From contig NZ_BAED01000048.1 in NCBI RefSeq assembly GCF_000241345.1, positions 62,001 through 126,000 of the forward strand: a stretch of 64,000 nt of DNA, written 5' to 3'. Source of the DNA: Gordonia amarae NBRC 15530 (GTDB lineage: Bacteria > Actinomycetota > Actinomycetes > Mycobacteriales > Mycobacteriaceae). The translations under genes and the position numbers were made by a program. Below the pieces are notes generated by a model. That model was given only the letters and a program-made list of their open reading frames with translations, searched no databases and was not told the origin of the DNA. Positions within the stretch are counted from its first letter, which is position 1. Each line of letters starts with the position of its first letter. Below are positions 1-64,000 of the stretch, piece by piece.

Positions 1-642
1 GGGCTCGATGTGCACCCGGCGCTGCGACGGCTGGAACACCGCGTTCTCGATGGCCTCGACGTCGGTGTCCATTTTGGTGGCCACCGCGAGGTAGGAGTCG
101 ACGACGCGGTCGGCGATGGCGTGCAGCGCGGCCATCGGCCCGAGCGCGAGCAGTTCGGGCCGTTCCTCGAGTTTGTGGCGGACCCCGGACAGGTGGGTGT
201 GGTCGCCGTGGCGGACGGTGATGACGAAGTCGGGGCCGGTGAAGATCATGATCTCGCCGGTTTCCACCACCTCGCTGGCCTGGTCGATCGATTCGTGTTC
301 GACGTACTTGACCGTGCGCAGCACCAGGAACTGGATGTCGTCGTACACCTCGAGCTTGGGCCGCTGGTGGGCGTGGATGGCGTCCTCGATCACCAACTCG
401 TGCAGGCCGAACAGTTCGCCGATGTTCTGCATCTGCATCGCGTCCGGTTCGTGCAGGCCCAGCCACACGAACCCTTCGCCACTGGCGCGCACCTGTGTGA
501 GGGCGTCGGTGTAGGTCATCGTTCCGGCGGCCCGCACACCGTCGACGTACACCGCGCAGTCGACGACGGTCCCAGCGACGGGCACGGGGATCCGTGGCAG
601 CGGCAGGCGCGAGCGGGACAGTCCTGCCCGCAGGTGTGGCAT
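1..642 (-). CDS. corA: CorA-type magnesium/cobalt transporter, C-terminus outside the window
   Basis: N-terminal 214 residues of a CorA-family divalent cation channel, read from an ATG at 642; the frame stays open to base 1, so the C-terminal membrane part with the GMN motif lies outside. The visible part is the cytoplasmic domain, with CAVYVDG followed by GEGFVWLGLHEPD, then HELVIEDA and the HQRPKLEVYDD stretch, all typical of actinobacterial CorA. The family moves Mg2+ (also Co2+ and Ni2+) through a pentameric pore. The start was chosen because this family usually has a short basic, Pro-rich lead before CAVYVDG. In Mycobacterium tuberculosis a corA gene (Rv1239c) lies near lpqZ, as here. 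Confident on family; the exact start is less sure. Confidence 0.9.
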   Translation of the reverse strand, partial: MPHLRAGLSRSRLPLPRIPVPVAGTVVDCAVYVDGVRAAGTMTYTDALTQVRASGEGFVWLGLHEPDAMQMQNIGELFGLHELVIEDAIHAHQRPKLEVYDDIQFLVLRTVKYVEHESIDQASEVVETGEIMIFTGPDFVITVRHGDHTHLSGVRHKLEERPELLALGPMAALHAIADRVVDSYLAVATKMDTDVEAIENAVFQPSQRRVHIEP

Positions 643-752
643 CGAGGGCACGAACCGATGGTAGTGGCGAAAGTCCCCTCGCGCTCCCGACTCGCGGGTA
701 ACTCCCTGTGGGGCGGGCGCGGCCCCTGTGGTGGGGCGATACCGTGGGACCG

Positions 753-1331
753 GTGAGCAGGAGTGTGTGGACGCTGATGTGCGTGATCGCGGTACTGGTG
801 CCGACGATGGCGGCCTGCGACGACCCCGGTCAGGCGCCGCACCATCGGCTGGTGGTGGGTGCGGCCGACAATCCGATGATGCGGGTGGTCGCCGACATCT
901 ACGCAGGGGCGCTGCGCCGCGGCGGCGCCGACGTGGCCGACGCGGTGGTGATCGGCGATGACCCGCAACTGCTGGAGAAGATGGCGGCCGCCGATGTGGA
1001 CCTGTTCGGCGCGTTCAGCCGGACTCTGCTGACCGAACTCGCGCCCCAGACGACCCCCGTGCCGGCGGAGGATGTGTTCACCGAGCTGAATCAGTCACTG
1101 CCGCAAGGGGTGTCGGTGGGCGATCAGACCCTGGTGGTGGCCGGTGAGCCGGGGCAGGTGCTGGTGCCGGTGTACCGGTCGGCGGCATTGTCGAAGGAAC
1201 AGATGAAGACGGTCAACAAGGTGGCCGGAGAGCTGACCACCGCCGACCTGGAGGCCCTCGCCGGCAAGGCCGGAAACGGCGATGAGCCACGAGACCTCGC
1301 GGTCTCGTGGCTCACCGAACACGGGATGTGA
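753..1331 (+). CDS. lpqZ: LpqZ-like lipoprotein, OpuAC/ProX-type binding protein (short)
   Basis: 192-residue predicted lipoprotein. A GTG at 753 starts a signal peptide with a hydrophobic core and a lipobox ending in TMAAC, so Cys is acylated after cleavage and the protein sits outside the membrane. The mature part (VVGAADNPMMRVVADIYAGAL, then DVDLFGAF) resembles the quaternary-amine binding family OpuAC/ProX, but at about 170 residues it is well short of the usual 280-300. No permease or ATPase gene is adjacent. TACCGT at 740-745 lies exactly 7 bases before the GTG, which fits a leaderless transcript and favours 753 over an in-frame upstream ATG at 708. In M. tuberculosis lpqZ (Rv1244) precedes an SDR gene on the other strand, as here. 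Confidence 0.75.
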   Translation: MSRSVWTLMCVIAVLVPTMAACDDPGQAPHHRLVVGAADNPMMRVVADIYAGALRRGGADVADAVVIGDDPQLLEKMAAADVDLFGAFSRTLLTELAPQTTPVPAEDVFTELNQSLPQGVSVGDQTLVVAGEPGQVLVPVYRSAALSKEQMKTVNKVAGELTTADLEALAGKAGNGDEPRDLAVSWLTEHGM

Positions 1332-1334
1332 GGG

Positions 1335-2165
1335 CTACTTGGCCTTGCTGAGCGCGAGCGCGGTCACCCGCGCGCTCACACCCTGATACTTGGAGGCGAC
1401 CAGCCGCACCGACATGTCCAGGATCTTGGCGTCGGCGCCGATGAGCACCCGCGCCTTGCCCTTGCGGACGCCGTCGAGGATGACCTCGGCCGCCTTGGCC
1501 GCGGAGGTGTGGGCCAGGTACTTGTCGAAGAACTCGGCCGTGGCCTTCTGGTCGTGATCGCCGGAGGTGGTGGAGTTGCGGGCGATGGCGGTCTTGATGC
1601 CACCGGGGTGTACGCAGGTCACCTTCACCGGATGCTTGGCGACGATCATCTCCTGGTTGAGTGCCTCGGTGAAGCCGCGCACCGCGAACTTGGCGGCGTT
1701 GTAGGCGGCCTGTCCCGGTTCGGCGAGCAGACCGAACAGCGACGAGGTGTTGACGATGGCGCCGTCGCCGGAGGCGATCACGTGCGGCAGAAAGGCCTTG
1801 GTGCCGTTGACGACTCCCCAGAAGTCGACGTCGATGACGCGCTCGATGTCTTTGAACTCGGTGTGCTCGACCTCGCCGTGGTGGGCGATGCCGGCGTTGT
1901 TGAACACCGCGTTGACGCCGCCGAAGTGTGCGGCGACGGTCTCGGCGTAGTCCAGAACGGCTTGGCGCTCAGCCACATTGAGGGTCTGGGTGTGCACCTC
2001 GGCCCCGGCCTCGCGGACCAGGCGCTCGGTGGTGGCCAGGCCGGCGGCGTCGACGTCGGAGATGGCCAGCTTGGCACCCTTGCGGGCAAGCTGCACGGCC
2101 AGTTCGCGGCCGATGCCCGAACCTGCGCCGGTGACCACGACGACTTTGTTGCGGAAGTCTTTCAT
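1335..2165 (-). CDS. Short-chain dehydrogenase/reductase (classical SDR)
   Basis: 276-residue NAD(P)-dependent oxidoreductase of the classical SDR family. It has the cofactor motif TGAGSGIG near residues 13-20, NNAG near 90, and the catalytic Ser with YNAAK near 159-163. The C-terminus is extended by a helical segment seen in larger actinobacterial SDRs. A strong ribosome site (aggagg) sits just before the ATG. It lies 125 bases downstream of the monooxygenase gene on the same strand, so the two may be co-transcribed: an alcohol/ketone dehydrogenase feeding or following a Baeyer-Villiger oxidation is a common pairing. The length and place match Rv1245c of M. tuberculosis (from memory). The substrate is unknown. 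Confidence 0.88.
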   Translation of the reverse strand: MKDFRNKVVVVTGAGSGIGRELAVQLARKGAKLAISDVDAAGLATTERLVREAGAEVHTQTLNVAERQAVLDYAETVAAHFGGVNAVFNNAGIAHHGEVEHTEFKDIERVIDVDFWGVVNGTKAFLPHVIASGDGAIVNTSSLFGLLAEPGQAAYNAAKFAVRGFTEALNQEMIVAKHPVKVTCVHPGGIKTAIARNSTTSGDHDQKATAEFFDKYLAHTSAAKAAEVILDGVRKGKARVLIGADAKILDMSVRLVASKYQGVSARVTALALSKAK

Positions 2166-2188
2166 GTTGTCCTCCTGAAGTGAGTTTC

Positions 2189-2273
2189 GCTGGTTGAGGT
2201 GCGAAGAGCCGCTAGGCGATGAGCCTCGAAACCCGGTGACCCGACGGCGTCGGCTCCTCGCGCCTCAATCGGC
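2189..2273. repeat. Dispersed imperfect inverted repeat, copy 1
   Basis: Intergenic element beginning ctggttgaggtgcga and running through gagccgctaggcga and cctcgaaacccggtga. It closes with a degraded inverted arm (gcctcaatcgg). The same left arm recurs at 33943-33996, where the element has a well-preserved right arm. It lies between the SDR and monooxygenase genes. Confidence 0.75.
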
Positions 2274-2290
2274 GAGAGGGTTGTTCGGTG

Positions 2291-3787
2291 TCACGCCGAG
2301 GCGGCGGCGGTCGCGCGCTCGACGTCGTAGGCGGCGATGTCGAACTTGCGGGTGATGCGGCGGAAGTTGAAGGTGAAGCCCGGCCACAGGGTGGTGATGT
2401 TGCCGTTGGCGTCCTTGTACCAGGAGGCGCAGCCACCGTTCTCCCACACGCTGTTGCGCAGCGCGTGCTGGATGCCCTTGTTGTACTCGTCCTGTGCGGA
2501 GGCCTTCACGTCGACGCGGGTCAGGCCCTTCTCGCGCACCTGCTTGAGGTAGTCGACGAGGTAGTTGAGCTGCGATTCGATCATGTACACCATCGAGGTG
2601 TGGCCGAGGCCGGTGGACGGCCCGACCATCAGCGCCAGGTTGGGGAAGCCGTGGATGAAGGTGCCCTTGTAACCCTGCATGCCGGTGCCCGCCCACACCT
2701 GGGCGAGGCTGCGGCCGTCGGCGCCGACGATGGCCTCGAACACGGGGGAGTCGGTGACGTGGAAGCCGGTGGCCACCACGATCACGTCCACCTCACGCTC
2801 GGTGCCGTCGTTGGAGACCACACTGCTGCCGGTGATCTTGCTGATGCCGTCGGTGATCAGGTCGACGTTCGGCCGGGCCAGTGTCGGGTACCAGTTGTTG
2901 GAGCGCAGGATGCGCTTGCAGCCCACCGCGAACTTCGGGGTGACCTTGTCCTTGAGCTCAGGATCGGTGATGGCCTTGGAGATGTTGGTGCGGCACGCCA
3001 GTTCCACCGGCTTGAGGGCGTTGGGGGCATACGTGAGACCGAGCGCGGTGACCTCGTTGAGGCCGTACACGGCGGCGCGCATCACCTTCTGCACGCCCGG
3101 AACGTGCTTGAACGCCCAGTTCTCGGCCGGGCGGTAGGCGCGTTCGGTGCGCGGCACGATCCACGGCGCGGTGCGTTGGTACACGTCGACGTGCGCGGCG
3201 ACCTTGGCCACCTCGGGGACGAGCTGGATGGCGGACGCGCCGGTGCCGATGACGGCCACCCGTTTGCCGGTGAAGTCGTAGTCGTTGTCCCAGCGGGCCG
3301 AGTGCACGATCTTGCCGCCGAAGCTGTCGATGCCGTCGATGTCGGGGAGGTTGGGTTCGCACAGCGGGCCGACGCCGCCGACGAGTATTTGCGCGCGGTA
3401 CTGCTCGCTCGTGCCGTCGCGGGTCACGTCGATGATCCAGCGGGCCTGGTCCTCGTTCCACTCGGCGTGGGTGACCTCCGAACCCCAGCGGGTCTTGGCG
3501 CCGATGCCGTACTTGTCGGCGACATCGTTGATGTACTGGTGGATCTCGGGCTGATGGCCGTAGGAGCGGGTCCAGTTGGGGTTGAGCGCGAAGGAGTACG
3601 AGTACAGCTGCGAGGGCACATCGCACGCCGCGCCCGGGTAGGTGTTGTCGCGCCAGGTGCCGCCGAAGTTCTGGCCGCGGTCGAGGAGGACGAAGTCGTC
3701 GAAGCCGTTCTGCTTCAGTTTGATGGCCGCACCGAGGCCGGAGAATCCCGCGCCGATGACGGCAACCTGAACATCGTTCGTTGTCAT
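2291..3787 (-). CDS. Flavin-containing Baeyer-Villiger-type monooxygenase
   Basis: 498-residue FAD- and NADPH-dependent monooxygenase. It shows the N-terminal FAD motif GAGFSGLG, the Baeyer-Villiger fingerprint FGGKIVHSARW (FxGxxxHxxxW) near residue 160, the NADPH motif GTGASA shortly after, and a late ATGFH motif. Such enzymes insert oxygen next to a ketone (4-hydroxyacetophenone or cyclohexanone monooxygenase relatives, EthA). The ATG at 3787 was chosen over an in-frame GTG at 3796 because a promoter (TTGACG-N17-TATCGT, minus strand) has its -10 at 3795-3800, over the GTG. The TATCGT ends 7 bases before the ATG, so the mRNA is probably leaderless. A TetR gene diverges from it across two operators and is the likely repressor. 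The ligand and substrate are unknown. Confidence 0.9.
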   Translation of the reverse strand: MTTNDVQVAVIGAGFSGLGAAIKLKQNGFDDFVLLDRGQNFGGTWRDNTYPGAACDVPSQLYSYSFALNPNWTRSYGHQPEIHQYINDVADKYGIGAKTRWGSEVTHAEWNEDQARWIIDVTRDGTSEQYRAQILVGGVGPLCEPNLPDIDGIDSFGGKIVHSARWDNDYDFTGKRVAVIGTGASAIQLVPEVAKVAAHVDVYQRTAPWIVPRTERAYRPAENWAFKHVPGVQKVMRAAVYGLNEVTALGLTYAPNALKPVELACRTNISKAITDPELKDKVTPKFAVGCKRILRSNNWYPTLARPNVDLITDGISKITGSSVVSNDGTEREVDVIVVATGFHVTDSPVFEAIVGADGRSLAQVWAGTGMQGYKGTFIHGFPNLALMVGPSTGLGHTSMVYMIESQLNYLVDYLKQVREKGLTRVDVKASAQDEYNKGIQHALRNSVWENGGCASWYKDANGNITTLWPGFTFNFRRITRKFDIAAYDVERATAAASA

Positions 3788-3794
3788 GGAGGAC

Positions 3795-3823
3795 ACGATA
3801 GGGTGCTATTGACCCAGCGTCAA
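3795..3823 (-). promoter_or_regulatory. Promoter of the monooxygenase gene, overlapped by an operator
   Basis: On the minus strand TTGACG (plus-strand 3818-3823) and TATCGT (3795-3800) are separated by exactly 17 bases. Transcription would begin at or next to the ATG at 3787. The -35 box lies inside the palindrome at 3807-3825, so a bound TetR dimer would block RNA polymerase. Confidence 0.65.
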
Positions 3824-3825
3824 TA
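3807..3825. promoter_or_regulatory. Palindromic operator 1 (probable TetR site)
   Basis: TATTGAC-N5-GTCAATA, a perfect 7-bp inverted repeat of 19 bp in total. It overlaps the monooxygenase promoter. Its centre is 22 bp, about two helical turns, from that of operator 2. Confidence 0.7.
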
Positions 3826-3828
3826 CCC

Positions 3829-3847
3829 TATTGAGCATTAATCAATA
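3829..3847. promoter_or_regulatory. Palindromic operator 2 (probable TetR site)
   Basis: TATTGA-N7-TCAATA, 19 bp, with the same outer half-sites as operator 1. A weak plus-strand promoter (TTGAGC 3831-3836, N17, TAGGGT 3854-3859) overlaps it, so the regulator probably also represses itself. Confidence 0.65.
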
Positions 3848-3978
3848 AGGGTCTAGGGTGAGGGTACCGCCGGTTCGGGGTGAGCGCCCTTCAGCGGGGA
3901 AGGTGAGGGGTATCAAGCCCTCGGACCGGCGGCGTACTGGGCATACACGGCCCGCGGCGATCTGGAGGTGCAACTGTC

Positions 3979-4614
3979 GTGACGAGTACAGCCGAGCGTG
4001 CGGCCATTCCACCGCAAAAGCCGCGCCGCACCCGGATGAGCCCGGAGGCCCGTCGCGAGCAACTCATCGAGCTCGGCCTTGCCATGCTGCGCGAATCCCC
4101 CATCGAAGATGTCTCCATCGACGCCATCGCCGACGCCGCCGGAGTCTCGCGGGCGCTGCTGTTCCACTACTTCGAGTCCAAGCAGGACTTTCACGTCGCT
4201 CTCGCCCAGGCCCAGGCCCGCCAGATGCTCGCCTGCACCCAGCCCGACGCCACGGTCGAGAATCCGCTGGAGATGCTCGAGAAGTCGATGCGGGCCTACA
4301 TCGACTACGTCAGCGAGAACCGCAATGCCTACATGGCGGTCCTGCGCGGCGCCGCCAGTTACGACCCGGCGATGCGTGCCGTGTTCGACACCACCCGCGC
4401 GGCGATGGCCGAGCGGATCTACGCCTACGCCCCGGCCCTCGGCGTCGAGGTCACCCCGATCGTCCGCCTCACCGTCCACGGCTGGATCGCTTTCGTCGAG
4501 GAGGCCACCATCAACTGGTTCGCCACCCAGGATGTCACCAAGGGTGAGCTCATCGCCCTGGTCACCACAGCTCTTCCCGCCCTGGCCACAGGCGCCGCCC
4601 TCACCAACCTCTGA
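3979..4614 (+). CDS. TetR-family transcriptional regulator
   Basis: 211-residue repressor with a GTG start; GGAGG lies 11 bases upstream. The N-terminal helix-turn-helix covers about residues 27-75 (ISIDAIADAAGVS-type helix pair, then LLFHYFESKQDF, the usual TetR closing motif). The C-terminal part is a helical ligand and dimer domain with WIAFVEEATINWF. It diverges from the Baeyer-Villiger monooxygenase gene, and the gap holds two matching 19-bp palindromes. It most likely represses the monooxygenase (and possibly the SDR) until a hydrophobic ligand binds, much as EthR controls EthA. The ligand cannot be read from the sequence. Confidence 0.9.
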   Translation: MTSTAERAAIPPQKPRRTRMSPEARREQLIELGLAMLRESPIEDVSIDAIADAAGVSRALLFHYFESKQDFHVALAQAQARQMLACTQPDATVENPLEMLEKSMRAYIDYVSENRNAYMAVLRGAASYDPAMRAVFDTTRAAMAERIYAYAPALGVEVTPIVRLTVHGWIAFVEEATINWFATQDVTKGELIALVTTALPALATGAALTNL

Positions 4615-4632
4615 GCGAGCTACTGTGCCGCA

Positions 4633-4684
4633 AACTGCCTCCCGCGCAACGGATACCGCGATATCCGATTTGCGGGAGGCAGTT
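4633..4684. terminator. Long hairpin between convergent genes (terminator-like)
   Basis: 13-bp perfect arms AACTGCCTCCCGC / GCGGGAGGCAGTT enclose a second palindrome, CGGATA-N6-TATCCG. It lies between the convergent TetR and TOPRIM genes and has no T-run. It probably ends transcription from both sides, but it also marks the edge of the ATPase/TOPRIM cassette. Confidence 0.5.
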
Positions 4685-4711
4685 CGTGACGCGGGACGCG
4701 GAAGCTATCTC

Positions 4712-5290
4712 TCAATCCTCTGGGAGGAGTCTGATCGCGGCGATTGCTCGCTGCAGACTTCCGGACCTTGTTGCTGCCGCTGACACGTCCCAGTGATCCT
4801 TCGCGAACCGGTTGATTCGTGAGACGTACTCAGGTCCGGTCAGCCCGTCAGACGTGACCACGCCATCTCGAATCGCCCGAGGCGACTTCCTGCAGAGGTC
4901 CAGCAGCGTCCGTTTGGCGTGGGGAAGGTTTTCCACATCCACTGGAATCTTGCCGATACGCACGTGAAAGAATTCGGCAAACCCGGTATTGTCGGCCATC
5001 AGCCATGCTTCAGTCATATTGTGGGCGATCCGCAAACTAAATCGTTTGCTCTGCGCACTCGTCAGCGTTGAGAGCAACTGTTCACGAAGCTGAACCGGGC
5101 AAGTCCCATCCGAATCGCGGAAAACGACCCAGCTTTGTCTTTTCGCGGCGGCATTATACTTCGGTATCTTGGGGTCGAGCCGTGTCTTGCCTCCGGCGAC
5201 GGCCACTCGGTCGACTGTTCTGCCGGCCGCGATCACCACGGATTTCGCGGCTTCGCGGTCGGATTCCCCCTCCACGGCGATGTTGACCAT
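4712..5290 (-). CDS. TOPRIM-like nuclease-family protein, partner of the adjacent ATPase
   Basis: 192-residue protein with the layout of a small stand-alone TOPRIM domain (DUF4276/RloB/AbiLii-like). An early strand carries Glu7 in VEGESD, and a second acidic motif, FRDSDG (Asp59, Asp61), follows the second core strand. These are the usual metal-binding acidic residues of TOPRIM nucleases. The ATPase gene stops one base into its start (TGATG), so the two are translationally coupled. Small TOPRIM proteins paired with an ABC-type ATPase occur in phage-defence systems such as PARIS (AriA/AriB), AbiL and split OLD systems, and that is the inferred role. No housekeeping job is suggested by the neighbours. 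Which named family it belongs to is not certain. Confidence 0.65.
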   Translation of the reverse strand: MVNIAVEGESDREAAKSVVIAAGRTVDRVAVAGGKTRLDPKIPKYNAAAKRQSWVVFRDSDGTCPVQLREQLLSTLTSAQSKRFSLRIAHNMTEAWLMADNTGFAEFFHVRIGKIPVDVENLPHAKRTLLDLCRKSPRAIRDGVVTSDGLTGPEYVSRINRFAKDHWDVSAAATRSGSLQRAIAAIRLLPED

Positions 5291-6450
5291 CAGCGACCGG
5301 TGCCGACGTTGATCAGACCGGAAAGATCTTGGGGCGAGATGAAGCCGTCGACGATCTCGGAAACGGGGAGACCTGCTTCGATATCGTCTGTGGCTTTCTC
5401 GATTTCAGAGAGGAGCTGAGCAGTTGTTCCATCGCCTGTCACTTGCAGGACGAGGATTTCACGTGGCAGCACGCCCTCATCGTCGAGGAGCTCGGGCGCG
5501 TGGGTGGACAAGAGAACCTGGAGGGTCTTATCGCGTTGCGCGGTTGCCAATACGGTGGGTAGTGTCCGTACGATCGCCGAATTCAGCGATAGTTCGGGCT
5601 CTTCCAGGAGCAATACGCCGCCATTGGATTTTGAGCTGACCAATGTCCACAGGAGGCCGATGAGGCGCAGCGTTCCGTCGGAGAAATCGGCCTCGGATTG
5701 CCGGGACGGTGTGGCGCGCCAGTTTCGGTACCCGGCTTCAAGATGTGGCCGTCCTGCCGGGTCGACTTTCAGTTTCAGTGTTTGAAACTCGGGAACAGCG
5801 GCCTGGAGGGCGGTTTGGATGCGTCGCAACCAAGCGTCTCGTGTCCTGGGGGTGAGCGCATTCATTTCGGCGATGAAATCGCTGCCGTAGGGGTCGACGT
5901 CTGTCCCGCCGATGAGACGAACGGGTTCCCGGATGACCTGGGGAACCAGGTGGAAGTACCGGACTTTGGCAAAATACTCGGCCAGTTTGCGGAACTGCTG
6001 GTTGTACCCGATCTGTTCAAGATGCGTCTGGGTGAGACGCTCGGGATCGGCCTTGTCGGCGGTATCCGGCCGAGTGAGAATCACCTCACCGTTCAGCTCA
6101 ACGACCTCCGTGTCGACGATGGGCTTGTTCTGACCGCCGGACTGCCCGCGGATGCGTAGCTCGTAGCGCCATCGGTCGTCCCCGTCCTGCAACTGAATAT
6201 CGAGAACGAGGCGGCCCTTTTGATGATTGCGGGCGAACAGGCTGCGGACTTTCGCCAGACCTCCCCGCTTGTCCAGAGCGGCCGAGAGTCCGCCACCTGG
6301 ACCTGCGACATCACCCATGAAACGGAACAGGTCGAGAAAGTTGGACTTGCCTGCCGCATTGGGGCCGACGACGAACAGTCGGTTCCCGATTTCGACGTCC
6401 AGCGACTTGAAGTTGCGCCAGTTTCCGGCGGTGACATGTGTGACACGCAT
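5290..6450 (-). CDS. AAA/ABC-type ATPase (AAA_21-like), probable defence ATPase
   Basis: 386-residue ATPase of the OLD/RecF-like group. Walker A is GPNAAGKS at residues 29-36, the signature-like motif is FSDGTLR, Walker B is LLLEEPELSL, and the H-loop is LLSTHAPELL near the C-terminus. There is no long coiled coil, which separates it from SMC and SbcC proteins. A good ribosome site (gaggag) precedes the ATG. It is followed with a one-base overlap by a TOPRIM protein, so the pair probably forms one complex. In known relatives the ATPase senses an invader and releases or activates the TOPRIM nuclease. Remains of another defence-type gene lie just upstream. The pair looks less GC-rich than its neighbours, hinting at transfer. 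Confidence 0.8.
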   Translation of the reverse strand: MRVTHVTAGNWRNFKSLDVEIGNRLFVVGPNAAGKSNFLDLFRFMGDVAGPGGGLSAALDKRGGLAKVRSLFARNHQKGRLVLDIQLQDGDDRWRYELRIRGQSGGQNKPIVDTEVVELNGEVILTRPDTADKADPERLTQTHLEQIGYNQQFRKLAEYFAKVRYFHLVPQVIREPVRLIGGTDVDPYGSDFIAEMNALTPRTRDAWLRRIQTALQAAVPEFQTLKLKVDPAGRPHLEAGYRNWRATPSRQSEADFSDGTLRLIGLLWTLVSSKSNGGVLLLEEPELSLNSAIVRTLPTVLATAQRDKTLQVLLSTHAPELLDDEGVLPREILVLQVTGDGTTAQLLSEIEKATDDIEAGLPVSEIVDGFISPQDLSGLINVGTGR

Positions 6451-6642
6451 AGGGTCTCCTCGTCATGGTGGTGAGGCCAGGCACTGCAGTTCGCAGGTTG
6501 CGGGCGCTGGGGTGCGTCGTCGCCAGGGTATCGTGTGGAGCCGGTCCGTTGCCGTCGGCGATGTCGTGCTGCGGCGCGCCGTGTCGGACTCGGTTGGTAG
6601 CCTCAAAACTCGCAGGTTGGGCAATCGGGAGAGGCGGGTGGG

Positions 6643-7016
6643 GTGTCGGTAGACGAGCGCTGGGTCGAGGTGTCTCCGTCGGAGTTCGCTCACGAGGCAG
6701 ATGGTCTGCGGATGCTGCGCGAGATCATCGTTCGGCGTTGCTCACCACGCGGCGCAAGGCGCAGAATCTGGCGTGGCGGCTGAAAGAGGAGGTCCGAAAG
6801 GTCGCGCAGGAGCATGGCATACAGGCCGACAAGGTGATGCGGGTGCTGCTGTTCGATCAGGAAGTGGTGTTCTTCCACGGCGACAATTTCCACGCAGAAG
6901 ACGCGATGACGGTAGCAGCGATCGGCAAGACCGAAAGCGAGAGGGTGACGTCCGGCCGATGCCCGGAGGACGTAGCGCGCAAGCCGGGTCCGGCGCGGGC
7001 GACGGCGGGGCCGTGA
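6643..7016 (+). pseudogene. Decayed NERD-domain gene (PglW-like N-terminus), frameshifted and truncated
   Basis: Two reading frames match consecutive parts of one family. A GTG at 6643 reads VSVDERWVEVSPSEFAHEADG and stops at 6783. From about 6748 another frame reads ALLTTRRKAQNLAWRLKEEV and continues to a stop at 7016. In PglW-type NERD-kinase proteins (BREX and related systems) the same two motifs occur in this order, roughly 60-80 residues apart, with the NERD nuclease core between them (from memory). Here the core is deleted, the frames disagree, and no kinase domain follows. I read it as a relic. A purine-rich ribosome site remains before the GTG. It lies next to the ATPase/TOPRIM cassette, suggesting a former defence island. 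Confidence 0.5.
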
Positions 7017-8407
7017 CTCCGACAGCGGGGTTGTCGCAGGGGCGGTTGACGTTCGGGATGTGCGTCGGCGTCACGGCGGTGGCGTTCGAGTCGATCGCGG
7101 TGACCACCGCGATGCCGAAGGCGGCCGGCGATCTGGGACATCTGGCCTGGTACGGGTGGGTGTTCTCCACCTTTCAGGTCGGGCTGCTGTTCGCTTCTGT
7201 GGTGGCGGGGCGGATGTGCGACCGGCTGGGCCCGGTGCGGCCACTTTCGTTGGGGATGGCGATCTTTGCGGTCGGGCTGATCGTCGCCGGGTCGGCGAGC
7301 GACATGGTCATGTTGATCGTGGGCCGGCTGATTCAGGGCGTCGGCGGCGGTGCGCTGAATGTGGCCCTGTATGTGCTGATCGCGCGGGTGATCAGCGAGC
7401 CGGATCGGCCGCGGGTGTTCTCCTGGGTGTCCACGGCCTGGGTGTTGCCGTCGCTGGCCGGACCACCGGTCGCGGCCTATCTCACCGACCAATTATCTTG
7501 GCGGTGGGTGTTTTTCAGCGTCCTTATTCTCGTTGCGGTGTGGGTGGTGCTGACCGTGCCCAACCTGGTCACCGTGCGCCGCGCCGGGCTCGACGGTGGA
7601 CACCCGGGCAGTGGTGCGGTGCCGATCTGGGCGGCCGTGCTCGTCGCGGCGGCGGTGCCGGCGATCGGGGTAGCCGGTCAGCGCCTCGATCTGTGGGCGC
7701 CGGTGATCGGTGTTCTCGTCGTGATCTTGTTTGTCATCGCATTGCCGCGGGTACTGCCCGCGGGCTTTTTCGGCCGTGGAGTCGATCGCCCGGCGTCGGC
7801 GATCCGGGCGGTGGTCGCGACGCGGGGCCTGTTCGCCGGGGCATTCTTCAGCACCGAGGTCTTTCTGCCGCTGTCCCTGGTCGAGGGCCGGGACATGCGC
7901 CTGCTGTGGGCGGGCACGTTGCTGACCGTCGGCTCGCTCGGCTGGACCGCCGGGTCCTGGGCGCAGTCGCGGCTCGGCACCCGGATGCGGCGTGACCGGA
8001 TCATCGTCGCCGGTTCGTGCTCCATAACGTTTGGTGTGGCGGGTGCGGCGATCACCGCCTACCTGCCGGCGACGTGGATCGGTGTGGTCGTCGCGGTGTG
8101 GGTGGTCGCCGGATTCGGTATGGGCCTGGCAACGGCCAGCACCTCGGTGGCGATCATGCGGTTGTCCAGCGACGACGCGCAGGGACGCAATGCCTCCTCA
8201 CTGTCGGTGGCCGAAGCCCTCTGCAATGCCATCCTCGTCGCGATCGCGGGCAGCATCTTCGCGGCACTGCACACGACGGCCGACGCGTCGATCACCTTCG
8301 GTGCGGTGATGACGCTCGCCGTCGTCGCCGCGGCCACCGGAATCGCGGCCGCCACCCGCATCGGCCCGGTCTACGACACCGACAGCCAGGATTCACTGGG
8401 GCGGTAA
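7013..8407 (+). CDS. MFS transporter
   Basis: 464-residue integral membrane transporter of the major facilitator superfamily. There are about 12-14 hydrophobic segments, starting with GMCVGVTAVAFESIAVTTAMP and WYGWVFSTFQVG. The loop after segment 2 is RMCDRLGPVRP, the family A-like motif, and RLIQGVGGGALNVALYVLI resembles motif C of drug/H+ antiporters. The GTG at 7013 was chosen because transmembrane segment 1 starts about 14 residues later; the open frame upstream overlaps the NERD relic and looks non-coding. The substrate is unknown. Its 3' end overlaps the convergent membrane-protein gene by 15 bases. Confidence 0.82.
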   Translation: MTPTAGLSQGRLTFGMCVGVTAVAFESIAVTTAMPKAAGDLGHLAWYGWVFSTFQVGLLFASVVAGRMCDRLGPVRPLSLGMAIFAVGLIVAGSASDMVMLIVGRLIQGVGGGALNVALYVLIARVISEPDRPRVFSWVSTAWVLPSLAGPPVAAYLTDQLSWRWVFFSVLILVAVWVVLTVPNLVTVRRAGLDGGHPGSGAVPIWAAVLVAAAVPAIGVAGQRLDLWAPVIGVLVVILFVIALPRVLPAGFFGRGVDRPASAIRAVVATRGLFAGAFFSTEVFLPLSLVEGRDMRLLWAGTLLTVGSLGWTAGSWAQSRLGTRMRRDRIIVAGSCSITFGVAGAAITAYLPATWIGVVVAVWVVAGFGMGLATASTSVAIMRLSSDDAQGRNASSLSVAEALCNAILVAIAGSIFAALHTTADASITFGAVMTLAVVAAATGIAAATRIGPVYDTDSQDSLGR

Positions 8408-9289
8408 CCCGGATCGTGCGATCTCCGCGGTACGGCATTCGAGGTAGCCGGCCCAGATCGCCGACGACATCATGGCGACGGACACGGCCGAGGCGACGAC
8501 GACGGCGCCCGTGAGCAATGCCGGTGCCAGGGTGAGGTCGGAGTCCGACGCGGACCACAGAAGGTCTCCGGCGACGAGGGATGTCGGAAGGACGCAAAGA
8601 AGACCCATCGGGACCAGGATGGCGGCGGCGACCACACCGCAGAGCATCAGAACCGCTGCCAGCGACAGGTAGTTGTCGGCGGTGAGCTGCCAGGATCGCC
8701 TGACAGCACGAACGGGACCGCAGCGTTCGAGAGCGATGATCGGTCCGACAAGCGCGAACCTGATACTGAGGGCAACTGCGACCAGGATAACCAGTCTCGA
8801 CACCATGTAACCGAGTAGGGCGACGAGTGAGTTCCCGCTGTCGGCGAGAATCCAGAGGGGCACGATGACCACGGCGACCGGCAGCAGAAGCGCGAGGTGG
8901 GCGACCAGACTTGCCGGGAGTGCGGTGGCGGCCGTGCCCAATGACGGACCGGACCCGAGACGTCTGGACAACAGGACGGGAAGGATGGTGCTAAGTGGCC
9001 ACACGCTCGTCGCGACGACGATCAGACCGGCGACACACAGAATTTCTGTCACTGCGCCGATGCGGTCGAGTTCGTTGTCACCGGGCTGCGGGGTGATCGG
9101 CGAGATCAGGGTGTGGACGATCATCCCGATCGTCGCGGTGCACGTGAGAATCAGCAGGGTGATTCCGAGGTGTGTCACCGGGGCGCGGAACAACATGCGA
9201 ATGCTCTGCCGGAATGCGCGGTCGACGTCGAATCGCGGCGGTGAAGCTGGAAAGTGGGTGAAGGGTGGCCGAACTGGGTCGATGGTCAC
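8393..9289 (-). CDS. Multi-pass membrane protein, GPDPase membrane-domain-like
   Basis: 298-residue membrane protein with about six hydrophobic segments. Near residue 200 is the motif ERCGPVRAVRRSWQLT followed by another membrane segment. This motif pattern is typical of the family annotated as glycerophosphoryl diester phosphodiesterase membrane domain, whose members usually have no demonstrated enzyme activity. TACGAT (minus strand, plus 9296-9301) lies 6 bases before the GTG at 9289 and suggests a leaderless start there; an in-frame GTG at 9328 is the alternative. It is convergent with, and slightly overlaps, the MFS gene. No function is assigned. Confidence 0.65.
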   Translation of the reverse strand: MTIDPVRPPFTHFPASPPRFDVDRAFRQSIRMLFRAPVTHLGITLLILTCTATIGMIVHTLISPITPQPGDNELDRIGAVTEILCVAGLIVVATSVWPLSTILPVLLSRRLGSGPSLGTAATALPASLVAHLALLLPVAVVIVPLWILADSGNSLVALLGYMVSRLVILVAVALSIRFALVGPIIALERCGPVRAVRRSWQLTADNYLSLAAVLMLCGVVAAAILVPMGLLCVLPTSLVAGDLLWSASDSDLTLAPALLTGAVVVASAVSVAMMSSAIWAGYLECRTAEIARSGLPPQ

Positions 9290-9465
9290 GGCCCCATCGT
9301 AGGGACCGGGATCCTGGCGTGCAGGCACCTGCAGTTGGCTTTCGCGTTGGTGCAGACATCGTCCTTACCGGCCACTGGTTCCTGGCCTCTTGCCACAGGC
9401 ATCATCCTGGGAATCGGCCACTGCGACAACGGTAAGCTGTATGGAACTCACGGTGGGCGAAGGAT

Positions 9466-10419
9466 TCACGCGGACAGGAACACCTCGTCGTTGTGCCACT
9501 CGAGGAATTCTTTCGCCGGGCGGTCTGCGCGTTTGGCGGGTACGTCGATTTTGGTACCGGCGCGCTGGTAGAACCAGTCGCCGTTGCCGAACTGCTCACG
9601 TAGGGCGGGGCTGACGCGTAACCGGTGTTGGAAGTCGACGCCGAGGTAACCACGATCGAACAAAGTGTGAACATCCGAACGCAGAAGAAGTCCGTTATCG
9701 ACGCGATGGATACCACCTGATGCCACCGGCAAGATATGTGCTGCTTCCAGAACTGGGCGAACCTTGTCACCGGTGACAGCACACCGGTGGTTGTAGGTTT
9801 CGGCGATCACGGCTTTGAATGCCTGCTGTCCGATTCGCGGAACCGTCAGTGTGGGACTGCCTTGCGTAGCCTCCGAGAGTACCTGTGTCCGAGGGTCCGA
9901 ACTCGGTGCGAGCAGTTGATACCGAAGCAGGGCTTCGATGACTGAGTGCCCTGAGTTGATCTCTGTGAGGTCGTACTTTCGGCCGCGCACCAGACTTGGT
10001 GCAAAATCGGTTGGCGCTGGTAGGGTTTCAGATTCTTGGAAGAAGACGACATTCTGGAGAAAGACGCAGCCGATCAGCGGATCCTCGAATCTTGTGATGG
10101 GTCTGCGAGCATAGTGCTCGATTCGCATCCGCAATGATTTGAGAGAATCGACACCATTTGCATGGCCTAATAGCTCCCATGCTTCCTTGATTGTCGACCG
10201 AGCGAAACCCGAGAACAGCCCGACGCCGACGAGCCTGTTGCTGATCTCGGGGTGATTTCGCTCCACGTGAGTCTTGAACACAAATGGCTGGCCGGGGCTC
10301 AGTGCTTGGAATCCCATATTCGCGCTCGGGAACCAGAAATTGACCTCGTCGTGGTGGGGACCGTCGGCGAGCAGGAGCCGGTACCAGTCGCGATCGGTAA
10401 CCCCGACATAGGCCCTCAT
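9466..10419 (-). CDS. HNH endonuclease with PUA-like N-terminal domain
   Basis: 317-residue predicted nuclease. Residues 1-130 (AYVGVTDRDWYRLL, DEVNFWFPS, LSPGQPFVFKTH) resemble the PUA/EVE-like fold that reads modified bases or RNA. Residues about 210-262 are an HNH_2-type site: RCAVTGDKVRPVLEAAHI with His228, Asn242 in DNG, and His251 in DVHTLFD. This architecture suggests a type IV-like, modification-dependent restriction enzyme, by analogy with other PUA/SRA-HNH fusions. The ATG has a ribosome site (aggggtgag). It overlaps the stop of a small upstream frame as TGATG. It has no methyltransferase neighbour, which fits a modification-dependent enzyme. Confidence 0.8.
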   Translation of the reverse strand: MRAYVGVTDRDWYRLLLADGPHHDEVNFWFPSANMGFQALSPGQPFVFKTHVERNHPEISNRLVGVGLFSGFARSTIKEAWELLGHANGVDSLKSLRMRIEHYARRPITRFEDPLIGCVFLQNVVFFQESETLPAPTDFAPSLVRGRKYDLTEINSGHSVIEALLRYQLLAPSSDPRTQVLSEATQGSPTLTVPRIGQQAFKAVIAETYNHRCAVTGDKVRPVLEAAHILPVASGGIHRVDNGLLLRSDVHTLFDRGYLGVDFQHRLRVSPALREQFGNGDWFYQRAGTKIDVPAKRADRPAKEFLEWHNDEVFLSA

Positions 10420-10643
10420 CAGCTCACCCCTATCTGCGTTGGGACGAAGTCTAGCGATAGGGGATTGCCGTGTGTGGGGTTCGGCTGCTTCAGCCGAGTA
10501 CCTAAAGACCGTCCGTCGGCGACGAGGCCTTCGATGGTGATCAGGTCCGTGAAGCGGATGAAATGCCGTTCGTTGTCGGCGACGATCGTGGTGGCACCAT
10601 GTGCAGAGCGGGCATAGAAAACGCTAGCACTGGGTGCTAGCAC
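10419..10643 (-). CDS. Small hypothetical protein coupled to the HNH gene
   Basis: Possible 74-residue product starting at a GTG at 10643 and ending in a TGATG overlap with the HNH gene. The central part (TTIVADNERHFIRFTDLITIEG) looks like real protein, while the first dozen residues come from the gctagcactgg repeats. I do not recognise a family. Its place suggests a small partner or leader peptide of the nuclease, but it could also be non-coding promoter DNA. Confidence 0.3.
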   Translation of the reverse strand: MLAPSASVFYARSAHGATTIVADNERHFIRFTDLITIEGLVADGRSLGTRLKQPNPTHGNPLSLDFVPTQIGVS

Positions 10644-10646
10644 TGG
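10623..10646. repeat. Tandem direct repeat GCTAGCACTGG x2
   Basis: GCTAGCACTGG at 10623-10633 and again at 10636-10646. The two copies also form an inverted pair around GCTAGCAC/GTGCTAGC. The repeat lies in the region between the HNH unit (minus) and the DUF1707 gene (plus), so it may be a regulator site. Confidence 0.5.
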
Positions 10647-10702
10647 CCGTGTGCTCGCCGCGTGGAGTCTGCCCGTCGGCCTGGTGGCGTACGGTCGAAA
10701 GC

Positions 10703-11560
10703 ATGAGTGGCGCCGGCAGCACTCGGGCACGGGACGTCGACCGCGTGGCGGTGATGGCGGTGATCGACGACGCTCACGCGGACGGGCAGCTGACCGGCGA
10801 GGAGCACCGCGAGCGCGTCGACCAGGCGCGGCAGGCGGTCTCGCTCGGCGATCTACACGTGCTCACCGCCGACCTGCAGCGGTCGCGCCCGGTGCCGTTG
10901 CGGCTGCGGCCCACTAAGGACCGCCGGCTCAGGTGGACGCTGATCGCGCTCGCGGCATCGGTGGTGTCGGGTCTGATGGCCGTCGTGGCCGTGGCGGTGA
11001 TCCACCGCGATTCCGGCGACGACTCCACGGTTCCGCTGCCGACGCCCGTGGTGGTACCGACTGCCGGTGATGCACCGGGGATCCCGACGACGTCGGCGCC
11101 CGCGCCGGTGATGTACACCGCCGACGCGATCCGCGAGGTCATCGAGGCGACCCGGAACAGGTTCGGCACCACCGTCATCGAGGGAATGCACCTGTATCCC
11201 GACAGTGCGGAGGTGTACGTGTACGACAAGTCGTCCTCGGTCGGCAGCGTCCGCTATCAGTACTCACTCGGCGGTGAGTTCCACGATCCGCAGACCTACG
11301 GCGGTACGTCCGTCGGTTCGGACAACGGTGAGACGGTCGACCTCGCCGACCTCGACGTCGGCAAGATAGCCGACCTGATCGCCCAATCGCCGGAGAAGCT
11401 CGGCGTGCAGACCTCCGACGCCGGCTACCGGGTCACGATCGGCGGCGCCGACGGTGGCGAGGTGTGGATCGGGGTCAACGACATCAGCATCGATTCACAC
11501 TTGGTGGCCAGGCTCGACGGCACGATCAAGGGCGTGCACCGCTGCGGCTGGGGGTGCTGA
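10703..11560 (+). CDS. DUF1707 domain membrane protein
   Basis: 285-residue protein. An N-terminal DUF1707 (SHOCT-like) domain covers about residues 8-60 (VMAVIDDAHADGQLTGEEHRER, the usual D-G-L-EE-R pattern). One membrane helix follows at about 78-100, then a Pro/Thr linker and an extracellular domain of about 150 residues containing a repeat of acidic and Gly residues. DUF1707 is common in actinobacteria and its role is not known; it is thought to mediate protein contacts at the membrane. TACGGT at 10690-10695 ends 7 bases before the ATG, so the message is probably leaderless. A strong terminator follows. Confidence 0.8.
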   Translation: MSGAGSTRARDVDRVAVMAVIDDAHADGQLTGEEHRERVDQARQAVSLGDLHVLTADLQRSRPVPLRLRPTKDRRLRWTLIALAASVVSGLMAVVAVAVIHRDSGDDSTVPLPTPVVVPTAGDAPGIPTTSAPAPVMYTADAIREVIEATRNRFGTTVIEGMHLYPDSAEVYVYDKSSSVGSVRYQYSLGGEFHDPQTYGGTSVGSDNGETVDLADLDVGKIADLIAQSPEKLGVQTSDAGYRVTIGGADGGEVWIGVNDISIDSHLVARLDGTIKGVHRCGWGC

Positions 11561-11575
11561 ACAGCGGCCCTGAAC

Positions 11576-11611
11576 GAGAAGAACCCCGCCCGGGTGGGCG
11601 GGGTTCTTCTC
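11576..11611. terminator. Bidirectional rho-independent terminator
   Basis: Perfect 16-bp stem from gagaagaaccccgccc with a 4-base loop (gggt). The AA-rich left arm and TT-rich right arm give U-runs on both strands. It lies between the convergent DUF1707 and oxidoreductase genes. Confidence 0.85.
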
Positions 11612-11624
11612 GCATGGGGTCGGC

Positions 11625-12275
11625 TCAGTGGCCGGTGGTGAAACGCCGGCGCACATGGTTGCGCTTGTCGATCTCGTCGACGAACGCGAGCGCGTAGTCG
11701 GTGCCGGAGATCTCCGAGCTGCCGTCCTCCTTGGTGACCAGCACGTCGCCGCCGGTGCGGTACGCGCCGGTGGTCTCACCGGGGGCGAACGAACCGAACA
11801 GCGCGGCAGGGGAGACGTAGAACCAGTCGAGGCTATCAGGGCTGGTGCGCAGGGCCTCGAGCACGTCGGCATGCGAGAGTGCTTCGGGCTTCCATTCGTC
11901 GAGGAACTCGGGGGTGTCCACCAGGCGGGGTCCGCCCTCGGCGACGAGCGCGCTGCCGGCACCGCCGACGACGCCGAGGCGCGTGTTGTGGCCGGTCGCG
12001 GCGTCGGTGAGCTGCGGAACGTACGCCGACAGCGGTTTGCCGTCGACATCGGCGCCGTGCACCGCCACCACCAGCACGTCCGCGTCGGTCGCGGCCTTGT
12101 CGAGGGTTTGCGGATCGGCCAGCGACCCCTTCTCGTAGGTCACGCCGGGCACCGGCTCGGCGGGCGCCCCGTTACGGCTGTACGAGGTGACGGCATAGCC
12201 ACGCTTGGCCGCCTCGGCGACGATGTTGCCGCCGGCGTAGCCGGTTCCTCCGAAAACTGCGATTGATGTGCTCAT
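11625..12275 (-). CDS. NAD(P)-binding oxidoreductase (atypical SDR, NmrA/YwnB-like)
   Basis: 216-residue Rossmann-fold protein. It begins with AVFGGTGYAGGNIVAEA (GGTGxxG, the NAD(P)-binding turn of atypical SDRs), and SRN after the second strand suggests NADP preference. Length and layout match the YwnB/NmrA-like NAD(P)H-binding group, which includes flavin-reductase-like and redox-sensing proteins. The catalytic YxxxK of classical SDRs is not evident. It converges on the DUF1707 gene across a strong terminator. No pathway is suggested by its neighbours. Confidence 0.8.
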   Translation of the reverse strand: MSTSIAVFGGTGYAGGNIVAEAAKRGYAVTSYSRNGAPAEPVPGVTYEKGSLADPQTLDKAATDADVLVVAVHGADVDGKPLSAYVPQLTDAATGHNTRLGVVGGAGSALVAEGGPRLVDTPEFLDEWKPEALSHADVLEALRTSPDSLDWFYVSPAALFGSFAPGETTGAYRTGGDVLVTKEDGSSEISGTDYALAFVDEIDKRNHVRRRFTTGH

Positions 12276-12320
12276 GGGTCGTGTAACGACCCCGCGGCGT
12301 ACCGGTATTCCGGGTGCAGG

Positions 12321-13442
12321 TCAGTCGGCGGCGTGTCCACCGAGCGGCGGCGGCCCGCAGCGGTAGGTGGGTGGGGTGACCGACAACCCGATCGGGTCGG
12401 CGACCTGCCGCGTGGCGCTGCCCGGCACGGCGACCGTCGGTGTCAGACCCAGCGACTCGGCGAACGAGAACGCCTCGGCCATGTCGTTGATCGGGCCGGC
12501 GGGCACACCCACGGCGTTGAGTTCGGTGTACCAGTGGTCGGCGCCGTGCCCGGCAAGCGCACCGGAGATGATCTCGCACAAGGCATCCCGGTTGGCCACC
12601 CGCAGTGCGTTGGTGGTGAACCGGTCGTCGGCGACCAGCTCCGGCAGCGTGAGCGCACCCGCGAGAGCCCGGAACTGTTTGTCGTTGCCGACGGCGATCG
12701 CGATCTGGCGGTCGGCGGTACCGAACGTCTGGTACGGCGCGATGCTCGGATGCCGGTTCTGCTCGATGATGCCCGGCACCACCCCCGCGCCCAGGTAGCC
12801 CGACGCCTGATTCACCATGGACGACAGCAGCACCGACAACAGGTCGACGTCGACGCGCTGGCCCTCACCGGTGCGCTCGCGGTGCCGCAGGGCGAGCAGG
12901 ATCCCGCTGAGGGCATGCATTCCGGTGAGCACATCGATCAGCGCGACACCCGCCTTGGTCGGGCTGCCGGGGCCGGGTCCGGTGACGCTCATCAACCCGC
13001 CCACCGCCTGCACCAGCAGGTCATAGCCGGGGAGGGCGGCACCACCGTGATGGCCGAAGCCCGTGATCGAGCAATAGATCAGGCCGGGCCGCAGCGGGGC
13101 CAGGTCGTCGTAGCCCAGACCCAGCTTCTCCATCGTGCCGGGCCGGAAGTTCTCGACGACGACGTCCGCACCCGCCACCAGCTCGCGGGCCTGAGCGCGC
13201 CCGGCATCGGTCGCCAGGTCGATCGCCACCGACCGCTTGTTACGGTTCACCGAGTTGAAGTAGGTGGCCACGCCGGCGGCGTCGTACGGCGGACCCCAAT
13301 GCCGGGTGTCGTCACCTGATCCGGGACGCTCGATCTTGATGATGTCGGCGCCGAAGTCGCCGAGCAGCATCGTCGCGTACGGACCGGCCAAGACCCTGCT
13401 GAAATCGGCGACGATGATGCCGTCGAGTGCGTGTGCTGTCAT
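12321..13442 (-). CDS. CaiB/BaiF (class III) CoA-transferase family protein
   Basis: 373-residue class III CoA-transferase. It begins with the family pattern (DGIIVADFSRVLAGPYATMLLGDFGADIIKIE split by short spacers), followed by NRNKRSVAIDL and the catalytic Asp region (GYDLLVQAVGGLMSVTG), then GHHGG. Such enzymes move CoA between carboxylic acids, for example formyl-CoA/oxalate, carnitine or alpha-methylacyl substrates. A ribosome site (aggag) precedes the ATG. The gene diverges from the monooxygenase-amidase pair at 13612-16121; if that pair makes an arylacetic acid, activation to a CoA ester would be a sensible next step, but this link is inference. Confidence 0.88.
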   Translation of the reverse strand: MTAHALDGIIVADFSRVLAGPYATMLLGDFGADIIKIERPGSGDDTRHWGPPYDAAGVATYFNSVNRNKRSVAIDLATDAGRAQARELVAGADVVVENFRPGTMEKLGLGYDDLAPLRPGLIYCSITGFGHHGGAALPGYDLLVQAVGGLMSVTGPGPGSPTKAGVALIDVLTGMHALSGILLALRHRERTGEGQRVDVDLLSVLLSSMVNQASGYLGAGVVPGIIEQNRHPSIAPYQTFGTADRQIAIAVGNDKQFRALAGALTLPELVADDRFTTNALRVANRDALCEIISGALAGHGADHWYTELNAVGVPAGPINDMAEAFSFAESLGLTPTVAVPGSATRQVADPIGLSVTPPTYRCGPPPLGGHAAD

Positions 13443-13611
13443 GATGCGGTACTCCTGACGGGGACGGTGCCGGCCATCGATGCCGGGCGGGCGGGGAACT
13501 TTGAGGACCCTGGTGGACAGTGTCTCTCAGCCGGGGCGCGAACACGGCAACGATGCGTCAAAGGGCCGTCGAGGGCAGCGAAAGCACCTGTGCGCCGGTA
13601 GCGTCACAGCC

Positions 13612-15273
13612 ATGGCCGCCGACGCACCCGTGACAATTTTCGGTCCCGACTTCCCGTTCGCCTACGACGACTGGCTGCGCCATCCGGCGGGCCTGGGCAC
13701 CGTGCCCGACGAGGCGCTCGGTTCGGAGGTCGCGGTGATCGGCGCCGGGATGGCGGGCATGGTCGCCGCCTACGAACTGATGAAACTCGGCCTGAAACCG
13801 GTGGTGTACGAGGCCGAGCGGATCGGCGGCCGGCTGCGTTCGGAGCCGTTCGCGCCGGGGGAGCCGGAGATCGCCGAACTCGGCGGCATGCGGTTCCCGA
13901 TCTCGTCGCGGGCGTTCTTCCACTACGTCGACATGTTCGGGCTCAACGCCCAGCCGTTCCCCAATCCGCTCACCCCGGCGTCGGGGTCGACGGTCATCGA
14001 CATCGGTGGCGAGACCCTCTACGCCCGCACCCTCGACGACCTGCCGGAGATCTACCGGGAGATCGCGCACGCGTGGGATGCGGCGCTGGAACGGATCGCC
14101 GGGTTCACCGAACTGCAGGACGCGATACGGACACGCGATACGGCCGCGCTCAAGGATCGCTGGAACAAGCTCGTTCGCGAGTGGGACGACCGGAGCTTCT
14201 ACGACTTCCTGGCCACCTCCGACGAATTCGGGTCGTTGTCATACCGGCACCGGGAGTTGTTCGGGCAGGTCGGATTCGGTACCGGCGGCTGGGATTCGGA
14301 TTTCGCCAATTCGATGCTGGAGATTCTGCGGGTGGTGGTCACCAACTGCGACTCCGACCAGTTTCTGATCGAGGGCGGCTCCGAGCAGGTGCCGCGCGGA
14401 CTGTGGTCGCACGCGCCGGAGAACATCGCGCACTGGCCGGCCGGAACGAGCCTGGCCTCGCTGCATCGCGGGGTGCCGAGGGCGGGGGTCGCCAGGATCC
14501 GGCGCCTGGGTGCCGACCGGATCGAGGTCACCGACCGGTGGGGAGACGCGCACGTGTACCCGGCGGTCGTCGCGACCTGCCAGGCCTGGCTGCTGTCGAC
14601 GGAGATCGACTGCGACGAATCGCTGTTCAGCCAGGACATGTGGATGGCGCTGGACCGGACCCGCTACATGCAATCGTCCAAGACGTTCGTGATGGTGGAC
14701 CGGCCGTTCTGGAAGGACGTCGACCCGGATACCGGCCGCGACGTGATGAGCATGACACTGACCGACAGGCTCACCCGCGGCACGTATTTCTTCGACAACG
14801 GACCCGACCGGCCCGCGGTGATCTGCCTCACCTACAGCTGGATGTCCGACGCGCTCAAAGTTCTGCCGCACCCGGTGGAACGACGTGTTGAATTGGCTTT
14901 GTCAGCATTACGAAAAATCTATCCGAACGTGGATATTGAAAGTCATATCGTGGGGCGGCCTTTGACTGTGTCATGGGAGGACGAGCCGCACTTTCTCGGC
15001 GCGTTCAAAGGCGCATTACCCGGGCATTATCGGTACAACACCCGGATGTACGGGCATTTTCACGGCCAGGAAAGGCTTCCCGACGCCGAGCGTGGGATCT
15101 TCATCGCCGGCGATGATGTATCGTTCATGCCAGCCTGGGTGGAGGGGGCTGTCCAGACCGGTTTGAATGCCGTGTGGGGTGTTCTTTCGCATTTCGGTGG
15201 CCGCACATCACCCGATAACCCGGGGCCGGGCGACGTGTACGCTCGGTTGGGTCCCATCGACATCGGAGAATGA
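13612..15273 (+). CDS. FAD-dependent L-amino acid monooxygenase/oxidase, tryptophan 2-monooxygenase-like
   Basis: 553-residue flavin amine-oxidase family protein, close in length to IaaM (about 557). The FAD motif GAGMAGMVAAYELMKLG is near residue 42 and is followed by YEAERIGGRLRSE; the C-terminus closes with IFIAGDDVSFMPAWVEGAV, the typical second FAD segment. Tryptophan and phenylalanine 2-monooxygenases oxidatively decarboxylate an L-amino acid to the amide, and this protein has their layout (an N-terminal FAD half with ELGGMRFP). It overlaps a nitrilase-family amidase by 4 bases, giving the two-step amide route to an acid (indole-3-acetamide to auxin if Trp is used). TAGCGT ends 7 bases before the ATG, suggesting a leaderless mRNA. 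A patch near 14885-15070 is AT-richer than the rest. Confidence 0.78.
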   Translation: MAADAPVTIFGPDFPFAYDDWLRHPAGLGTVPDEALGSEVAVIGAGMAGMVAAYELMKLGLKPVVYEAERIGGRLRSEPFAPGEPEIAELGGMRFPISSRAFFHYVDMFGLNAQPFPNPLTPASGSTVIDIGGETLYARTLDDLPEIYREIAHAWDAALERIAGFTELQDAIRTRDTAALKDRWNKLVREWDDRSFYDFLATSDEFGSLSYRHRELFGQVGFGTGGWDSDFANSMLEILRVVVTNCDSDQFLIEGGSEQVPRGLWSHAPENIAHWPAGTSLASLHRGVPRAGVARIRRLGADRIEVTDRWGDAHVYPAVVATCQAWLLSTEIDCDESLFSQDMWMALDRTRYMQSSKTFVMVDRPFWKDVDPDTGRDVMSMTLTDRLTRGTYFFDNGPDRPAVICLTYSWMSDALKVLPHPVERRVELALSALRKIYPNVDIESHIVGRPLTVSWEDEPHFLGAFKGALPGHYRYNTRMYGHFHGQERLPDAERGIFIAGDDVSFMPAWVEGAVQTGLNAVWGVLSHFGGRTSPDNPGPGDVYARLGPIDIGE

Positions 15274-16121
15274 GTGCCGTGCCCGAGACGTTGACCATCG
15301 CCCTGTGGCAGTGCGAGCCGCTGCCCCCGGTCGAGTCGTTGCTGGGCGATCACACCGTCGCCGAGAACCTGGAGCGTCTGGACGCCAAGATGGCGGAGGT
15401 CGCGGGCACCGTCGAGCTGCTGGTCACCCCCGAGATGTTCGTCGGCGGATACAACGTCGGGGCAGAGGCCGCGCGCCTGCGGGCCGACCCGGCGCTGCGG
15501 GACATGACCGTTCCGCCCGTCGACGGTTCTGTCGCGGACGCGGTGTCGCACATGTGCGCCAAGCATGGCGTCGCCGTCGTCTACGGCTGCGCCGAGATCG
15601 CCGACGACGGCTCGGTCTACAACACCGCGCGCCTGGTCGACGCCACCGGCACCCATCTGGGCAGCCATCACAAGACGCATTTGTTCGGCGAGCTCGATCG
15701 GGAGATGTTCACCGCCGGCGCCGATCGGGCGCCGGTGATCGAATTCGGTGGCTGGCATATCGGTCTGCTGATCTGCTACGAGGTCGAGTTTCCCGAGATG
15801 GCTCGCTCGCTGGCGGCACGCGGTGCCGATCTCGTCTGCGTGCCCACCGCCAATATGGCCCAGTACAACGACGTGCAGCGGGTGCTGCTGCCGGCCCGGG
15901 CGCTGGAGAACCAGGTGTTCCTCGCCTACGCCAACGGCGTCGGCACCGAAGGTGACATCACGTACGGCGGGCTGAGCACCATCCTCGGACCCACCGGTAT
16001 GTCGGTGGCCGACAGGGGCGGGGCACCCGACCTCGTCACCGCGACGATCGTCCGCACCGACATCAAACGCGCACGCGGCCAGTTCTGCTACCTCGACGAC
16101 GTCAACCGCGACGTCCACTGA
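15270..16121 (+). CDS. Carbon-nitrogen hydrolase (nitrilase superfamily), probable amidase
   Basis: 283-residue nitrilase-superfamily enzyme with the Glu-Lys-Cys triad: Glu55 in LLVTPEMF, Lys135 in HHKTHLFG and Cys169 in LLICYEVEFPE. Members cleave nitriles or, more often, amides to acids. Its ATG overlaps the stop of the monooxygenase gene (ATGA), so the two enzymes are made together. The amide product of the monooxygenase is the obvious substrate, in place of the amidase-signature enzyme IaaH used by plant-associated bacteria. A branched-chain or aryl amide from another amino acid is equally possible. It is probably cytoplasmic, as no signal peptide is seen. Confidence 0.85.
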   Translation: MSAVPETLTIALWQCEPLPPVESLLGDHTVAENLERLDAKMAEVAGTVELLVTPEMFVGGYNVGAEAARLRADPALRDMTVPPVDGSVADAVSHMCAKHGVAVVYGCAEIADDGSVYNTARLVDATGTHLGSHHKTHLFGELDREMFTAGADRAPVIEFGGWHIGLLICYEVEFPEMARSLAARGADLVCVPTANMAQYNDVQRVLLPARALENQVFLAYANGVGTEGDITYGGLSTILGPTGMSVADRGGAPDLVTATIVRTDIKRARGQFCYLDDVNRDVH

Positions 16122-16139
16122 CCCGGCATCGGCTGGCAC

Positions 16140-16164
16140 GCCCCCGTCTCGTCGACGGCGGGGC
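16140..16164. terminator. GC-rich hairpin between convergent units
   Basis: gcccccgtc / gacggcggggc imperfect stem between the amidase gene (plus) and the serine hydrolase gene (minus). There is no clear T-run. Confidence 0.45.
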
Positions 16165-16181
16165 CTGAGAATATGCCGCCG

Positions 16182-17696
16182 CTACCCGGCGACCACGCGG
16201 TAGTGGTCGGTGACCAACGACGGTTCGCCCTCGGGTTTGCGGCCGCCGGCGTCGGCCACTGACATCGAGAACCGTTGGACCAGTGGGGTATTGAGGCCGA
16301 TCAAGTCGATATCACAGAGCAGCGCGCCGCGCTGGCACTGGATCGACCACCGCAGGTGCGCCGGATCGGACGCTGACACGATGCGTTCGGTGAAGTCGCG
16401 GCCGTCGTCGACGATCGACCCGGTGGCCGACAGCGCCTCGGACAGGCGGCGTTCCCGGACCTCGACGGGTATATCACGCAGGACATTGCGGGTGAACAGC
16501 CCCGCCGCAGCCGCGATGGGGCGCCTGCCTCGGACGATGGAGTCCAGTTCTTCGGCCGCGGCAAGGGTTTCCGGCCACGGCCTGATGGTCTCCGCCGGCG
16601 CGTCCAGCCGGGTCAGTACGTCGGCGAGGATGTCGGTGGCCACCCGTGCGGCGGGGAAGTCGTCGGAGTTGCCGAACACCACCACCCCGAAACCAGTCGC
16701 CGGATGCCAGCGCATGTGTGAGCCGAATCCGGGCAACGAACCCGAATGTGCGCACACCCGGCCGAAACGGTGATCGAGCTCGACGACGAGTCCGTAACCG
16801 TAACCGGCGCCGTCGAGTTCGCGGTCTCCCGCGTGCCGGTTGGTGGTGGGGATGACCGTGCGGGGAGTCTGCATCCGGCGCCGCGCCGCCGCCGACAGCA
16901 CCTCGCCGGTGCCGGACGGGCCGAACGCCGCGCCCAGGAATCCCATCCAGGTGGCGATGTCGCCGACCGTGCTGAACAGGTCGCCGATACAGCCCAGCGC
17001 ACCCGAGGCCAGAAAGGGTTCGGGCGCGAAAGTCGCACCGCCGTCGAACGTCCGGAAGCCGTATGCCAGGTCGGCATCCGCCGGATACGACGACGCCTCG
17101 TTGCGGGTGTCCGCCAGCCCCAGGGGTTCCAGGATGCGTTCGCGCACAACGTCGAACACCGATCGCCCGGTCAGCACCTCGATCGCCCGGCCCACCAGGG
17201 CGATACCGAGATTGGAGTAGCGGTATTCGGTGCCGGGGGTGATCGGCAGCCGCAGACCGTCGGTGAGAACGCCGGTCAGCCACTCGCGGGATTCGCCCAG
17301 GTGCTCATCGCCCCACGGATTGTCCTCCGCCAGGCCCGCCCGGTTGCACAGCAGGTCGTCGAGTGTCGGGTCGATCTGCTCGGAACCGTAACGGGCGGAG
17401 GATAGTTCGGGGACGAGGGTGCGGGCACGGGCATGCAGATCCAGGGTCCCGTCTTCGGCGAGCGACAGTGCCGTCGCCGCGAGGAACGACTTGGACATCG
17501 ACGCGATCCGGAACACTGTGCGCGCCGTGGTGGCGGCACCGTCGCGGCGCGGTTCGCCGTGCGTGTGCGCGGCCACCACCCGCCCGGCGTAGGTGACGGC
17601 GGCGACGGCGGCCGGGGCCACCCGCAGCGCACCGCTGTCCAGCATGGACGTCAAGGCGGTGTCGGCGACCTGCCCGATCATCGTGTCGCCGGTCAC
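16182..17696 (-). CDS. Serine hydrolase, class C beta-lactamase/S12 family
   Basis: 504-residue penicillin-recognising hydrolase, without a signal peptide. The nucleophile motif is SMSK (Ser66-Lys69), YSN is at 160-162, and HSG occurs in the HSGSLPGFG stretch, all in the order of class C enzymes. About 130 C-terminal residues form an extra domain. Relatives include D-aminopeptidases, D-amino acid amidases, esterases and DD-peptidases; being cytoplasmic, this one probably acts on imported molecules rather than defending the wall. The GTG start overlaps the stop of the glutamine amidotransferase gene by 4 bases. It is the last gene of the coupled operon running from 23173 down. Confidence 0.87.
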   Translation of the reverse strand: MTGDTMIGQVADTALTSMLDSGALRVAPAAVAAVTYAGRVVAAHTHGEPRRDGAATTARTVFRIASMSKSFLAATALSLAEDGTLDLHARARTLVPELSSARYGSEQIDPTLDDLLCNRAGLAEDNPWGDEHLGESREWLTGVLTDGLRLPITPGTEYRYSNLGIALVGRAIEVLTGRSVFDVVRERILEPLGLADTRNEASSYPADADLAYGFRTFDGGATFAPEPFLASGALGCIGDLFSTVGDIATWMGFLGAAFGPSGTGEVLSAAARRRMQTPRTVIPTTNRHAGDRELDGAGYGYGLVVELDHRFGRVCAHSGSLPGFGSHMRWHPATGFGVVVFGNSDDFPAARVATDILADVLTRLDAPAETIRPWPETLAAAEELDSIVRGRRPIAAAAGLFTRNVLRDIPVEVRERRLSEALSATGSIVDDGRDFTERIVSASDPAHLRWSIQCQRGALLCDIDLIGLNTPLVQRFSMSVADAGGRKPEGEPSLVTDHYRVVAG

Positions 17697-18391
17697 CGGC
17701 CGAGGACCTCGGCCGCGAAGGCATCCGTCATCCGCCGTGCGGCGACGGTGTTGTCGGCGTCGACGCGGCGTGCGCCGTCGATCAGCTCATCCAGCGAGTA
17801 GCCCTCACCGGCGAGTGCCGCATCCTCCCATTCACGCAGGTCCTCGGCGGCGACCTCGGGATGGAACTGGACGCCGCGGACGTGCTCGCCGAGCCGGAAG
17901 GCCTGATTCGCAACAGCGTCCGAGGACGCGAGCAGTACCGCATCGGCAGGCAGCCGGGTGATCATGTCCTCGTGGTTCTCGATCATCGGTGCACCGGCAC
18001 CGAGCGTGGCCAGCACCGGGTCGCCGGTGCCGGCCGTGGTCGGCAGGATCTCGACGGCGCCGCGTTCGACCGGACCGAATGACTTGCGTACCTCGCCGCC
18101 CGCGATGTCGGCGAGAAGCTGCCCGCCCAAACAGATTCCGAAGGTGGGCAGGTCGGCGTCGACGGCGCGGGCCGCCAGTTCGCGCTCGGCGCGGAGCCAC
18201 GGGGCGCGATCGAACTCGTCGGGCATGAATCCGCCGCCCAGCATCACCAGTCCGTCGACACCGGACAGGGAGTCGGGCACCCCGTCCGGTGCGTGGACGG
18301 TGACCACGTCGAGCCCGGCGTCGGCGAGCCAGCCCGCCATGCGCCGCGGCGGCGACGTGGCGGCGTTGATGATGACCAGAACGGTACTCAC
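17693..18391 (-). CDS. Class I glutamine amidotransferase domain protein
   Basis: 232-residue stand-alone class I GATase of the GuaA-like group. The nucleophile is Cys87 in FGICLGGQ, and His177 with Glu179 in FHPEV complete the triad. No synthetase domain is attached, so it may be a gamma-glutamyl hydrolase (PuuD-like), or supply ammonia or accept a gamma-glutamyl group for a partner. In this operon, among peptidases, hydrolysis of a gamma-glutamyl bond, as in gamma-D-Glu of murein peptides or gamma-glutamyl conjugates, is an attractive but unproven role. Its GTG start lies 2 bases after the dipeptidase stop, and its own stop overlaps the serine hydrolase start. Confidence 0.85.
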   Translation of the reverse strand: MSTVLVIINAATSPPRRMAGWLADAGLDVVTVHAPDGVPDSLSGVDGLVMLGGGFMPDEFDRAPWLRAERELAARAVDADLPTFGICLGGQLLADIAGGEVRKSFGPVERGAVEILPTTAGTGDPVLATLGAGAPMIENHEDMITRLPADAVLLASSDAVANQAFRLGEHVRGVQFHPEVAAEDLREWEDAALAGEGYSLDELIDGARRVDADNTVAARRMTDAFAAEVLGR

Positions 18392-18393
18392 GA

Positions 18394-19554
18394 CTATGTG
18401 CCCACCTGTTCTCTCGGGGAAGTGTTCGCCGGACGCATACCGGCGGAGCTTGATTCGGCGGCGTGCCGGCCCGCCACGTCGACGGCGGGGACGAAGGCGG
18501 CCTCGCCGGGGAGGTCCGCCGCACCGGCGAGGAACCGGGCGTGGTCGGCGTCGGCGACCTCGAGCACGCGCAGGATGTTGGTGTGGGCGGCGGCAACCAG
18601 GTCGGCCTCCGACCAGCCGCGGCCGCGCAGTTCGCCGAGCAGTCGCTGATAGCCGCCGACGTCGCCGAGACCGTCGGGCATGGCGTCGGTGCCGTCGTAG
18701 TCGGCGCCCAGACCCACCGCCCCGATACCGGCGACCTCTCGGATGTGGTCGAGATGATCTGCCACATCGGCGATCCCGACCGGTGGCGGGTCGCCGTGCT
18801 CGCCCGCGTTCACCCAGTCGCGCCGCGCGTCGGTCAGGAACGACGGCACGAACGCCACCATCGCCACACCGCCCGCCGCGCCGATGCTCGTCAGCACGTC
18901 GTCGGGTACGTTCCGGGGGTGATCGCACAACGCCCGCGCACCCGAATGCGAGGTGATGAGCGGGCGTTCGGAGACCTCCAGCGCGTGACGCATCGTGGTG
19001 GGTGCGACGTGCGCGATGTCCACGAGCATGCCGATGCGGTTCATCTCCCGCACCACCTGCCTGCCGAAGTCCGACAGCCCGCCGTGCCGCGCCTCGTCGG
19101 TGGCCGAGTCCGCCCAGTCGATGGTGCGCGACCAGGTGAGCGTCATATACCGCACACCCGCCCGCGCGTAGGCGCGCAGCACCGCGAGCGAACCGTCGAT
19201 CTGTGCGCCGCCCTCCACGCCGAGCAGCGACGCGATCCGGCCCGACGCCATCACCCGGCGCACATCGTCGGCGGTGCGGGCCACCGCCAGATGCTTCGGA
19301 AAAGCGTCGACGAGCCGGTGCACGAAATCGATCTGTTCCAGCGTTGCCGTCACCTGCTCGGCACCCCGCAACACCGGATCAACCCACACCGACCAGAACT
19401 GGCCGCGCACCCCGCCGGCGTGCAGACGCGGAATGTCGGTGTGCAGGTGGGGGACCGGGCCGTCGAGCCCGTCGACATGGTAGGCGCGGGTCTCCCGGCA
19501 TGCCCACGCCAGATCGTTGTGGCCGTCGATCACCGGAATCATCGGCGCCGTCAC
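18394..19554 (-). CDS. Membrane dipeptidase-type peptidase, M19 family
   Basis: 386-residue zinc dipeptidase of the renal-dipeptidase family (amidohydrolase fold). Metal ligands are seen in DGHND (His12, Asp14), in the LLGVEGG Glu, and in the later SHSGARALCDHPRN region with the ADYDGTD loop. M19 enzymes cut dipeptides and accept a D-residue at the C-terminal side, and renal dipeptidase also opens some beta-lactams. There is no signal peptide, so it should act in the cytoplasm on imported dipeptides. The GTG start overlaps the stop of the aminotransferase gene (GTGA). Confidence 0.9.
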   Translation of the reverse strand: MTAPMIPVIDGHNDLAWACRETRAYHVDGLDGPVPHLHTDIPRLHAGGVRGQFWSVWVDPVLRGAEQVTATLEQIDFVHRLVDAFPKHLAVARTADDVRRVMASGRIASLLGVEGGAQIDGSLAVLRAYARAGVRYMTLTWSRTIDWADSATDEARHGGLSDFGRQVVREMNRIGMLVDIAHVAPTTMRHALEVSERPLITSHSGARALCDHPRNVPDDVLTSIGAAGGVAMVAFVPSFLTDARRDWVNAGEHGDPPPVGIADVADHLDHIREVAGIGAVGLGADYDGTDAMPDGLGDVGGYQRLLGELRGRGWSEADLVAAAHTNILRVLEVADADHARFLAGAADLPGEAAFVPAVDVAGRHAAESSSAGMRPANTSPREQVGT

Positions 19555-20435
19555 CTCTCGCGCGCCCCGAGGGCGTCGTTCATCATCGCGGTCACGTCAT
19601 GGTCGACGGCAACCGGCGTGCCGTCGAGGCTGCGGACCGGTGCAGCGCCACGGGTCGAGGAGCACAGCCACATCGCGTCGGCGCGGCTCAGGTCGGCGGG
19701 AAACAGCTCGCCCACCCGGGTCTGCGCACCGACGAGATCGAGGGCGGCGAACACGTCGCCCTGCGTGGTGCCGGGCAGCACGCCGAGCGAGGTGGGGATG
19801 GTGACGTAAGTGCTGTCGATCCGGGCGATCAGCGTCGAGTTGGGGCCTTCGAGGACGTAGCCGTCTGAGCTGACGAAGATGACGTCGTGGGCGCCGCGCC
19901 GGGCCGCCTCCCGCAGCGCCGCCTTGTTGATCGCGTAGGCGAGGGTCTTGGCGCCCTGCAGCAGCCACGGTGAGGTCTCGCTGACGTCGTGCCGGTAGCC
20001 ACGATCGAGCAGTACCACGTCGATCCCGTCGAGCCGGGCCCGGGTGGGGTCGTCGGGGACGAAACCGTACGCGAAACCGGTGGGGATCTCCTCGGTTTCG
20101 ACCCCGCGCGTCATCACGAACTTGACCGCCGCGAACGGGGCGTGCGGTGCCATCTCGGCGGCGGTGACCTCGACGGCGCGACGCCACAACTCCCGTTCGG
20201 GGACGGGCAGATCCATCATGGCCGCCGATCGGGCGAAGCGGTCGAGATGCGGGTCCATCGCCTGCGGCAACCCGTGGTGCACGAGGATCGTCTCGAAGAT
20301 CCCGTCGCCGCGGGTCACCCCGAGGTCGTCGGTGCGCAGCACGGCGTCGGTGACCTCGCGCCGCGTGATGACGGCGTCGGGGTCGTCGCCGGCGGGCCGG
20401 GACAGGTCGAGGACGTACAGGGTGAGTGGCTGCAT
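19551..20435 (-). CDS. Class IV PLP aminotransferase (aminodeoxychorismate lyase/D-amino acid aminotransferase-like)
   Basis: 294-residue fold-type IV PLP enzyme. RGDGIFETI is near 42, the PLP lysine is probably Lys163 in GAKTLAYAINKAALR, and DVIFVSSDGYVLEGPNST supplies Glu196. By sequence it looks closest to aminodeoxychorismate lyase (PabC) of actinobacteria. The operon context (racemase, dipeptidase, amidases) makes a D-amino acid transaminase equally likely, since the two activities are hard to separate by motif. The ATG at 20435 has a short ggaaag ribosome site. It ends in a 4-base overlap with the M19 gene. Confidence 0.82.
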   Translation of the reverse strand: MQPLTLYVLDLSRPAGDDPDAVITRREVTDAVLRTDDLGVTRGDGIFETILVHHGLPQAMDPHLDRFARSAAMMDLPVPERELWRRAVEVTAAEMAPHAPFAAVKFVMTRGVETEEIPTGFAYGFVPDDPTRARLDGIDVVLLDRGYRHDVSETSPWLLQGAKTLAYAINKAALREAARRGAHDVIFVSSDGYVLEGPNSTLIARIDSTYVTIPTSLGVLPGTTQGDVFAALDLVGAQTRVGELFPADLSRADAMWLCSSTRGAAPVRSLDGTPVAVDHDVTAMMNDALGARER

Positions 20436-20469
20436 GCGGTGTTTCTTTCCGGTGTGTCGAGTGCCGGGG

Positions 20470-21597
20470 TCAGGCGGCGTCGTCGTCGCTGCTGTCGAAG
20501 CCGCGCAGGGTGTTCTGCTCCACCCAGTGCATGTCGACCTCGTGGCCGATGCCGGGCCCGGTGGGGACGGTGACGACGCCGTCGTGGGCAATCACCGGCG
20601 GTGTGATGACGTCGCGGGCGTAGTACTTGTCCGACCCCGACACGTCCGAGGGCAGGGTGAATCCGGGCAGCGACGAGATGGCGACGTTGGCGGCGCGGCC
20701 CACCCCGAACTCGTGCATCCCGCCGCACCACACCGGGATTCCCGCGTCGGTGGCCACGTCGTGGGCCTCCCGCGCCACCGTCAGGCCACCCATCCGGGAC
20801 ACCTTGATGTTGAGCACCCGGCCGGCCTTCATCGCGATCATCGTGTGCAGGTCGTGCACGTCCACCACCGACTCGTCCAGGCAGACGGGGGTGCCGATCC
20901 TGCTCTGCAGGCGCGAGTGGGCGACGAAATCCCTTGGTGCGTAAGGTTGCTCGATCATCGTCAACTCGGCGTCGTCGAGGGTGGTGAACACCTTGGCCGA
21001 CGCGTCGTCGTCGGGGTAGGCGCCGTTGGCGTCGACGTGCAGGTCGAGGCCCGGGTGTGCGGCGCGTACCGCGGCGACGGGTTCGGTGTCCCAGCCCGGT
21101 GCGATTTTGAGCTTGACCCGCCGGTAGCCGGCGTCGACTTGGTGCTGCACCTGCACGAGCAGATCGTCGATGGTGGGTTCGATGCCGAGCGACACCCCGG
21201 CCACCACCTCGGAGCGGGTGCCGCCGAGCGCCGCCGCCAGCGGGGTTTCGGTGGTGCGGGCGTACAGATCCCATGCGGCACCGGAGAATCCGGCCTTGGC
21301 GAATTCGTGCCCACGGATCTTGGCCCAACTCGCCTCCAGCTCGGCGGGTGTCTCCCACTCGGTGTCGAGGGCGCGCGGCACGAGATAGTCGATGGCGATG
21401 TCGAAGGCCGTTTCCGTCGTCTCCGAGCAGTAGTACGGGTCGGCGGGGGAGGCGATCTCGCCCCAGCCGGTGCGGCCGTCGGCGTCGGTGGCCGCGACGA
21501 GCAGATGGGTGAGGCCGGACTTGCGGTGCGAACTGGTCTGGAAACTGTGCACCAGATGCAGCCGCACCTCGAAGATGCGGAGCCGTTCGAGCCTCAT
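20470..21597 (-). CDS. N-succinylamino acid racemase / o-succinylbenzoate synthase-type enolase
   Basis: 375-residue enolase-superfamily enzyme of the NSAR/OSBS group. Catalytic Lys164 is in KLKIAPGWD, the metal ligands are Asp189 (DANGAY), Glu216 (IEQP) and Asp241 (CLDES), and the second Lys265 is in NIKVSRMGG, the same numbering as known racemases. Dipeptide epimerases usually differ in the KIAPGWD stretch, so NSAR is preferred. Enzymes of this kind racemise N-succinyl amino acids. Beside a COG3375 acyltransferase and an M20 deacylase they form the described path turning D- into L-amino acids. The WCGGMHEFGVGRA stretch differs from the usual GGMLETGIGRA. Its ATG overlaps the SIS-protein stop. 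Confidence 0.88.
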   Translation of the reverse strand: MRLERLRIFEVRLHLVHSFQTSSHRKSGLTHLLVAATDADGRTGWGEIASPADPYYCSETTETAFDIAIDYLVPRALDTEWETPAELEASWAKIRGHEFAKAGFSGAAWDLYARTTETPLAAALGGTRSEVVAGVSLGIEPTIDDLLVQVQHQVDAGYRRVKLKIAPGWDTEPVAAVRAAHPGLDLHVDANGAYPDDDASAKVFTTLDDAELTMIEQPYAPRDFVAHSRLQSRIGTPVCLDESVVDVHDLHTMIAMKAGRVLNIKVSRMGGLTVAREAHDVATDAGIPVWCGGMHEFGVGRAANVAISSLPGFTLPSDVSGSDKYYARDVITPPVIAHDGVVTVPTGPGIGHEVDMHWVEQNTLRGFDSSDDDAA

Positions 21598-22322
21598 GGA
21601 TGTGTCCCCTTCTCTGGTGTGTGGGGGGTGGGTGTGTGGGGCTGGTAGAGGTCCAGGGCGGTGGCGAGTTCGTCGCGGATGGTCAGCCGCCGGCGCGCAC
21701 CCTTGGCGCTCGCGGTGGTCAACGTGCTGAGCAGATGGCAGACGGCGGCCATCGCGGTGGGGGAGTCGGCGTACGAGGCGCTGTCGGTGCGGACCCGGAT
21801 CGTCGCGTCGGCCAGCGGGGTGAGGGGGGCGTCGTCGCTGTCGGTGACCAGCACCAGTTTGCCGCCCGCGGCGCGAAACAGTTCGCCCAGCTTGGTGGTC
21901 TCGCGGCGATAGCGGCGCAGCGAGAACGCGATCAGCAGGTCCTTGTCACGCACATCGGTCAGCACCGTCAGCGGGGTCAGGGCGTGCCCGTCGATGAGGA
22001 ACACGTTGGACAGCGTCGCCGACAGATCGGCGCTGAGCAGCCCTGCGTACATCGCGGACTTGCCTTCACCGGTGATGTACCGGCGGCGGGCACCCAGGAT
22101 CACCGCGGCCGCCTGCGGCACCGCGCCGCTGGCCGCGAGGTCCTCGAAAGTCAAAGCCAGGGAACGTGTCTCGGCTTGCATGACCCGGGTCTGCACCTGT
22201 TCGGAGGAGGCGTTGGTGCGCAGTCGCTCTCCGAAGCGCTCGCCGGGCGAGGACAACCGGGGGTCCTCGTTGTGGGAAGAGGCGCCGTCGTGGGAAGAGG
22301 AGTCGTCGTGGGATGCGGTCAT
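21594..22322 (-). CDS. SIS-domain protein, RpiR/MurR-like but without helix-turn-helix
   Basis: 242-residue protein with one sugar-isomerase (SIS) domain at about residues 60-205. RRYITGEGKSA, DLLIAFSLRRYRRET and KLVLVTDSDDAPLTPLAD match the SIS half of RpiR regulators. The first 45 residues are Ser/His/Asp-rich, and there is no room for the about 75-residue RpiR helix-turn-helix. MurR, an RpiR protein, senses N-acetylmuramate 6-phosphate, so a sugar-phosphate or muropeptide ligand is possible here, but the SIS domain alone cannot bind DNA in the usual way. The ATG at 22322 was chosen because it gives an ATGA overlap with the GNAT gene; a longer upstream frame exists but is out of keeping with the coupling. 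Confidence 0.72.
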   Translation of the reverse strand: MTASHDDSSSHDGASSHNEDPRLSSPGERFGERLRTNASSEQVQTRVMQAETRSLALTFEDLAASGAVPQAAAVILGARRRYITGEGKSAMYAGLLSADLSATLSNVFLIDGHALTPLTVLTDVRDKDLLIAFSLRRYRRETTKLGELFRAAGGKLVLVTDSDDAPLTPLADATIRVRTDSASYADSPTAMAAVCHLLSTLTTASAKGARRRLTIRDELATALDLYQPHTPTPHTPEKGTHP

Positions 22323-23173
22323 GGCGCCCGGACCGCCAGATAGGCCGCGGTTCCGGTGGCCGTGTTTCGGGCGGGGGCGTTCCCGTCGGTCGTCGGCCGC
22401 GTGCGATGACATGACACCAGTATCAGCCCGTCGTCCAGCAGCGCCCGCACCGCCGCCCGGATCCGCGTGTTCACCGTCGAACCGGGGTCGTCACCGGCCC
22501 GCTCCGGCAGGGCCAGCCACTGCCCGCCGAAGGCCGCCGGACTGCCGTCGGCCGGAATCGGGTGGCCCCAGTCGGACTCGGTGAGCGCGGGCGGTGGCAG
22601 ATGCCGGATCGAGGCGAACGGATCACCGTCGGCCGCCCGGGTCAACGACCATTCGACGACGATGCGGTCGGTGCCCTCGCGCCCGTAGTAGTCGGGTGCG
22701 TAGGCCACACCCTCGGCGCCAAGGGAACAGAAGTTGAAGTGCGCGTTGCGGGCGAGCAGCGGATCGAAGGTCCAGCGCATCGCGGTCTGCCCCCAGCGCA
22801 GGGCGATGTCACGCTGGGCGAGCTTGAGGGTGCGGCCGATCCCGCGGCCCTGACAGGAGTCGTCGATGACCGCGGCCTGCGAGTAGTGGAACGATCGGCC
22901 GTGGTGGTCGAGGCCGGCGAAACCGTAGGCGAAGCCGACGAGCTGATCGGACCCGGTGTAGGCGCCGACCGCCGACCCCCCGTTCTGTGCCAGCGCCGAC
23001 AGCAGGTTGGGGTTGAGCCCGAACTCGGGCCGGCTGTAGCCGAAGACCCGCGTGTACAGCTCGCCGGCCGCCTGGAAGTCCTCGAAACGGCGCAGTGTGC
23101 GTACCTGTGGTGCGGCGGCGGGTGTGGACACGGAACGATCTCTCGGGGGCTGGGACATGGGATTCACGGACAT
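22319..23173 (-). CDS. GNAT-family acyltransferase (COG3375-like, probable amino acid N-succinyltransferase)
   Basis: 284-residue GNAT enzyme. The acyl-CoA loop is QGRGIGRTLKLAQRD near residue 110, followed by MRWTFDPLLARNAHFNF and GVAYAPDYYG, the hallmark stretch of the COG3375 group. COG3375 proteins are found next to N-succinylamino acid racemases and are proposed or shown to succinylate D-amino acids before racemisation. That fits the NSAR three genes later and the M20 deacylase divergent from it. It is the first gene of the minus-strand operon, with a clear promoter at 23190-23218. A second ATG five codons in could be used. Confidence 0.85.
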   Translation of the reverse strand: MSVNPMSQPPRDRSVSTPAAAPQVRTLRRFEDFQAAGELYTRVFGYSRPEFGLNPNLLSALAQNGGSAVGAYTGSDQLVGFAYGFAGLDHHGRSFHYSQAAVIDDSCQGRGIGRTLKLAQRDIALRWGQTAMRWTFDPLLARNAHFNFCSLGAEGVAYAPDYYGREGTDRIVVEWSLTRAADGDPFASIRHLPPPALTESDWGHPIPADGSPAAFGGQWLALPERAGDDPGSTVNTRIRAAVRALLDDGLILVSCHRTRPTTDGNAPARNTATGTAAYLAVRAP

Positions 23174-23189
23174 ATGAATCGTAAAAGTA

Positions 23190-23218
23190 ACGATATCTTG
23201 CGAGTATATCCCTCACAA
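23190..23218 (-). promoter_or_regulatory. Promoter of the GNAT-to-serine-hydrolase operon
   Basis: On the minus strand TTGTGA (plus 23213-23218) and TATCGT (23190-23195) are 17 bases apart, in an AT-rich gap between divergent operons. The -10 is identical to that of the monooxygenase gene. The leader would be about ten bases long. Confidence 0.55.
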
Positions 23219-23267
23219 GACCAAGATAGGATACATAAGTGTCCTGACAATCTGTGGAGGCCACCTC

Positions 23268-24404
23268 ATGGACAGCCCTTCCGGCAGTGCCCGGGACCGT
23301 GACTTCGAGAATATGACCGATCTCGAACGCCTGCAGGCACTCGTGCGGATCGAGACGCCGTCGCTCGACTCCGGTGCCGCCGCGCGGGTCGTCGCGGTGC
23401 TCGCCGGGTGGTGGCGGTCGGTGGGTGCCGAGGTCCGGATCGTCGACAGCGCCTCGGGCCCGCACCTGGTCGCGGAACTGTCCGGCACCGGTGACCCGGT
23501 GCTGCTGGTGGGACACTGCGACACGGTGTGGCCGCACGGCACGCTCACCGGGGACGTGCCGTGGGTCGTCGACGGCGACACCGTGCGCGGCCCCGGCGTC
23601 TACGACATGAAGAGCGGGCTCGTCGTGATGCTGTCCGCGGCAGAGCGGTTGCGCGGCCGGGACCACCGGGCGGTGCGCGTCGTGGTGGTGTGTGACGAGG
23701 AGGTCGGCTCACCCGCGTCGCGGCAGCTGATCGATGAATGCACGCGCGGGGTGTCGGCGGTCATCGGGTTCGAGTCACCCCATCCCGACGGAGCGCTCAA
23801 GGTGGGCCGGCGGGGCAGCACGAGGCTGCGGCTCGTCGTCACCGGCAAGGCCTCGCACGCCGCGCTCGACCCCGGCGGCGGCATCTCCGCCATCGACGAA
23901 CTCGTCGACCAGCTCGGCGCCGTGCGCGAGCTCGTGGCCGATCCGGCGCTGCCCGGGGAGGTGCTGTGCAATGTGGGCACCATCGGCGGCGGCAGCGCGG
24001 CCAACGTGGTGCCCGCTCACGCCGAGGCCGAGATCGGGCTCAGGTTCGTCGACCCCGAGACCGAGCGCCTCGTGCTGGAGGGCTTGCGGGCGTTGCGCCC
24101 GATCCGGCCCGGTGCCGCGCTCGGCGTCGAGACCCTCAGTCACCGTCCCTCCTGGAGTCCGTCGGCGTCCGATACCCGCTGGCTCGGTGAGATCGCCGCC
24201 GCCGCCGCCACCATCGGCCAGAGCCTCGACGGCCGGCCCGCCGCCGGCGCGGGTGACACCAACCTGATCGGCAGCCTCGGGATCGCGACGGTCGACGGAT
24301 TCGGCCCGGCGGGCGGCGGCGCGCACGCGGTCACCGAACACGCCTCGCTGCGGTCACTGCGTTCGCGGATTGATTTACTCGAACTGCTCCTGCGTTCACC
24401 GTGA
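23268..24404 (+). CDS. M20-family metallopeptidase (N-acyl amino acid deacylase/carboxypeptidase)
   Basis: 378-residue M20 zinc hydrolase. GHCDTVWP and YDMKSG give the first metal ligands, CDEEVGS gives the catalytic Glu and next ligand, a Glu follows in FES, and the last His is in GGGAHAVTEHA near the C-terminus; a dimerisation domain interrupts the catalytic one. The family includes carboxypeptidase G2, ArgE/DapE and N-acyl-L-amino acid deacylases. Divergent from the GNAT/NSAR operon, it is the expected desuccinylase of the D-to-L path. A strong ribosome site (GGAGG, 7 bases away) supports the ATG at 23268. No signal peptide, hence cytoplasmic. Confidence 0.9.
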   Translation: MDSPSGSARDRDFENMTDLERLQALVRIETPSLDSGAAARVVAVLAGWWRSVGAEVRIVDSASGPHLVAELSGTGDPVLLVGHCDTVWPHGTLTGDVPWVVDGDTVRGPGVYDMKSGLVVMLSAAERLRGRDHRAVRVVVVCDEEVGSPASRQLIDECTRGVSAVIGFESPHPDGALKVGRRGSTRLRLVVTGKASHAALDPGGGISAIDELVDQLGAVRELVADPALPGEVLCNVGTIGGGSAANVVPAHAEAEIGLRFVDPETERLVLEGLRALRPIRPGAALGVETLSHRPSWSPSASDTRWLGEIAAAAATIGQSLDGRPAAGAGDTNLIGSLGIATVDGFGPAGGGAHAVTEHASLRSLRSRIDLLELLLRSP

Positions 24405-24455
24405 TGGTCGTAGTGTTTCCTCGACAGCCCTGACGGGCCGTTCGCTGGGCGATGA

Positions 24456-24466
24456 TCCGTTACGGA
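24456..24466. promoter_or_regulatory. Palindrome TCCGTTACGGA, possible operator, copy 1
   Basis: Perfect palindrome extended to GATCCG-TTA-CGGATC. It lies in the 292-base gap before the peptide-transporter genes. A near-identical copy is 59 bases downstream. Confidence 0.4.
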
Positions 24467-24514
24467 TCTTTGCTGCGGTATGTGTGTGCTGGCTGGTGGT
24501 GCGGAACCGTGAAG

Positions 24515-24525
24515 TCCGTTGCGGA
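24515..24525. promoter_or_regulatory. Palindrome TCCGTTGCGGA, possible operator, copy 2
   Basis: Second copy of the TCCGTTNCGGA palindrome upstream of the transporter operon. The two copies suggest a dimeric regulator, although no DNA-binding regulator gene is present in the cluster. Confidence 0.4.
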
Positions 24526-24696
24526 TAGGCGAATCGGACATATTGACGGCATTTCGGGTGGCTTTACCGGTGTTTCGTGCCGGTTAAGTTCTTCGGGATA
24601 TGTTGCGCATGTCCGGGCCGGACCACATCATTTCTGGCAGCAGACCTTGCGGGGATGACTGGCCTCGGTCCGGTCCTGAACAGAGGAAGAACGCAC

Positions 24697-26502
24697 ATGC
24701 AATTCGGTTCCCGGGCATTGCGCTCGGCTGTCGCGATCTCCGCGGTCGCGCTCCTGACGGGATCGGTGGGCGGCGTCGGTGCCGCCCGTGCGGACTCCTC
24801 GGGGCCCATCCTGCGCATCGCCACGGCGGGGTTCGTCGACAGCTTCAATCCGTTCACCTCCATCTACCTGCTGCCCACCAACTCGATCCGGTACATGTAC
24901 GAGTCGCTGGTACAGAACAGTCAGGAGGACGGATCACCCACCAAGGGTCTGGCCGACCACTGGGAGACCAAACAGGGCGGCCGTCAGTGGGTGTTCACGC
25001 TGCAGGACGGACTGAAATGGTCCGACGACCAGCCGATCACCTCGGCCGACGTCAAATACACCTACGACCAGATGATGACCGTTCCCGAACTCGGCGAGGC
25101 CAACGGCAACCTCATCACCAACTTCGCCTCCGTGGAGACCCCCGACGACAAGACCGTCGTCATCAACATGAAGTCGCCGCAGGCACCCAACCCGGGCGCC
25201 GAGATCCCGATCGTTCCCAAGCACGTGTGGGAGAAGATCAAGAACCCCGCCGACTACCCCAACGACAAGAACCTTGTCGGTTCCGGCCCGTTCGTGCTCA
25301 CCGACTACAAAGCCAGCCAGCGCATCAACCTCACGGCCAACAAGAACTTCTGGCGCGGAGAACCCAAGATCGGCGGGCTGCAGTACATCTACTACACCAA
25401 CTCCGACGCCCAGGTGCAGGCGTTGCGCGCCGGTGACGTCGACTTTGCCACCCAGCTCAGCACCACCCAGTTCGACGCGCTGCAGAACGCGCAGAACGTG
25501 ACCACCCATGAGGGCCACAACCGGCGCTACTTCTCCATCAGCATCAACGTCGGGATGGAAACCCGCGACGGCAAGCCCTTCGGCAACGGCAACCCGGCCC
25601 TGCAGGACGTCAACGTCCGGCAGGCGATCCGGCAGGGCATCGACTCGAAGTCGTTGATGCAGAACGTGATCGACGGCAAGGGCGAGTTGGCCACCAGCTT
25701 CCTGCCCAAGGCCTTCGACAAGTGGCACCTGCCCGACGACTCTTCGGTCCTGATGAAGTACGACCCCGAAGCCGCCAAGCGCAAGCTCGACGCGGCGGGC
25801 TGGACGGTCGGTCCGGGCGGGATCCGGCACAAGGACGGCAAACGGCTGAGCCTGCGCCTGCTCATCGACTCCGGCGAGGCCCAGAACACCAAGTCGGCCG
25901 AATATCTGCGGCCGTGGATGAAGGCCATCGGTATCGACCTGCAGATCAAGGCCACTGACGCGGACACCGTCAGCGCCGACAGCATCGCAGGCAACTACGA
26001 CATGTACTTCACCGGCTGGAGCACCAACCCCGATCCCGACTACCAACTCGGCATCAACACCTGCGGTAACCGGGCGCTCACCACCGACGGCAACGGCGGC
26101 ACCTCGCAGGACGGCTACTGCGATCCCGAGTTCGACAGACTGTTCGCCGCGCAGCGGTCGGCGATGGACGAGAAGCAGCGCATCGACATCGTCCGCCAGA
26201 TGCAGGAGATGAACTACACCGCCACACCGCAGATCGCCCTGTGGTACCCGGACATGCTGGAGGCCTACCGCTCGGACCGGTTCGACGATTTCGGGCTGCA
26301 GCCCAGCGACGGCGGCATCATCGCGAACCAGGCCGGCTACTGGGGCTTCCTGTCCGCGCGGCCCGCGTCGGGCTCCGGCGGTGGTGGCAGCTCAAGCTAC
26401 AACACCGGGGTCATCCTTGTCGTGGCCGTCTTCGCCGCGGCCATCGGTGGCGGCGCCGTCTACCTGGTCATGCGCCGGCGTGACCTGGACACGACCGAGT
26501 GA
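24697..26502 (+). CDS. Peptide ABC transporter substrate-binding protein with C-terminal membrane anchor
   Basis: 601-residue family 5 (Dpp/Opp) extracellular binding protein. The signal peptide ends ARA-DSS with no lipobox Cys, so it is cleaved by signal peptidase I. A Gly/Ser linker and a helix (VILVVAVFAAAIGGGAVYLV) followed by RRR tie the C-terminus to the membrane, replacing the lipid anchor. The binding domain shows GLADHWETKQGG, VGSGPFVLTDYK and NPDPDYQLG. Family 5 proteins bind di- and oligopeptides, also murein tripeptides. A ribosome site (agaggaaga) fixes the ATG. It heads the importer operon 19 bases before the first permease. Confidence 0.9.
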   Translation: MQFGSRALRSAVAISAVALLTGSVGGVGAARADSSGPILRIATAGFVDSFNPFTSIYLLPTNSIRYMYESLVQNSQEDGSPTKGLADHWETKQGGRQWVFTLQDGLKWSDDQPITSADVKYTYDQMMTVPELGEANGNLITNFASVETPDDKTVVINMKSPQAPNPGAEIPIVPKHVWEKIKNPADYPNDKNLVGSGPFVLTDYKASQRINLTANKNFWRGEPKIGGLQYIYYTNSDAQVQALRAGDVDFATQLSTTQFDALQNAQNVTTHEGHNRRYFSISINVGMETRDGKPFGNGNPALQDVNVRQAIRQGIDSKSLMQNVIDGKGELATSFLPKAFDKWHLPDDSSVLMKYDPEAAKRKLDAAGWTVGPGGIRHKDGKRLSLRLLIDSGEAQNTKSAEYLRPWMKAIGIDLQIKATDADTVSADSIAGNYDMYFTGWSTNPDPDYQLGINTCGNRALTTDGNGGTSQDGYCDPEFDRLFAAQRSAMDEKQRIDIVRQMQEMNYTATPQIALWYPDMLEAYRSDRFDDFGLQPSDGGIIANQAGYWGFLSARPASGSGGGGSSSYNTGVILVVAVFAAAIGGGAVYLVMRRRDLDTTE

Positions 26503-26521
26503 GAGCGGGAAGGAGCCAGTC

Positions 26522-27571
26522 GTGACCGCCGACCCCGCCCAGATACTCCCGGTGAGTCCGGGATCCGAACCGGGCAAGGACATCGACGAACCGCCCCGCG
26601 GATCATCGATATACCGCTACGCCCTGACCAAGATCGGTGGCGCGCTCATCTCGCTGATCATGGTCATCCTCGTCGGGTTCTTCGCCTTCAAGATCCTGCC
26701 CGGCGACCCCGTGGCCAAACAGGCCAAGGAACGGGCGATGAGCCAGGAACAGATCGACGCGCTGCGACATCAGCTCGGTCTGGACAAGTCGCTGATCGCC
26801 CAGTTCTGGGACTACCTCGGCGACATCTTCACCTTCAAGTTCGGCACCAGCTACGTGTACCAGCAGTCGGTGTCGAGCCTGATCGGCGAATACTTCTGGA
26901 ACACCATCCTGCTCACCGGTACCGCCGCCACCCTGGCGATCGTGCTCGGATTGTGGCTCGGTCAGCGGGCCGCGTGGAAGCGTGGATCCTGGTTCGACAA
27001 GATCACCTCGGGCACGTCGCTGCTGCTGTGGTCGGTGCCCACCTTCTGGCTCGGCCTGCTGCTGCTGATGGTGTTCGGCGGATCGCTGCACTGGTTCCCG
27101 ACCGGCGGCATGCACAGCCCGTCGCCGCCGGACGGGGCGTGGCAGACCTTCCTCGACGTCGTCTCGCACATGACCCTGCCGGTGGTCACCATGGTCGCGG
27201 TGGTGTACGCCCAGTACGTCATCGTGATGCGGACCTCGCTGATCGAGGAGATGAGCGCGGACTACCTGAACACCGCGCGCGCCAAGGGGCTGCGCGAGGA
27301 TCTGGTGCGCAGCCGGCACGCCGTACCCAACGCGCTGCTGCCGACGGTGACCCTGGTGTTCATGCACATCGGCGGCCTCATCGCCGGTGCGGTGACCGTC
27401 GAGACCGTGTTCTCGTGGCCGGGACTGGGCAAGCTCACCTACGAGGCGATCTCCGGTCCCGACCTGCCGCTGCTGCAAGGCACCTTCGTGGTGTTCTCGG
27501 CGATCATCATCCTGATGAATCTCGCCGCGGACTTCGTCTACCGAGTCCTCGACCCGAGAGTGAGACGCTGA
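26522..27571 (+). CDS. Peptide ABC transporter permease (DppB-like)
   Basis: 349-residue inner-membrane permease with six predicted helices after a 35-residue cytoplasmic lead. KIGGALISLIMVILVGFFAF is helix 1, FKILPGDPVAKQ is the DppB hallmark, and DYLNTARAKGLREDLVRSRHAVPNAL is the EAA loop that contacts the ATPase. The GTG at 26522 follows gggaaggag. It stops one base into the next gene (TGATG). With the second permease and the fused ATPase it forms the channel for the family 5 binding protein. Confidence 0.92.
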   Translation: MTADPAQILPVSPGSEPGKDIDEPPRGSSIYRYALTKIGGALISLIMVILVGFFAFKILPGDPVAKQAKERAMSQEQIDALRHQLGLDKSLIAQFWDYLGDIFTFKFGTSYVYQQSVSSLIGEYFWNTILLTGTAATLAIVLGLWLGQRAAWKRGSWFDKITSGTSLLLWSVPTFWLGLLLLMVFGGSLHWFPTGGMHSPSPPDGAWQTFLDVVSHMTLPVVTMVAVVYAQYVIVMRTSLIEEMSADYLNTARAKGLREDLVRSRHAVPNALLPTVTLVFMHIGGLIAGAVTVETVFSWPGLGKLTYEAISGPDLPLLQGTFVVFSAIIILMNLAADFVYRVLDPRVRR

Positions 27572-28506
27572 TGACCGCATCGAGTTCCGCCGCTCCGGAC
27601 GGCCCGAAAGCGGGCCGGTCGCCGCGGGCGATGATCTGGTCGCGCCGGCTCGCCGGGATGCGGGAGTTCTGGAACGAGTTCCGCAAGAGTAAATCCGGCA
27701 TGGCCGGGCTGATCTTCCTGCTCATCGTGATCGTGCTGGCCTTCCTGGCCCCGGTCATCGCACCCGATCACCTGCTGGATGTGACCACCCTCGGACATCA
27801 GCCCAAGTTCGGGCCACCGTCCTGGGATCACCCGCTCGGTACCGACGGCCTGCGCCGCGACATCGGAGTCCGGCTGGTGTGGGGTGCGCGCATCTCGCTG
27901 CTCGTGGGCTTCGCGGCCACCGCGATGTCGATGATCATCGGCACCATCGTCGGTATCGCCGTCGGCTACTTCACCGGGTGGTTCGGCGCGATCCTGATGC
28001 GGATCGTCGACTTCTTCCTGGTCATTCCGTCGCTGATCCTGGCGATCGTGCTGGCCGCGGTCCTCGACCGGGGCGTGTTCACCATCGTCATCGCGATCGG
28101 CCTCACCTCGTGGGCGGGCACCGCCCGGGTGGTGCGGGCGCAGACGCTCACCGTATCGGCGCGCGACTACGTCGACCGCTCCCGGGTCCTGGGTGCCGGC
28201 CACTGGCACGTCATCGTCAAGCACCTGTTGCCGGGGGTGCTGCCGCTGGTGCTGGCCAACACGACCCTGACCGTCGGCTCGGCCATCATCTCCGAATCGA
28301 CGCTGTCGTTCCTCGGCCTGGGCGATGCGACCAAGCAGTCGTGGGGCACCGTGCTGCAGAACGCACTCAGCGATTCGGCGGCGACCAGTGGGTACTGGTG
28401 GTACATCATGGCGCCCGGTCTGGCGATCGTCGCGGTGGTGATGGCGTTCACCATGATCGGCCGGACCGTGGAGGTCATCCTCAACCCGACCCTCAGAAGC
28501 AGGTAG
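27571..28506 (+). CDS. Peptide ABC transporter permease (DppC-like)
   Basis: 311-residue permease with an N-terminal cytoplasmic segment, a first helix (GMAGLIFLLIVIVLAFLAPVIA) and a periplasmic loop with HPLGTDGLRRD, typical of DppC/OppC. The EAA loop is DYVDRSRVLGAGHWHVIVKHLLPG, and SESTLSFLGLGDATKQSWG follows. The start overlaps the DppB-like gene by one base, and the stop is 4 bases before the ATPase gene, so the subunits should be made in equal amounts. Confidence 0.92.
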   Translation: MTASSSAAPDGPKAGRSPRAMIWSRRLAGMREFWNEFRKSKSGMAGLIFLLIVIVLAFLAPVIAPDHLLDVTTLGHQPKFGPPSWDHPLGTDGLRRDIGVRLVWGARISLLVGFAATAMSMIIGTIVGIAVGYFTGWFGAILMRIVDFFLVIPSLILAIVLAAVLDRGVFTIVIAIGLTSWAGTARVVRAQTLTVSARDYVDRSRVLGAGHWHVIVKHLLPGVLPLVLANTTLTVGSAIISESTLSFLGLGDATKQSWGTVLQNALSDSAATSGYWWYIMAPGLAIVAVVMAFTMIGRTVEVILNPTLRSR

Positions 28507-28510
28507 CGCA

Positions 28511-30166
28511 ATGCCCGATCTCGTTTTCGACGACGTCTCGATCATGTACCGCACCTCGGGACGCAACGACCGCGGCGAGGTGTACGCGGTCAAGAACATC
28601 AGCCTCACCCTGCCCGCCGGCGGCACTCTCGGGATCGCCGGCGAATCCGGGTCCGGCAAGTCGACGCTGATCTCCAGCGTGCTGCGGCTGCTGCCGAAGT
28701 CGTCGGTGCTCACCGGCACGGTGACCATCGGAGACACCGACGTCAACGACCTGACGTGGGGGCAGCTGCGGGCGGTGCGGTGGGCCCAGGCATCGATCGT
28801 GTTCCAGGGCGCGATGCACTCGCTCAACCCGGTGCGCACCATCGGCCAGCAGATCACCGAGGCACTCGAACTGCACGTCACCGACAAGTGGCGCACCGAG
28901 CAGGGCCGCAAGGACCGGGTGGCCGAACTGCTCAGGGTCGTCGATCTCACTCCGGCCAAGGCGAGGGCCTACCCGCACGAGCTGTCGGGCGGACAGAAGC
29001 AGCGCGCGATGATCGCCATGGCGCTGGCGTGCGAACCGGACATCATCATCGCCGACGAACCGACCACCGCGCTCGACGTGATCGTCCAGAAGCAGATCCT
29101 GGACATGATCAACCGGCTGGTCACCGAACGCGGCATCTCGCTGCTGATGATCAGTCACGACCTGTCGGTGCTGGCCACCGCGTGCGAGCGGATCGCCGTG
29201 ATGAAGGGTGGCGAACTCGTCGAGGTCGGCGATGCGTACACCATCTGCACCAGCCCCGCCGAGCCGTACACCCAGCAACTGGCGGCGGCGTTCCCGACGA
29301 TCGGCGACCCGGAGTCCCGGATGAAGCCGGTGACCCGGCGCGGGCGCCCCGACCGGCCACCGGTGGGCGAGCGTATCGAGATGTCCGAGGAGATCCTGCT
29401 CGAGGCGCGCGGGGTGAACGTCACCTTCGGCAGCGGGTCGGCGGCGCTGCACGTGCTGCACGATGTCGACATGGTGGTCCGCAAGGGCGAGATCGTGGCC
29501 TTGGTGGGCCAATCCGGTTCGGGCAAAACCACGTTGGCGAGGGCCATGATGGGTTTGCAGCCGGTGGACTCCGGTTCGGTGGTGCAATTCCGCGGTGAGG
29601 ACCTGCCCACCAGGGGCAAAGACGTGCGTGCCTTCCGCAAGAAGGTGCAGATGGTATTCCAGGACCCGTCCGCGGCATTGAACCCGAAGCTCAGCGTGTA
29701 CGAGTCGGTCGCCGAGGGCTTGCGGGTGCAGAAGTACCCGGGCGACGAACGCGCCCGCGTCATCGAAGCGCTCGAAGAGGCCGAACTGTTGCCCGCAGAG
29801 AACTATCTCGGGGCGATCCCGCAGGAGATGTCGGGTGGGCAGCGCCAGCGCGTGGTGATCGCCGGTGCGCTGGTGACCGGGCCGGAGATCCTCGTGGCCG
29901 ACGAGCCGGTGGCCTCGCTGGACGCATCGGTGCGCGGGGAGATCCTGTCGCTGATGCTCTCGCTGCGGGACCGGCTCGGGGTGAGCGCGCTGATCATCAC
30001 CCACGATCTGGGTCTGGCCTGGAACATCGCCGACACCGTCGCGGTGATCAACGAGGGCCGCATCATCGAGCACGGACCCACCGAGCAGGTGCTGCTGGAA
30101 CCGAAACACCCGTATACCCGCACCCTGCTCGACTCGGTACCCAAGATCGCCCCCGCGGAATCTTGA
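28511..30166 (+). CDS. Fused double ATPase of the peptide ABC transporter (DppD-DppF fusion)
   Basis: 551-residue protein with two complete nucleotide-binding domains. Domain 1 has Walker A GESGSGKST near 48, signature LSGGQ, Walker B IIIADEPTTALD and the EPYTQQL tail of DppD. Domain 2 has Walker A GQSGSGKTT near 338, signature MSGGQRQR, Walker B ILVADEPVASLD and the HPYTRTLLDS tail of DppF. Single-chain versions such as this are common in actinobacteria. It powers the two adjacent permeases. The following S66 fusion gene starts 27 bases after its stop. Confidence 0.93.
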   Translation: MPDLVFDDVSIMYRTSGRNDRGEVYAVKNISLTLPAGGTLGIAGESGSGKSTLISSVLRLLPKSSVLTGTVTIGDTDVNDLTWGQLRAVRWAQASIVFQGAMHSLNPVRTIGQQITEALELHVTDKWRTEQGRKDRVAELLRVVDLTPAKARAYPHELSGGQKQRAMIAMALACEPDIIIADEPTTALDVIVQKQILDMINRLVTERGISLLMISHDLSVLATACERIAVMKGGELVEVGDAYTICTSPAEPYTQQLAAAFPTIGDPESRMKPVTRRGRPDRPPVGERIEMSEEILLEARGVNVTFGSGSAALHVLHDVDMVVRKGEIVALVGQSGSGKTTLARAMMGLQPVDSGSVVQFRGEDLPTRGKDVRAFRKKVQMVFQDPSAALNPKLSVYESVAEGLRVQKYPGDERARVIEALEEAELLPAENYLGAIPQEMSGGQRQRVVIAGALVTGPEILVADEPVASLDASVRGEILSLMLSLRDRLGVSALIITHDLGLAWNIADTVAVINEGRIIEHGPTEQVLLEPKHPYTRTLLDSVPKIAPAES

Positions 30167-30192
30167 CGGGCGGCGCGGGTACGGTCGCAGGG

Positions 30193-32004
30193 GTGTACCG
30201 GCTCGCCTATCTCGACACCGCGCCGATCGTCGCGGGTGATCACGTGCGGATCATCGCCCCGGCCGGGCCGGTGACCGCCGAACAACTCGATCGGGCCGTG
30301 CGGTACTGCCGCGGCTGGGGGTGCGAGGTGAGCGTCGGCGAGCACGTGCTCGCCGGGCATCCGTCGGTGGCGTACCTCTCGGCGTCCGACGGGCCGCGCC
30401 GCGCCGACCTGGTGGCGGCGTGGACCGACCCGGACGTCGACGTGGTGCTGTGCGCGCGCGGCGGATTCGGTTCGATGCGTCTGCTCGACGCTCTCGACTG
30501 GGCGCTACTGCGGGACGGCACCGCCCGGCGCGACGGCAGGCCGACGCTGCTGGCCGGATCGAGCGACATCACCGCGCTGCACGAGGCATTCGCCCTGCAC
30601 CTGGACGTACCGACGCTGTTCTGCCCGATGCCCGCCACCGACGACTTCGACACATCGCCGACGATCCGCGCCGACGTGCGGCGGTGGCTGTTCGAGCCGT
30701 GGCGCGGACGCGACCTGATCGGCCCCGCCACCGAGACGATGGTCGCCGGCCGTGCCGCGGGTCGGCTCGGCGGGGGCACACTGTCATTGCTCGCCGCGGG
30801 CGTCGGCAGCCCGGAGGCCGCCGCCCGGTCCGGTGAGCTGCTGTTGCTCGAGGACGTCGATGAGGAGCCGTACCGGCTCGACAATCTGCTCGTGCAGCTC
30901 GACAGGTCGGGACGGCTCGCCGCCGCCGGGGCCGTCGTGCTCGGGTCCTGGCGCGACTGCGGTGACCCGGCCGCCGTGCGTGAGGTGATGGACCGATACC
31001 TGTCCGGACTCGGGGTGCCGGTGCTGTGGCAGCAGGGCTTCGGGCACGACCCGGACGCGCTGAGCGTGCCGCTGAACGTCGGCGCGATTCTCGACGCCAC
31101 CGGCGACGGCCGGCCCACGCTCACCGTCGGCGCTCTGCCCGACGCCCCCACGGCCCCGTTCCTGTTGCCCCCGTTGGATACCCGTGCGCGGTGGTCGGTG
31201 CGGATCGTCAACGCCGCCGACGGCGCCGTGCTCGCCGAACACACCCCGGACGTGCTGTGCAAGACCGCGAGCATCGGCAAGATCTTCCTGCTCATCGAGG
31301 TCGCCCGGCGGCTGGAGAGCGGCGAACTGTCGCCGGAGCAGCGCATCACGGTGCCACCGGAGCTGCACGTGCGCGACTCGGGGCTGCTGCACATGATGGC
31401 CTGGCATGACGTCGCGATCGCCGACGCCGCCCTGCTGGTGGGGGCGGTCAGCGACAACCTCGCCACGAACGCCCTGATCCACCTGTGCGGTCTCGACGCG
31501 GTGCGCGCCGTCGCGCCCGCGCTCGGCTACCGCGATACCACCCTCGTCGACTACATCCGGTCCGAACGGTTGCCGGGCATGCCGTGGACCGCCTCCTGCG
31601 GTACCGGTGCCGAACTGGCCGACCTGATGCGCCGTCTGGGTGAGGGGGACACAGAGGAGAGTTGCGAGGCAACGATCCTGACGCCGGGGGTGCGGGCGCG
31701 GGTGCTGGAGTGGCTGGCCGCCGGCGCGGACACGTCGATGGTCGCGGGCGGTATGCGCCTGGACCCGCTCGCCCATGTCGATCCCGTCGAGGACGGGGTC
31801 GTGCTGCGGCACAAGACCGGTACCATCGACACCGCCCGGATCGACGTCGGACATGTGGCCGGGCCCACCGGGCGCGTCGCCTACGCGGTGGCCGCGAACT
31901 GGGACGACGACGTCGCCTCCGGACACGACATGAGGTCGTCGGTGCTCGGTGCGATGGACACCATCGGCGAACGGATCCGGGCGCGGGTCACCGGGCGCGG
32001 GTGA
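30193..32004 (+). CDS. Fusion of S66 LD-carboxypeptidase and class A beta-lactamase-type hydrolase
   Basis: 603-residue two-domain enzyme. Residues 1-320 are an S66 LD-carboxypeptidase (LdcA/MccF family) with Ser124 in GSSDIT, Glu220 in LLLLEDVDEEPYRLDN and His285 in GFGHDPDALSVPL. Residues 335-603 are a class A serine hydrolase with Ser360-Lys363 (SIGK), Ser420-Asp-Asn (SDN) and Lys541-Thr-Gly. S66 enzymes remove D-Ala from murein tetrapeptide or cleave microcin C-type amides. No signal peptide is present, so both halves act inside the cell on imported material. TACGGT at 30180-30185 ends 7 bases before the GTG at 30193, suggesting an internal leaderless promoter; a TTG at 30163 overlapping the ATPase stop is the other possible start. 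Confidence 0.87.
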   Translation: MYRLAYLDTAPIVAGDHVRIIAPAGPVTAEQLDRAVRYCRGWGCEVSVGEHVLAGHPSVAYLSASDGPRRADLVAAWTDPDVDVVLCARGGFGSMRLLDALDWALLRDGTARRDGRPTLLAGSSDITALHEAFALHLDVPTLFCPMPATDDFDTSPTIRADVRRWLFEPWRGRDLIGPATETMVAGRAAGRLGGGTLSLLAAGVGSPEAAARSGELLLLEDVDEEPYRLDNLLVQLDRSGRLAAAGAVVLGSWRDCGDPAAVREVMDRYLSGLGVPVLWQQGFGHDPDALSVPLNVGAILDATGDGRPTLTVGALPDAPTAPFLLPPLDTRARWSVRIVNAADGAVLAEHTPDVLCKTASIGKIFLLIEVARRLESGELSPEQRITVPPELHVRDSGLLHMMAWHDVAIADAALLVGAVSDNLATNALIHLCGLDAVRAVAPALGYRDTTLVDYIRSERLPGMPWTASCGTGAELADLMRRLGEGDTEESCEATILTPGVRARVLEWLAAGADTSMVAGGMRLDPLAHVDPVEDGVVLRHKTGTIDTARIDVGHVAGPTGRVAYAVAANWDDDVASGHDMRSSVLGAMDTIGERIRARVTGRG

Positions 32005-32021
32005 GAACAGGAGCGGTGGGA

Positions 32022-33107
32022 GTGAGTGTGACCGTTGAGCGTCCGGGCGCGGTGTCCGGGCTCGACTGGACCGTGTTCCGGGGTGAACGGATCGACGTGA
32101 TGCGGGCGCTCGGCGACGAGCACTCCGACGCCATTATGGCGTGGCGGGCCCTCGTCGGCGGATCGTGGTCGGGTCTCATCGAATACGCCGACGGTTTCGC
32201 CGCGCAGCGGTTCGACGCGATCGTCGCCTCAAGCAAGCGGCTGCTGCCCACCGAATCGGCCGAACTCGCCGCGCTCGCCGACGGCGCCGGCATCCCCGAA
32301 CGGGACCTGTGGGTGCTCAACCTGCGCGGTGACCTCGGCCGCGACGGCACCGGCTGCTCGGACCTGGCGGGCCTGGCTGCCGACGGGGGAGTCCTGTTGG
32401 GGCACAACGAGGACGGCGACGCCGAGGTGCGGGAGCTGATCCGGCTGATCACCCTCGACATCGACGGCGACCCCTGCGTCACGGTGCTGTGGTATCCCGG
32501 CATGTTGCCGGCCAACTCGTTCGTCACCACCTCGGCGGGACTCAGCTTCGGGATGGACCACCTGCCCACCGCCGTGCCGAATCTCGGCGGTGCGGGCCGC
32601 CATCTGGTCGCCCGGCACGCTCAGCGGCAGACCGACGGCGCCGCCGCCCGTGCCGCGCTCACTGACGTGCCGTGCGCGGGTGCGTTCGCGTTCAACATGA
32701 TTGACGAACCCGGCGGGCGGGCCGATGTCATCGAGAACGTGTCCGGGCGGGTGGCCGCAGCCCGAGCCGAGACCGCTGCGATCCCACTGCGGCACGTCAA
32801 CCATCCGTGCCTGGTGCCCGACGGCACCCGCGGCATCCCCGACGACGACCGCTGGCTGGCCGAAAGCCGTGGCCGCGGAGCACTGTTGGAGGCCGGATCG
32901 GTGCGGGCGGCGACGGCCGCCGACGTGATGAGCGCACTGCGGGCGCCGGGGGTGCTGAACACCGAGGAGCACCTGTACACCTACGCCACCACCGTCGTCG
33001 ACACCGCACGGGGCAGGGTGCTGGTGCGCGGGCACGGCGACGAATGGGAGGGCGACCTGGCCGCGTTCGCCCGCGGACGCCGGGCGGCTCCGGTGGTGAC
33101 CGCATGA
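32022..33107 (+). CDS. C45-family Ntn hydrolase/acyltransferase (IAT-like)
   Basis: 361-residue protein of the C45 family, named after fungal isopenicillin N acyltransferase. The likely autoprocessing nucleophile is Cys112 in GTGCSDLA, followed by GHNEDGD, which resembles the GxNxD motif of the family. It should cut itself before Cys112 to give an active two-subunit amidase. Known members exchange or remove acyl groups on 6-APA, beta-alanyl-dopamine or N-acyl amino acids. It would suit removal of acyl caps from imported peptides or lactams. A ribosome site (acaggag) fits GTG 32022; GTG 32028 is possible. Its stop overlaps the next gene (ATGA). Confidence 0.8.
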   Translation: MSVTVERPGAVSGLDWTVFRGERIDVMRALGDEHSDAIMAWRALVGGSWSGLIEYADGFAAQRFDAIVASSKRLLPTESAELAALADGAGIPERDLWVLNLRGDLGRDGTGCSDLAGLAADGGVLLGHNEDGDAEVRELIRLITLDIDGDPCVTVLWYPGMLPANSFVTTSAGLSFGMDHLPTAVPNLGGAGRHLVARHAQRQTDGAAARAALTDVPCAGAFAFNMIDEPGGRADVIENVSGRVAAARAETAAIPLRHVNHPCLVPDGTRGIPDDDRWLAESRGRGALLEAGSVRAATAADVMSALRAPGVLNTEEHLYTYATTVVDTARGRVLVRGHGDEWEGDLAAFARGRRAAPVVTA

Positions 33108-33919
33108 CCTCGCTCGCCGACCGGTTGTGTTCGGTCGTCGGGGTGCGCTGGTCGGCACTGGCCGTCGACATCGACAGTGGCCGTGAACTGTTCGAACTCG
33201 ACGCCGACCGGGTGTGCGACACCGCCAGTATCGGGAAGGTCTTCCTCCTGCACCGGCTGCTCACCGAAGTCGACGCGGGCACACGGTCATTGGAGGACAC
33301 CGTCACCCGCAGGCCCGTCGAGTGGATGGACAACTCCGGTCTCTGGTATCTGCTGCACGCCGACACCCTGACGCTCTACGACGTGGCCGCGCTGATCGGG
33401 GCCGTCAGCGACAACGCCGCCACCAACACGCTGGCGCGGGTCGTCGGCCTCGACGCCGTCCAGGAGCACACCCGCGACCTGGGTTACCACGACTCCGGAC
33501 TGAATGATGTTGTCCGCTGGCCTATTCCGCCGGGCGCACCCGGCATGCTGTCGCACGGCACCGCCCGCGAACTGGTCCGGTTCTGTGCCCGGCTGGCCAC
33601 CGGGGCCGATCTGTCCCACGCGTCGGCCGAAACCCTGCGGCGCTGGCTCGGTGCCGGCATGGACCTGTCGATGGTCGCCTCCGCGTTCGGCCTCGACCCG
33701 CTCGCGCACTACTACTTCGACCGCGGAATCTGGTTGTGGAACAAGACCGGAACCATCTCCACGGTGCGCGCCGACATCGGCGTGGTCATGTCACAGACGC
33801 GGCGCATCGCCTATGCGGTACTGGCCAACTGGGATTCGGGCGCCGATGTGCGTGACGATGTCCTCGCCGCCATGCGCGCGGCCGGGGACGTACTCCGCGC
33901 CGAACTCGGTTTCGCCTGA
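33104..33919 (+). CDS. Class A beta-lactamase-like serine hydrolase without signal peptide
   Basis: 271-residue class A-fold hydrolase, similar to the C-terminal half of the S66 fusion two genes upstream. It has Ser42-Lys45 (SIGK), SDN at 102-104 and Lys214-Thr-Gly. No ExxLN omega-loop motif is visible in the stretch after SDN (GYHDSGLNDVVRWP follows), so the deacylating Glu166 of true beta-lactamases seems absent. There is no export signal. Both facts argue against antibiotic resistance and for an intracellular D-peptidase, amidase or esterase. The two class A domains probably arose by duplication. It is the last gene of the plus-strand operon. Confidence 0.82.
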   Translation: MTSLADRLCSVVGVRWSALAVDIDSGRELFELDADRVCDTASIGKVFLLHRLLTEVDAGTRSLEDTVTRRPVEWMDNSGLWYLLHADTLTLYDVAALIGAVSDNAATNTLARVVGLDAVQEHTRDLGYHDSGLNDVVRWPIPPGAPGMLSHGTARELVRFCARLATGADLSHASAETLRRWLGAGMDLSMVASAFGLDPLAHYYFDRGIWLWNKTGTISTVRADIGVVMSQTRRIAYAVLANWDSGADVRDDVLAAMRAAGDVLRAELGFA

Positions 33920-33942
33920 CCCTTCGTTCGGCATCCTCCTGC

Positions 33943-34057
33943 GCTGGTTGAGGTGCGACGAGCCGCTAGGCGAGGTGCCTCGAAACCCGGTGAGAGAACG
34001 TTGTCGTCTCACCGGGTTTCGAGGCTCGTCGCTAGCGCTCCTCACACCTCAACCGGC
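33943..34057. repeat. Dispersed inverted repeat, copy 2 (well preserved)
   Basis: Left arm ctggttgaggtgcgacgagc to cctcgaaacccggtgag. Short loop agaacgttgtcgt. Right arm ctcaccgggtttcgaggctc to ctcacacctcaaccgg. The arms of about 48-50 bp are near-complementary and would give a long cruciform or RNA hairpin between convergent genes, where it may also end transcription. The left arm matches copy 1 at 2189. Confidence 0.8.
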
Positions 34058-34189
34058 GGTGGGCACCCAACCGGTGGAGGTTCGAGGAGTGAGTGTCAGT
34101 CGGCGAATGCCGTGTCGATCAACCGGCGGAGGGCACCCAACCGGCGGAGGTGCGAGGAGTAAGTGTCAGTCGGCGAAGGCGGTATCGAT
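34050..34189. repeat. 70-bp tandem duplication covering the 3' end of kgd
   Basis: Unit 1 at 34050-34119 and unit 2 at 34120-34189 are about 88 percent alike. Unit 2 contains the last codons and stop of kgd (coding for IDTAFAD). Unit 1 contains a second copy of those codons and stop, left behind downstream of the gene. Confidence 0.85.
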
Positions 34190-37100
34190 GATCTCCTTCT
34201 GCTCCACCGCGTGGACCTTGCTCGAACCCGACGACGGTGCCGACATCGCCCGGCGCGAAGCCCGGCGCAGACCCCTGAGGAGGTCCGGCAGCACGTCGGG
34301 CAGCCACAGACCCAGGAACGGCCACGGACCCTGGTTGGCCGGCTCCTCCTGCACCCACACGAAGTCGTTCGCGTTCGGGTACTGCTCGATCGTCTTGCGC
34401 AGCCTGCGGTGCGGAACCGGGTACAGCTGCTCGATGCGCACGATCGCGATGTCGTCACGGCCGTCCTTCTCACGACGCTCATCGAGCTCGTAGAACAGCT
34501 TGCCGCTCACCAACAGGATCCGCTTGACCTTGCTGTGGTCACCACCGCCGGTGGCGAACTTCGGGTCGTCGAGCACCGAACGGAACTTGTCGTCGGTGAA
34601 GTCGCTGATCTGGCTGACGGCGTGCTTGTTGCGCAGCATCGACTTGGGCGTGAACACGATCAGCGGGCGGCGGATGCCGTCGTGGACGTGCCGGCGCAGC
34701 AGGTGGAAGTAGCTGGCCGGGGTCGACGGCAGCGCGACCGTCATCGAACCCTCGGCGCACAACTGCAGGAACCGCTCGATACGGCCCGAGGTGTGGTCGG
34801 GACCCTGACCCTCGTGGCCGTGCGGCAGCAGCAGCACCACATCGGAGAGCTGACCCCACTTGGCCTCACCGGAGGAGATGAACTCGTCGATGATCGACTG
34901 GGCGCCGTTGACGAAGTCACCGAACTGCCCCTCCCACAGCACGAGTGCGTCGGGATTGCCCACCGAGTAGCCGTACTCGAAACCGAGCACCGCGAACTCC
35001 GACAGCGGCGAGTCGTAGACGTTGAAACGGCCAGGCTGCTCGGGGGACAGGTGGTTGAGCGGGGTGTACTCCGAACCGTTGGTGCGGTCGATGAGCACCG
35101 AATGGCGCTGCGTGAACGTGCCGCGGCGCGAGTCCTGACCGGACAGGCGCACATCGGTGCCTTCGAGGACCAGCGAACCGAACGCCAGCAACTCGGCGAA
35201 TGCCCAGTCGACGTGACCCTCGCGCGACATCTCGTGACGGCGCTTGAGTACCGGCTTGACCCGCTGATGCGCCGTGAAGCCCTCGGGCACGTTGAAGAAC
35301 GCGTCGCCGATCTGCTCCAGCACCGACTTGTCGACGGCGGTCTCCACCTTGAGCGCCAGGGTCTGGTCGGCCTCGACCGACGGGCTGGGCTCGGGGACGT
35401 AGCGCTCGAGTTCCTTGACCTCGTTGAAGACCCGCTCGAGCTGACCCTGGTAGTCGCGAAGGGCGTCCTCGGCCTCCTTGGTGGAGATGTCACCACGGCC
35501 GATGAGGGCTTCGGTGTAGGACTTGCGCACACCGCGCTTGGTGTCGATCACGTCGTACATCGCCGGCTGCGTCATCGAGGGGTCGTCGCCCTCGTTGTGG
35601 CCGCGGCGGCGGAAGCACACGAGGTCGATGACGACGTCCTTGTGGAAGGCCTCGCGGTAGTCGACGGCGAGCTTGGCCGCCCACACGCATGCCTCCGGGT
35701 CGTCGCCGTTGACGTGGAAGATCGGCGCGCCGATCACCTTGGCGATATCGGTGCAGTACTCGGTGGACCGCGAATGCTCGGGTGCGGTGGTGAAGCCGAC
35801 CTGATTGTTGACCACGATGTGGACGGTGCCGCCGGTGCGGTAGCCGGGCAGCAGCGACAGGTTGAGGGTTTCGGGCACCACGCCCTGACCGGCGAACGCG
35901 GCGTCGCCGTGCAGCATCAGCGGCAGGATGGAGAACTGCTCGGACTCCTCGAGCTGATCCTGCTTGGACCGGACCAGACCCTCCAGCACCGGGTCGACGG
36001 CCTCGAGGTGGCTCGGGTTGGCGGTGAGGGAGACGGCGATCTCGTTGTCCCCGAACATCTGGTAGTACTTGCCCTCGGCGCCGAGGTGGTATTTCACGTC
36101 GCCCGAGCCGTGCGCCTGCGCCGGGTTCAGGTTGCCCTCGAACTCGCCGAAGATCTTCGAGTACGGCTTGCCCACGATGTTGGCGAGCACGTTGAGGCGG
36201 CCGCGGTGCGGCATGCCGATGATCACCTCGCGCAGGTTGTGGTCGGCGCAGCGGTCGATGACCGCATCCATCGTCGGGATGGTGGCCTCCGCACCTTCCA
36301 ACGAGAAGCGCTTCTGCCCAACGTATTTGGTTTGCAAGAAGGTCTCGAAGGCCTCGGCCGCGTTGAGCTTTGACAGGATGTATTTCTGCTCGGCCACCGG
36401 CGGCTTGACGTGCTTGATCTCCACGCGCTCCTCGAGCCAGCGCTGCTGCTCGGGTTCGAGGATGTGCGTGTACTCGATGCCGACGTGGCGGCAGTACGCG
36501 TCGCGCAGCACCGCCAGCACGTCGCGCAGCTTCATCCGCTCCTCGCCGTGGAAACCGCCGACCTTGAACTCGCGGTCGAGATCCCACAGCGTCAGGCCGT
36601 AGGTGTGCACGTTGAGGTCGGGGTGCGAGGTCTTGGCATCGCTGTTCATCATCAGCGGATCGGTGTCCGCCATGAGATGACCACGGCTGCGGTAGGCGGC
36701 GATCATCTCGAGCACGCGGGTGCTCTTGTCCACCAGGCCGGCCGGGATGTCCCGGCGCCAGCGGATCGGCTCGTAGGGGATCTTGAACGCGGTGAAGATC
36801 TCGTCGAAGAAGCCGTCGTCGAGGAGCAGCGCGTGCACGCGGCGCAGGAAGTCGCCGGACTCGGCGCCCTGGATGATCCGGTGATCGTAGGTGGAGGTGA
36901 GCGTGATCAGCTTGCCCACACCCAGATCGGCGATCTGCTCGTCGCTGGCGCCCTGGAACTCCGCCGGGTACTCCATCGCACCGGCACCGATGATGGCGCC
37001 CTGACCCTTCATCAGGCGCGGCACCGAATGCACGGTACCGATGGTGCCCGGGTTGGTGAGCGAGATGGTGACACCCGCGAAATCCTCGGCGGTCAGCTTG

Positions 37101-37966
37101 CCCTCACGGGCCCGGCGCACGACGTCCTCGTAGGCCGCGTGGAACTCGCCGAAGCTCATCGTCTCGCAGCCCTTGATGGCCGCGACGACGAGCGTGCGGT
37201 TGCCGTCCTTGCCGACGAGGTCGATCGCCAGGCCCAGGTTGGTATGGGCGGGGGTGATCACATTCGGCTTCCCGTCGACCTCGGCGAAGTGCCGGTTCAT
37301 GTTCGGGAAGTCCTTGATCGCCTGGACGAGCGCGTAACCGAGGATGTGGGTGAAGCTGATCTTGCCGCCGCGGGTGCGGGCGAGGTGGTTGTTGATGACG
37401 ATCCGGTTATCGATCATCAGCTTGGCCGGGATGGCGCGAACGCTGGTCGCGGTGGGGATCGCCAGCGACAGGTTCATGTTCTTGACGATCGCCGCGGCCG
37501 GGCCGCGCAGCACCTTGTTCTCGTCGGCGGCCGGTGCGGGAGCGGGGGTCTTGGCGCCGCCGGCGGTGGTCGAGGCGGCCGAACCGTCCCGGCTGGCGGT
37601 GCCGCGTCCGGCCGCGGCCTTGGTGGCCGGGGCCTCCTTGGCGGGCGCCGGTTTGCGGGTGGTCGTCGGCCGGGCCGGCACGGTGTCGAGGGTGATCTGG
37701 TTGTTGGCCTTCGGCGGGGCCGCTGCGGCGGGCTTCGCCGGAGTCGCGGGTTGTGCCGGGGCCGCGGGTTGTGCGGGTGCCTTGGGCTGGGCCGGCGCGC
37801 TGCCGTTGCTCGACGCGGTGGCACCGGCGTCCGCCGCTTCGGGCTTGTAGTTCTTCAGTACGTCGTGCCAACTCGGGTCGACAGAAGACGGGTCTTTGAT
37901 GAATTGCTGGTACATCTCTTCGACCAGCCATGTGTTCTGTCCGAAATCCGAAACCGAACTGCTCAC
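34166..37966 (-). CDS. kgd: Multifunctional 2-oxoglutarate metabolism enzyme (2-oxoglutarate decarboxylase/dehydrogenase E1-E2)
   Basis: 1266-residue TCA-cycle enzyme. Residues 1-40 ([25 protein letters not shown]) form the E1 N-terminal arm, followed by an Ala/Pro/Lys linker of about 60 residues. An E2-type succinyltransferase domain without lipoyl part covers about 110-350 ([15 protein letters not shown]), and a thiamine-diphosphate E1 domain fills the rest ([27 protein letters not shown]). In mycobacteria it is inhibited by the FHA protein GarA. The GTG at 37966 is followed by the conserved [10 protein letters not shown]; a TTG at 37984 is less likely. Its 3' end is tandemly duplicated. 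Confidence 0.97.
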
Positions 37967-38153
37967 TGCGCTCTCTCGCCTCAATTCCCTCTGGTATCGG
38001 GTCGCTGATCACGTCCTAGGTCTCTTGTGAAGACTCTCGTCGTGGATCAACCCCTGATGGTACGCGGTCCGGGACTGTATGCGGTGCTGGGACCTCACAG
38101 CACTCGGGATGCATTAAATGAAGCACAATCACGGCGATATTGTGGCCGGATTC

Positions 38154-41100
38154 TCACACCAGTTTCGCCTCACCGGACTCCCACAATTGCAGGTACAGAC
38201 CGCCCTGCGCGAGGAGTTCGGCGTGGGTCCCCGACTCCACCACCCGGCCGCCGTCGATGACCGCGATCCGGTCGGCCCGCGCGGCCGTGGCGAGCCGGTG
38301 CGCGACGATCACCGAGGTGCGGCGAGCGGTCACCGCGGCCCCGGCCGCCAGCACCAGTGCCTCGGTCTCCTGGTCGAGGGTCGCGGTCGCCTCATCGAGC
38401 AGCAGCAGGTCGGGTTCGACCAGTTCGGCGCGGGCCAGCGCGACCAGTTGCCGCTGTCCCGACGACAGCTCCCGGCCGCGTTCGCCGACCTGCTGATTCA
38501 TTCCGTGCGGTAGACGGGCGATCACCCCGAGCGCGCCGACCGCACGGGCAGCGGCGGTGATGGCGGCACGGTCCGCGCCGGGCCGCCCGTACGCGATGCT
38601 CTCGGCGACGGTGCCGGCGAACAGGTGTGATTCCTGCGGCACCACGCCGAGCCGGTGCCGGTAGCCGGTGAGCGTGAAGTCGCGGATGTCGGTGCCGTCC
38701 ATGCGCACCACGCCCGTCGTCGGGTCGTAGAAGCGGGCCAGCAGTTTGACGATGGTCGACTTTCCGGCACCCGTGCGCCCGACCAGCGCCAGTGAGGTGC
38801 CGCCCGGGATCGTCAGGCCGACATCGTCGAGGGCGAACCGTCCGGTCCGCCCGTACCGGAAGCCGACGCCGTCGAAGGTGACATCACCGTCGAGGGCGCC
38901 CGGTGGCCGTGCCCGGGGGTTGTCCGGCAGCGACGACTCGGTGCCCAGTAGCTCGGCGATCCGGCGCAGTCCGACGGCTGCCTGCTGGTAGCCGTCGAAC
39001 ACCTGCGAGAGCTGCTGGACCGGACCGAACAGCATCGACAGGTACAGCACGAACGCCACCAGCGTGCCCGCCGACAGATCACCGGAGGTGATCTGGTGCG
39101 CGCCGATCGCCACCGCGGCGGCCGCCGCCACATCGGCGGTGAACGTGATGAACGGGAAGTACACCGAGATCGCCCGCTGCGAGGTCATGCGGGCCTCGAC
39201 CCACGCGTACGTGCGGCCCGCGAACCGGGCGCGGGCCGCCGGAACGCCCCGATAGGTCTGGGTGGTCTTGATGCCGGTGATGTTCTCCTGGAAGTCGGCG
39301 TTCACGGCGCTCACCAGTTCCCGCGACCGCGTGTACGCGCGGGAGGCGATGCGCCGGAAGAACACCGTCGCGGCGATCAGCAGCGGGAACAGCGGCAGCA
39401 TCGCCGCGCCGAGCGCCGGATCGGTGATCACCAGCGCGGCGCCCACCCCGCCGAGCGTCAGCACCGCCACCACCGCCGACGGCAGCCCGGTCTGCAGGAA
39501 CGTCGACAGGGCGTCGATGTCGGTGGTCATCCGGGTCATGATGCGCCCGGACAGTTCCCGCTCGTAGTAGTCGAGGCCGAGCCGCTGGATGTGGGCGTAG
39601 CTGCGGATCCGCAGCCCGTACAGGATGCGTTCGCCCGCCCGCGTGGAGGCGATGACGGTCACCCGGGCGGCCGCCCACGCCAGGGCCACGGCCACCACAC
39701 CGATCGCCGACACCCGCCACACGGTGGCCTCGTCGCCGGCGGCGTCGAGAACGGTGCGGGCCAGCGACGGGAACACCAGACCGACGAGGGTGTCCACGCC
39801 GATCCCGACCATCGTCAGGGCGATCAGCGGCCGGACCGGGCTGAGCAGTCCGCGCAGCGAGAACGGTTGTGCCTCCGACCGGGCCGCGGCGACGTCGACA
39901 CGCGGGTCCTCCGTCGCCGGTGGCAACGCCGCCACGGCCGCGGCGAGTCGGGGGGTGGCGGGCATCGACCCGAGCGCACCCGATCGGCCGCGCCCGGAAG
40001 CCGGAGCCGGAGTGACGGACGGTGCCCAGGCACTGCCGGTGGGAGCGGACCCGGCGTCGGGAACCTCGGGCCACAGTTCATCGGTGGACGGTTCCGGGGC
40101 GGCGGCGATCGCTTCACCGGCGGTGTCGGGGCCGATGCTCATCAGCGCCCGGAACCGTGCGCTCCGGGCATCGAGTTCGGCGACCGTCCCGATGTCGGTG
40201 ATCCGGCCGTCGTCGAGGACCACGACGCGGTCGGCGATCGCCAGCGTCGACCGGCGGTGCGCCAGCACCAGCATCGTCGTCGCCGACTCCGGTGACCGCA
40301 ACCTGCTCAGGATGGTCTGTTCCGTGGCGGCGTCCACGGCCGAGGTCGCGTCGTCGAGCACCATGATCCGGGGCCGGGCGAACATCGCCCGCGCCAGGGC
40401 GACGCGCTGGCGCTGTCCGCCCGAGAGGGTCAGTCCGCGTTCGCCGACCACGGTGTCGAAGCCGTCGGGCAGCGCGTCGACGAACTCGGTGGCGCAGGCC
40501 TGGTCGGCGGCCTCCCGGATGCGCGACCCGGCCGCACCGGGCACCCCGAGCGCGATGTTGGCGCCGATCGTGTCGGAGAACAGGAACGGCTCGTCGAAGA
40601 CGACCGACACCGCCGAGTGCAGCGAGTCGGCGCTCAGTTCGGCCACGTCGATGTGGTGATCACCCGCGCCCACCGACACCGTCCCGGACACCGGCCGGTA
40701 GTAGCGGCACACGAGGTCGGCGATGGTCGACTTCCCCGACCCGGGCGGTCCCACCACGGCGACGCATTCACCGGGTGCGATGTCGAGGGAGACATCGTCG
40801 AGTACCGAGCGACCGCTGAGTTCGGCACTCACCGACGACAGCCGCAGTCCCAGTGGGCCGTCGGGTGCCGCGGTGGTGCCGGCGAGAGTGGGATCGGGCC
40901 GATGGTCGGCCACCTCGTAGACGCGTTCGACGGCCGAGCGCGCCAGCTGCGCTGTCACCAGCAGGCCGGTCACCATGCGGGACAGCGAGGTCATCGACGC
41001 CACATAGGTGGCGAACGCGAGGAAGGTGCCTGCGGTGATCGTGCCGCGGATGGTCAGGTAGCCGCCGACCGCGATCACCAGCACCATGCCCAGCTGCGGT

Positions 41101-41870
41101 ACCGCCGACAGGGTGGGCCCGAGCATCGCGTTGATGCGGGCGGCCCGCAGCCGCAGCCGGTACAGCCGGGCGCCGAGACCGACGAGCGTGTCGACGGCCC
41201 GTTCCTCCTGTCCGAAGCCTTTCACCACCCGGACCCCGGTGACGGTCTCCTCCACGTGCCCGGCGACATCGGCGGCGGCCTGCTGCGCCGACCACGTCGC
41301 GGCGAACAGCCGGCGGCGCACCCGCACCACCACGACGGCGACGACCGGGACCGTGACCAGCGCGACGCACGTCAACACCGGCGACAGATACGCCATGATC
41401 GCGACGGCCACCACCAGTTGCACCCCGGAGCCGAGCGCCAGCGGCACCTGGGCGAGCAGACCCTGGATGATCTGCAGGTCGGAGATCGACCGGGACACGA
41501 TCTGCCCGGTGCGGATCTGGTCCTGAGCCGCACCGTCGAGCCGCAGCAGCGTGTCGAACAGCCGCAACCGCAACGTGTTCTGCACGACGATCGACAGCCG
41601 GCCGGCCGTCATCCGGCGGCCGAACTGACACGCGAACCGGATCACCGCGGCGACGACCAGCGCCGTCACAATCAGCAGCAGTCCGGGACCGGTGTCGGTG
41701 ACACCGGTCGCGTCATCGATGGCGGCCTTCGCCAGGAGTGGGGAGGCCAGGTCCACGGCCACCGCGATCAGCGTCGCGGCGACGGTGAGCACCACCAGCC
41801 GCCGGTGCTCCAGGCACTGGGCGGTGAGCCGCCGGATCCAGCCGGGTTCGGGCTCCGTACTACCGCTCAC
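38154..41870 (-). CDS. Fused double ABC exporter (two TMD-NBD halves)
   Basis: 1238-residue single-chain ABC exporter. Half 1 is a six-helix domain, then Walker A GPPGSGKST, signature LSGGQRQR and Walker B IMVLDDATSAVD. After a Pro/Ala/Arg linker (about 590-650), half 2 has Walker A GRTGAGKST, signature LSSGQRQL and Walker B LLLLDEATATLD. The relatives are heterodimeric drug or lipid exporters, here joined. Half 1 has Asp after the Walker B Asp where catalytic Glu is expected (LDD), so the first ATP site is probably degenerate, as in TM287/288. The GTG start overlaps the EcsC-like gene stop. The substrate is unknown. Confidence 0.9.
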   Translation of the reverse strand: MSGSTEPEPGWIRRLTAQCLEHRRLVVLTVAATLIAVAVDLASPLLAKAAIDDATGVTDTGPGLLLIVTALVVAAVIRFACQFGRRMTAGRLSIVVQNTLRLRLFDTLLRLDGAAQDQIRTGQIVSRSISDLQIIQGLLAQVPLALGSGVQLVVAVAIMAYLSPVLTCVALVTVPVVAVVVVRVRRRLFAATWSAQQAAADVAGHVEETVTGVRVVKGFGQEERAVDTLVGLGARLYRLRLRAARINAMLGPTLSAVPQLGMVLVIAVGGYLTIRGTITAGTFLAFATYVASMTSLSRMVTGLLVTAQLARSAVERVYEVADHRPDPTLAGTTAAPDGPLGLRLSSVSAELSGRSVLDDVSLDIAPGECVAVVGPPGSGKSTIADLVCRYYRPVSGTVSVGAGDHHIDVAELSADSLHSAVSVVFDEPFLFSDTIGANIALGVPGAAGSRIREAADQACATEFVDALPDGFDTVVGERGLTLSGGQRQRVALARAMFARPRIMVLDDATSAVDAATEQTILSRLRSPESATTMLVLAHRRSTLAIADRVVVLDDGRITDIGTVAELDARSARFRALMSIGPDTAGEAIAAAPEPSTDELWPEVPDAGSAPTGSAWAPSVTPAPASGRGRSGALGSMPATPRLAAAVAALPPATEDPRVDVAAARSEAQPFSLRGLLSPVRPLIALTMVGIGVDTLVGLVFPSLARTVLDAAGDEATVWRVSAIGVVAVALAWAAARVTVIASTRAGERILYGLRIRSYAHIQRLGLDYYERELSGRIMTRMTTDIDALSTFLQTGLPSAVVAVLTLGGVGAALVITDPALGAAMLPLFPLLIAATVFFRRIASRAYTRSRELVSAVNADFQENITGIKTTQTYRGVPAARARFAGRTYAWVEARMTSQRAISVYFPFITFTADVAAAAAVAIGAHQITSGDLSAGTLVAFVLYLSMLFGPVQQLSQVFDGYQQAAVGLRRIAELLGTESSLPDNPRARPPGALDGDVTFDGVGFRYGRTGRFALDDVGLTIPGGTSLALVGRTGAGKSTIVKLLARFYDPTTGVVRMDGTDIRDFTLTGYRHRLGVVPQESHLFAGTVAESIAYGRPGADRAAITAAARAVGALGVIARLPHGMNQQVGERGRELSSGQRQLVALARAELVEPDLLLLDEATATLDQETEALVLAAGAAVTARRTSVIVAHRLATAARADRIAVIDGGRVVESGTHAELLAQGGLYLQLWESGEAKLV

Positions 41871-42679
41871 ACCCGGCCGACCGGGCGGTCACTCCCGTCG
41901 GTCGGCAGCGAACGCACGGACGGGATCGCGCCGGGCTCCTCGCCGGTGACGACGGATCCGTCGATCACCTGCCAGTGCACGGGTGCGGGACCGAATGCTT
42001 CGCGGGCGTTCTCGACGATCTTCTTGCCGATCGCCCGGTTACCGATACCGCCGATGAGCGCGCCGACACCCGCCGGCAGCAACTTGCCGAAGATCAGCGG
42101 CGCACGCTTGATGGCGTAGCGGCGGACGAACTTGCCGGCGAGTTTGCGGTTGAGCTGCCCGATCCGGCTGTCGGGGGTGGTGCTCTGGTTGAGCCGGCGC
42201 AGGGTGCCGCTGCGTGAACCCACCACCTTGCCGACGGCCAGGATGCCCTCCTCGCCGAGGGCGACGGCCAGCACCAGCGCGGTGCGCCGCTCGTTGTCGT
42301 GCATCGGGATGCCGTGCACTTCGGCGATCGCCAGGGCGAGCAGTGCCGAGGTCTCGAGGAACAGTGCGGTTTCGCCGGTGGCGGCGCCCATCGCCGTGAT
42401 GGTGCCGACGCCCGGTACCGCGGCCGCCGCGCCCACCGCGCTGCCCGTTCCGGTGACGGTGCGCAGGTAGTGCTTCTCCAGTCGCTCGATGATTTGTTGC
42501 GGCGATTCGTCGGGGTGCCGGCGGCGAATGCTGTCGACGTACTTCTTGACCTGTGGGGCCTGCAGACGCTGGGCCTTGTCCAGCAGCTTGCTCACTGCCG
42601 TCAGAGTCAGCTTCGAGGGCTGCTTCTCCTGTACCTGCGCGGTCGTGGACTGCTCGACACGCTTGATGATGTTGCTCAT
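41867..42679 (-). CDS. EcsC-like membrane-associated protein
   Basis: 270-residue protein. A charged helical N-terminus (KLLDKAQRLQAPQVKKYVDSIRR) is followed by a Gly/Ala-rich hydrophobic region at about 75-125 (SAVGAAAAVPGVGTITAMG, ETALFLETSALLALAIAEVHG), a basic segment and a second Gly-rich stretch (LLPAGVGALIGGIGNRAIGKKIV). This resembles the EcsC family, whose job is not known. A similar protein (Rv1249c) follows kgd in M. tuberculosis. It is translationally coupled on both sides: its ATG overlaps the reductase stop and its stop overlaps the ABC exporter start. Confidence 0.7.
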   Translation of the reverse strand: MSNIIKRVEQSTTAQVQEKQPSKLTLTAVSKLLDKAQRLQAPQVKKYVDSIRRRHPDESPQQIIERLEKHYLRTVTGTGSAVGAAAAVPGVGTITAMGAATGETALFLETSALLALAIAEVHGIPMHDNERRTALVLAVALGEEGILAVGKVVGSRSGTLRRLNQSTTPDSRIGQLNRKLAGKFVRRYAIKRAPLIFGKLLPAGVGALIGGIGNRAIGKKIVENAREAFGPAPVHWQVIDGSVVTGEEPGAIPSVRSLPTDGSDRPVGRV

Positions 42680-43752
42680 TCGGTGGGTACCCAATTCTCT
42701 GCGGGGACTGCTTCTGCGGGCTTCGGGGGTGGCGGCGGGGTGCCGTCGCCGAACGGCCGGCCGCCGAGTTGTTCACGATGGTGGGGGGTCAGCCAGTGTG
42801 ACAGATCCGGCCCCTTGGGCACGATGCCGGTGGGGTTGATGTCGCGGTGAACGATGTAATAGTGCTGCTTGATCTGTGTGAAGTCGACGGTGTCGCCGAA
42901 TCCGGGGGTCTGGAACAGGTCGCGGGCATAGGCCCACAGCACCGGCAGGGCGCTCAGCGTCGACCGGTTGCACTTGAAGTGCCCGTGGTAGACGGGATCG
43001 AACCGGGTCAGGGTGGTGAACAGCCGCACGTCGGCCTCGGTGATGGTCTTGCCCACCAGGTAGCGCTGCCGTGACAACCGCTCCGACAGTTCGTCGAGTT
43101 TGGTGAACAACCGGTCGTAGGCGGCCTCGTACGAGGCCTGGTCACCGGCGAAACCGCAGCGGTAGACCCCGTTGTTGACCTCGGTGTACACGCCCTGGTT
43201 GACCTCGTCGATCTCCGCGCGCAGCGCGTCCGGATACAGCTCGGGGGCACCGTCGCGGTGGAAGGCCGTCCATTCCAGCGAGAAGTCGATGGTGATCTGC
43301 GGGAAGTCGTTGGTCACCACCGCACCCGACGGCACATCGACGATGGCCGGGACGGTGATGCCCTTGGGGTAGTCGGGGAACCGCCGCTCATAGGCGTCCT
43401 TGATGCGGGGGATGCCGAGCACCGGATCGAGGCCGCCCGGGTCGAGGTCGAATGTCCACGAATCGGCGTCGTGGGTGGGTCCGCACAGGCCGAGGGAGAT
43501 CGCGTCCTCCAGACCGAGGAGCCTGCGGACGATGAGGGTCCGGTTGGCCCACGGGCAGGCGCGTGCGGCCACCAGGCGGTAGCGGCCGGCCTCCACCGGG
43601 TAGCCGTCACGGCCGTCGGCGGTGATCCGGGTCTCGATGTACTTGGTGTCGCGGACGAACCCCTGCCCCTCGGTCACGTACCTGCCGGGGTTGGCGGCGT
43701 CCGGTCCGGTTCCGGCGGCGGGCGTATCGGCCGGTGGCATGTTCGTCGACAT
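42676..43752 (-). CDS. Glutathionyl-hydroquinone reductase-like protein (Xi-class GST, YqjG/ECM4)
   Basis: 358-residue Xi-class glutathione-transferase-fold reductase. The N-terminal thioredoxin-like domain carries the catalytic Cys in ACPWANRTLIVRRLLGL, followed by SLGLCGPT, and the C-terminal helical domain has LVGKTITEADVRLFTTLTRFDPVYHGHFKCN. Family members reduce glutathionyl- or, in actinobacteria, probably mycothiol-conjugated hydroquinones. Most actinobacteria lack glutathione, so mycothiol is the likely thiol here. The ATG at 43752 with tggaga is preferred over GTG 43761. It is first of the coupled trio with the EcsC-like gene and the exporter, which hints at quinone or xenobiotic detoxification. 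Confidence 0.9.
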   Translation of the reverse strand: MSTNMPPADTPAAGTGPDAANPGRYVTEGQGFVRDTKYIETRITADGRDGYPVEAGRYRLVAARACPWANRTLIVRRLLGLEDAISLGLCGPTHDADSWTFDLDPGGLDPVLGIPRIKDAYERRFPDYPKGITVPAIVDVPSGAVVTNDFPQITIDFSLEWTAFHRDGAPELYPDALRAEIDEVNQGVYTEVNNGVYRCGFAGDQASYEAAYDRLFTKLDELSERLSRQRYLVGKTITEADVRLFTTLTRFDPVYHGHFKCNRSTLSALPVLWAYARDLFQTPGFGDTVDFTQIKQHYYIVHRDINPTGIVPKGPDLSHWLTPHHREQLGGRPFGDGTPPPPPKPAEAVPAENWVPTE

Positions 43753-43959
43753 GGTCTCCACAGTAGTGACCGGCCTGCCCGGATGGCGGTGATCCGGCCC
43801 GGGTGCGGGATGATCCGGGCCGGGTTCAGGGTTGATCGGGAAGGTTCGGGCGTCCGGACGCGGTTGAGCATCGAGCCCGTCCGGTATGCCGGGAACCTCC
43901 CGGTTGACGCGTTATACCGATTGGTCGGGGCGATCGTGGACCGTTAGCGTCGAGAGAAA

Positions 43960-43973
43960 GCGGGGCTCCCCGC
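43960..43973 (+). promoter_or_regulatory. Hairpin in the MFS leader
   Basis: GCGGGG-ct-CCCCGC followed by ttcttcct, about 50 bases before the MFS start. It looks like a small attenuator or the end of an upstream transcript. Confidence 0.3.
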
Positions 43974-44023
43974 GGTTCTTCCTGCTACAAACCCTTTCCT
44001 TCTACCGGAAGTACCTGAGTCAT

Positions 44024-45547
44024 ATGACAACCGAATCGCCCGGCGCGCAGCGTACCGTCACCACCCGGCCGTGGGTCGCGCTGATGGCGTTGTGCGTGGG
44101 CTTCTTCATGATCCTGGTGGACATGACGATCGTGGCCGTCGCGCAGCCTCAGATCATGGAATCCCTGGGCACCGACGTCAACGGTGTGGTGTGGGTGACC
44201 AGCGCCTACCTGCTCACCTACGCGGTGCCACTGCTCGTCACCGGCCGCCTCGGCGACAAGTTCGGCCCGAAGCGGGTGTATCAGGCGGGTCTGCTGGTGT
44301 TCACACTCGCCAGCCTGTGGTGCGGACTGTCCGGGTCGATCGGCGAGCTGATCGCGGCTCGAGCGCTCCAGGGTCTGGGCGCCTCGCTCATCACCCCGCA
44401 GACGATGGCACTGATCACCCGCATCTTCCCACCGGAGAAGCGGGGCACGGCGATGGGCGTGTGGGGCACCGTCGCGGGCGTCGCGACGCTCGTCGGCCCG
44501 CTGCTCGGCGGTGTGCTCACCGACGGCCTCGGCTGGGAATGGATCTTCTTCGTCAACCTGCCGGTAGGCGCGATCGGTCTCGTTCTGGCGGCAACCCTCG
44601 TCCCGACAGTCGACACCCACGACCACCGGTTCGACCTCCTCGGGGTGGTGCTGTCGGCGGTCGGCATGTTCGCGCTCATCTTCGGCATCCAGGAGGGTGA
44701 GAAGAACGACTGGGCGTGGTGGATCTGGACGCTGATCGCCGGCGGCATCGTGGTGCTCGGGGTGTTCGTCTACTGGCAGTCGAGGATCCGCACCGAACCG
44801 CTGTTGCCGCTAGGACTGTTCCGGGACCGCAACTTCACCCTGTCCAACCTGGGCATCGCGTCGATGGGCTTCGCGGTGTCGGGCCTGATGATCCCGATCA
44901 TGTTCTTCCTGCAGTTGGTCGGCGGAATGTCACCCACCCAGTCGGCGGGGATGATGGTGCCGCAGGCGGTCATCACCGGAGTCCTCGCCCCGGTGGTGGG
45001 CCGGATCCTGGACCGGGTCGATCCGCGCGTCATCATCTGCACGGGACTGGCGCTGGCCGCCATCTCGATGGGCTGGCTGGGTCTGGCGGTCAGGCCGGCC
45101 ACGCCGGTCTGGGTAATCCTGATCCCGATGGCGCTCATGGGTGTCGCCTCGGCCGGTATCTGGGCGCCGCTGGCCGCCACCGCGACCCGCAACCTCCCGT
45201 GGCATCAGGCAGGTGCCGGTGCGGGCGTGTACAACACCACCCGGCTCATCGGCTCCGTGCTCGGTTCGGCGATGGTGGGCGCACTCATCCAGACCCGGCT
45301 CGCGGCCGAACTGCCCACCGGCGTCGGCACCGAGAGCGCACAGGGCACGGTCGAGCGGTTGCCGGAGTTCCTGCGCGACGGCTTCTCGACCGCGATGGGG
45401 CAGTCGATCTATCTGCCCGCGGCGGTGCTGGTGCTCGGAGTGGTCGTCACCTCATTCCTGCAGCGGCCAGCCTCGGCGTATCGCGACGGCGCGTCGGCCG
45501 TGGCTCCCGAAGGCGCCCCCGAACCCGCGGGTGAGAAGAGTCGCTGA
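44024..45547 (+). CDS. DHA2-family MFS drug efflux transporter
   Basis: 507-residue, 14-helix proton-driven efflux pump of the EmrB/QacA group. MILVDMTIVAVAQPQI is motif D1, GRLGDKFGPKRV is motif A, RALQGLGASLITPQTMALI follows, and WGTVAGVATLVGPLLGGVLTDGLGWEWIFFVNLPVG is motif C. The ATG at 44024 leaves a 20-residue cytoplasmic lead before helix 1. A DHA2 pump (Rv1250) stands at the same place in M. tuberculosis, divergent from the kgd-side genes. No regulator gene is adjacent. A strong terminator follows. Confidence 0.9.
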   Translation: MTTESPGAQRTVTTRPWVALMALCVGFFMILVDMTIVAVAQPQIMESLGTDVNGVVWVTSAYLLTYAVPLLVTGRLGDKFGPKRVYQAGLLVFTLASLWCGLSGSIGELIAARALQGLGASLITPQTMALITRIFPPEKRGTAMGVWGTVAGVATLVGPLLGGVLTDGLGWEWIFFVNLPVGAIGLVLAATLVPTVDTHDHRFDLLGVVLSAVGMFALIFGIQEGEKNDWAWWIWTLIAGGIVVLGVFVYWQSRIRTEPLLPLGLFRDRNFTLSNLGIASMGFAVSGLMIPIMFFLQLVGGMSPTQSAGMMVPQAVITGVLAPVVGRILDRVDPRVIICTGLALAAISMGWLGLAVRPATPVWVILIPMALMGVASAGIWAPLAATATRNLPWHQAGAGAGVYNTTRLIGSVLGSAMVGALIQTRLAAELPTGVGTESAQGTVERLPEFLRDGFSTAMGQSIYLPAAVLVLGVVVTSFLQRPASAYRDGASAVAPEGAPEPAGEKSR

Positions 45548-45563
45548 CCGTTCCGCGACGGCC

Positions 45564-45590
45564 GCCCCCGGGCTTTCGTAATCCGGGGGC
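45564..45590 (+). terminator. Hairpin after the MFS gene
   Basis: GCCCCCGG / CCGGGGGC stem with an 11-base loop, 17 bases after the MFS stop. The flanks add further pairing (ggc/gcc). No T-run. Confidence 0.6.
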
Positions 45591-45719
45591 CGCGCCGTAT
45601 GCGGGGATTGTCGTACGCGGCTCGTAGGATCGGGGATCAGTGACCGGTGACCATCCTGGTTGCCGTCACCAGCCAGTACGCCCGTAGGGGAACCACCGCG
45701 AGCCAGAGAAGGAGCGTCG

Positions 45720-47120
45720 ATGACGGCGTCGTTGTTCGACCTGCCCGAGTTCGAGCCGCTTCCCGGCATGGAGTCCCTCGCCCCCACACGGCGGTCCAAG
45801 GCGCCCCGGCTGGTCACCGAGCCGGCTCAGGAGGTCGCCTCCGCCGCACCCGAACCCTCTGCGCCCGGACCCTCTGCGCCGGAACCCTCTGCGCCGGAAC
45901 CCTCTGCGCCGGAACCCACTGTGCCGGAACCTTCAGCGCCCGAACCGCCCGTCGCCCCACCGGCGACGGCACATACAGTCACATTCGTCCACACCGCCGA
46001 CTGGCAGATCGGCATGACCCGGCACTACCTCGACGCCGACGCCGCCCACGCGTACGCAGCCGCCCGGCGAGACGCGATTGCCCGCATCGGTGCCGTCGCC
46101 CGCGAGGCCGGCGCCGAGTTCATCGTCGTCAGCGGCGACGTCTTCGAGGATCACCGGGTGTCGGACAAGACGATCCGGCAGACGATGGACGTCCTCGCCG
46201 GCTGTGGCATGCCGGTGTACCTGCTGCCCGGCAACCACGACACCGCCGACCCGGCCGGCGTGTACCGCTCGCGCGCATTCCTCGACGCCGGGCCCGCCAA
46301 CGTCACCGTGCTGTCGGCCGACGGGACCGTCCGGGTGCGCGAGGGCATCGAGCTCGTGCCCGCGCCGTGGGCGCACAAACATCCGCTCACCGACCTGGTC
46401 AACACCCAGATCGAACGCGCCGGAACCAACGACGGCAACGTGATCCGCATCGTCGTCGGGCACGGCGGCGTCGACACGATCGTGCCCGGCGACGATCCGG
46501 CACTGATCTCGGTCGACGCGCTGGAACGGGCCGTCGGGTCGGGGCTGGTCGACTACGTGGCCCTGGGCGACAGACATTCGGTCACCGATATCGGTGCGAG
46601 CGGGCGCATCTGGTACTCGGGAGCGCACGAGGTCACCAACTTCGACCACATCGAGGCCGACCCCGGCAATGTTCTGGTGGTCACCCTGCGCCGCGAGGGC
46701 GCAGACCGCGACATCGAGGTCACCCCACACCGGGTGGGCGAGTGGAGTTTCCGCAGCATCACCCGCGACATCACCGGCGCCGACGACATCGACGCGTTGC
46801 GCGGTCAACTCGAAGCCATCACGGACAAGACCCGTGTCGTGGTGCAGCTGGGTCTGGTCGGGTCGGTCACCATCGCCGAGCAAGCGCTCCTGGAGGAGAT
46901 GCTCGAGGCGTTCCGGGACCGATTCGCCGCGCTGGTGCCGTGGGTCAAGAACGACGACCTCACCGTCGTCGGCGCCGAATCCGACGTCGACTCACTGGGT
47001 TTGTCCGGATATGCCACCGAGGCCGCGCATGAGCTGCTCGATGTCGCGGACTCCGCCGACGATGTGGCGCCCACCGCCCGTGACGCGCTCGCCCTGCTGC
47101 GCAGACTGGCCTCGCGATGA
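45720..47120 (+). CDS. SbcD-like metallophosphoesterase (DNA exonuclease subunit)
   Basis: 466-residue protein. Residues 1-85 are a leader with a PSAPE repeat. Residues 88-300 are a metallophosphoesterase domain with HTADWQ, SGDVFED, LPGNHD, GHGG and LGDRHS. SbcD/Mre11 proteins usually have DxH in the first motif; here it is DWQ, so one metal ligand is changed. The gene overlaps the SbcC-like ATPase gene (ATGA), and the pair matches Rv1277/Rv1278 of M. tuberculosis, probably a nuclease complex in DNA repair. A ribosome site (agagaaggag) sets the ATG at 45720. Confidence 0.85.
   Translation: MTASLFDLPEFEPLPGMESLAPTRRSKAPRLVTEPAQEVASAAPEPSAPGPSAPEPSAPEPSAPEPTVPEPSAPEPPVAPPATAHTVTFVHTADWQIGMTRHYLDADAAHAYAAARRDAIARIGAVAREAGAEFIVVSGDVFEDHRVSDKTIRQTMDVLAGCGMPVYLLPGNHDTADPAGVYRSRAFLDAGPANVTVLSADGTVRVREGIELVPAPWAHKHPLTDLVNTQIERAGTNDGNVIRIVVGHGGVDTIVPGDDPALISVDALERAVGSGLVDYVALGDRHSVTDIGASGRIWYSGAHEVTNFDHIEADPGNVLVVTLRREGADRDIEVTPHRVGEWSFRSITRDITGADDIDALRGQLEAITDKTRVVVQLGLVGSVTIAEQALLEEMLEAFRDRFAALVPWVKNDDLTVVGAESDVDSLGLSGYATEAAHELLDVADSADDVAPTARDALALLRRLASR
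45855..45944 (+). repeat. Six 15-bp coding repeats (ccctctgcgccggaa type)
   Basis: In-frame units encode PSAPG/PSAPE/PTVPE, making a Pro-rich linker before the SbcD-like catalytic domain. Units 2-4 are identical. Copy number probably varies between strains by slippage. Confidence 0.85.
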
Positions 47121-49753
47121 GACTGCACCGGCTGGCGCTGCGCGACTTCCGGGGTATCGGCGAGCGGGAGGTGCGGTTCGCCGACGAGGGTGTGACGGTG
47201 GTCGAGGGCCGCAACGAGGCCGGCAAGTCGTCGATGATCGAGGCGCTCGATATGCTCCTGAAGTACCGGGACAGCAGCAAATCCGCCGCGGTGCGCTCGA
47301 TCATGCCCTCCGGGCGCGACGTCGGATCCGAGGTTGAGGCCGAGATCAGCTGCGGTAAATGGCATTTCACCTACTTCAAACGCTTCAATAAACAGCCGGC
47401 GACAACGCTGACCGTGCTCGAACCCACTCCGGAGCAACTCACCGGCCGCGACGCGCACGATCGGGTCGACGAGATCCTCGACTCGACCGTCGACAGGGCG
47501 CTGTTCGACGCGCTCAAGCTGTTGCAGTCGGGCACCGATCCGGCGCTCACCGATCTGTCGGCCGCGGCGGCGTTGTCACGAGCACTCGACCGGGTCGCCT
47601 CCGGCGGCGGTGACCCGGCCGGTTCCAGCGATGCGTCCGATGCCGTCGACACTGAAGACGACACCGTACTCCTGGATGCGGTCACCGAGGAATACGGGCG
47701 GTACCACACCCTCAAACAGGGCAAGCCGACCGGCGAACTGGCCACGGCCACCGCCCGGTCCACCGCGGCCGGCGAACGGTACGAGCGGCTGCGCCGGGCG
47801 CGCGAGGTGCTCGACGACGACATCGAACGACTGCGGGAGGCGGTCTCGCGCCGCGGCGAACTACAGCGCGCGGCCGAACTCCTGCGTGCCGATCAGGAGC
47901 AGGTCGACACCGTGTGGCAGGCAGCCCAGGCCGTGCTCTCGAAGGTGGCCGACGCCGCGCAGAACGTCGGTCACCGCCGGACGGCGCTGACGCTTGCCGA
48001 GCGGGTGCTGGACGAGCGCACCGATATCCGGCGGCAGCGGGCCGCCGCGGCCGCGGAGGCTGCCGACCTCGACGAGCAACTCGCCGGGATCGTCGCCGAC
48101 GCCGCGCGGGCGCTGTCGGAGGCGACCGCCCTGGAAAGTGAATTATACTCGGCCAGAAAGGTTCTCGATAGCCTTCGGGAGCAGTTGAGTGCGGCCCGGC
48201 ATGCGCAGAAGCGGGAGCGGCTGACCGCCGAGGTCGCCGAACTCACCGACAAACTCGACAAACTCGCCGGTCTCGGAGCCGAACTCGACGCCGTCGACGG
48301 CGAGTTGGCAACGCACACCGTGGATGCCGAGGTCGCGGCGGCGGCGCAGGCGCTGGCCGGCCGCATCGATGTGGCGCGCGGGCGGTTGGAGGCGGCATCG
48401 GCGACGCTGCGGGTCGAGATGCTGGGTGACCTGCCCGTGACGGTCGACGGTGCCGCCGTCGGCAACGGTGACGCCGCCGAGTTCGTGGCCGTCGCGGACC
48501 GGGTCATCGAGGCGGACGGCGTGGTGCGGGTGACGGTGCGGCGCAGCGTCGACACCCGATCGCTTGCCGAGGAACTCGACCGGTTGCAGTGGTCGGCCCA
48601 GAACCTGTGTGACACACACGGTCTGACCGATCTGTCGCAGGCCACGGCGAAGGCTGCCGCGCGCACCGATCTCGCCCACAAGCGGGCGCTGATCTGTGAA
48701 CGCCGCGACGGGCTGCTCAAGTGGAAGACCGTCGCCGAGATCCGGGACTGGCGCGATGTGGTGCGCGCCGAACTGGACGGGCTCCCCGAAGCCGAGGCGT
48801 CGCAACAGGAATCGGTCGACGACCTCGTCGAGGCCGAGCGCGCGCAGGCCGATCTTGTGGGCCGGGCGCATGCGGCCGCGGTGCGGCGCCGGTCGGAGGC
48901 ATCGGCGCTGGGGGAGCGGCAGGAGTCGCTGTCCGCCCGGCGTGACCGGGCCGGTAAGCAGGTCGACGACCTGGATGCCCGGCTGGCGGAACTGGTGTTC
49001 GCGTTGCCCGACGACGAGGCCACCGAGGCGGCCCGACGTGCCCGCGACGACCTCAAGGCCGCACTCGAGGCGCAGACGCGGCTCGCGGCCCAGGCCGCCG
49101 AACTCGATGCCGCCGGAATCGAGTTGCGGCGTGAGCAGATCGCCCGCGACATCGCCCACGGCGACGCTGAACTCGACGCCGTCGGGCATCTGATCACCGA
49201 ACTGAGCACCAAACTCGAGGTGTACCGCAGTGAGTCCCGCCTCGACGAGTTCGATGAGGCGCAGGCCGAATGGGAGGAGGCCTGCGCGGTACTGCGCCGC
49301 GTCACCCGCCGCGCCGAGGCCGCAAAGCTGTTGTACGAGACGCTGACCCGGGCACGTCTGGCATCACGGGCCAAATATGCCGATCCGTTCACCCGCCGCC
49401 TCGACCAGCTCGGCGCCATAGTTTTCGGCGACTCGGTCCGCTTCGACGTCGACGACGACCTCAACGTGGTCTCCCGCACCGTCGACGGAGTCACCGTGCC
49501 CCGTGACGACCTGTCCGGCGGCGCCAAGGAGCAACTCGGCCTGCTGTCCCGCCTCGCCTGCGCCTCCCTGGTTGATCGTGCCGACGGCGTGCCGGTGATC
49601 ATCGACGACGCCCTCGGCTACAGCGACCCCGACCGCATCGCGGCCATGGCCTCGGTGCTCACCGAGGCCGGCCGCGACGCCCAGGTGATCGTCCTGACCT
49701 GCAGCCCGCAGCGTTACGCCGACGTCCGCGACGCCCACGTCGTCACCGTCTGA
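47117..49753 (+). CDS. SbcC/Rad50-like coiled-coil ATPase
   Basis: 878-residue SMC-like ATPase. Walker A GRNEAGKSS is near residue 36; a long, Ala/Arg/Glu-rich region at about 210-740 is mostly coiled coil; the signature DDLSGGAKEQLGLLSRLA and Walker B VPVIIDDALGYSD are at the C-terminus. No CxxC zinc hook is seen at the coil tip, unlike Rad50, so it resembles the shorter YhaN/Rv1278 type. It partners the SbcD-like nuclease, whose gene overlaps it by 4 bases, and would open DNA ends or remove hairpins. tRNA-Arg lies 132 bases downstream. Confidence 0.85.
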   Translation: MRLHRLALRDFRGIGEREVRFADEGVTVVEGRNEAGKSSMIEALDMLLKYRDSSKSAAVRSIMPSGRDVGSEVEAEISCGKWHFTYFKRFNKQPATTLTVLEPTPEQLTGRDAHDRVDEILDSTVDRALFDALKLLQSGTDPALTDLSAAAALSRALDRVASGGGDPAGSSDASDAVDTEDDTVLLDAVTEEYGRYHTLKQGKPTGELATATARSTAAGERYERLRRAREVLDDDIERLREAVSRRGELQRAAELLRADQEQVDTVWQAAQAVLSKVADAAQNVGHRRTALTLAERVLDERTDIRRQRAAAAAEAADLDEQLAGIVADAARALSEATALESELYSARKVLDSLREQLSAARHAQKRERLTAEVAELTDKLDKLAGLGAELDAVDGELATHTVDAEVAAAAQALAGRIDVARGRLEAASATLRVEMLGDLPVTVDGAAVGNGDAAEFVAVADRVIEADGVVRVTVRRSVDTRSLAEELDRLQWSAQNLCDTHGLTDLSQATAKAAARTDLAHKRALICERRDGLLKWKTVAEIRDWRDVVRAELDGLPEAEASQQESVDDLVEAERAQADLVGRAHAAAVRRRSEASALGERQESLSARRDRAGKQVDDLDARLAELVFALPDDEATEAARRARDDLKAALEAQTRLAAQAAELDAAGIELRREQIARDIAHGDAELDAVGHLITELSTKLEVYRSESRLDEFDEAQAEWEEACAVLRRVTRRAEAAKLLYETLTRARLASRAKYADPFTRRLDQLGAIVFGDSVRFDVDDDLNVVSRTVDGVTVPRDDLSGGAKEQLGLLSRLACASLVDRADGVPVIIDDALGYSDPDRIAAMASVLTEAGRDAQVIVLTCSPQRYADVRDAHVVTV

Positions 49754-49884
49754 CCCTTCCACCCATAACCGCAACCTCCTCCGCACACGAAGGGTGGATC
49801 TTCCGGTACCGGGTGGAAATACCCGATGACCATAGGGTTTGGGGAGTTCGGTATCGGTACGCTACTCTGACTCTCGCCCAATGA

Positions 49885-49957
49885 GCCCCCCTAGCTCAGG
49901 GGATAGAGCGTCTGCCTCCGGAGCAGAAGGTCGCAGGTTCGAATCCTGCGGGGGGCA
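49885..49957 (+). tRNA. tRNA-Arg (anticodon CCG)
   Basis: 73-nt cloverleaf. The acceptor stem is GCCCCCC/GGGGGGC, the D-arm GCTC/GAGC, the anticodon stem TCTGC/GCAGA with CCG in the loop CTCCGGA, and the T-arm GCAGG/CCTGC with TTCGAAT. It reads CGG codons. No CCA is encoded. The tRNA-Arg-argS closeness matches M. tuberculosis (argV, argS). No integrase or element lies at its 3' end. Confidence 0.96.
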
Positions 49958-50001
49958 CAGAATTTCTTTCGCGAGTTTTCTTCGCATCCGAGTTGCCTCA
50001 T

Positions 50002-50370
50002 CTACAGGTACGGCTCGGTCAGCATCTCCAGGTAGTGGCCGGACGGGTCCTTGAAGTAGACCCGGCGGCCTTCGTCGGTGCTGATCTCCCCGGGACGCCG
50101 CATCTGCGGGTCGGCCCAGTGCTCCACCTCGTGATCCACCAGATACCGGTAGCCGCGGTCGAATTCGGCGTCGTCCATGAGGAACGCCATGTGGATGGCG
50201 TCGTTGACCGGGGCCGGGGCGAACTGCAGCAGGGTGTGGTCATCGAGTAGGAGATTGATGAACGGCCCCCAGTTGGGTGCCTCCCGGGCGCCGAGGACTG
50301 CTCTGTAAAACTCCGCTGACTCCGCGGGATTGTGCGCACCGATGATTGTGTGATTGAAACTTACTGCCAC
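50002..50370 (-). CDS. VOC-superfamily (glyoxalase-like) protein
   Basis: 122-residue single-domain vicinal-oxygen-chelate protein with beta-alpha-beta repeats. FNHTIIGAHNPAESAEFYRAVLG opens the first module and VYFKDPSGHYLEMLT closes the second, with Glu near the end as a likely metal ligand. Such proteins are dioxygenases, lyases or drug-binding proteins; the activity cannot be told. The GTG at 50370 gives the family length; longer in-frame starts exist. It diverges from the hipB gene. Confidence 0.82.
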   Translation of the reverse strand: MAVSFNHTIIGAHNPAESAEFYRAVLGAREAPNWGPFINLLLDDHTLLQFAPAPVNDAIHMAFLMDDAEFDRGYRYLVDHEVEHWADPQMRRPGEISTDEGRRVYFKDPSGHYLEMLTEPYL

Positions 50371-50482
50371 GAAACCACTTTCGTGTTCGGCGCCTCCATG
50401 CCTGACGCGGTCCGCCACCGGCACGCGACGCTGCCACTGATCCTACGTCCGGCCCGTATATGCGGCAATCATCTGTAATGTA

Positions 50483-50530
50483 AAGAAATCCCAACATCGG
50501 TTCCATTGCCGCTCGATGTTGGGATTTCTT
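50483..50530. promoter_or_regulatory. Perfect 17-bp inverted repeat, likely HipB operator pair
   Basis: AAGAAATCCCAACATCG at 50483-50499 is fully complementary to 50514-50530, with a 14-base loop. The core GATGTTGGGAT is repeated as AATGTCGGGAT at 50553-50563, right before the hipB start. Three spaced half-sites suggest cooperative binding by a helix-turn-helix dimer. Confidence 0.65.
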
Positions 50531-50557
50531 GTCATCGGTCACTCGGATGTCTAATGT
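50529..50557 (+). promoter_or_regulatory. hipB promoter
   Basis: TTGTCA (50529-50534), 17-base spacer, TAATGT (50552-50557). The -10 ends 6 bases before the ATG, so the mRNA should be leaderless. The third operator copy overlaps the -10 and start point, as expected for autorepression. Confidence 0.65.
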
Positions 50558-50563
50558 CGGGAT

Positions 50564-50815
50564 ATGTCAACATCGGACGACTTCGAGGTCACGGCAGAGT
50601 CCGCCGCGGGCCTGGGCCGCGCGATTCGTGCGGCGCGTCTCGAACATGGTCTGACACAGGCGGAACTCGCCGAACGGGCTCTCACCAATCGCTTCTCCAT
50701 CACCCAGATCGAGAAGGGGGAGACCACCAAGGCGGTGGAGAAACTGTTCGACGCCCTCGCCGCGCTCGATCTCGAGTTGGTGGTGCGGCCGCGGCAGGGC
50801 TGGCGGACATCGTGA
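50564..50815 (+). CDS. HipB-like helix-turn-helix antitoxin
   Basis: 83-residue XRE-type DNA-binding protein. The helix-turn-helix covers about residues 17-70 (LGRAIRAARLEHGLTQAELAERAL, then SITQIEKGETTKAVEKLFDALAAL), and the end ELVVRPR is the usual HipB tail that feeds the HipA interface. It overlaps a broken hipA by one base (TGATG). With intact operators and promoter it probably still represses its own gene, although its toxin is lost. No second toxin is nearby. Confidence 0.85.
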   Translation: MSTSDDFEVTAESAAGLGRAIRAARLEHGLTQAELAERALTNRFSITQIEKGETTKAVEKLFDALAALDLELVVRPRQGWRTS

Positions 50816-51358
50816 TGGCGCTGGACATCTGGCTGAACGGACGGCTGACGGCGCACATAGTTTCCCAAGGCCCGCGGCGGCAAGATGTCGATCGAGTACA
50901 CGGACTCCGGACGCGACGGATACCGGGACGGCGCGCCGATCCTGTCGTGGTCGCTGCCATCGGTTGCGGCGCCGCAACCGCCGGCGGTGTCCCGGGTGTA
51001 CCTCGAAGGACTGCTGCCGGAAGGTAGGGCGCTGGCCGCCGCCGCCCGGCTGCGAGGCGTCGGCCTCGACCTGACGGGCGCACCGGCCACACCGGGTGAC
51101 GTGGTGGCCCTGCTCGCTGAGTACGGCCGCGAATGCGCCGGGGCTGTCACGGTGATGCCCGCCGACGAAGGGCCGCCGGGGCCTGGGCACCACGGAAAGA
51201 ACTACCGCACCGTCGGCGGGCCCGCGGAAACAGTGATCGACACGATCCGGACACGGGTGCGCCGGCTGGAGTCCGGGGAGCGATTGGGCGGTCCACGCCG
51301 AACACCCCGCCGTGCCTCCGGCACTCTCGATCAGATCTCGGCGGACAGGCGCCGGTAG
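50815..51358 (+). pseudogene. hipA remnant, frameshifted and truncated
   Basis: The ATG at 50815 reads MALDIWLNGRLTAHIVSQG in frame 1, but the continuation (KARGGKMSIEYTDSGRDGY, then VYLEGLLPEGRALAAAARL and EYGRECAGAVTVMP) is in frame 2. Dropping one C from the ccc run near 50858 joins them as VSKARGGKM. Only the N-terminal HipA domain (about 110 residues) remains; the kinase domain that phosphorylates glutamyl-tRNA synthetase is missing, and the tail after residue 120 is unrelated. The toxin is therefore dead. Confidence 0.8.
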
Positions 51359-51469
51359 CCGTTGAGAATGTCTTATCTACCCGGTTCGGAGGGTCGCTCG
51401 CGAGTGGCCGCCTGCCCCGGGTGGAGTCGATTGTCCCGGCAAGGGACCCGGAACATAGGATGAATACCC

Positions 51470-53122
51470 GTGACTCCTGCCGCCCTCGCTGCGCTTCTCC
51501 GCGAGATAACGCTGACCGTCGTGACCGATCGGGGACTCGATATCTCGCTGGTGCCCGAGACCGTCGTCGTCGAGCGTCCCCGCAACGCCGACCACGGTGA
51601 CTACGCCACCAATATCGCCCTGCAACTGGGCAAACGCCTCGGCGTGGTGCCGCGTGAGTTCGCCGGCTGGCTCGCCGACGCGTTCGCCGCCGCCGACGGC
51701 ATCGACAAGGCCGAGGTCGCCGGCCCCGGCTTCGTCAACGTGTGGCTCGCCGCCGCCGCGCAGAACACCGTCGTCGACTCCGTCCTGGCCAAGGGCGGCG
51801 AGTACGGGCGCGGCTCCGAACTGTCCGGCACCTCGATCAACCTGGAGTTCGTCTCCGCCAACCCCACCGGCCCCATCCACCTCGGCGGTACCCGCTGGGC
51901 AGCCGTCGGTGACGCGCTGGGCCGGGTGTTCGCCGCCCGCGGCGCCGCGGTGACGCGCGAGTACTACTTCAACGACCACGGCGGCCAGATCGACAGGTTC
52001 GCCCGGTCGCTGGAGGCCTCCGCGCTGGGTGAGCCCACCCCCGAGGACGGTTACGCGGGCGACTACATCGCCGAGATCGCCGGCCAGGTGGTCGCCGCGG
52101 TGCCCGGCGTGCTCGAGCAGCAGGGCGACGAGCGCCGCGAAACGTTCCGCGCCCAGGGAGTGGAGCTGATGTTCGACCAGATCAAGCGGAGCCTGCACGA
52201 GTTCGGCACCGACTTCGATGTGTACACCCACGAGAACTCGATGTTCGAGTCCGGTCTCGTCGACACCTGCATCGAACAGCTCAAGGCCAACGGCAACCTG
52301 TACGAGAAGGACGGCGCGTGGTGGCTGCGCACCACCGACTTCGGCGACGACAAGGACCGGGTGGTCATCAAGAGCGACGGTGAGGCCGCCTACATCGCCG
52401 GTGACATCGCCTACTTCCGGGACAAGCGCAACCGCGGCTTCGACCTGTGCGTCTACATGCTCGGCGCCGACCACCACGGCTACATCAAGCGGCTCAAAGC
52501 CGCCGCGGCGGCACTGGGCGATGACCCGGCCACCGTCGAGGTCCTGATCGGGCAGATGGTGAACCTGGTCAAGGATGGCAAGCCGGTGCGGATGAGCAAG
52601 CGCGCAGGCAACGTGATCACCATGGACGACCTCGTCGGTGCTGTCGGTGTCGACGGCGCGCGATACTCGCTGATCCGCTCGTCCGTGGACGTCAATATCG
52701 ACATCGACCTCGACCTGCTGGTCAAGCAGTCCAACGACAACCCCGTGTACTACGTCCAGTACGCACACGCCCGGCTCTCGGCTTTGGCCCGCAACGCCGC
52801 CGAACTGGGCCTCGGGCGCAGCGCCGACAACCTCGGTCTGCTCGACGATCCGGCCGAAGGCGACCTGATCCGCACCATCGGCGACTTCGACGAGGTGGTC
52901 GCGACCGCGGCCGAACTGCGCGAACCGCATCGCGTGTGCCGGTACCTGGAGTCGCTGGCCGGCGCTTACCACCGCTTCTACGCCCGCTGCCGCGTCCTGC
53001 CGCAGGGCGACGAGGAGGCAGGTGACATCCACCGCGCCCGGCTGGCCCTGTGCGAGGCGACCCGGCAGGTGCTGGCCAACGGCCTGGACCTGGTCGGCGT
53101 GAGCGCACCGGAGCGGATGTGA
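51470..53122 (+). CDS. argS: Arginyl-tRNA synthetase
   Basis: 550-residue class I synthetase charging tRNA-Arg. It has an N-terminal Add-1 domain, [14 protein letters not shown] (HIGH motif as HLGG) near 128, [13 protein letters not shown] (KMSKS) near 373, and a C-terminal anticodon-binding DALR domain ending [12 protein letters not shown]. The GTG lies 8 bases after TAGGAT (51456-51461), with TTGTCC further up, suggesting leaderless transcription. It stands 1.5 kb after its cognate tRNA-Arg(CCG) and overlaps lysA by 4 bases, starting the argS-lysA-hom-thrC-thrB operon. Confidence 0.97.
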
Positions 53123-54543
53123 GTCCCGCGCATCCGGCCGGGCCCCGGCACGCGGACATCCCGGCGGCGCCCCACCTGGCCGAGCGTCCCAACGATCCGG
53201 CGGTTCTCGCGGAGATTCCCGCGAATGTGTGGCCGCGCAACGCTGTTCGCGACGGCTCCGGTGAGCTGACGCTAGCCGGTGTGCCGGTGGGCGATCTGGC
53301 CCGCGAGTACGGAACACCGCTGTTCGTGGTGGACGAGAAGGACTTCCGATCCCGCTGCGCCGACATGATCGGCGCGTTCGGGCAGTACGGCCGCGTGCAC
53401 TACGCGTCGAAGGCGTTCCTGAGCACCGAGATCGCGCGCTGGGTGAACGAGGAGGGCCTGTGCCTGGACGTGTGCTCGGGCGGCGAACTGGCCGTCGCGC
53501 TGCACGCCGGGTTCCCTGCCGAACGAATCGCGTTGCACGGCAACAACAAGAGCTCCGCCGAACTCGCCGCTGCGCTCGACGCCGGTGTCGGCCACATCGT
53601 GCTCGACTCACTGACCGAGATCGACCGGCTCGACGCACTCGCGGGTGAGCGCGGCGCCGTCGCCGACGTTCTCGTGCGGATCACCGTCGGCGTGGAGGCG
53701 CACACCCACGAATTCATCGCCACCGCCCACGAGGACCAGAAGTTCGGGTTCGCGCTGTCCGGTGGCGTGGCGATGGACGCGGTGCGCCGGGTGTTCGCCA
53801 CCGACAACCTGCGGCTGGTGGGTCTGCACAGCCACATCGGTTCGCAGATCTTCGACATGGACGGTTTCGAGCTGGCCGCGCACCGTGTGCTCGGGCTGCT
53901 CAAGGAGATCGTCTCCGAGTTCGGCGTCGACAAGACCGCCCAGCTGGAGATCATCGATCTCGGTGGGGGCCTGGGGATCTCGTACCTCGAAGAGGATGAT
54001 CCGCTGCCGGTCAAGGACGTCGCCGACACCCTGGCCGACATCGTCCGGCGCGAGTCGGCCGCCGTGGGACTGCCGATGCCCACCCTGGCCGTCGAGCCGG
54101 GCCGGGCTATCGCCGGGCCCGGCACCGTCACCGTGTACGAGGTCGGGACCATCAAGGATGTCGAACTCGAGCGGGGCGCGATCCGGCGTTACGTCTCCGT
54201 CGACGGTGGGATGAGTGACAATATCCGCACCGTGCTGTACCAGGCCGAGTACGACGTACGATTGGTCTCGCGTGTATCGTCGGCGCCCGCGGTGGTGAGC
54301 CGCGTGGTGGGCAAACACTGCGAGAGCGGCGACGTCGTCATCAAGGACTGCTGGCTGCCGGGTGACCTGCGGCCGGGCGACCTGCTGGCCGTGGCGGCGA
54401 CGGGGGCATACTGCTACTCGATGTCGAGCCGGTACAACATGGTGATGCGCCCGCCGGTGGTTGCCGTCGCCGACGGCGCATCGCGACTGCTGATCCGTCG
54501 GGAGACGATCGAAGACTTCTTGCGACTGGAGGTGTCCAAGTGA
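53119..54543 (+). CDS. lysA: Diaminopimelate decarboxylase
   Basis: 474-residue PLP enzyme for the last step of lysine synthesis, meso-diaminopimelate to L-lysine plus CO2. The PLP lysine is in [18 protein letters not shown] and [10 protein letters not shown] line the barrel, [10 protein letters not shown] contacts PLP phosphate, and [10 protein letters not shown] and [12 protein letters not shown] complete the active site across the dimer. The GTG overlaps the argS stop (GTGA), and its own stop overlaps the GTG of hom. The first 35 residues are a variable lead. Confidence 0.97.
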
Positions 54544-55853
54544 CCGAAGCCGTTCAGAACCGGCCGGCCATCGGTGTGGCCGTGCTCGGCATGGGCAATG
54601 TCGGTGCCGAGGTCGTGCGCATCCTGGAGGAGAACGCCGACGACCTGCGTGCCCGCGTCGGTGCGCCGCTGGAGATCCGTGGCGTCGCGGTGCGTGACCT
54701 GTCCAAGCCCCGCAAGATCGATTCGGCGCTGCTCACCACCGACGCCGCCGCCCTGGTCGCCCGCGACGACGTCGACATCGTCGTCGAGCTCGTCGGCGGT
54801 ATCGATCCGGCACGCGAACTGATCCGTACCGCGCTGACCGGCGGAAAGTCCGTGGTCTCGGCCAATAAGGCGCTGCTGGCCGACTACACGGGCGAACTGG
54901 CCGGCGCCGCCGCCGACGCCAAGGTCGACCTGTACTTCGAGGCAGCGGTGGCCGGTGCGATCCCGGTGATCCGGCCGCTGATGCAGTCGCTGGCCGGTGA
55001 CAAGGTGGAGCGGGTCGCCGGAATCGTCAACGGCACCACCAACTTCATCCTCTCGGCGATGGACGAGACCGGTGCCGGCTACGACGAGACCCTCGCGGAG
55101 GCCGGACGCCTCGGTTACGCGGAGGCCGATCCCACCGCCGATGTCGGCGGCTACGATGCGGCGGCCAAGGCCGCGATCCTGGCCTCGATCGCGTTCCACA
55201 CCCGGGTCACGGCCGCCGACGTGTACCGCGAAGGCATCACGGAGGTCACCGCCGACGATCTGGCCGCGGCCAAGAAGTTCGACTGCACGGTGAAGCTCCT
55301 CGCCATCTGCGAGCGTGTCGTCGGCGACGGCGGCGAGCGGGTCTCCGCCCGCGTCTACCCGGCGCTGGTCCCGCTGTCCCATCCGCTGGCCTCGGTCAAC
55401 GGCGCGTTCAATGCCGTCGTGGTGGAGGCCGAGAACGCGGGCCGGCTGATGTTCTACGGCCAGGGTGCCGGTGGCGCACCCACCGCCTCGGCCGTGATGG
55501 GCGATCTGGTGATGGCGGCACGTAACAAGGTGCACGGCGGTCGCGGGCCGCTGGAATCCACCTATGCCGAACTTCCGGTCGCCTCCATCGACGACGTGCC
55601 GACCCGGTACTACGTGTCGATGCGGGTCGCCGACCGGCCAGGGGTCCTCGCCCAGGTGGCGGGAGAATTCTCCAAGCGTGCGGTGAGCATCGCCGCCGTG
55701 CGGCAGGAAGGCGCGGGCGACGACGCCCGGCTGATCGTCGTGACCCATCGCGCACCCGACCGCGCACAGTCGGAAACCGTTGCGGCACTGGAAGACATGG
55801 ATGCGGTGATCAAGGTATCCAGCGTCCTCCGAATGGAAGGAACCGATGACTGA
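54540..55853 (+). CDS. hom: Homoserine dehydrogenase
   Basis: 437-residue NAD(P)H-dependent enzyme turning aspartate semialdehyde into homoserine. [13 protein letters not shown] binds the nucleotide, [14 protein letters not shown] and [14 protein letters not shown] with [16 protein letters not shown] form the catalytic domain, and an ACT domain ([21 protein letters not shown]) at about 353-430 gives feedback control by threonine. It overlaps lysA by 4 bases and thrC by 8. In M. tuberculosis the same gene is called thrA. Confidence 0.97.
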
Positions 55854-56931
55854 CGTGAGCCCTACCCCCGTTCACCGCGCCTGGCCCGGCCTCGTTGAGG
55901 CCTACCGCTCGCGGATGCCCGTCGAAGCCGACTGGAAGATCGTGACGTTGCTGGAGGGCGGCACCCCACTGGTATCCGCGCCGCACCTGTCCGAGCTCAC
56001 CGGCTGCGAGGTGTACCTCAAGGTGGAGGGCCTGAACCCGACCGGCTCCTTCAAGGACCGTGGGATGACGATGGCCGTCACCACCGCCGTCAACAACGGC
56101 AAGCGTGCGGTGCTGTGCGCATCCACGGGCAACACGTCGGCGTCGGCGGCCGCCTACGCGACCCGTGCGGGCATCACCTGCGCCGTGCTGATCCCCGAGG
56201 GCAAGATCGCCATGGGCAAACTCGCTCAGGCTGTTATGCACGGCGCCAAGATCATTCAGGTGCAGGGCAACTTCGACGACTGCCTCGAACTGGCCCGTAA
56301 GGTCACCGCGGACTTCCCGGAGATCGAACTGGTGAACTCGGTCAACCCGGCCCGGATCGAGGGCCAGAAGACCGCCGCGTTCGAGATCGTCGACGTGCTG
56401 GGCCGCGCGCCCGATGTGCACGCGCTGCCCGTGGGCAACGCCGGCAACATCACCGCGTACTGGAAGGGCTACCGCGAGTACCACGCCGACGGCATCAGCG
56501 ACAGCCTGCCGCGGATGCTGGGCGTGCAGGCCGCGGGCGCCGCTCCGCTGGTCAACGGCGCCCCGGTGAAGAACCCGGAAACCATCGCCACCGCGATCCG
56601 CATCGGCTCGCCGGCGAGCTGGAATCAGGCTGTGGCCGCCAAGGACGAGTCGAACGGACAGTTCCGGGCCGCGACCGACGAGAAATTGCTGGAGGCCTAC
56701 CGGCTGGTCGCGGGCAACGAGGGCGTCTTCGTGGAGCCCGCGTCGGCGGCCAGTGTCGCCGGGCTGCTCGCCGCCCACGCCGACGGCTGGATTGAGCCGG
56801 GCAGCACCGTCGTGTGCACGGTGACCGGAAACGGTCTCAAGGACCCGGATACGGCGCTGTCCGGAATGCCAGAGGTGAACGCCATCCCGGTCGATCCGGT
56901 CGCGGTTGCGGATGCCCTCGGTGTCGGCTGA
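55846..56931 (+). CDS. thrC: Threonine synthase
   Basis: 361-residue PLP enzyme converting O-phosphohomoserine to threonine. The PLP lysine is in [14 protein letters not shown] near residue 70, [19 protein letters not shown] is the substrate loop, and [15 protein letters not shown] is the phosphate-binding loop. It is the short, single-domain form typical of actinobacteria. It starts 8 bases inside hom and overlaps the start of thrB. Confidence 0.97.
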
Positions 56932-57937
56932 TCTGGAGATGGCCGGCGACGTCATGCCGGAGGCGCCCTCGTCCGTCGGGGGTGCCGATACCGTTCTGCC
57001 CGAGGGGCTTTCGGTGCGCGTGCGGGTCCCTGCGTCCAGTGCCAACCTGGGGCCGGGCTTCGACTGCCTCGGGATCGCGCTGGGTGTGTATGACGAGCTG
57101 ACCGTCGAGACGACGGCGTCGGGCATCCAGATCGACGCCGTCGGTGAGGGTGCGGCCGACATTCCGCGCGACGAGCGGCATCTGGTGGCGCGGGCGGTGC
57201 GCCGCGGCCTGGAATACGGCGGCGCGAGCGCGCGCGGCCTCGCCCTGCGGTGCGTCAACGCGATCCCGCATTCGCGGGGTCTGGGATCGTCTGCGGCAGC
57301 GGCCGTGTCCGGTTTCGCCGCCGCGTCCGGCCTGCTCGCCGCCGCCGGGGTGCGCGCACCGTTCACAGACGCCGAACTCGTGCAGCTCGCCGGCGAGTTC
57401 GAGGGTCACCCCGACAACGCGGCCGCGAGCGTGCTCGGCGGAGCGGTCGTGACCTGGACCGACAGCCCGCTGGAGGCGAATCCCGACGGCGTGGTGGCCA
57501 CCGGCGACGTCTACCTCGCCCGTCGGCTCGAGGTCCACCCCGACATCCGGGCCACGGTGTTCGTGCCCGAGACGGAGTCATCGACCTCGCACACCCGGGG
57601 ATTGTTGCCCGATTCCGTCCCGCGTACCGACGCGGTCTTCAACTTGTCGCGTTCGGCACTCACGGTGGTGGCGCTGACCACAGCCCCGGAATGCCTGGTC
57701 GACGCGACCGTCGACCGGCTGCACCAGCCGTACCGGGCCCCGTCGATGCCGCAGACCGCCGAACTCGTCGCGGCCCTGCGGAAACGGGGCTACGCCGCGA
57801 TGGTGTCGGGAGCCGGCCCGTCGGTGCTGATTCTCGGTGCGCTCCCGGTGACCGACGATGTGGTGGCGCTGGCACACGGTATCGGATTCGCCACCTGGCC
57901 CGTCGATGTTGCGCAGGGCGTCGAGATCTCCTGGTGA
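56912..57937 (+). CDS. thrB: Homoserine kinase
   Basis: 341-residue GHMP-family kinase making O-phosphohomoserine. [19 protein letters not shown] is near the N-terminus, the ATP loop is [17 protein letters not shown], and the GHMP C-terminal motif is [12 protein letters not shown]. The start is uncertain: ATG 56912, GTG 56921 and ATG 56939 are all in frame within or just after the thrC end, and none has a good ribosome site. Kinase homology begins only about 30 residues in. It is last in the amino acid operon. Confidence 0.95.
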
Positions 57938-58299
57938 GAAGCACCTCCGAACTGGTGTGATGTCCGTCGGTTGTGTTTTCGCGCGTGTTGCCCGTAGTAT
58001 CCGGAAACGGCCAGCGTATTATGGGCTTCGGCCGCGCAGAGTTTTCTGCCACGCTTCTCTTCCGCAATCCGGCACATCTCTTCCCGGACACCTCACCGGG
58101 GTGCGGCCGATGTGAACAGCCGCCCGGGCACGAGCCGAGTGTCACCCGCTGCGGAGCATGAAGAAGCGGGATTCTCGTGGCGCATGCCCCAAAATAGCTT
58201 CCCTGCCGACGTCCACCCGGACGTACACCTCCCGCTGAGCGAGGGGGCAGCCTAGACCCCGATCTCACGAATCGAGATCAGGGGAACGAAAGGACATCC
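57938..58299 (+). promoter_or_regulatory. rho leader region with promoter candidate and hairpin
   Basis: 362 bases without a convincing gene. A possible promoter is TTGTGT (57971-57976), N18, TAGTAT (57995-58000), giving a leader near 290 bases. Just before the start a hairpin, ccccgatctc (58257-58266) / gagatc-a-gggg (58274-58284), is followed by a ribosome site (aaagga). A long leader ending in a hairpin fits self-control of rho by attenuation, as known for enteric rho. Confidence 0.45.
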
Positions 58300-60207
58300 G
58301 TGACCGATACGGACGTGATCACCGCACCGAAGAGCAGGGCACGTGCCGGACTTTCCGGTATGGTCCTCACCGAATTGCGTGCTCTGGCCGGTGAGCTGGG
58401 CATCAAAGGCACCTCGGGCATGCGTAAAGGCGATCTCATCGCCGCGATCAAGGAACGCCAGGGCGGCGAACGTCCAAGCGGCACCGACCAGCTCACCCTG
58501 ACCCCCGACGAGCCCAAGAGCGCGGACGCGGCCAAGGCCGTGAAGACCAAGGCGCCCCGGACCACCCGGGCGACCCGCGCCGCCAAGGCCCCGGCGGAGC
58601 CGCAGGACGCGCCGAGCGCGCCCGAGATGGAGCCTGCCGCACAGCCCGCCGACAGCGGTGCCGCGCAGGCACGCAGTGCCGAACCGGCCCAGAAGGAATC
58701 AGGCAAGAACGAGTCCGGCAAGAACGAGTCCGGTAGGGGCGAGTCGCCCCGGGCCGAGGGCGGCGACCAGCAGGACAGCCCCCAGGGCGAGGGCCGCGGC
58801 CGCAACCGGAACCGCAATCAACAGGGCCAGAACACCAACCAGCGCGGCGAGAACCAGCGCGGGGAGAACCAGCGCGGGGAGAACCAGCGCGGGGAGAACC
58901 AGCAGGGCAAGAACCAGCAGGGCGGTGGCCAGAACGGCCCGCGCGACGACGACGAGGACGGCGGTGGCCGCGGCCGGCGTGGCCGCCGGTTCCGTGAGCG
59001 CCGCCGCGGACGCGACCGCGACTCATCCACCGCGGGTGAGCCGCAGATCTCCGAGGACGACGTCCTGCAGCCCGTCGCGGGCATTCTCGATGTCCTCGAC
59101 AACTACGCCTTCGTACGCACCTCCGGCTATCTGGCCGGGCAGAACGACGTCTACGTGTCGATGAATCTGGTGCGCCGCTACGGATTGCGCCGCGGCGACG
59201 CGGTGACCGGCGCGGTGAAGGTACTCAAGGACGGCGAACAGCCCAACCAGCGGCAGAAGTTCAATCCGCTGGCCCGACTGGACACCGTCAACGGCGGCGA
59301 TCCCGAAGCCGCCCGCAAGCGCCCCGAGTTCAACAAGCTCACCCCGCTGTACCCGAATCAGCGGCTGCGCCTGGAAACCACGCCCGAGCGTCTCGACACC
59401 CGCGTCATCGACCTGATCATGCCCATCGGCAAGGGTCAGCGTGCGCTGATCGTGTCGCCGCCCAAGGCTGGTAAGACCACGATCCTGCAGGACATCGCCA
59501 ACGCGATCACCACCAACAACCCCGAATGCCACCTGATGGTGGTGCTGGTGGACGAGCGTCCCGAAGAGGTCACAGACATGCAGCGTTCGGTGAAGGGTGA
59601 GGTCATCGCCTCCACCTTCGACCGGCCGCCGTCAGACCACACCTCGGTGGCCGAACTGGCCATCGAGCGGGCCAAGCGCCTCGTGGAGCAGGGCAAGGAC
59701 GTCGTCGTGCTGCTTGACTCGATCACCCGTCTCGGCCGCGCCTACAACAACGCCTCGCCGGCGTCCGGACGCATCCTGTCCGGTGGTGTCGACTCGACGG
59801 CCCTGTACCCGCCCAAGCGGTTCCTCGGTGCGGCCCGCAACATCGAGAACGGCGGTTCGCTCACGATCATCGCGTCGGCGCTGGTGGAGACCGGATCGAC
59901 CGGTGACACGGTCATCTTCGAGGAGTTCAAGGGCACTGGCAACGCCGAGCTCAAGCTCGACCGTAAGATCTCCGAACGCCGGGTGTTCCCCGCGGTCGAC
60001 GTGAACCTGTCGAGCACCCGCAAGGATGAGCTGCTGCTCTCGCCCGAGGAGTTCTCGATCGTGCACAAGCTGCGCCGCGTGCTCAGTGGTCTCGACTCGC
60101 AGCAGGCTATCGACCTGCTGATCTCGCAGCTCAAGAAGACCAAGACCAACATCGAGTTCCTGATGCAGGTCCAGACGAACGCCCCCGGCGCCATGAAGGA
60201 CGACTGA
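58300..60207 (+). CDS. rho: Transcription termination factor Rho
   Basis: 635-residue RNA-dependent ATPase hexamer subunit. Residues 18-55 hold the Rho N-terminal SAP-like domain (GMVLTELRALAGELGIKGTSGMRKGDLIAAIKER split by spacers). Residues 60-240 are an actinobacterial insert rich in Lys, Ala, Asn, Gln and Arg, which binds RNA and aids termination in GC-rich genomes. Then come the cold-shock RNA-binding domain (ILDVLDNYAFVRTSGY), Walker A SPPKAGKTT, Walker B VVVLLDSITRLGRA, and the Q and R loops. GTG start with a good ribosome site. The gene stands alone after the threonine operon and ends at a terminator. Confidence 0.97.
   Translation: MTDTDVITAPKSRARAGLSGMVLTELRALAGELGIKGTSGMRKGDLIAAIKERQGGERPSGTDQLTLTPDEPKSADAAKAVKTKAPRTTRATRAAKAPAEPQDAPSAPEMEPAAQPADSGAAQARSAEPAQKESGKNESGKNESGRGESPRAEGGDQQDSPQGEGRGRNRNRNQQGQNTNQRGENQRGENQRGENQRGENQQGKNQQGGGQNGPRDDDEDGGGRGRRGRRFRERRRGRDRDSSTAGEPQISEDDVLQPVAGILDVLDNYAFVRTSGYLAGQNDVYVSMNLVRRYGLRRGDAVTGAVKVLKDGEQPNQRQKFNPLARLDTVNGGDPEAARKRPEFNKLTPLYPNQRLRLETTPERLDTRVIDLIMPIGKGQRALIVSPPKAGKTTILQDIANAITTNNPECHLMVVLVDERPEEVTDMQRSVKGEVIASTFDRPPSDHTSVAELAIERAKRLVEQGKDVVVLLDSITRLGRAYNNASPASGRILSGGVDSTALYPPKRFLGAARNIENGGSLTIIASALVETGSTGDTVIFEEFKGTGNAELKLDRKISERRVFPAVDVNLSSTRKDELLLSPEEFSIVHKLRRVLSGLDSQQAIDLLISQLKKTKTNIEFLMQVQTNAPGAMKDD
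58840..58914 (+). repeat. Five 15-bp coding repeats in the Rho insert
   Basis: Units of cagcgcggggagaac type encode QRGEN x4 and QQGKN. Units 2-4 are identical. This region is disordered and likely to vary in copy number. Confidence 0.85.
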
Positions 60208-60243
60208 GCGACACACGACTGGGCGAGCACGACGGTCTGAACG

Positions 60244-60281
60244 ACGACAACACCCCCGGCCATTCGGTCGGGGGTGTGTCG
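60244..60281. terminator. Terminator between rho and the HemS-like gene
   Basis: acacccccg / cgggggtgt stem extended by acgaca / gtcgt with one bulge. It lies between convergent genes and is probably used from both sides. Confidence 0.7.
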
Positions 60282-60297
60282 TACGGGTGGCAGGTGC

Positions 60298-61359
60298 TCA
60301 GGCGGCGAGGTCGCTGATGAGCTGGTCCCATGCCTCTGAGGCGATGGTGGCGACCGGTCCGGTCTGGGTGGCCACAAGGCTGCAGCGGCCGTGCCGGTCG
60401 TACAGTTCGATGGCCCCGGTGCGCCCGCACGCGCCCTGCGTCCAGGTGATCCAGCAGTGCTCGACCAGGTTGAAATTGATCATCACGCGGGCGGTGCCCG
60501 ACGCGATCACCATGGTGCCGTTGTGTTCCCGGCATCCGTCCAGGGCGGCGTGGCGCATCTGCAGACAGCCCGCGGCGACCGCGCACAGGGTCACCGGCAT
60601 GCCCAGCAGGGCGGCGTGTTCGAGCGCCGGGATCACCCGCTCGACGTCGACGCGGACCGCCGAACCCAGGGAGGGGGAGGACACGGCGGCGTCCGGCCCG
60701 GCCAGGCGCGTGAGTCGCCCGGCACCACCGTCATCGAGCAGCGCGTCGAACAGCGCGATCTGGTCGTCGTCGGGTGCCGAGGACGGCGCCGAGCCGGTGG
60801 CCCGGACCTCAGGCGGTCCGGCATCGGAGGGGGCGGCGTCGGTGCCGGCCTGCGGCGCGACGAGCGAGAGCGCCTCGAACGCGAGCCGGTCCGAATGCTC
60901 GGTCAGATACGTCGCGTGCGCGGTGTTCCCGTCGGCGTCGAAGATCCGCAGCGTCGGCGGAACGTGTGCCGCGGGCTCGGTGACCAGCGCTTTACCGAGG
61001 CGTGCGGGGTTGATGCGGAGCGAGATGTGCGCGTCGTCGGACCGCAGCGGCCCACCCATCTCACCCGGCGTGCTGTGCACACCGACGTCGTTCATGATGA
61101 CCGGGCCGGCCACGGTCACGCCGACCACGCGATCGAGCAGCGACAGGTTCGCGGCCAGCTCGCAGACCGGGGTGTCGAGCACGGATCCGGCGAAACCGGG
61201 CGTGGCCAGCAGCGCATCCAGATCACTCGTGGCCTGCCGCGCCCGGCCCGGACAGTAACAGCCCGATGCGTTCGCGCATCCGTGCCCGGTGGCACCGCCG
61301 ACCGTATGGTCGGCGTCGGCACCTGAATCATCGGGGGTCCTGTCCGGGGAATCTGGCAT
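60298..61359 (-). CDS. HemS/HmuS-like heme-utilisation protein
   Basis: 353-residue cytoplasmic protein with two related halves. The first has LRINPARLGKALV and LRIFDADGNTAHATYL near 115-150; the second has MINFNLVEHCWITWTQG and AIELYDRHGRCSLVATQTG near 300-335. This layout matches the HemS/ChuS heme-transfer or heme-degrading family. The N-terminus carries a Cys cluster (GCANASGCYC) that could hold metal. A ribosome site (gggaagga) precedes the ATG. It lies 37 bases after a flavoprotein reductase on the same strand, which could supply electrons for heme breakdown. Match is by pattern; moderate confidence. Confidence 0.6.
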   Translation of the reverse strand: MPDSPDRTPDDSGADADHTVGGATGHGCANASGCYCPGRARQATSDLDALLATPGFAGSVLDTPVCELAANLSLLDRVVGVTVAGPVIMNDVGVHSTPGEMGGPLRSDDAHISLRINPARLGKALVTEPAAHVPPTLRIFDADGNTAHATYLTEHSDRLAFEALSLVAPQAGTDAAPSDAGPPEVRATGSAPSSAPDDDQIALFDALLDDGGAGRLTRLAGPDAAVSSPSLGSAVRVDVERVIPALEHAALLGMPVTLCAVAAGCLQMRHAALDGCREHNGTMVIASGTARVMINFNLVEHCWITWTQGACGRTGAIELYDRHGRCSLVATQTGPVATIASEAWDQLISDLAA

Positions 61360-61396
61360 CGTTGCCGGTTCCTTCCCGCTCGCGCCGGGCGAGCCG

Positions 61397-63337
61397 CTAG
61401 TACACGTCGCGCAGGTAGCGCTTGTCGGATTTGAGCTTGCTGATGTAAGCCTCGGCGCCGTTGGCCGAGAGCCCGCCGTGCTGCGCGACGATCTCGTGCA
61501 GCGCCTCGTCGACGTCGTGTGCCATCCGGGTGGCGTCGCCGCACACGTAGATGTGCGCGCCGGACTCGAGCCAGGAGAAGAACTCGGCGCCCTTCTCGAG
61601 CATCCGGTTCTGGACGTACACCTTGTGCTCCTGATCCCGGGAGAACGCCAGGTCGAGGTGGGTGAGCACGCCGTCGGTGACGAACTGCCCGAACTCGTCG
61701 GCGTAGATGAAGTCGGAGGCGCGGTGCTGATCGCCGAAGAACAGCCAGTTGTCGCCGGTCGCGCCACGGTGGACCCGTTCGTGCAGGAACGCGCGGAACG
61801 GTGCGACCCCGGTGCCGGGGCCGATCATGATGACCTTGGCGTCGTCGGCGGGCAGCCGGAACGACTTGTTGGGGGTGATGTATACGCCCACCTGCTCACC
61901 CACGGGACGACGGTCGGCGAGGTAGGTGGAGCAGACGCCGCCACGGTCACGGTCCCCCGTGCGGTAGCGGACGGCGGCCATCGTGATGTGCACCGAACCC
62001 TCGTGGACCCGGGGGCTCGAGGAGATCGAGTAGACGCGGGCCGCGAGCGGCTTCAGCTCGGCGATCAGCTCCTCGGGGGTGATCGTCAGATCCGGGTCGA
62101 CGTTGAGGACGTCGAGCACGTCGCGGCCGTACAGCCAGGCGTCGAGGGCCTCGTGATCGCCGGTGTCGACGAGATGGCCGATCTCCGGGTCGTGAGTGCG
62201 TTTGGCGATGTAGTCGACGAGGTACTTGGTGGGCACCCCGATCTCATAGTGGTAGGTGAGCGCGTCCCGCAGTGAGTGTTCGGTCTTGCGGTCCTTGATC
62301 ACCTCGTCGCCGGTGGCGCCGATGCGCTTGAGGATCAGGTCCACCACCGACGGGTCGTTGACGGCGGCGATGCTGATGCCGTCGCCCGGCTCGTACGCGA
62401 TGCCGCTGTCACCGAGGGAGATCTCGATGTGGCGCACCTCCTTGGCGGAGGTAGCCCCCGACAGCACCGAGTTGGTGACGATGGTGGCCGGATACGGGTT
62501 CTTGCGGCCCCAGTCGGACTTGCTCGTGGACTTGGCCGGGGCCGCCTCGGGTGCCGGCGGTTCCGCGACGGGTGTGTCGGCTATTGCGGGGGCGGGTTCT
62601 TCCGCGACCGGCTCAGCGGCGACCTGTTCCGCGACAACCGCAGCTGTGGCAACCGCGGGTTCTGCCCCGGCGGCGGCGAGTGCGGGGAGCGCGTCGACGA
62701 TCCATTCGTCGGCGGGTCCCTGATAGTCCACGTCGCAGTCGACGCGGTCGATGACGCGGGTGGCGCCCAGTTCGGCGAGGCGGGCGTCGAAGTTCTTGCC
62801 CGCCTGGCAGAAGCCGTCGTAAATGGAGTCGCCCAGTGCAACGACACCGAAGAACGCACCGTCGAGGCGGGGTGCGTCGGGGCCTGCGACCTCCTGCCAG
62901 AAGTCCTCGGCATCGTCGGGCATCTCACCCTCGCCGTAGGTGGAGCACACGATGACCAGGTGTTTCGCCGCGGCCAGGGTGTCCAGGTCCATGTCGCCCA
63001 TGTCCTTGGTCTCGGCGGCGAAGCCATGCTCGGCGGCGGCCGTCTCGACCTGCTCGGCGACGTACTCGGCGTTGCCGGTCTGCGTGCCGTAGACGATCAG
63101 CAGCGGGCGCGGACCCGCGTCGGCCGCCGCGGGCCCGGCGGCGGCCTCCGGCTGCGGGGCGGCGCCGCCACCAACAGCAGGGGCGGCGACGGCGGCGGTG
63201 GCAGCGGCCGCGACAGCCGCCGGTGCGGGCTCCGAAGGCAGCCCGATCCGGGTGTTCAATCCGGCGAGAAACCCTGCCAGCCAGGCCTTTTGTTCGCCCG
63301 TGAAGGGTACGTCCGAGGGAATGTGGGGCAGTTGCAT
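61397..63337 (-). CDS. Sulfite reductase-type flavoprotein (CysJ-like NADPH diflavin reductase)
   Basis: 646-residue diflavin reductase. Residues 9-32 (PFTGEQKAWLAGFLAGLN) are the CysJ lead. An FMN flavodoxin domain covers about 70-215 (YGTQTGNAEYVAEQVE, CSTYGEGEMPDDAEDFW). After a Pro/Ala-rich linker come the FAD domain (RVYSISSSPR, GVCSTYLADR) and the NADPH domain (IGPGTGVAPFRAFLHER, YVCGDATRMAHDVDEAL, ending RYLRDVY). It passes electrons from NADPH through FAD and FMN to an acceptor such as sulfite reductase or a P450. No sulfite reductase hemoprotein gene is in view, whereas a HemS-like gene follows directly, so the acceptor here may differ. Confidence 0.88.
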   Translation of the reverse strand: MQLPHIPSDVPFTGEQKAWLAGFLAGLNTRIGLPSEPAPAAVAAAATAAVAAPAVGGGAAPQPEAAAGPAAADAGPRPLLIVYGTQTGNAEYVAEQVETAAAEHGFAAETKDMGDMDLDTLAAAKHLVIVCSTYGEGEMPDDAEDFWQEVAGPDAPRLDGAFFGVVALGDSIYDGFCQAGKNFDARLAELGATRVIDRVDCDVDYQGPADEWIVDALPALAAAGAEPAVATAAVVAEQVAAEPVAEEPAPAIADTPVAEPPAPEAAPAKSTSKSDWGRKNPYPATIVTNSVLSGATSAKEVRHIEISLGDSGIAYEPGDGISIAAVNDPSVVDLILKRIGATGDEVIKDRKTEHSLRDALTYHYEIGVPTKYLVDYIAKRTHDPEIGHLVDTGDHEALDAWLYGRDVLDVLNVDPDLTITPEELIAELKPLAARVYSISSSPRVHEGSVHITMAAVRYRTGDRDRGGVCSTYLADRRPVGEQVGVYITPNKSFRLPADDAKVIMIGPGTGVAPFRAFLHERVHRGATGDNWLFFGDQHRASDFIYADEFGQFVTDGVLTHLDLAFSRDQEHKVYVQNRMLEKGAEFFSWLESGAHIYVCGDATRMAHDVDEALHEIVAQHGGLSANGAEAYISKLKSDKRYLRDVY

Positions 63338-63338
63338 G

Positions 63339-63986
63339 TCATCCGACCTTTGATTTGGCAGTGCGATTTGCGTCACTGTGATATATACCGGCCGCAATGG
63401 TAGCCGTGACATCCGGTACTGCTCTTGAGGCGAACAGCTCATCGAATCCGGGCAGTCCGCCAAGCTTCTCGCGGTTCACCGCGTCCTGGTGCAGCACCCA
63501 GCCGTAGGTCGCCGGCGCGTCGATCGACCGGACGTTGCGCAGCCACAAGGCGTTCTTGTAATCGGTGACCCGTTTGTTGCCGATCAGGGCGGCGAGCTGC
63601 TCGTCGGTATAGCCGGTGAGGATGTCGCGGGCGTACTTCTTGACCCGGCCGGTGAGTTCGAAGTCCTCGGTCAGCACCAGATTGCGTGCGGCCTTGGCGA
63701 TCGCGGCCTCGCCGGCGTCGGTCTTGCGTAGTCGGCGGGTGGCCACCTCGCGGGCGAGTTCGAACACGATGAACGCACCGAGAACCCGGAACATCTGTTC
63801 GTCGTCGGTGTGCCCGAACTCGGGGGTCAGTCCGTCGGCGACGGGCGCCTTGTGCCGGATCGAGATCTTCAGCTTGCGGACCTGGTCGCCGGCGATCGCG
63901 GTGGACAGTTCGTCGAGCAACTCACGCTGCGACAGCGTGGCCATGATGGTCGTGCTGTCCTGGTGCTGCAGCAGCGCCCTGGGCAT
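63339..63986 (-). CDS. Protein of unknown function, may extend past the window
   Basis: At least 215 residues from an ATG at 63986; the frame stays open to base 64000, so the true start may lie outside, while an in-frame ATG at 63944 (MATLSQRELLDELS) is also possible. The body is mixed alpha/beta and charged, with MFRVLGAFIVFELAREVATRR and DILTGYTDEQLAALIGNKRVTDYKNALWLRN. I see no known motif, signal peptide or membrane segment. It stops one base before the flavoprotein start (TGACATG), so the two are coupled and probably work together. Confidence 0.65.
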   Translation of the reverse strand: MPRALLQHQDSTTIMATLSQRELLDELSTAIAGDQVRKLKISIRHKAPVADGLTPEFGHTDDEQMFRVLGAFIVFELAREVATRRLRKTDAGEAAIAKAARNLVLTEDFELTGRVKKYARDILTGYTDEQLAALIGNKRVTDYKNALWLRNVRSIDAPATYGWVLHQDAVNREKLGGLPGFDELFASRAVPDVTATIAAGIYHSDANRTAKSKVG

Positions 63987-64000
63987 GGCGTAGCTGACGT

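Follow-up and report, generated by a model that had tools for sequence, protein, structure and literature searches.

What does a locus do when it combines a peptide importer with an unusually broad set of hydrolases and with enzymes of D-amino acid metabolism? This question arises for Gordonia amarae NBRC 15530, in which fifteen genes occupy positions 16182–33919 of the window (i.e., the whole stretch of 64,000 nucleotides of contig NZ_BAED01000048.1 that was analyzed). Our preferred answer, which we consider fairly probable, is a regulon, probably acquired by transfer, for scavenging small peptides with a high content of D-amino acids, among which murein stem peptides or their fragments are the most likely. 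The more general claim that D-amino-acid peptides are broken down is distinctly probable, and the chances that murein is the main source of these peptides are about even. What the data show directly are the gene families and their catalytic motifs, a gene order that recurs, gene fusions, a palindrome common to both arms, and a tree compatible with transfer; the substrates, the sequence of the reactions, and what the SIS protein does are inferred.

The original prediction described two divergent and coupled operons (seven and eight genes) beside a convergent two-gene unit, and the gene models agree with this layout. The cluster consists of a seven-gene operon on the minus strand and a divergent eight-gene arm on the plus strand. 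Among the 13 junctions, six have a 4-bp overlap and one has a 1-bp overlap. The gap between the M20 gene and the gene for the substrate-binding protein (SBP) is 292 bp and contains an operator-like site, such that the plus arm probably comprises two transcription units. All of the enzyme families that had been named are present in the window according to Pfam and NCBIfam, although the list left out an SIS-domain protein. Similarly, the two class A hydrolase domains exist as predicted, but one of them is fused to the S66 domain and is not free-standing. As expected from the reported lack of signal peptides on the hydrolases, the enzymes have no clear export signal, as judged from hydropathy only.

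The importer genes (Pfam and NCBIfam assignments) are all located on the plus strand and encode a family 5 peptide-binding protein (SBP; 24697–26502), permeases of the DppB/OppB type (26522–27571) and the DppC/OppC type (27571–28506), and a fused double ATPase (28511–30166). Hydropathy gives the SBP a clear export signal, which no other protein apart from the permeases has, together with a membrane segment at its C-terminus. Anchored in the membrane, this protein and the ABC importer would carry peptides into the cell. The SBP matches (DppE, 69.7 bits; MppA, 61.1 bits; best, 119.2 bits) do not indicate a murein peptide and count against that source.

A route formed by GNAT, N-succinylamino acid racemase, and M20 enzymes converts D- to L-amino acids in Geobacillus kaustophilus. 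The same three families occur together in the cluster, as a presumed D-amino acid N-acyltransferase of the GNAT family (22319–23173, minus strand), an N-succinyl/N-acylamino acid racemase (NSAR; 20470–21597, minus strand) of the NSAR/OSBS subfamily in the enolase superfamily, and an M20 amidohydrolase (23268–24404, plus strand; Pfam and NCBIfam) that is presumably an N-acyl-L-amino acid deacylase. Freed D-amino acids would be N-acylated by GNAT, racemized by NSAR, and deacylated in the L-form by M20. Unlike the Geobacillus route, the window has an SIS protein between GNAT and NSAR and extends the set by the importer, an aminotransferase, and another seven hydrolase domains. The GNAT assignment draws on a weak Pfam match, alignment, and synteny; Pfam scarcely detects the protein (E 0.0039, with no match at E 0.001), and its alignment of 15 rows has 34 invariant columns. 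For NSAR, the TIGR01928 score is 275 bits (NCBIfam cut-off 200.65), and the lysine and acid positions of the subfamily are kept, which we take to be the conserved lysine pair and the metal ligands. This protein groups with solved N-acylamino acid racemases (1sja is the first match), in favor of the preferred reading. A role as the menaquinone enzyme was ruled out because the genome has a separate MenC elsewhere (449 bits). The isomerase is also no L-Ala-D/L-Glu epimerase (YkfB) by model score (61.9 and 59.2 bits versus cut-offs of 343 and 500). Alternatively, D-amino acids may be transaminated by the class IV aminotransferase (19551–20435, minus strand; Pfam and NCBIfam) of the aminodeoxychorismate lyase/D-amino acid transaminase group. 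Its aminodeoxychorismate lyase score is only slightly below the cut-off (263.2 versus 273), which counts against such a role, and a second homolog is located elsewhere in the genome.

The SIS protein (21594–22322, minus strand; Pfam, NCBIfam, and Foldseek) has a predicted structure (pLDDT 85) with a poorly predicted tail followed by a single long helix that runs into the SIS domain. In Foldseek, the RpiR structure 3sho occupies ranks 1–4 and MurR rank 5. Unlike the RpiR/MurR regulators, this protein has an RpiR-type SIS domain without an N-terminal HTH; the 28 aligned rows are 210–242 residues long. It is probably a ligand sensor.

Among the hydrolases, the S66 LD-carboxypeptidase shares one ORF with a class A serine-hydrolase domain (30163–32004, plus strand; Pfam and NCBIfam); these are two separate genes in Microbacterium. 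In the cytosol, S66 would take off C-terminal D-Ala-type residues and the M19 renal-dipeptidase-type metallopeptidase (18394–19554, minus strand; Pfam, 349.8 bits; solved structure 3id7, 366.5 bits) would cleave L-D dipeptides. The class I glutamine-amidotransferase-like amidase (GATase; 17693–18391, minus strand; Pfam and gene models) carries GICLG and HPE, has gamma-glutamyl peptidase 1 among its matches, and may open gamma-glutamyl or side-chain amide bonds. The C45 autoproteolytic acyltransferase/amide hydrolase (32001–33107, plus strand; NF040521, 134.5 bits with a cut-off of 85) may open an acyl or non-alpha amide bond. It has no match among solved structures up to E 0.1. C45 is present in five of the 21 relatives searched, which counts against the preferred reading, and it has the same position in three Microbacterium.

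The remaining hydrolases, namely the S12 (class C fold) enzyme (16182–17681, minus strand), the class A domain fused to S66, and a second class A-fold enzyme (33104–33919, plus strand), would be D-specific amino- or carboxypeptidases. Both free-standing proteins were assigned by Pfam and NCBIfam and have no clear signal peptide by hydropathy. All 19 aligned rows of the S12 protein keep the motifs SxxK, YxN, and HxG without change. Foldseek matches to its AlphaFold model (pLDDT 88) include R61 DD-peptidase, ClbP, alkaline D-peptidase, and D-amino acid amidase, in support of peptidase activity, and also esterases, LACTB, and AmpC, with an archaeal PBP homolog first, which count against it. At the position that we take to be Glu166 of the class A domains, as located by the following Leu, 15 aligned rows have D (five), R (four), N (two), or H, A, Q, and S (one each). 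Both window domains have Asp at this place, which counts against the peptidase assignment and might still serve as a base. These domains weakly match TLL2115 (2j7v), which we assume to be PBP-A, and this similarity is distant (27 to 30 bits). According to the available part of the source, PBP-A of Thermosynechococcus is a class A beta-lactamase-like DD-peptidase that prefers muropeptides amidated on D-iso-glutamate (PMC11189452).

The grouping of these genes is beyond chance, since they are found together in further bacterial families as well. The original prediction would have failed had the genes not occurred together in other genomes; it survived this check, with the co-occurrence located in Microbacteriaceae. 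Relatives were retrieved by a genome scan with the SIS alignment. Microbacterium and some Leucobacter have nearly the whole set in the gene order of the window, in Agrococcus and Agromyces the set is incomplete or differently arranged, and further actinobacteria retain the divergent core of M20 and GNAT-SIS-NSAR. Among the 31 Microbacteriaceae loci, in which gene counts are lower bounds (many loci stop early), NSAR, SIS, and GNAT are present in all 31, M20, M19, and GATase in at least 29, S12 in at least 27, and the permeases, ATPase, and S66 in at least 25. GNAT, NSAR, and M20 are all three present in 29 of these loci, as in the window. The second class A gene (at least 56% identity) was found in 20 of the 21 Microbacteriaceae genomes searched whole. 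Moreover, several of these genes are fused in relatives (M19-GATase in nine loci, GATase-S12 in three, and NSAR-aminotransferase in two, both Agromyces). The S66-class A fusion occurs in the window, and a genome scan with it as query gave no match. Two further associations favor the preferred reading. Locus L076 has an M55 gene together with the importer, GNAT, NSAR, M20, and S66, and four of the five Leucobacter loci have a neighboring gene cluster in which the single member that was scanned is similar to D-amino acid dehydrogenase.

Within Gordonia, co-occurrence was seen only in the window genome and, as decayed copies, in two close relatives. In the tree, the window copy falls inside Microbacteriaceae, consistent with the cluster having probably been acquired by transfer between bacterial families. 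It appears to be a case of a D-peptide route moving between such families.

The divergent promoter region (23174–23267) has two degenerate (8/12) copies of GATACGnnnCGTATC, one of which extends into the GNAT start; these are better kept in relatives. An operator-like palindrome, GATCCGTTACGGATC (24454–24468; template match, 10/12), lies 5' of the importer genes. Of the 54 core promoters, 49 contain the palindrome GATACGnnnCGTATC, as do 17 of the 20 promoters of importer genes, counts that none of the shuffled draws (300 and 297, respectively) reached; the template was derived from the same promoters that were later counted and the loci are related, which weakens this support. Since the palindrome is common to both arms, they look like one regulon, and together with the fusions it suggests that the parts of the system belong together. 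In a pattern search of eight genomes with one mismatch allowed, there were one to nine sites per genome versus zero to three for the pattern read backwards, with the control exceeding the palindrome in one genome (G431; three versus one). The window genome has six near-exact sites, none of which is on the contig of the window, and this counts against the regulon. The palindrome is absent at 10/12 from two loci with HTH-containing RpiR proteins (L027 and L028). Among five NSAR loci that lack SIS, L076–L078 have no site, and L079 and L080 each have a single site at a distance from the NSAR gene. An operator and a candidate sensor would together provide a candidate regulon.

Two known systems already cover large parts of the gene set, namely the Geobacillus route and the Bacillus subtilis dpp-ykf murein-peptide route. 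Like dpp-ykf (PMC2954226), the cluster has genes for an ABC importer of the dipeptide type next to those for an S66 LD-carboxypeptidase and an isomerase of the enolase superfamily. It differs in that the isomerase is NSAR, not YkfB, and in the addition of GNAT, M20, M19, GATase, S12, class A, and C45. Pfam detected no NlpC/P60 gamma-D-glutamyl endopeptidase (YkfC; E 0.001) and no M55 D-aminopeptidase (DppA) among the genes of the cluster. The cluster would work like dpp-ykf yet is not a member, because it lacks the dipeptide epimerase, NlpC/P60, and M55. Among the titles retrieved from an open-access library, none describes a system with the full set, in line with the original claim.

Import and stepwise cytosolic breakdown of D-residue peptides, as proposed originally, gains support from the co-occurrence, the fusions, and the common palindrome. 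Against murein in particular, Pfam found neither NlpC/P60 nor a muramyl amidase or amino-sugar enzyme among the genes of the cluster. A bolder version is tentative when all of its parts are taken jointly: a self-contained and mobile murein-peptide economy under its own operator, in which cytosolic S12 and class A proteins have turned into D-peptidases, GNAT/NSAR/M20 takes the place of the dipeptide epimerase and GATase that of the gamma-D-glutamyl endopeptidase, and the HTH-less RpiR protein is a split sensor of peptides or D-amino acids rather than of sugar phosphates. If the preferred reading holds, actinobacteria would have a near-complete genetic route for feeding on the D-amino-acid peptides that cell walls release, and this would suggest roles for cytosolic beta-lactamase-like proteins that may otherwise be mistaken for resistance genes.

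Among the alternatives, the target may instead be a secondary metabolite or antibiotic peptide (e.g., a non-ribosomal lipopeptide, a siderophore, or a D-amino-acid peptide), deacylated by C45 and cut at D-residues by the serine hydrolases. The presence of C45, the D-specific relatives of several hydrolase folds, and the patchy distribution expected for an accessory island (an SIS homolog of at least 62% in 25 of 198 Microbacterium genomes, with G593 scoring exactly as G422 and possibly being the same strain) agree with this explanation. However, C45 is absent from 16 of the 21 relatives, the murein-type carboxypeptidase S66 is in 25 of the 31 loci, and other actinobacteria have the core without these hydrolases; we consider this target rather unlikely. 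It is more doubtful still that two or three unrelated units (one for D-to-L conversion, one for general peptide import, and an assortment of hydrolases) merely lie side by side. In Jiangella, Kribbella, and others, the four-gene core does stand by itself or next to different partner genes, the Agromyces importer arm is inverted relative to M20, and M20 is missing from two of the three Agrococcus loci, but the composite order is identical in Microbacterium and some Leucobacter, the NSAR-aminotransferase, M19-GATase, and GATase-S12 fusions link the supposed units, and one palindrome precedes both arms.

Renal-type dipeptidases can open carbapenems, and KTG is the motif of class C beta-lactamases. 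An island for beta-lactam detoxification or catabolism, in which class C, two class A, M19, and C45 enzymes open and degrade lactams, is suggested by M19 on that ground, by the family names (C45 being of the penicillin acyltransferase type), and by Asp at the Glu166 place of both window domains, which leaves some room; it was rejected as the main reading and is very improbable, since the enzymes, unlike serine beta-lactamases, have no clear export signal (hydropathy only) and never Glu at that place (non-acidic in 10 of 15 rows), S12 has HxG instead of KTG, NCBIfam beta-lactamase models score far under cut-off among the models listed (25 of 41 families in one search), and GNAT/NSAR/M20 and S66 are left without explanation. 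The lactams named in the original prediction thus have little support as substrates.

The convergent monooxygenase-amidase pair (13612–15273 and 15270–16121), which had been counted as part of the D-peptide system, was rejected as a member and looks like a separate unit. The oxidase matches the solved L-amino acid oxidase/monooxygenase 3we0 at 918 bits, and the amidase belongs to the nitrilase family (CN_hydrolase; Pfam). Seventeen other Gordonia loci (L178–L194) have the pair without genes of the cluster in about 1.5 kb of flanking sequence, and the 63 named loci from outside Gordonia, which extend no further than 10 kb from the SIS gene, showed neither gene. The substrate of 3we0 is presumably lysine, and by this similarity that of the pair may be L-lysine. 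With a flavin amino acid oxidase/monooxygenase beside a nitrilase-family amidase, the pair is probably of the davBA type, and lysine 2-monooxygenase/5-aminovaleramidase, as far as the available parts of the sources describe it (PMC5054628; PMC4980613), likely explains positions 13612–16121.

The 15 genes at 16182–33919 match the original prediction of two divergent, tightly coupled operons of seven and eight genes, with refinements from gene models, Pfam, and NCBIfam. The minus-strand operon runs in the order GNAT, SIS-domain protein, N-acylamino acid racemase (NSAR), class IV aminotransferase, M19, class I GATase, and S12. The plus arm begins with M20 and, after a 292-bp gap, continues with the peptide-binding protein (SBP), two permeases, a fused ATPase, an S66/class A fusion, C45, and class A. 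Among 13 junctions, six have a 4-bp overlap and one has a 1-bp overlap. The hydrolases were expected to lack signal peptides, and hydropathy agrees, as a clear export signal is found in SBP alone among the non-permease proteins. SBP (24697–26502) has a C-terminal membrane helix and no lipobox. This C-terminal segment is present in 22 of 23 related SBPs, and the sole exception ends in a run of unknown residues.

NSAR scores 275 bits against TIGR01928 (cut-off 200.65) and far under the cut-off of dipeptide epimerase models, and N-acylamino acid racemases are its first PDB matches. The Ser, Glu, and His blocks of S66, whose roles are presumed, are conserved in 11 of 11 rows, and the solved structure closest to M19 is 3id7, which we take to be a Streptomyces L-D dipeptidase. 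In S12, the SxxK, YxN, and HxG motifs are invariant in 19 rows. A structure search with the predicted S12 model returned an archaeal PBP homolog first, followed by R61 DD-peptidase, ClbP, alkaline D-peptidase, D-stereospecific amidohydrolase, and D-amino acid amidase; esterases, LACTB, and AmpC are also matched. This list of relatives makes D-specificity of S12 likely, but not proven. The class A domains retain SxxK, SDN, and KTG, and the Glu166 position in 15 rows is occupied by D (five), R (four), N (two), or H, A, Q, and S (one each); the two domains of the window both have Asp there. A class A-like DD-peptidase with a preference for amidated muropeptides has been described (PMC11189452). 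For GATase, gamma-glutamyl peptidase 1 is among the solved relatives, which may serve as a hint only to its function.

D- to L-amino acid conversion by GNAT, NSAR, and M20 is an established route, and the cluster resembles the dpp-ykf murein-peptide route of Bacillus subtilis joined to it. In B. subtilis, murein peptides are trimmed by a ykf set linked to dpp (PMC2954226), and NSAR chemistry has been described (PMC8142540). Because the epimerase, NlpC/P60, and M55 components are missing, the cluster is not, as judged from gene content, a member of dpp-ykf. What is new in it, as predicted from its genes, is the combination, with a likely regulon of its own.

With a template taken from the same promoters later counted, and among related loci, the palindrome GATACGnnnCGTATC was found at ≥10/12 in the M20/GNAT divergent promoter of 49 of 54 loci (those with a usable M20/GNAT gap, out of 64), at a density of 4.68 per kb in these promoters versus 0.034 per kb in the remainder of these loci. 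It also occurs in 17 of 20 SBP promoters. Shuffled palindromes (at most 179 distinct) reached a maximum of 11 for the core promoters in 300 draws and eight for the SBP promoters in 297 draws. The core promoter of the window has copies at only 8/12, and a 10/12 copy lies at 24454 ahead of SBP; the whole genome has six sites at one mismatch, none of which is on the window's contig. A regulon specific to the cluster is likely. The SIS protein has the RpiR/MurR SIS fold without an HTH, according to alignment, predicted model, and structure search. It carries SLRRYRRET in place of a loop that is presumably Ser/Thr-rich in sugar-phosphate binders, suggesting that its ligand may be other than a sugar phosphate.

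Scanning named genomes with the SIS alignment recovered 64 loci, namely 31 from Microbacteriaceae (20 Microbacterium, five Leucobacter, three Agrococcus, two Agromyces, and one Pseudoclavibacter), 32 from outside Microbacteriaceae and Gordonia, and the Gordonia locus L103. Genes were counted by tblastn at ≥38% identity (≥50% for importer genes), and the Microbacteriaceae counts are lower bounds, as many loci are cut off by the 10-kb flank limit or by the end of a contig. GNAT, SIS, and NSAR are present in all 31 of these loci, M20, M19, and GATase in at least 29, S12 in at least 27, the permeases, ATPase, and S66 in at least 25, SBP (≥50% identity) in at least 23, and the class IV aminotransferase in at least 18. 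The two class A columns of the per-locus table cross-match each other and are unusable as counts. In whole-genome searches covering 21 of these 31, 20 genomes have the second class A gene (≥56% identity) and five have C45. As in the window, C45 lies between the two class A genes in the three Microbacterium genomes that have it, and Microbacterium pullorum has every gene of the cluster (locus L101, genome G437). The gene order of the window is shared with Microbacterium and some Leucobacter. The importer arm is inverted in Agromyces, and S12 was not seen in the two loci of this genus; in Agrococcus, M20 is missing from two of three loci and the importer was seen in none of the three. Outside Microbacteriaceae and Gordonia, M20, SIS, and NSAR are kept in 31 of 32 loci (all but L144, itself a short match), and GNAT is found at ≥38% identity in 29, with two more at 36–37%. 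A SIS homolog at ≥62% identity occurs in 25 of 198 sampled Microbacterium genomes (one possibly counted twice), and the cluster is, by this distribution, accessory in the genus.

Other genes also adjoin the cluster in some loci. Ten Microbacterium loci have a second, distant peptide importer (25–37% identity) downstream of S12 (L081:16400–20669), a gene for a C39-like peptidase separates the importer arm from M20 in seven Microbacterium and two Agromyces loci (L087:6866–7891; one member scanned), and in a few Microbacterium loci S12 is followed by genes for Amidohydro_3 and an S58 peptidase (L088:16087–18715). In Kribbella (L126:3934–16012), the core is near dapF, which scores above the TIGR00652 cut-off, and near genes that by eye look like miaA and hflX. 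Uninterrupted reading frames join M19 with GATase in nine Microbacterium loci, GATase with S12 in three Leucobacter loci, and NSAR with the aminotransferase in two Agromyces loci; S66 and its class A domain form a single ORF in the window versus two genes in Microbacterium.

A D-amino-acid theme recurs in kin loci with differing parts, the family of each gene group being read from one scanned member. One locus (L076:6853–17860, genome G160) has an importer, GNAT, NSAR, M55 D-aminopeptidase, M20, and S66 in a single row, with neither the SIS protein nor the palindrome. Loci L027 and L028 combine an HTH-bearing RpiR-like regulator (by eye) with an importer, S66, and a gene that falls into one group with the L076 M55. 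Beyond Microbacteriaceae and Gordonia (32 loci), a permease group with a GntP/CitMHS-like scanned member occurs in 11 loci and a group with an Amidohydro_3 scanned member in 17. Four of five Leucobacter loci share a group whose scanned member (L084:15174–16430, after S12) is an FAD enzyme resembling D-amino acid dehydrogenase (166 bits, under the family cut-off of 383).

In the window, the cluster adjoins a davBA-like pair (13612–16121), in which the oxidase scores 918 bits against 3we0 (L-amino acid oxidase/monooxygenase) and a CN_hydrolase adjoins. This pair is kept in 17 other Gordonia loci without cluster genes in the ~1.5-kb flank. Two close Gordonia genomes have decayed remnants of the cluster at this site. 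In G021 (L205:6650–11245), M20, an internally gapped GNAT, SIS, NSAR, and the aminotransferase lie between the davBA-like pair and kgd, and G027 (L206:3806–5613) has a truncated SIS, NSAR, and an aminotransferase scrap. All 59 Gordonia genomes searched have the kgd gene, and no cluster genes were found within the ~1.5-kb flank of kgd in 27 Gordonia loci (30 returned, less the window's genome, G021, and G027). The S66-class A fusion as query had no match in 33 of 36 congeners; the other three have weak, partial hits in its class A half (E 3e-6 to 6e-4). In a Kribbella-rooted tree of concatenated NSAR, SIS, and M20 (61 rows), the window and L205 are placed inside Microbacteriaceae (clade support 98). 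Transfer from this family is the simplest reading. The inner node is weak, with a support of 68 for joining the window and L205 with Microbacterium, Leucobacter, and Agrococcus, and Agromyces and Pseudoclavibacter fall outside it.
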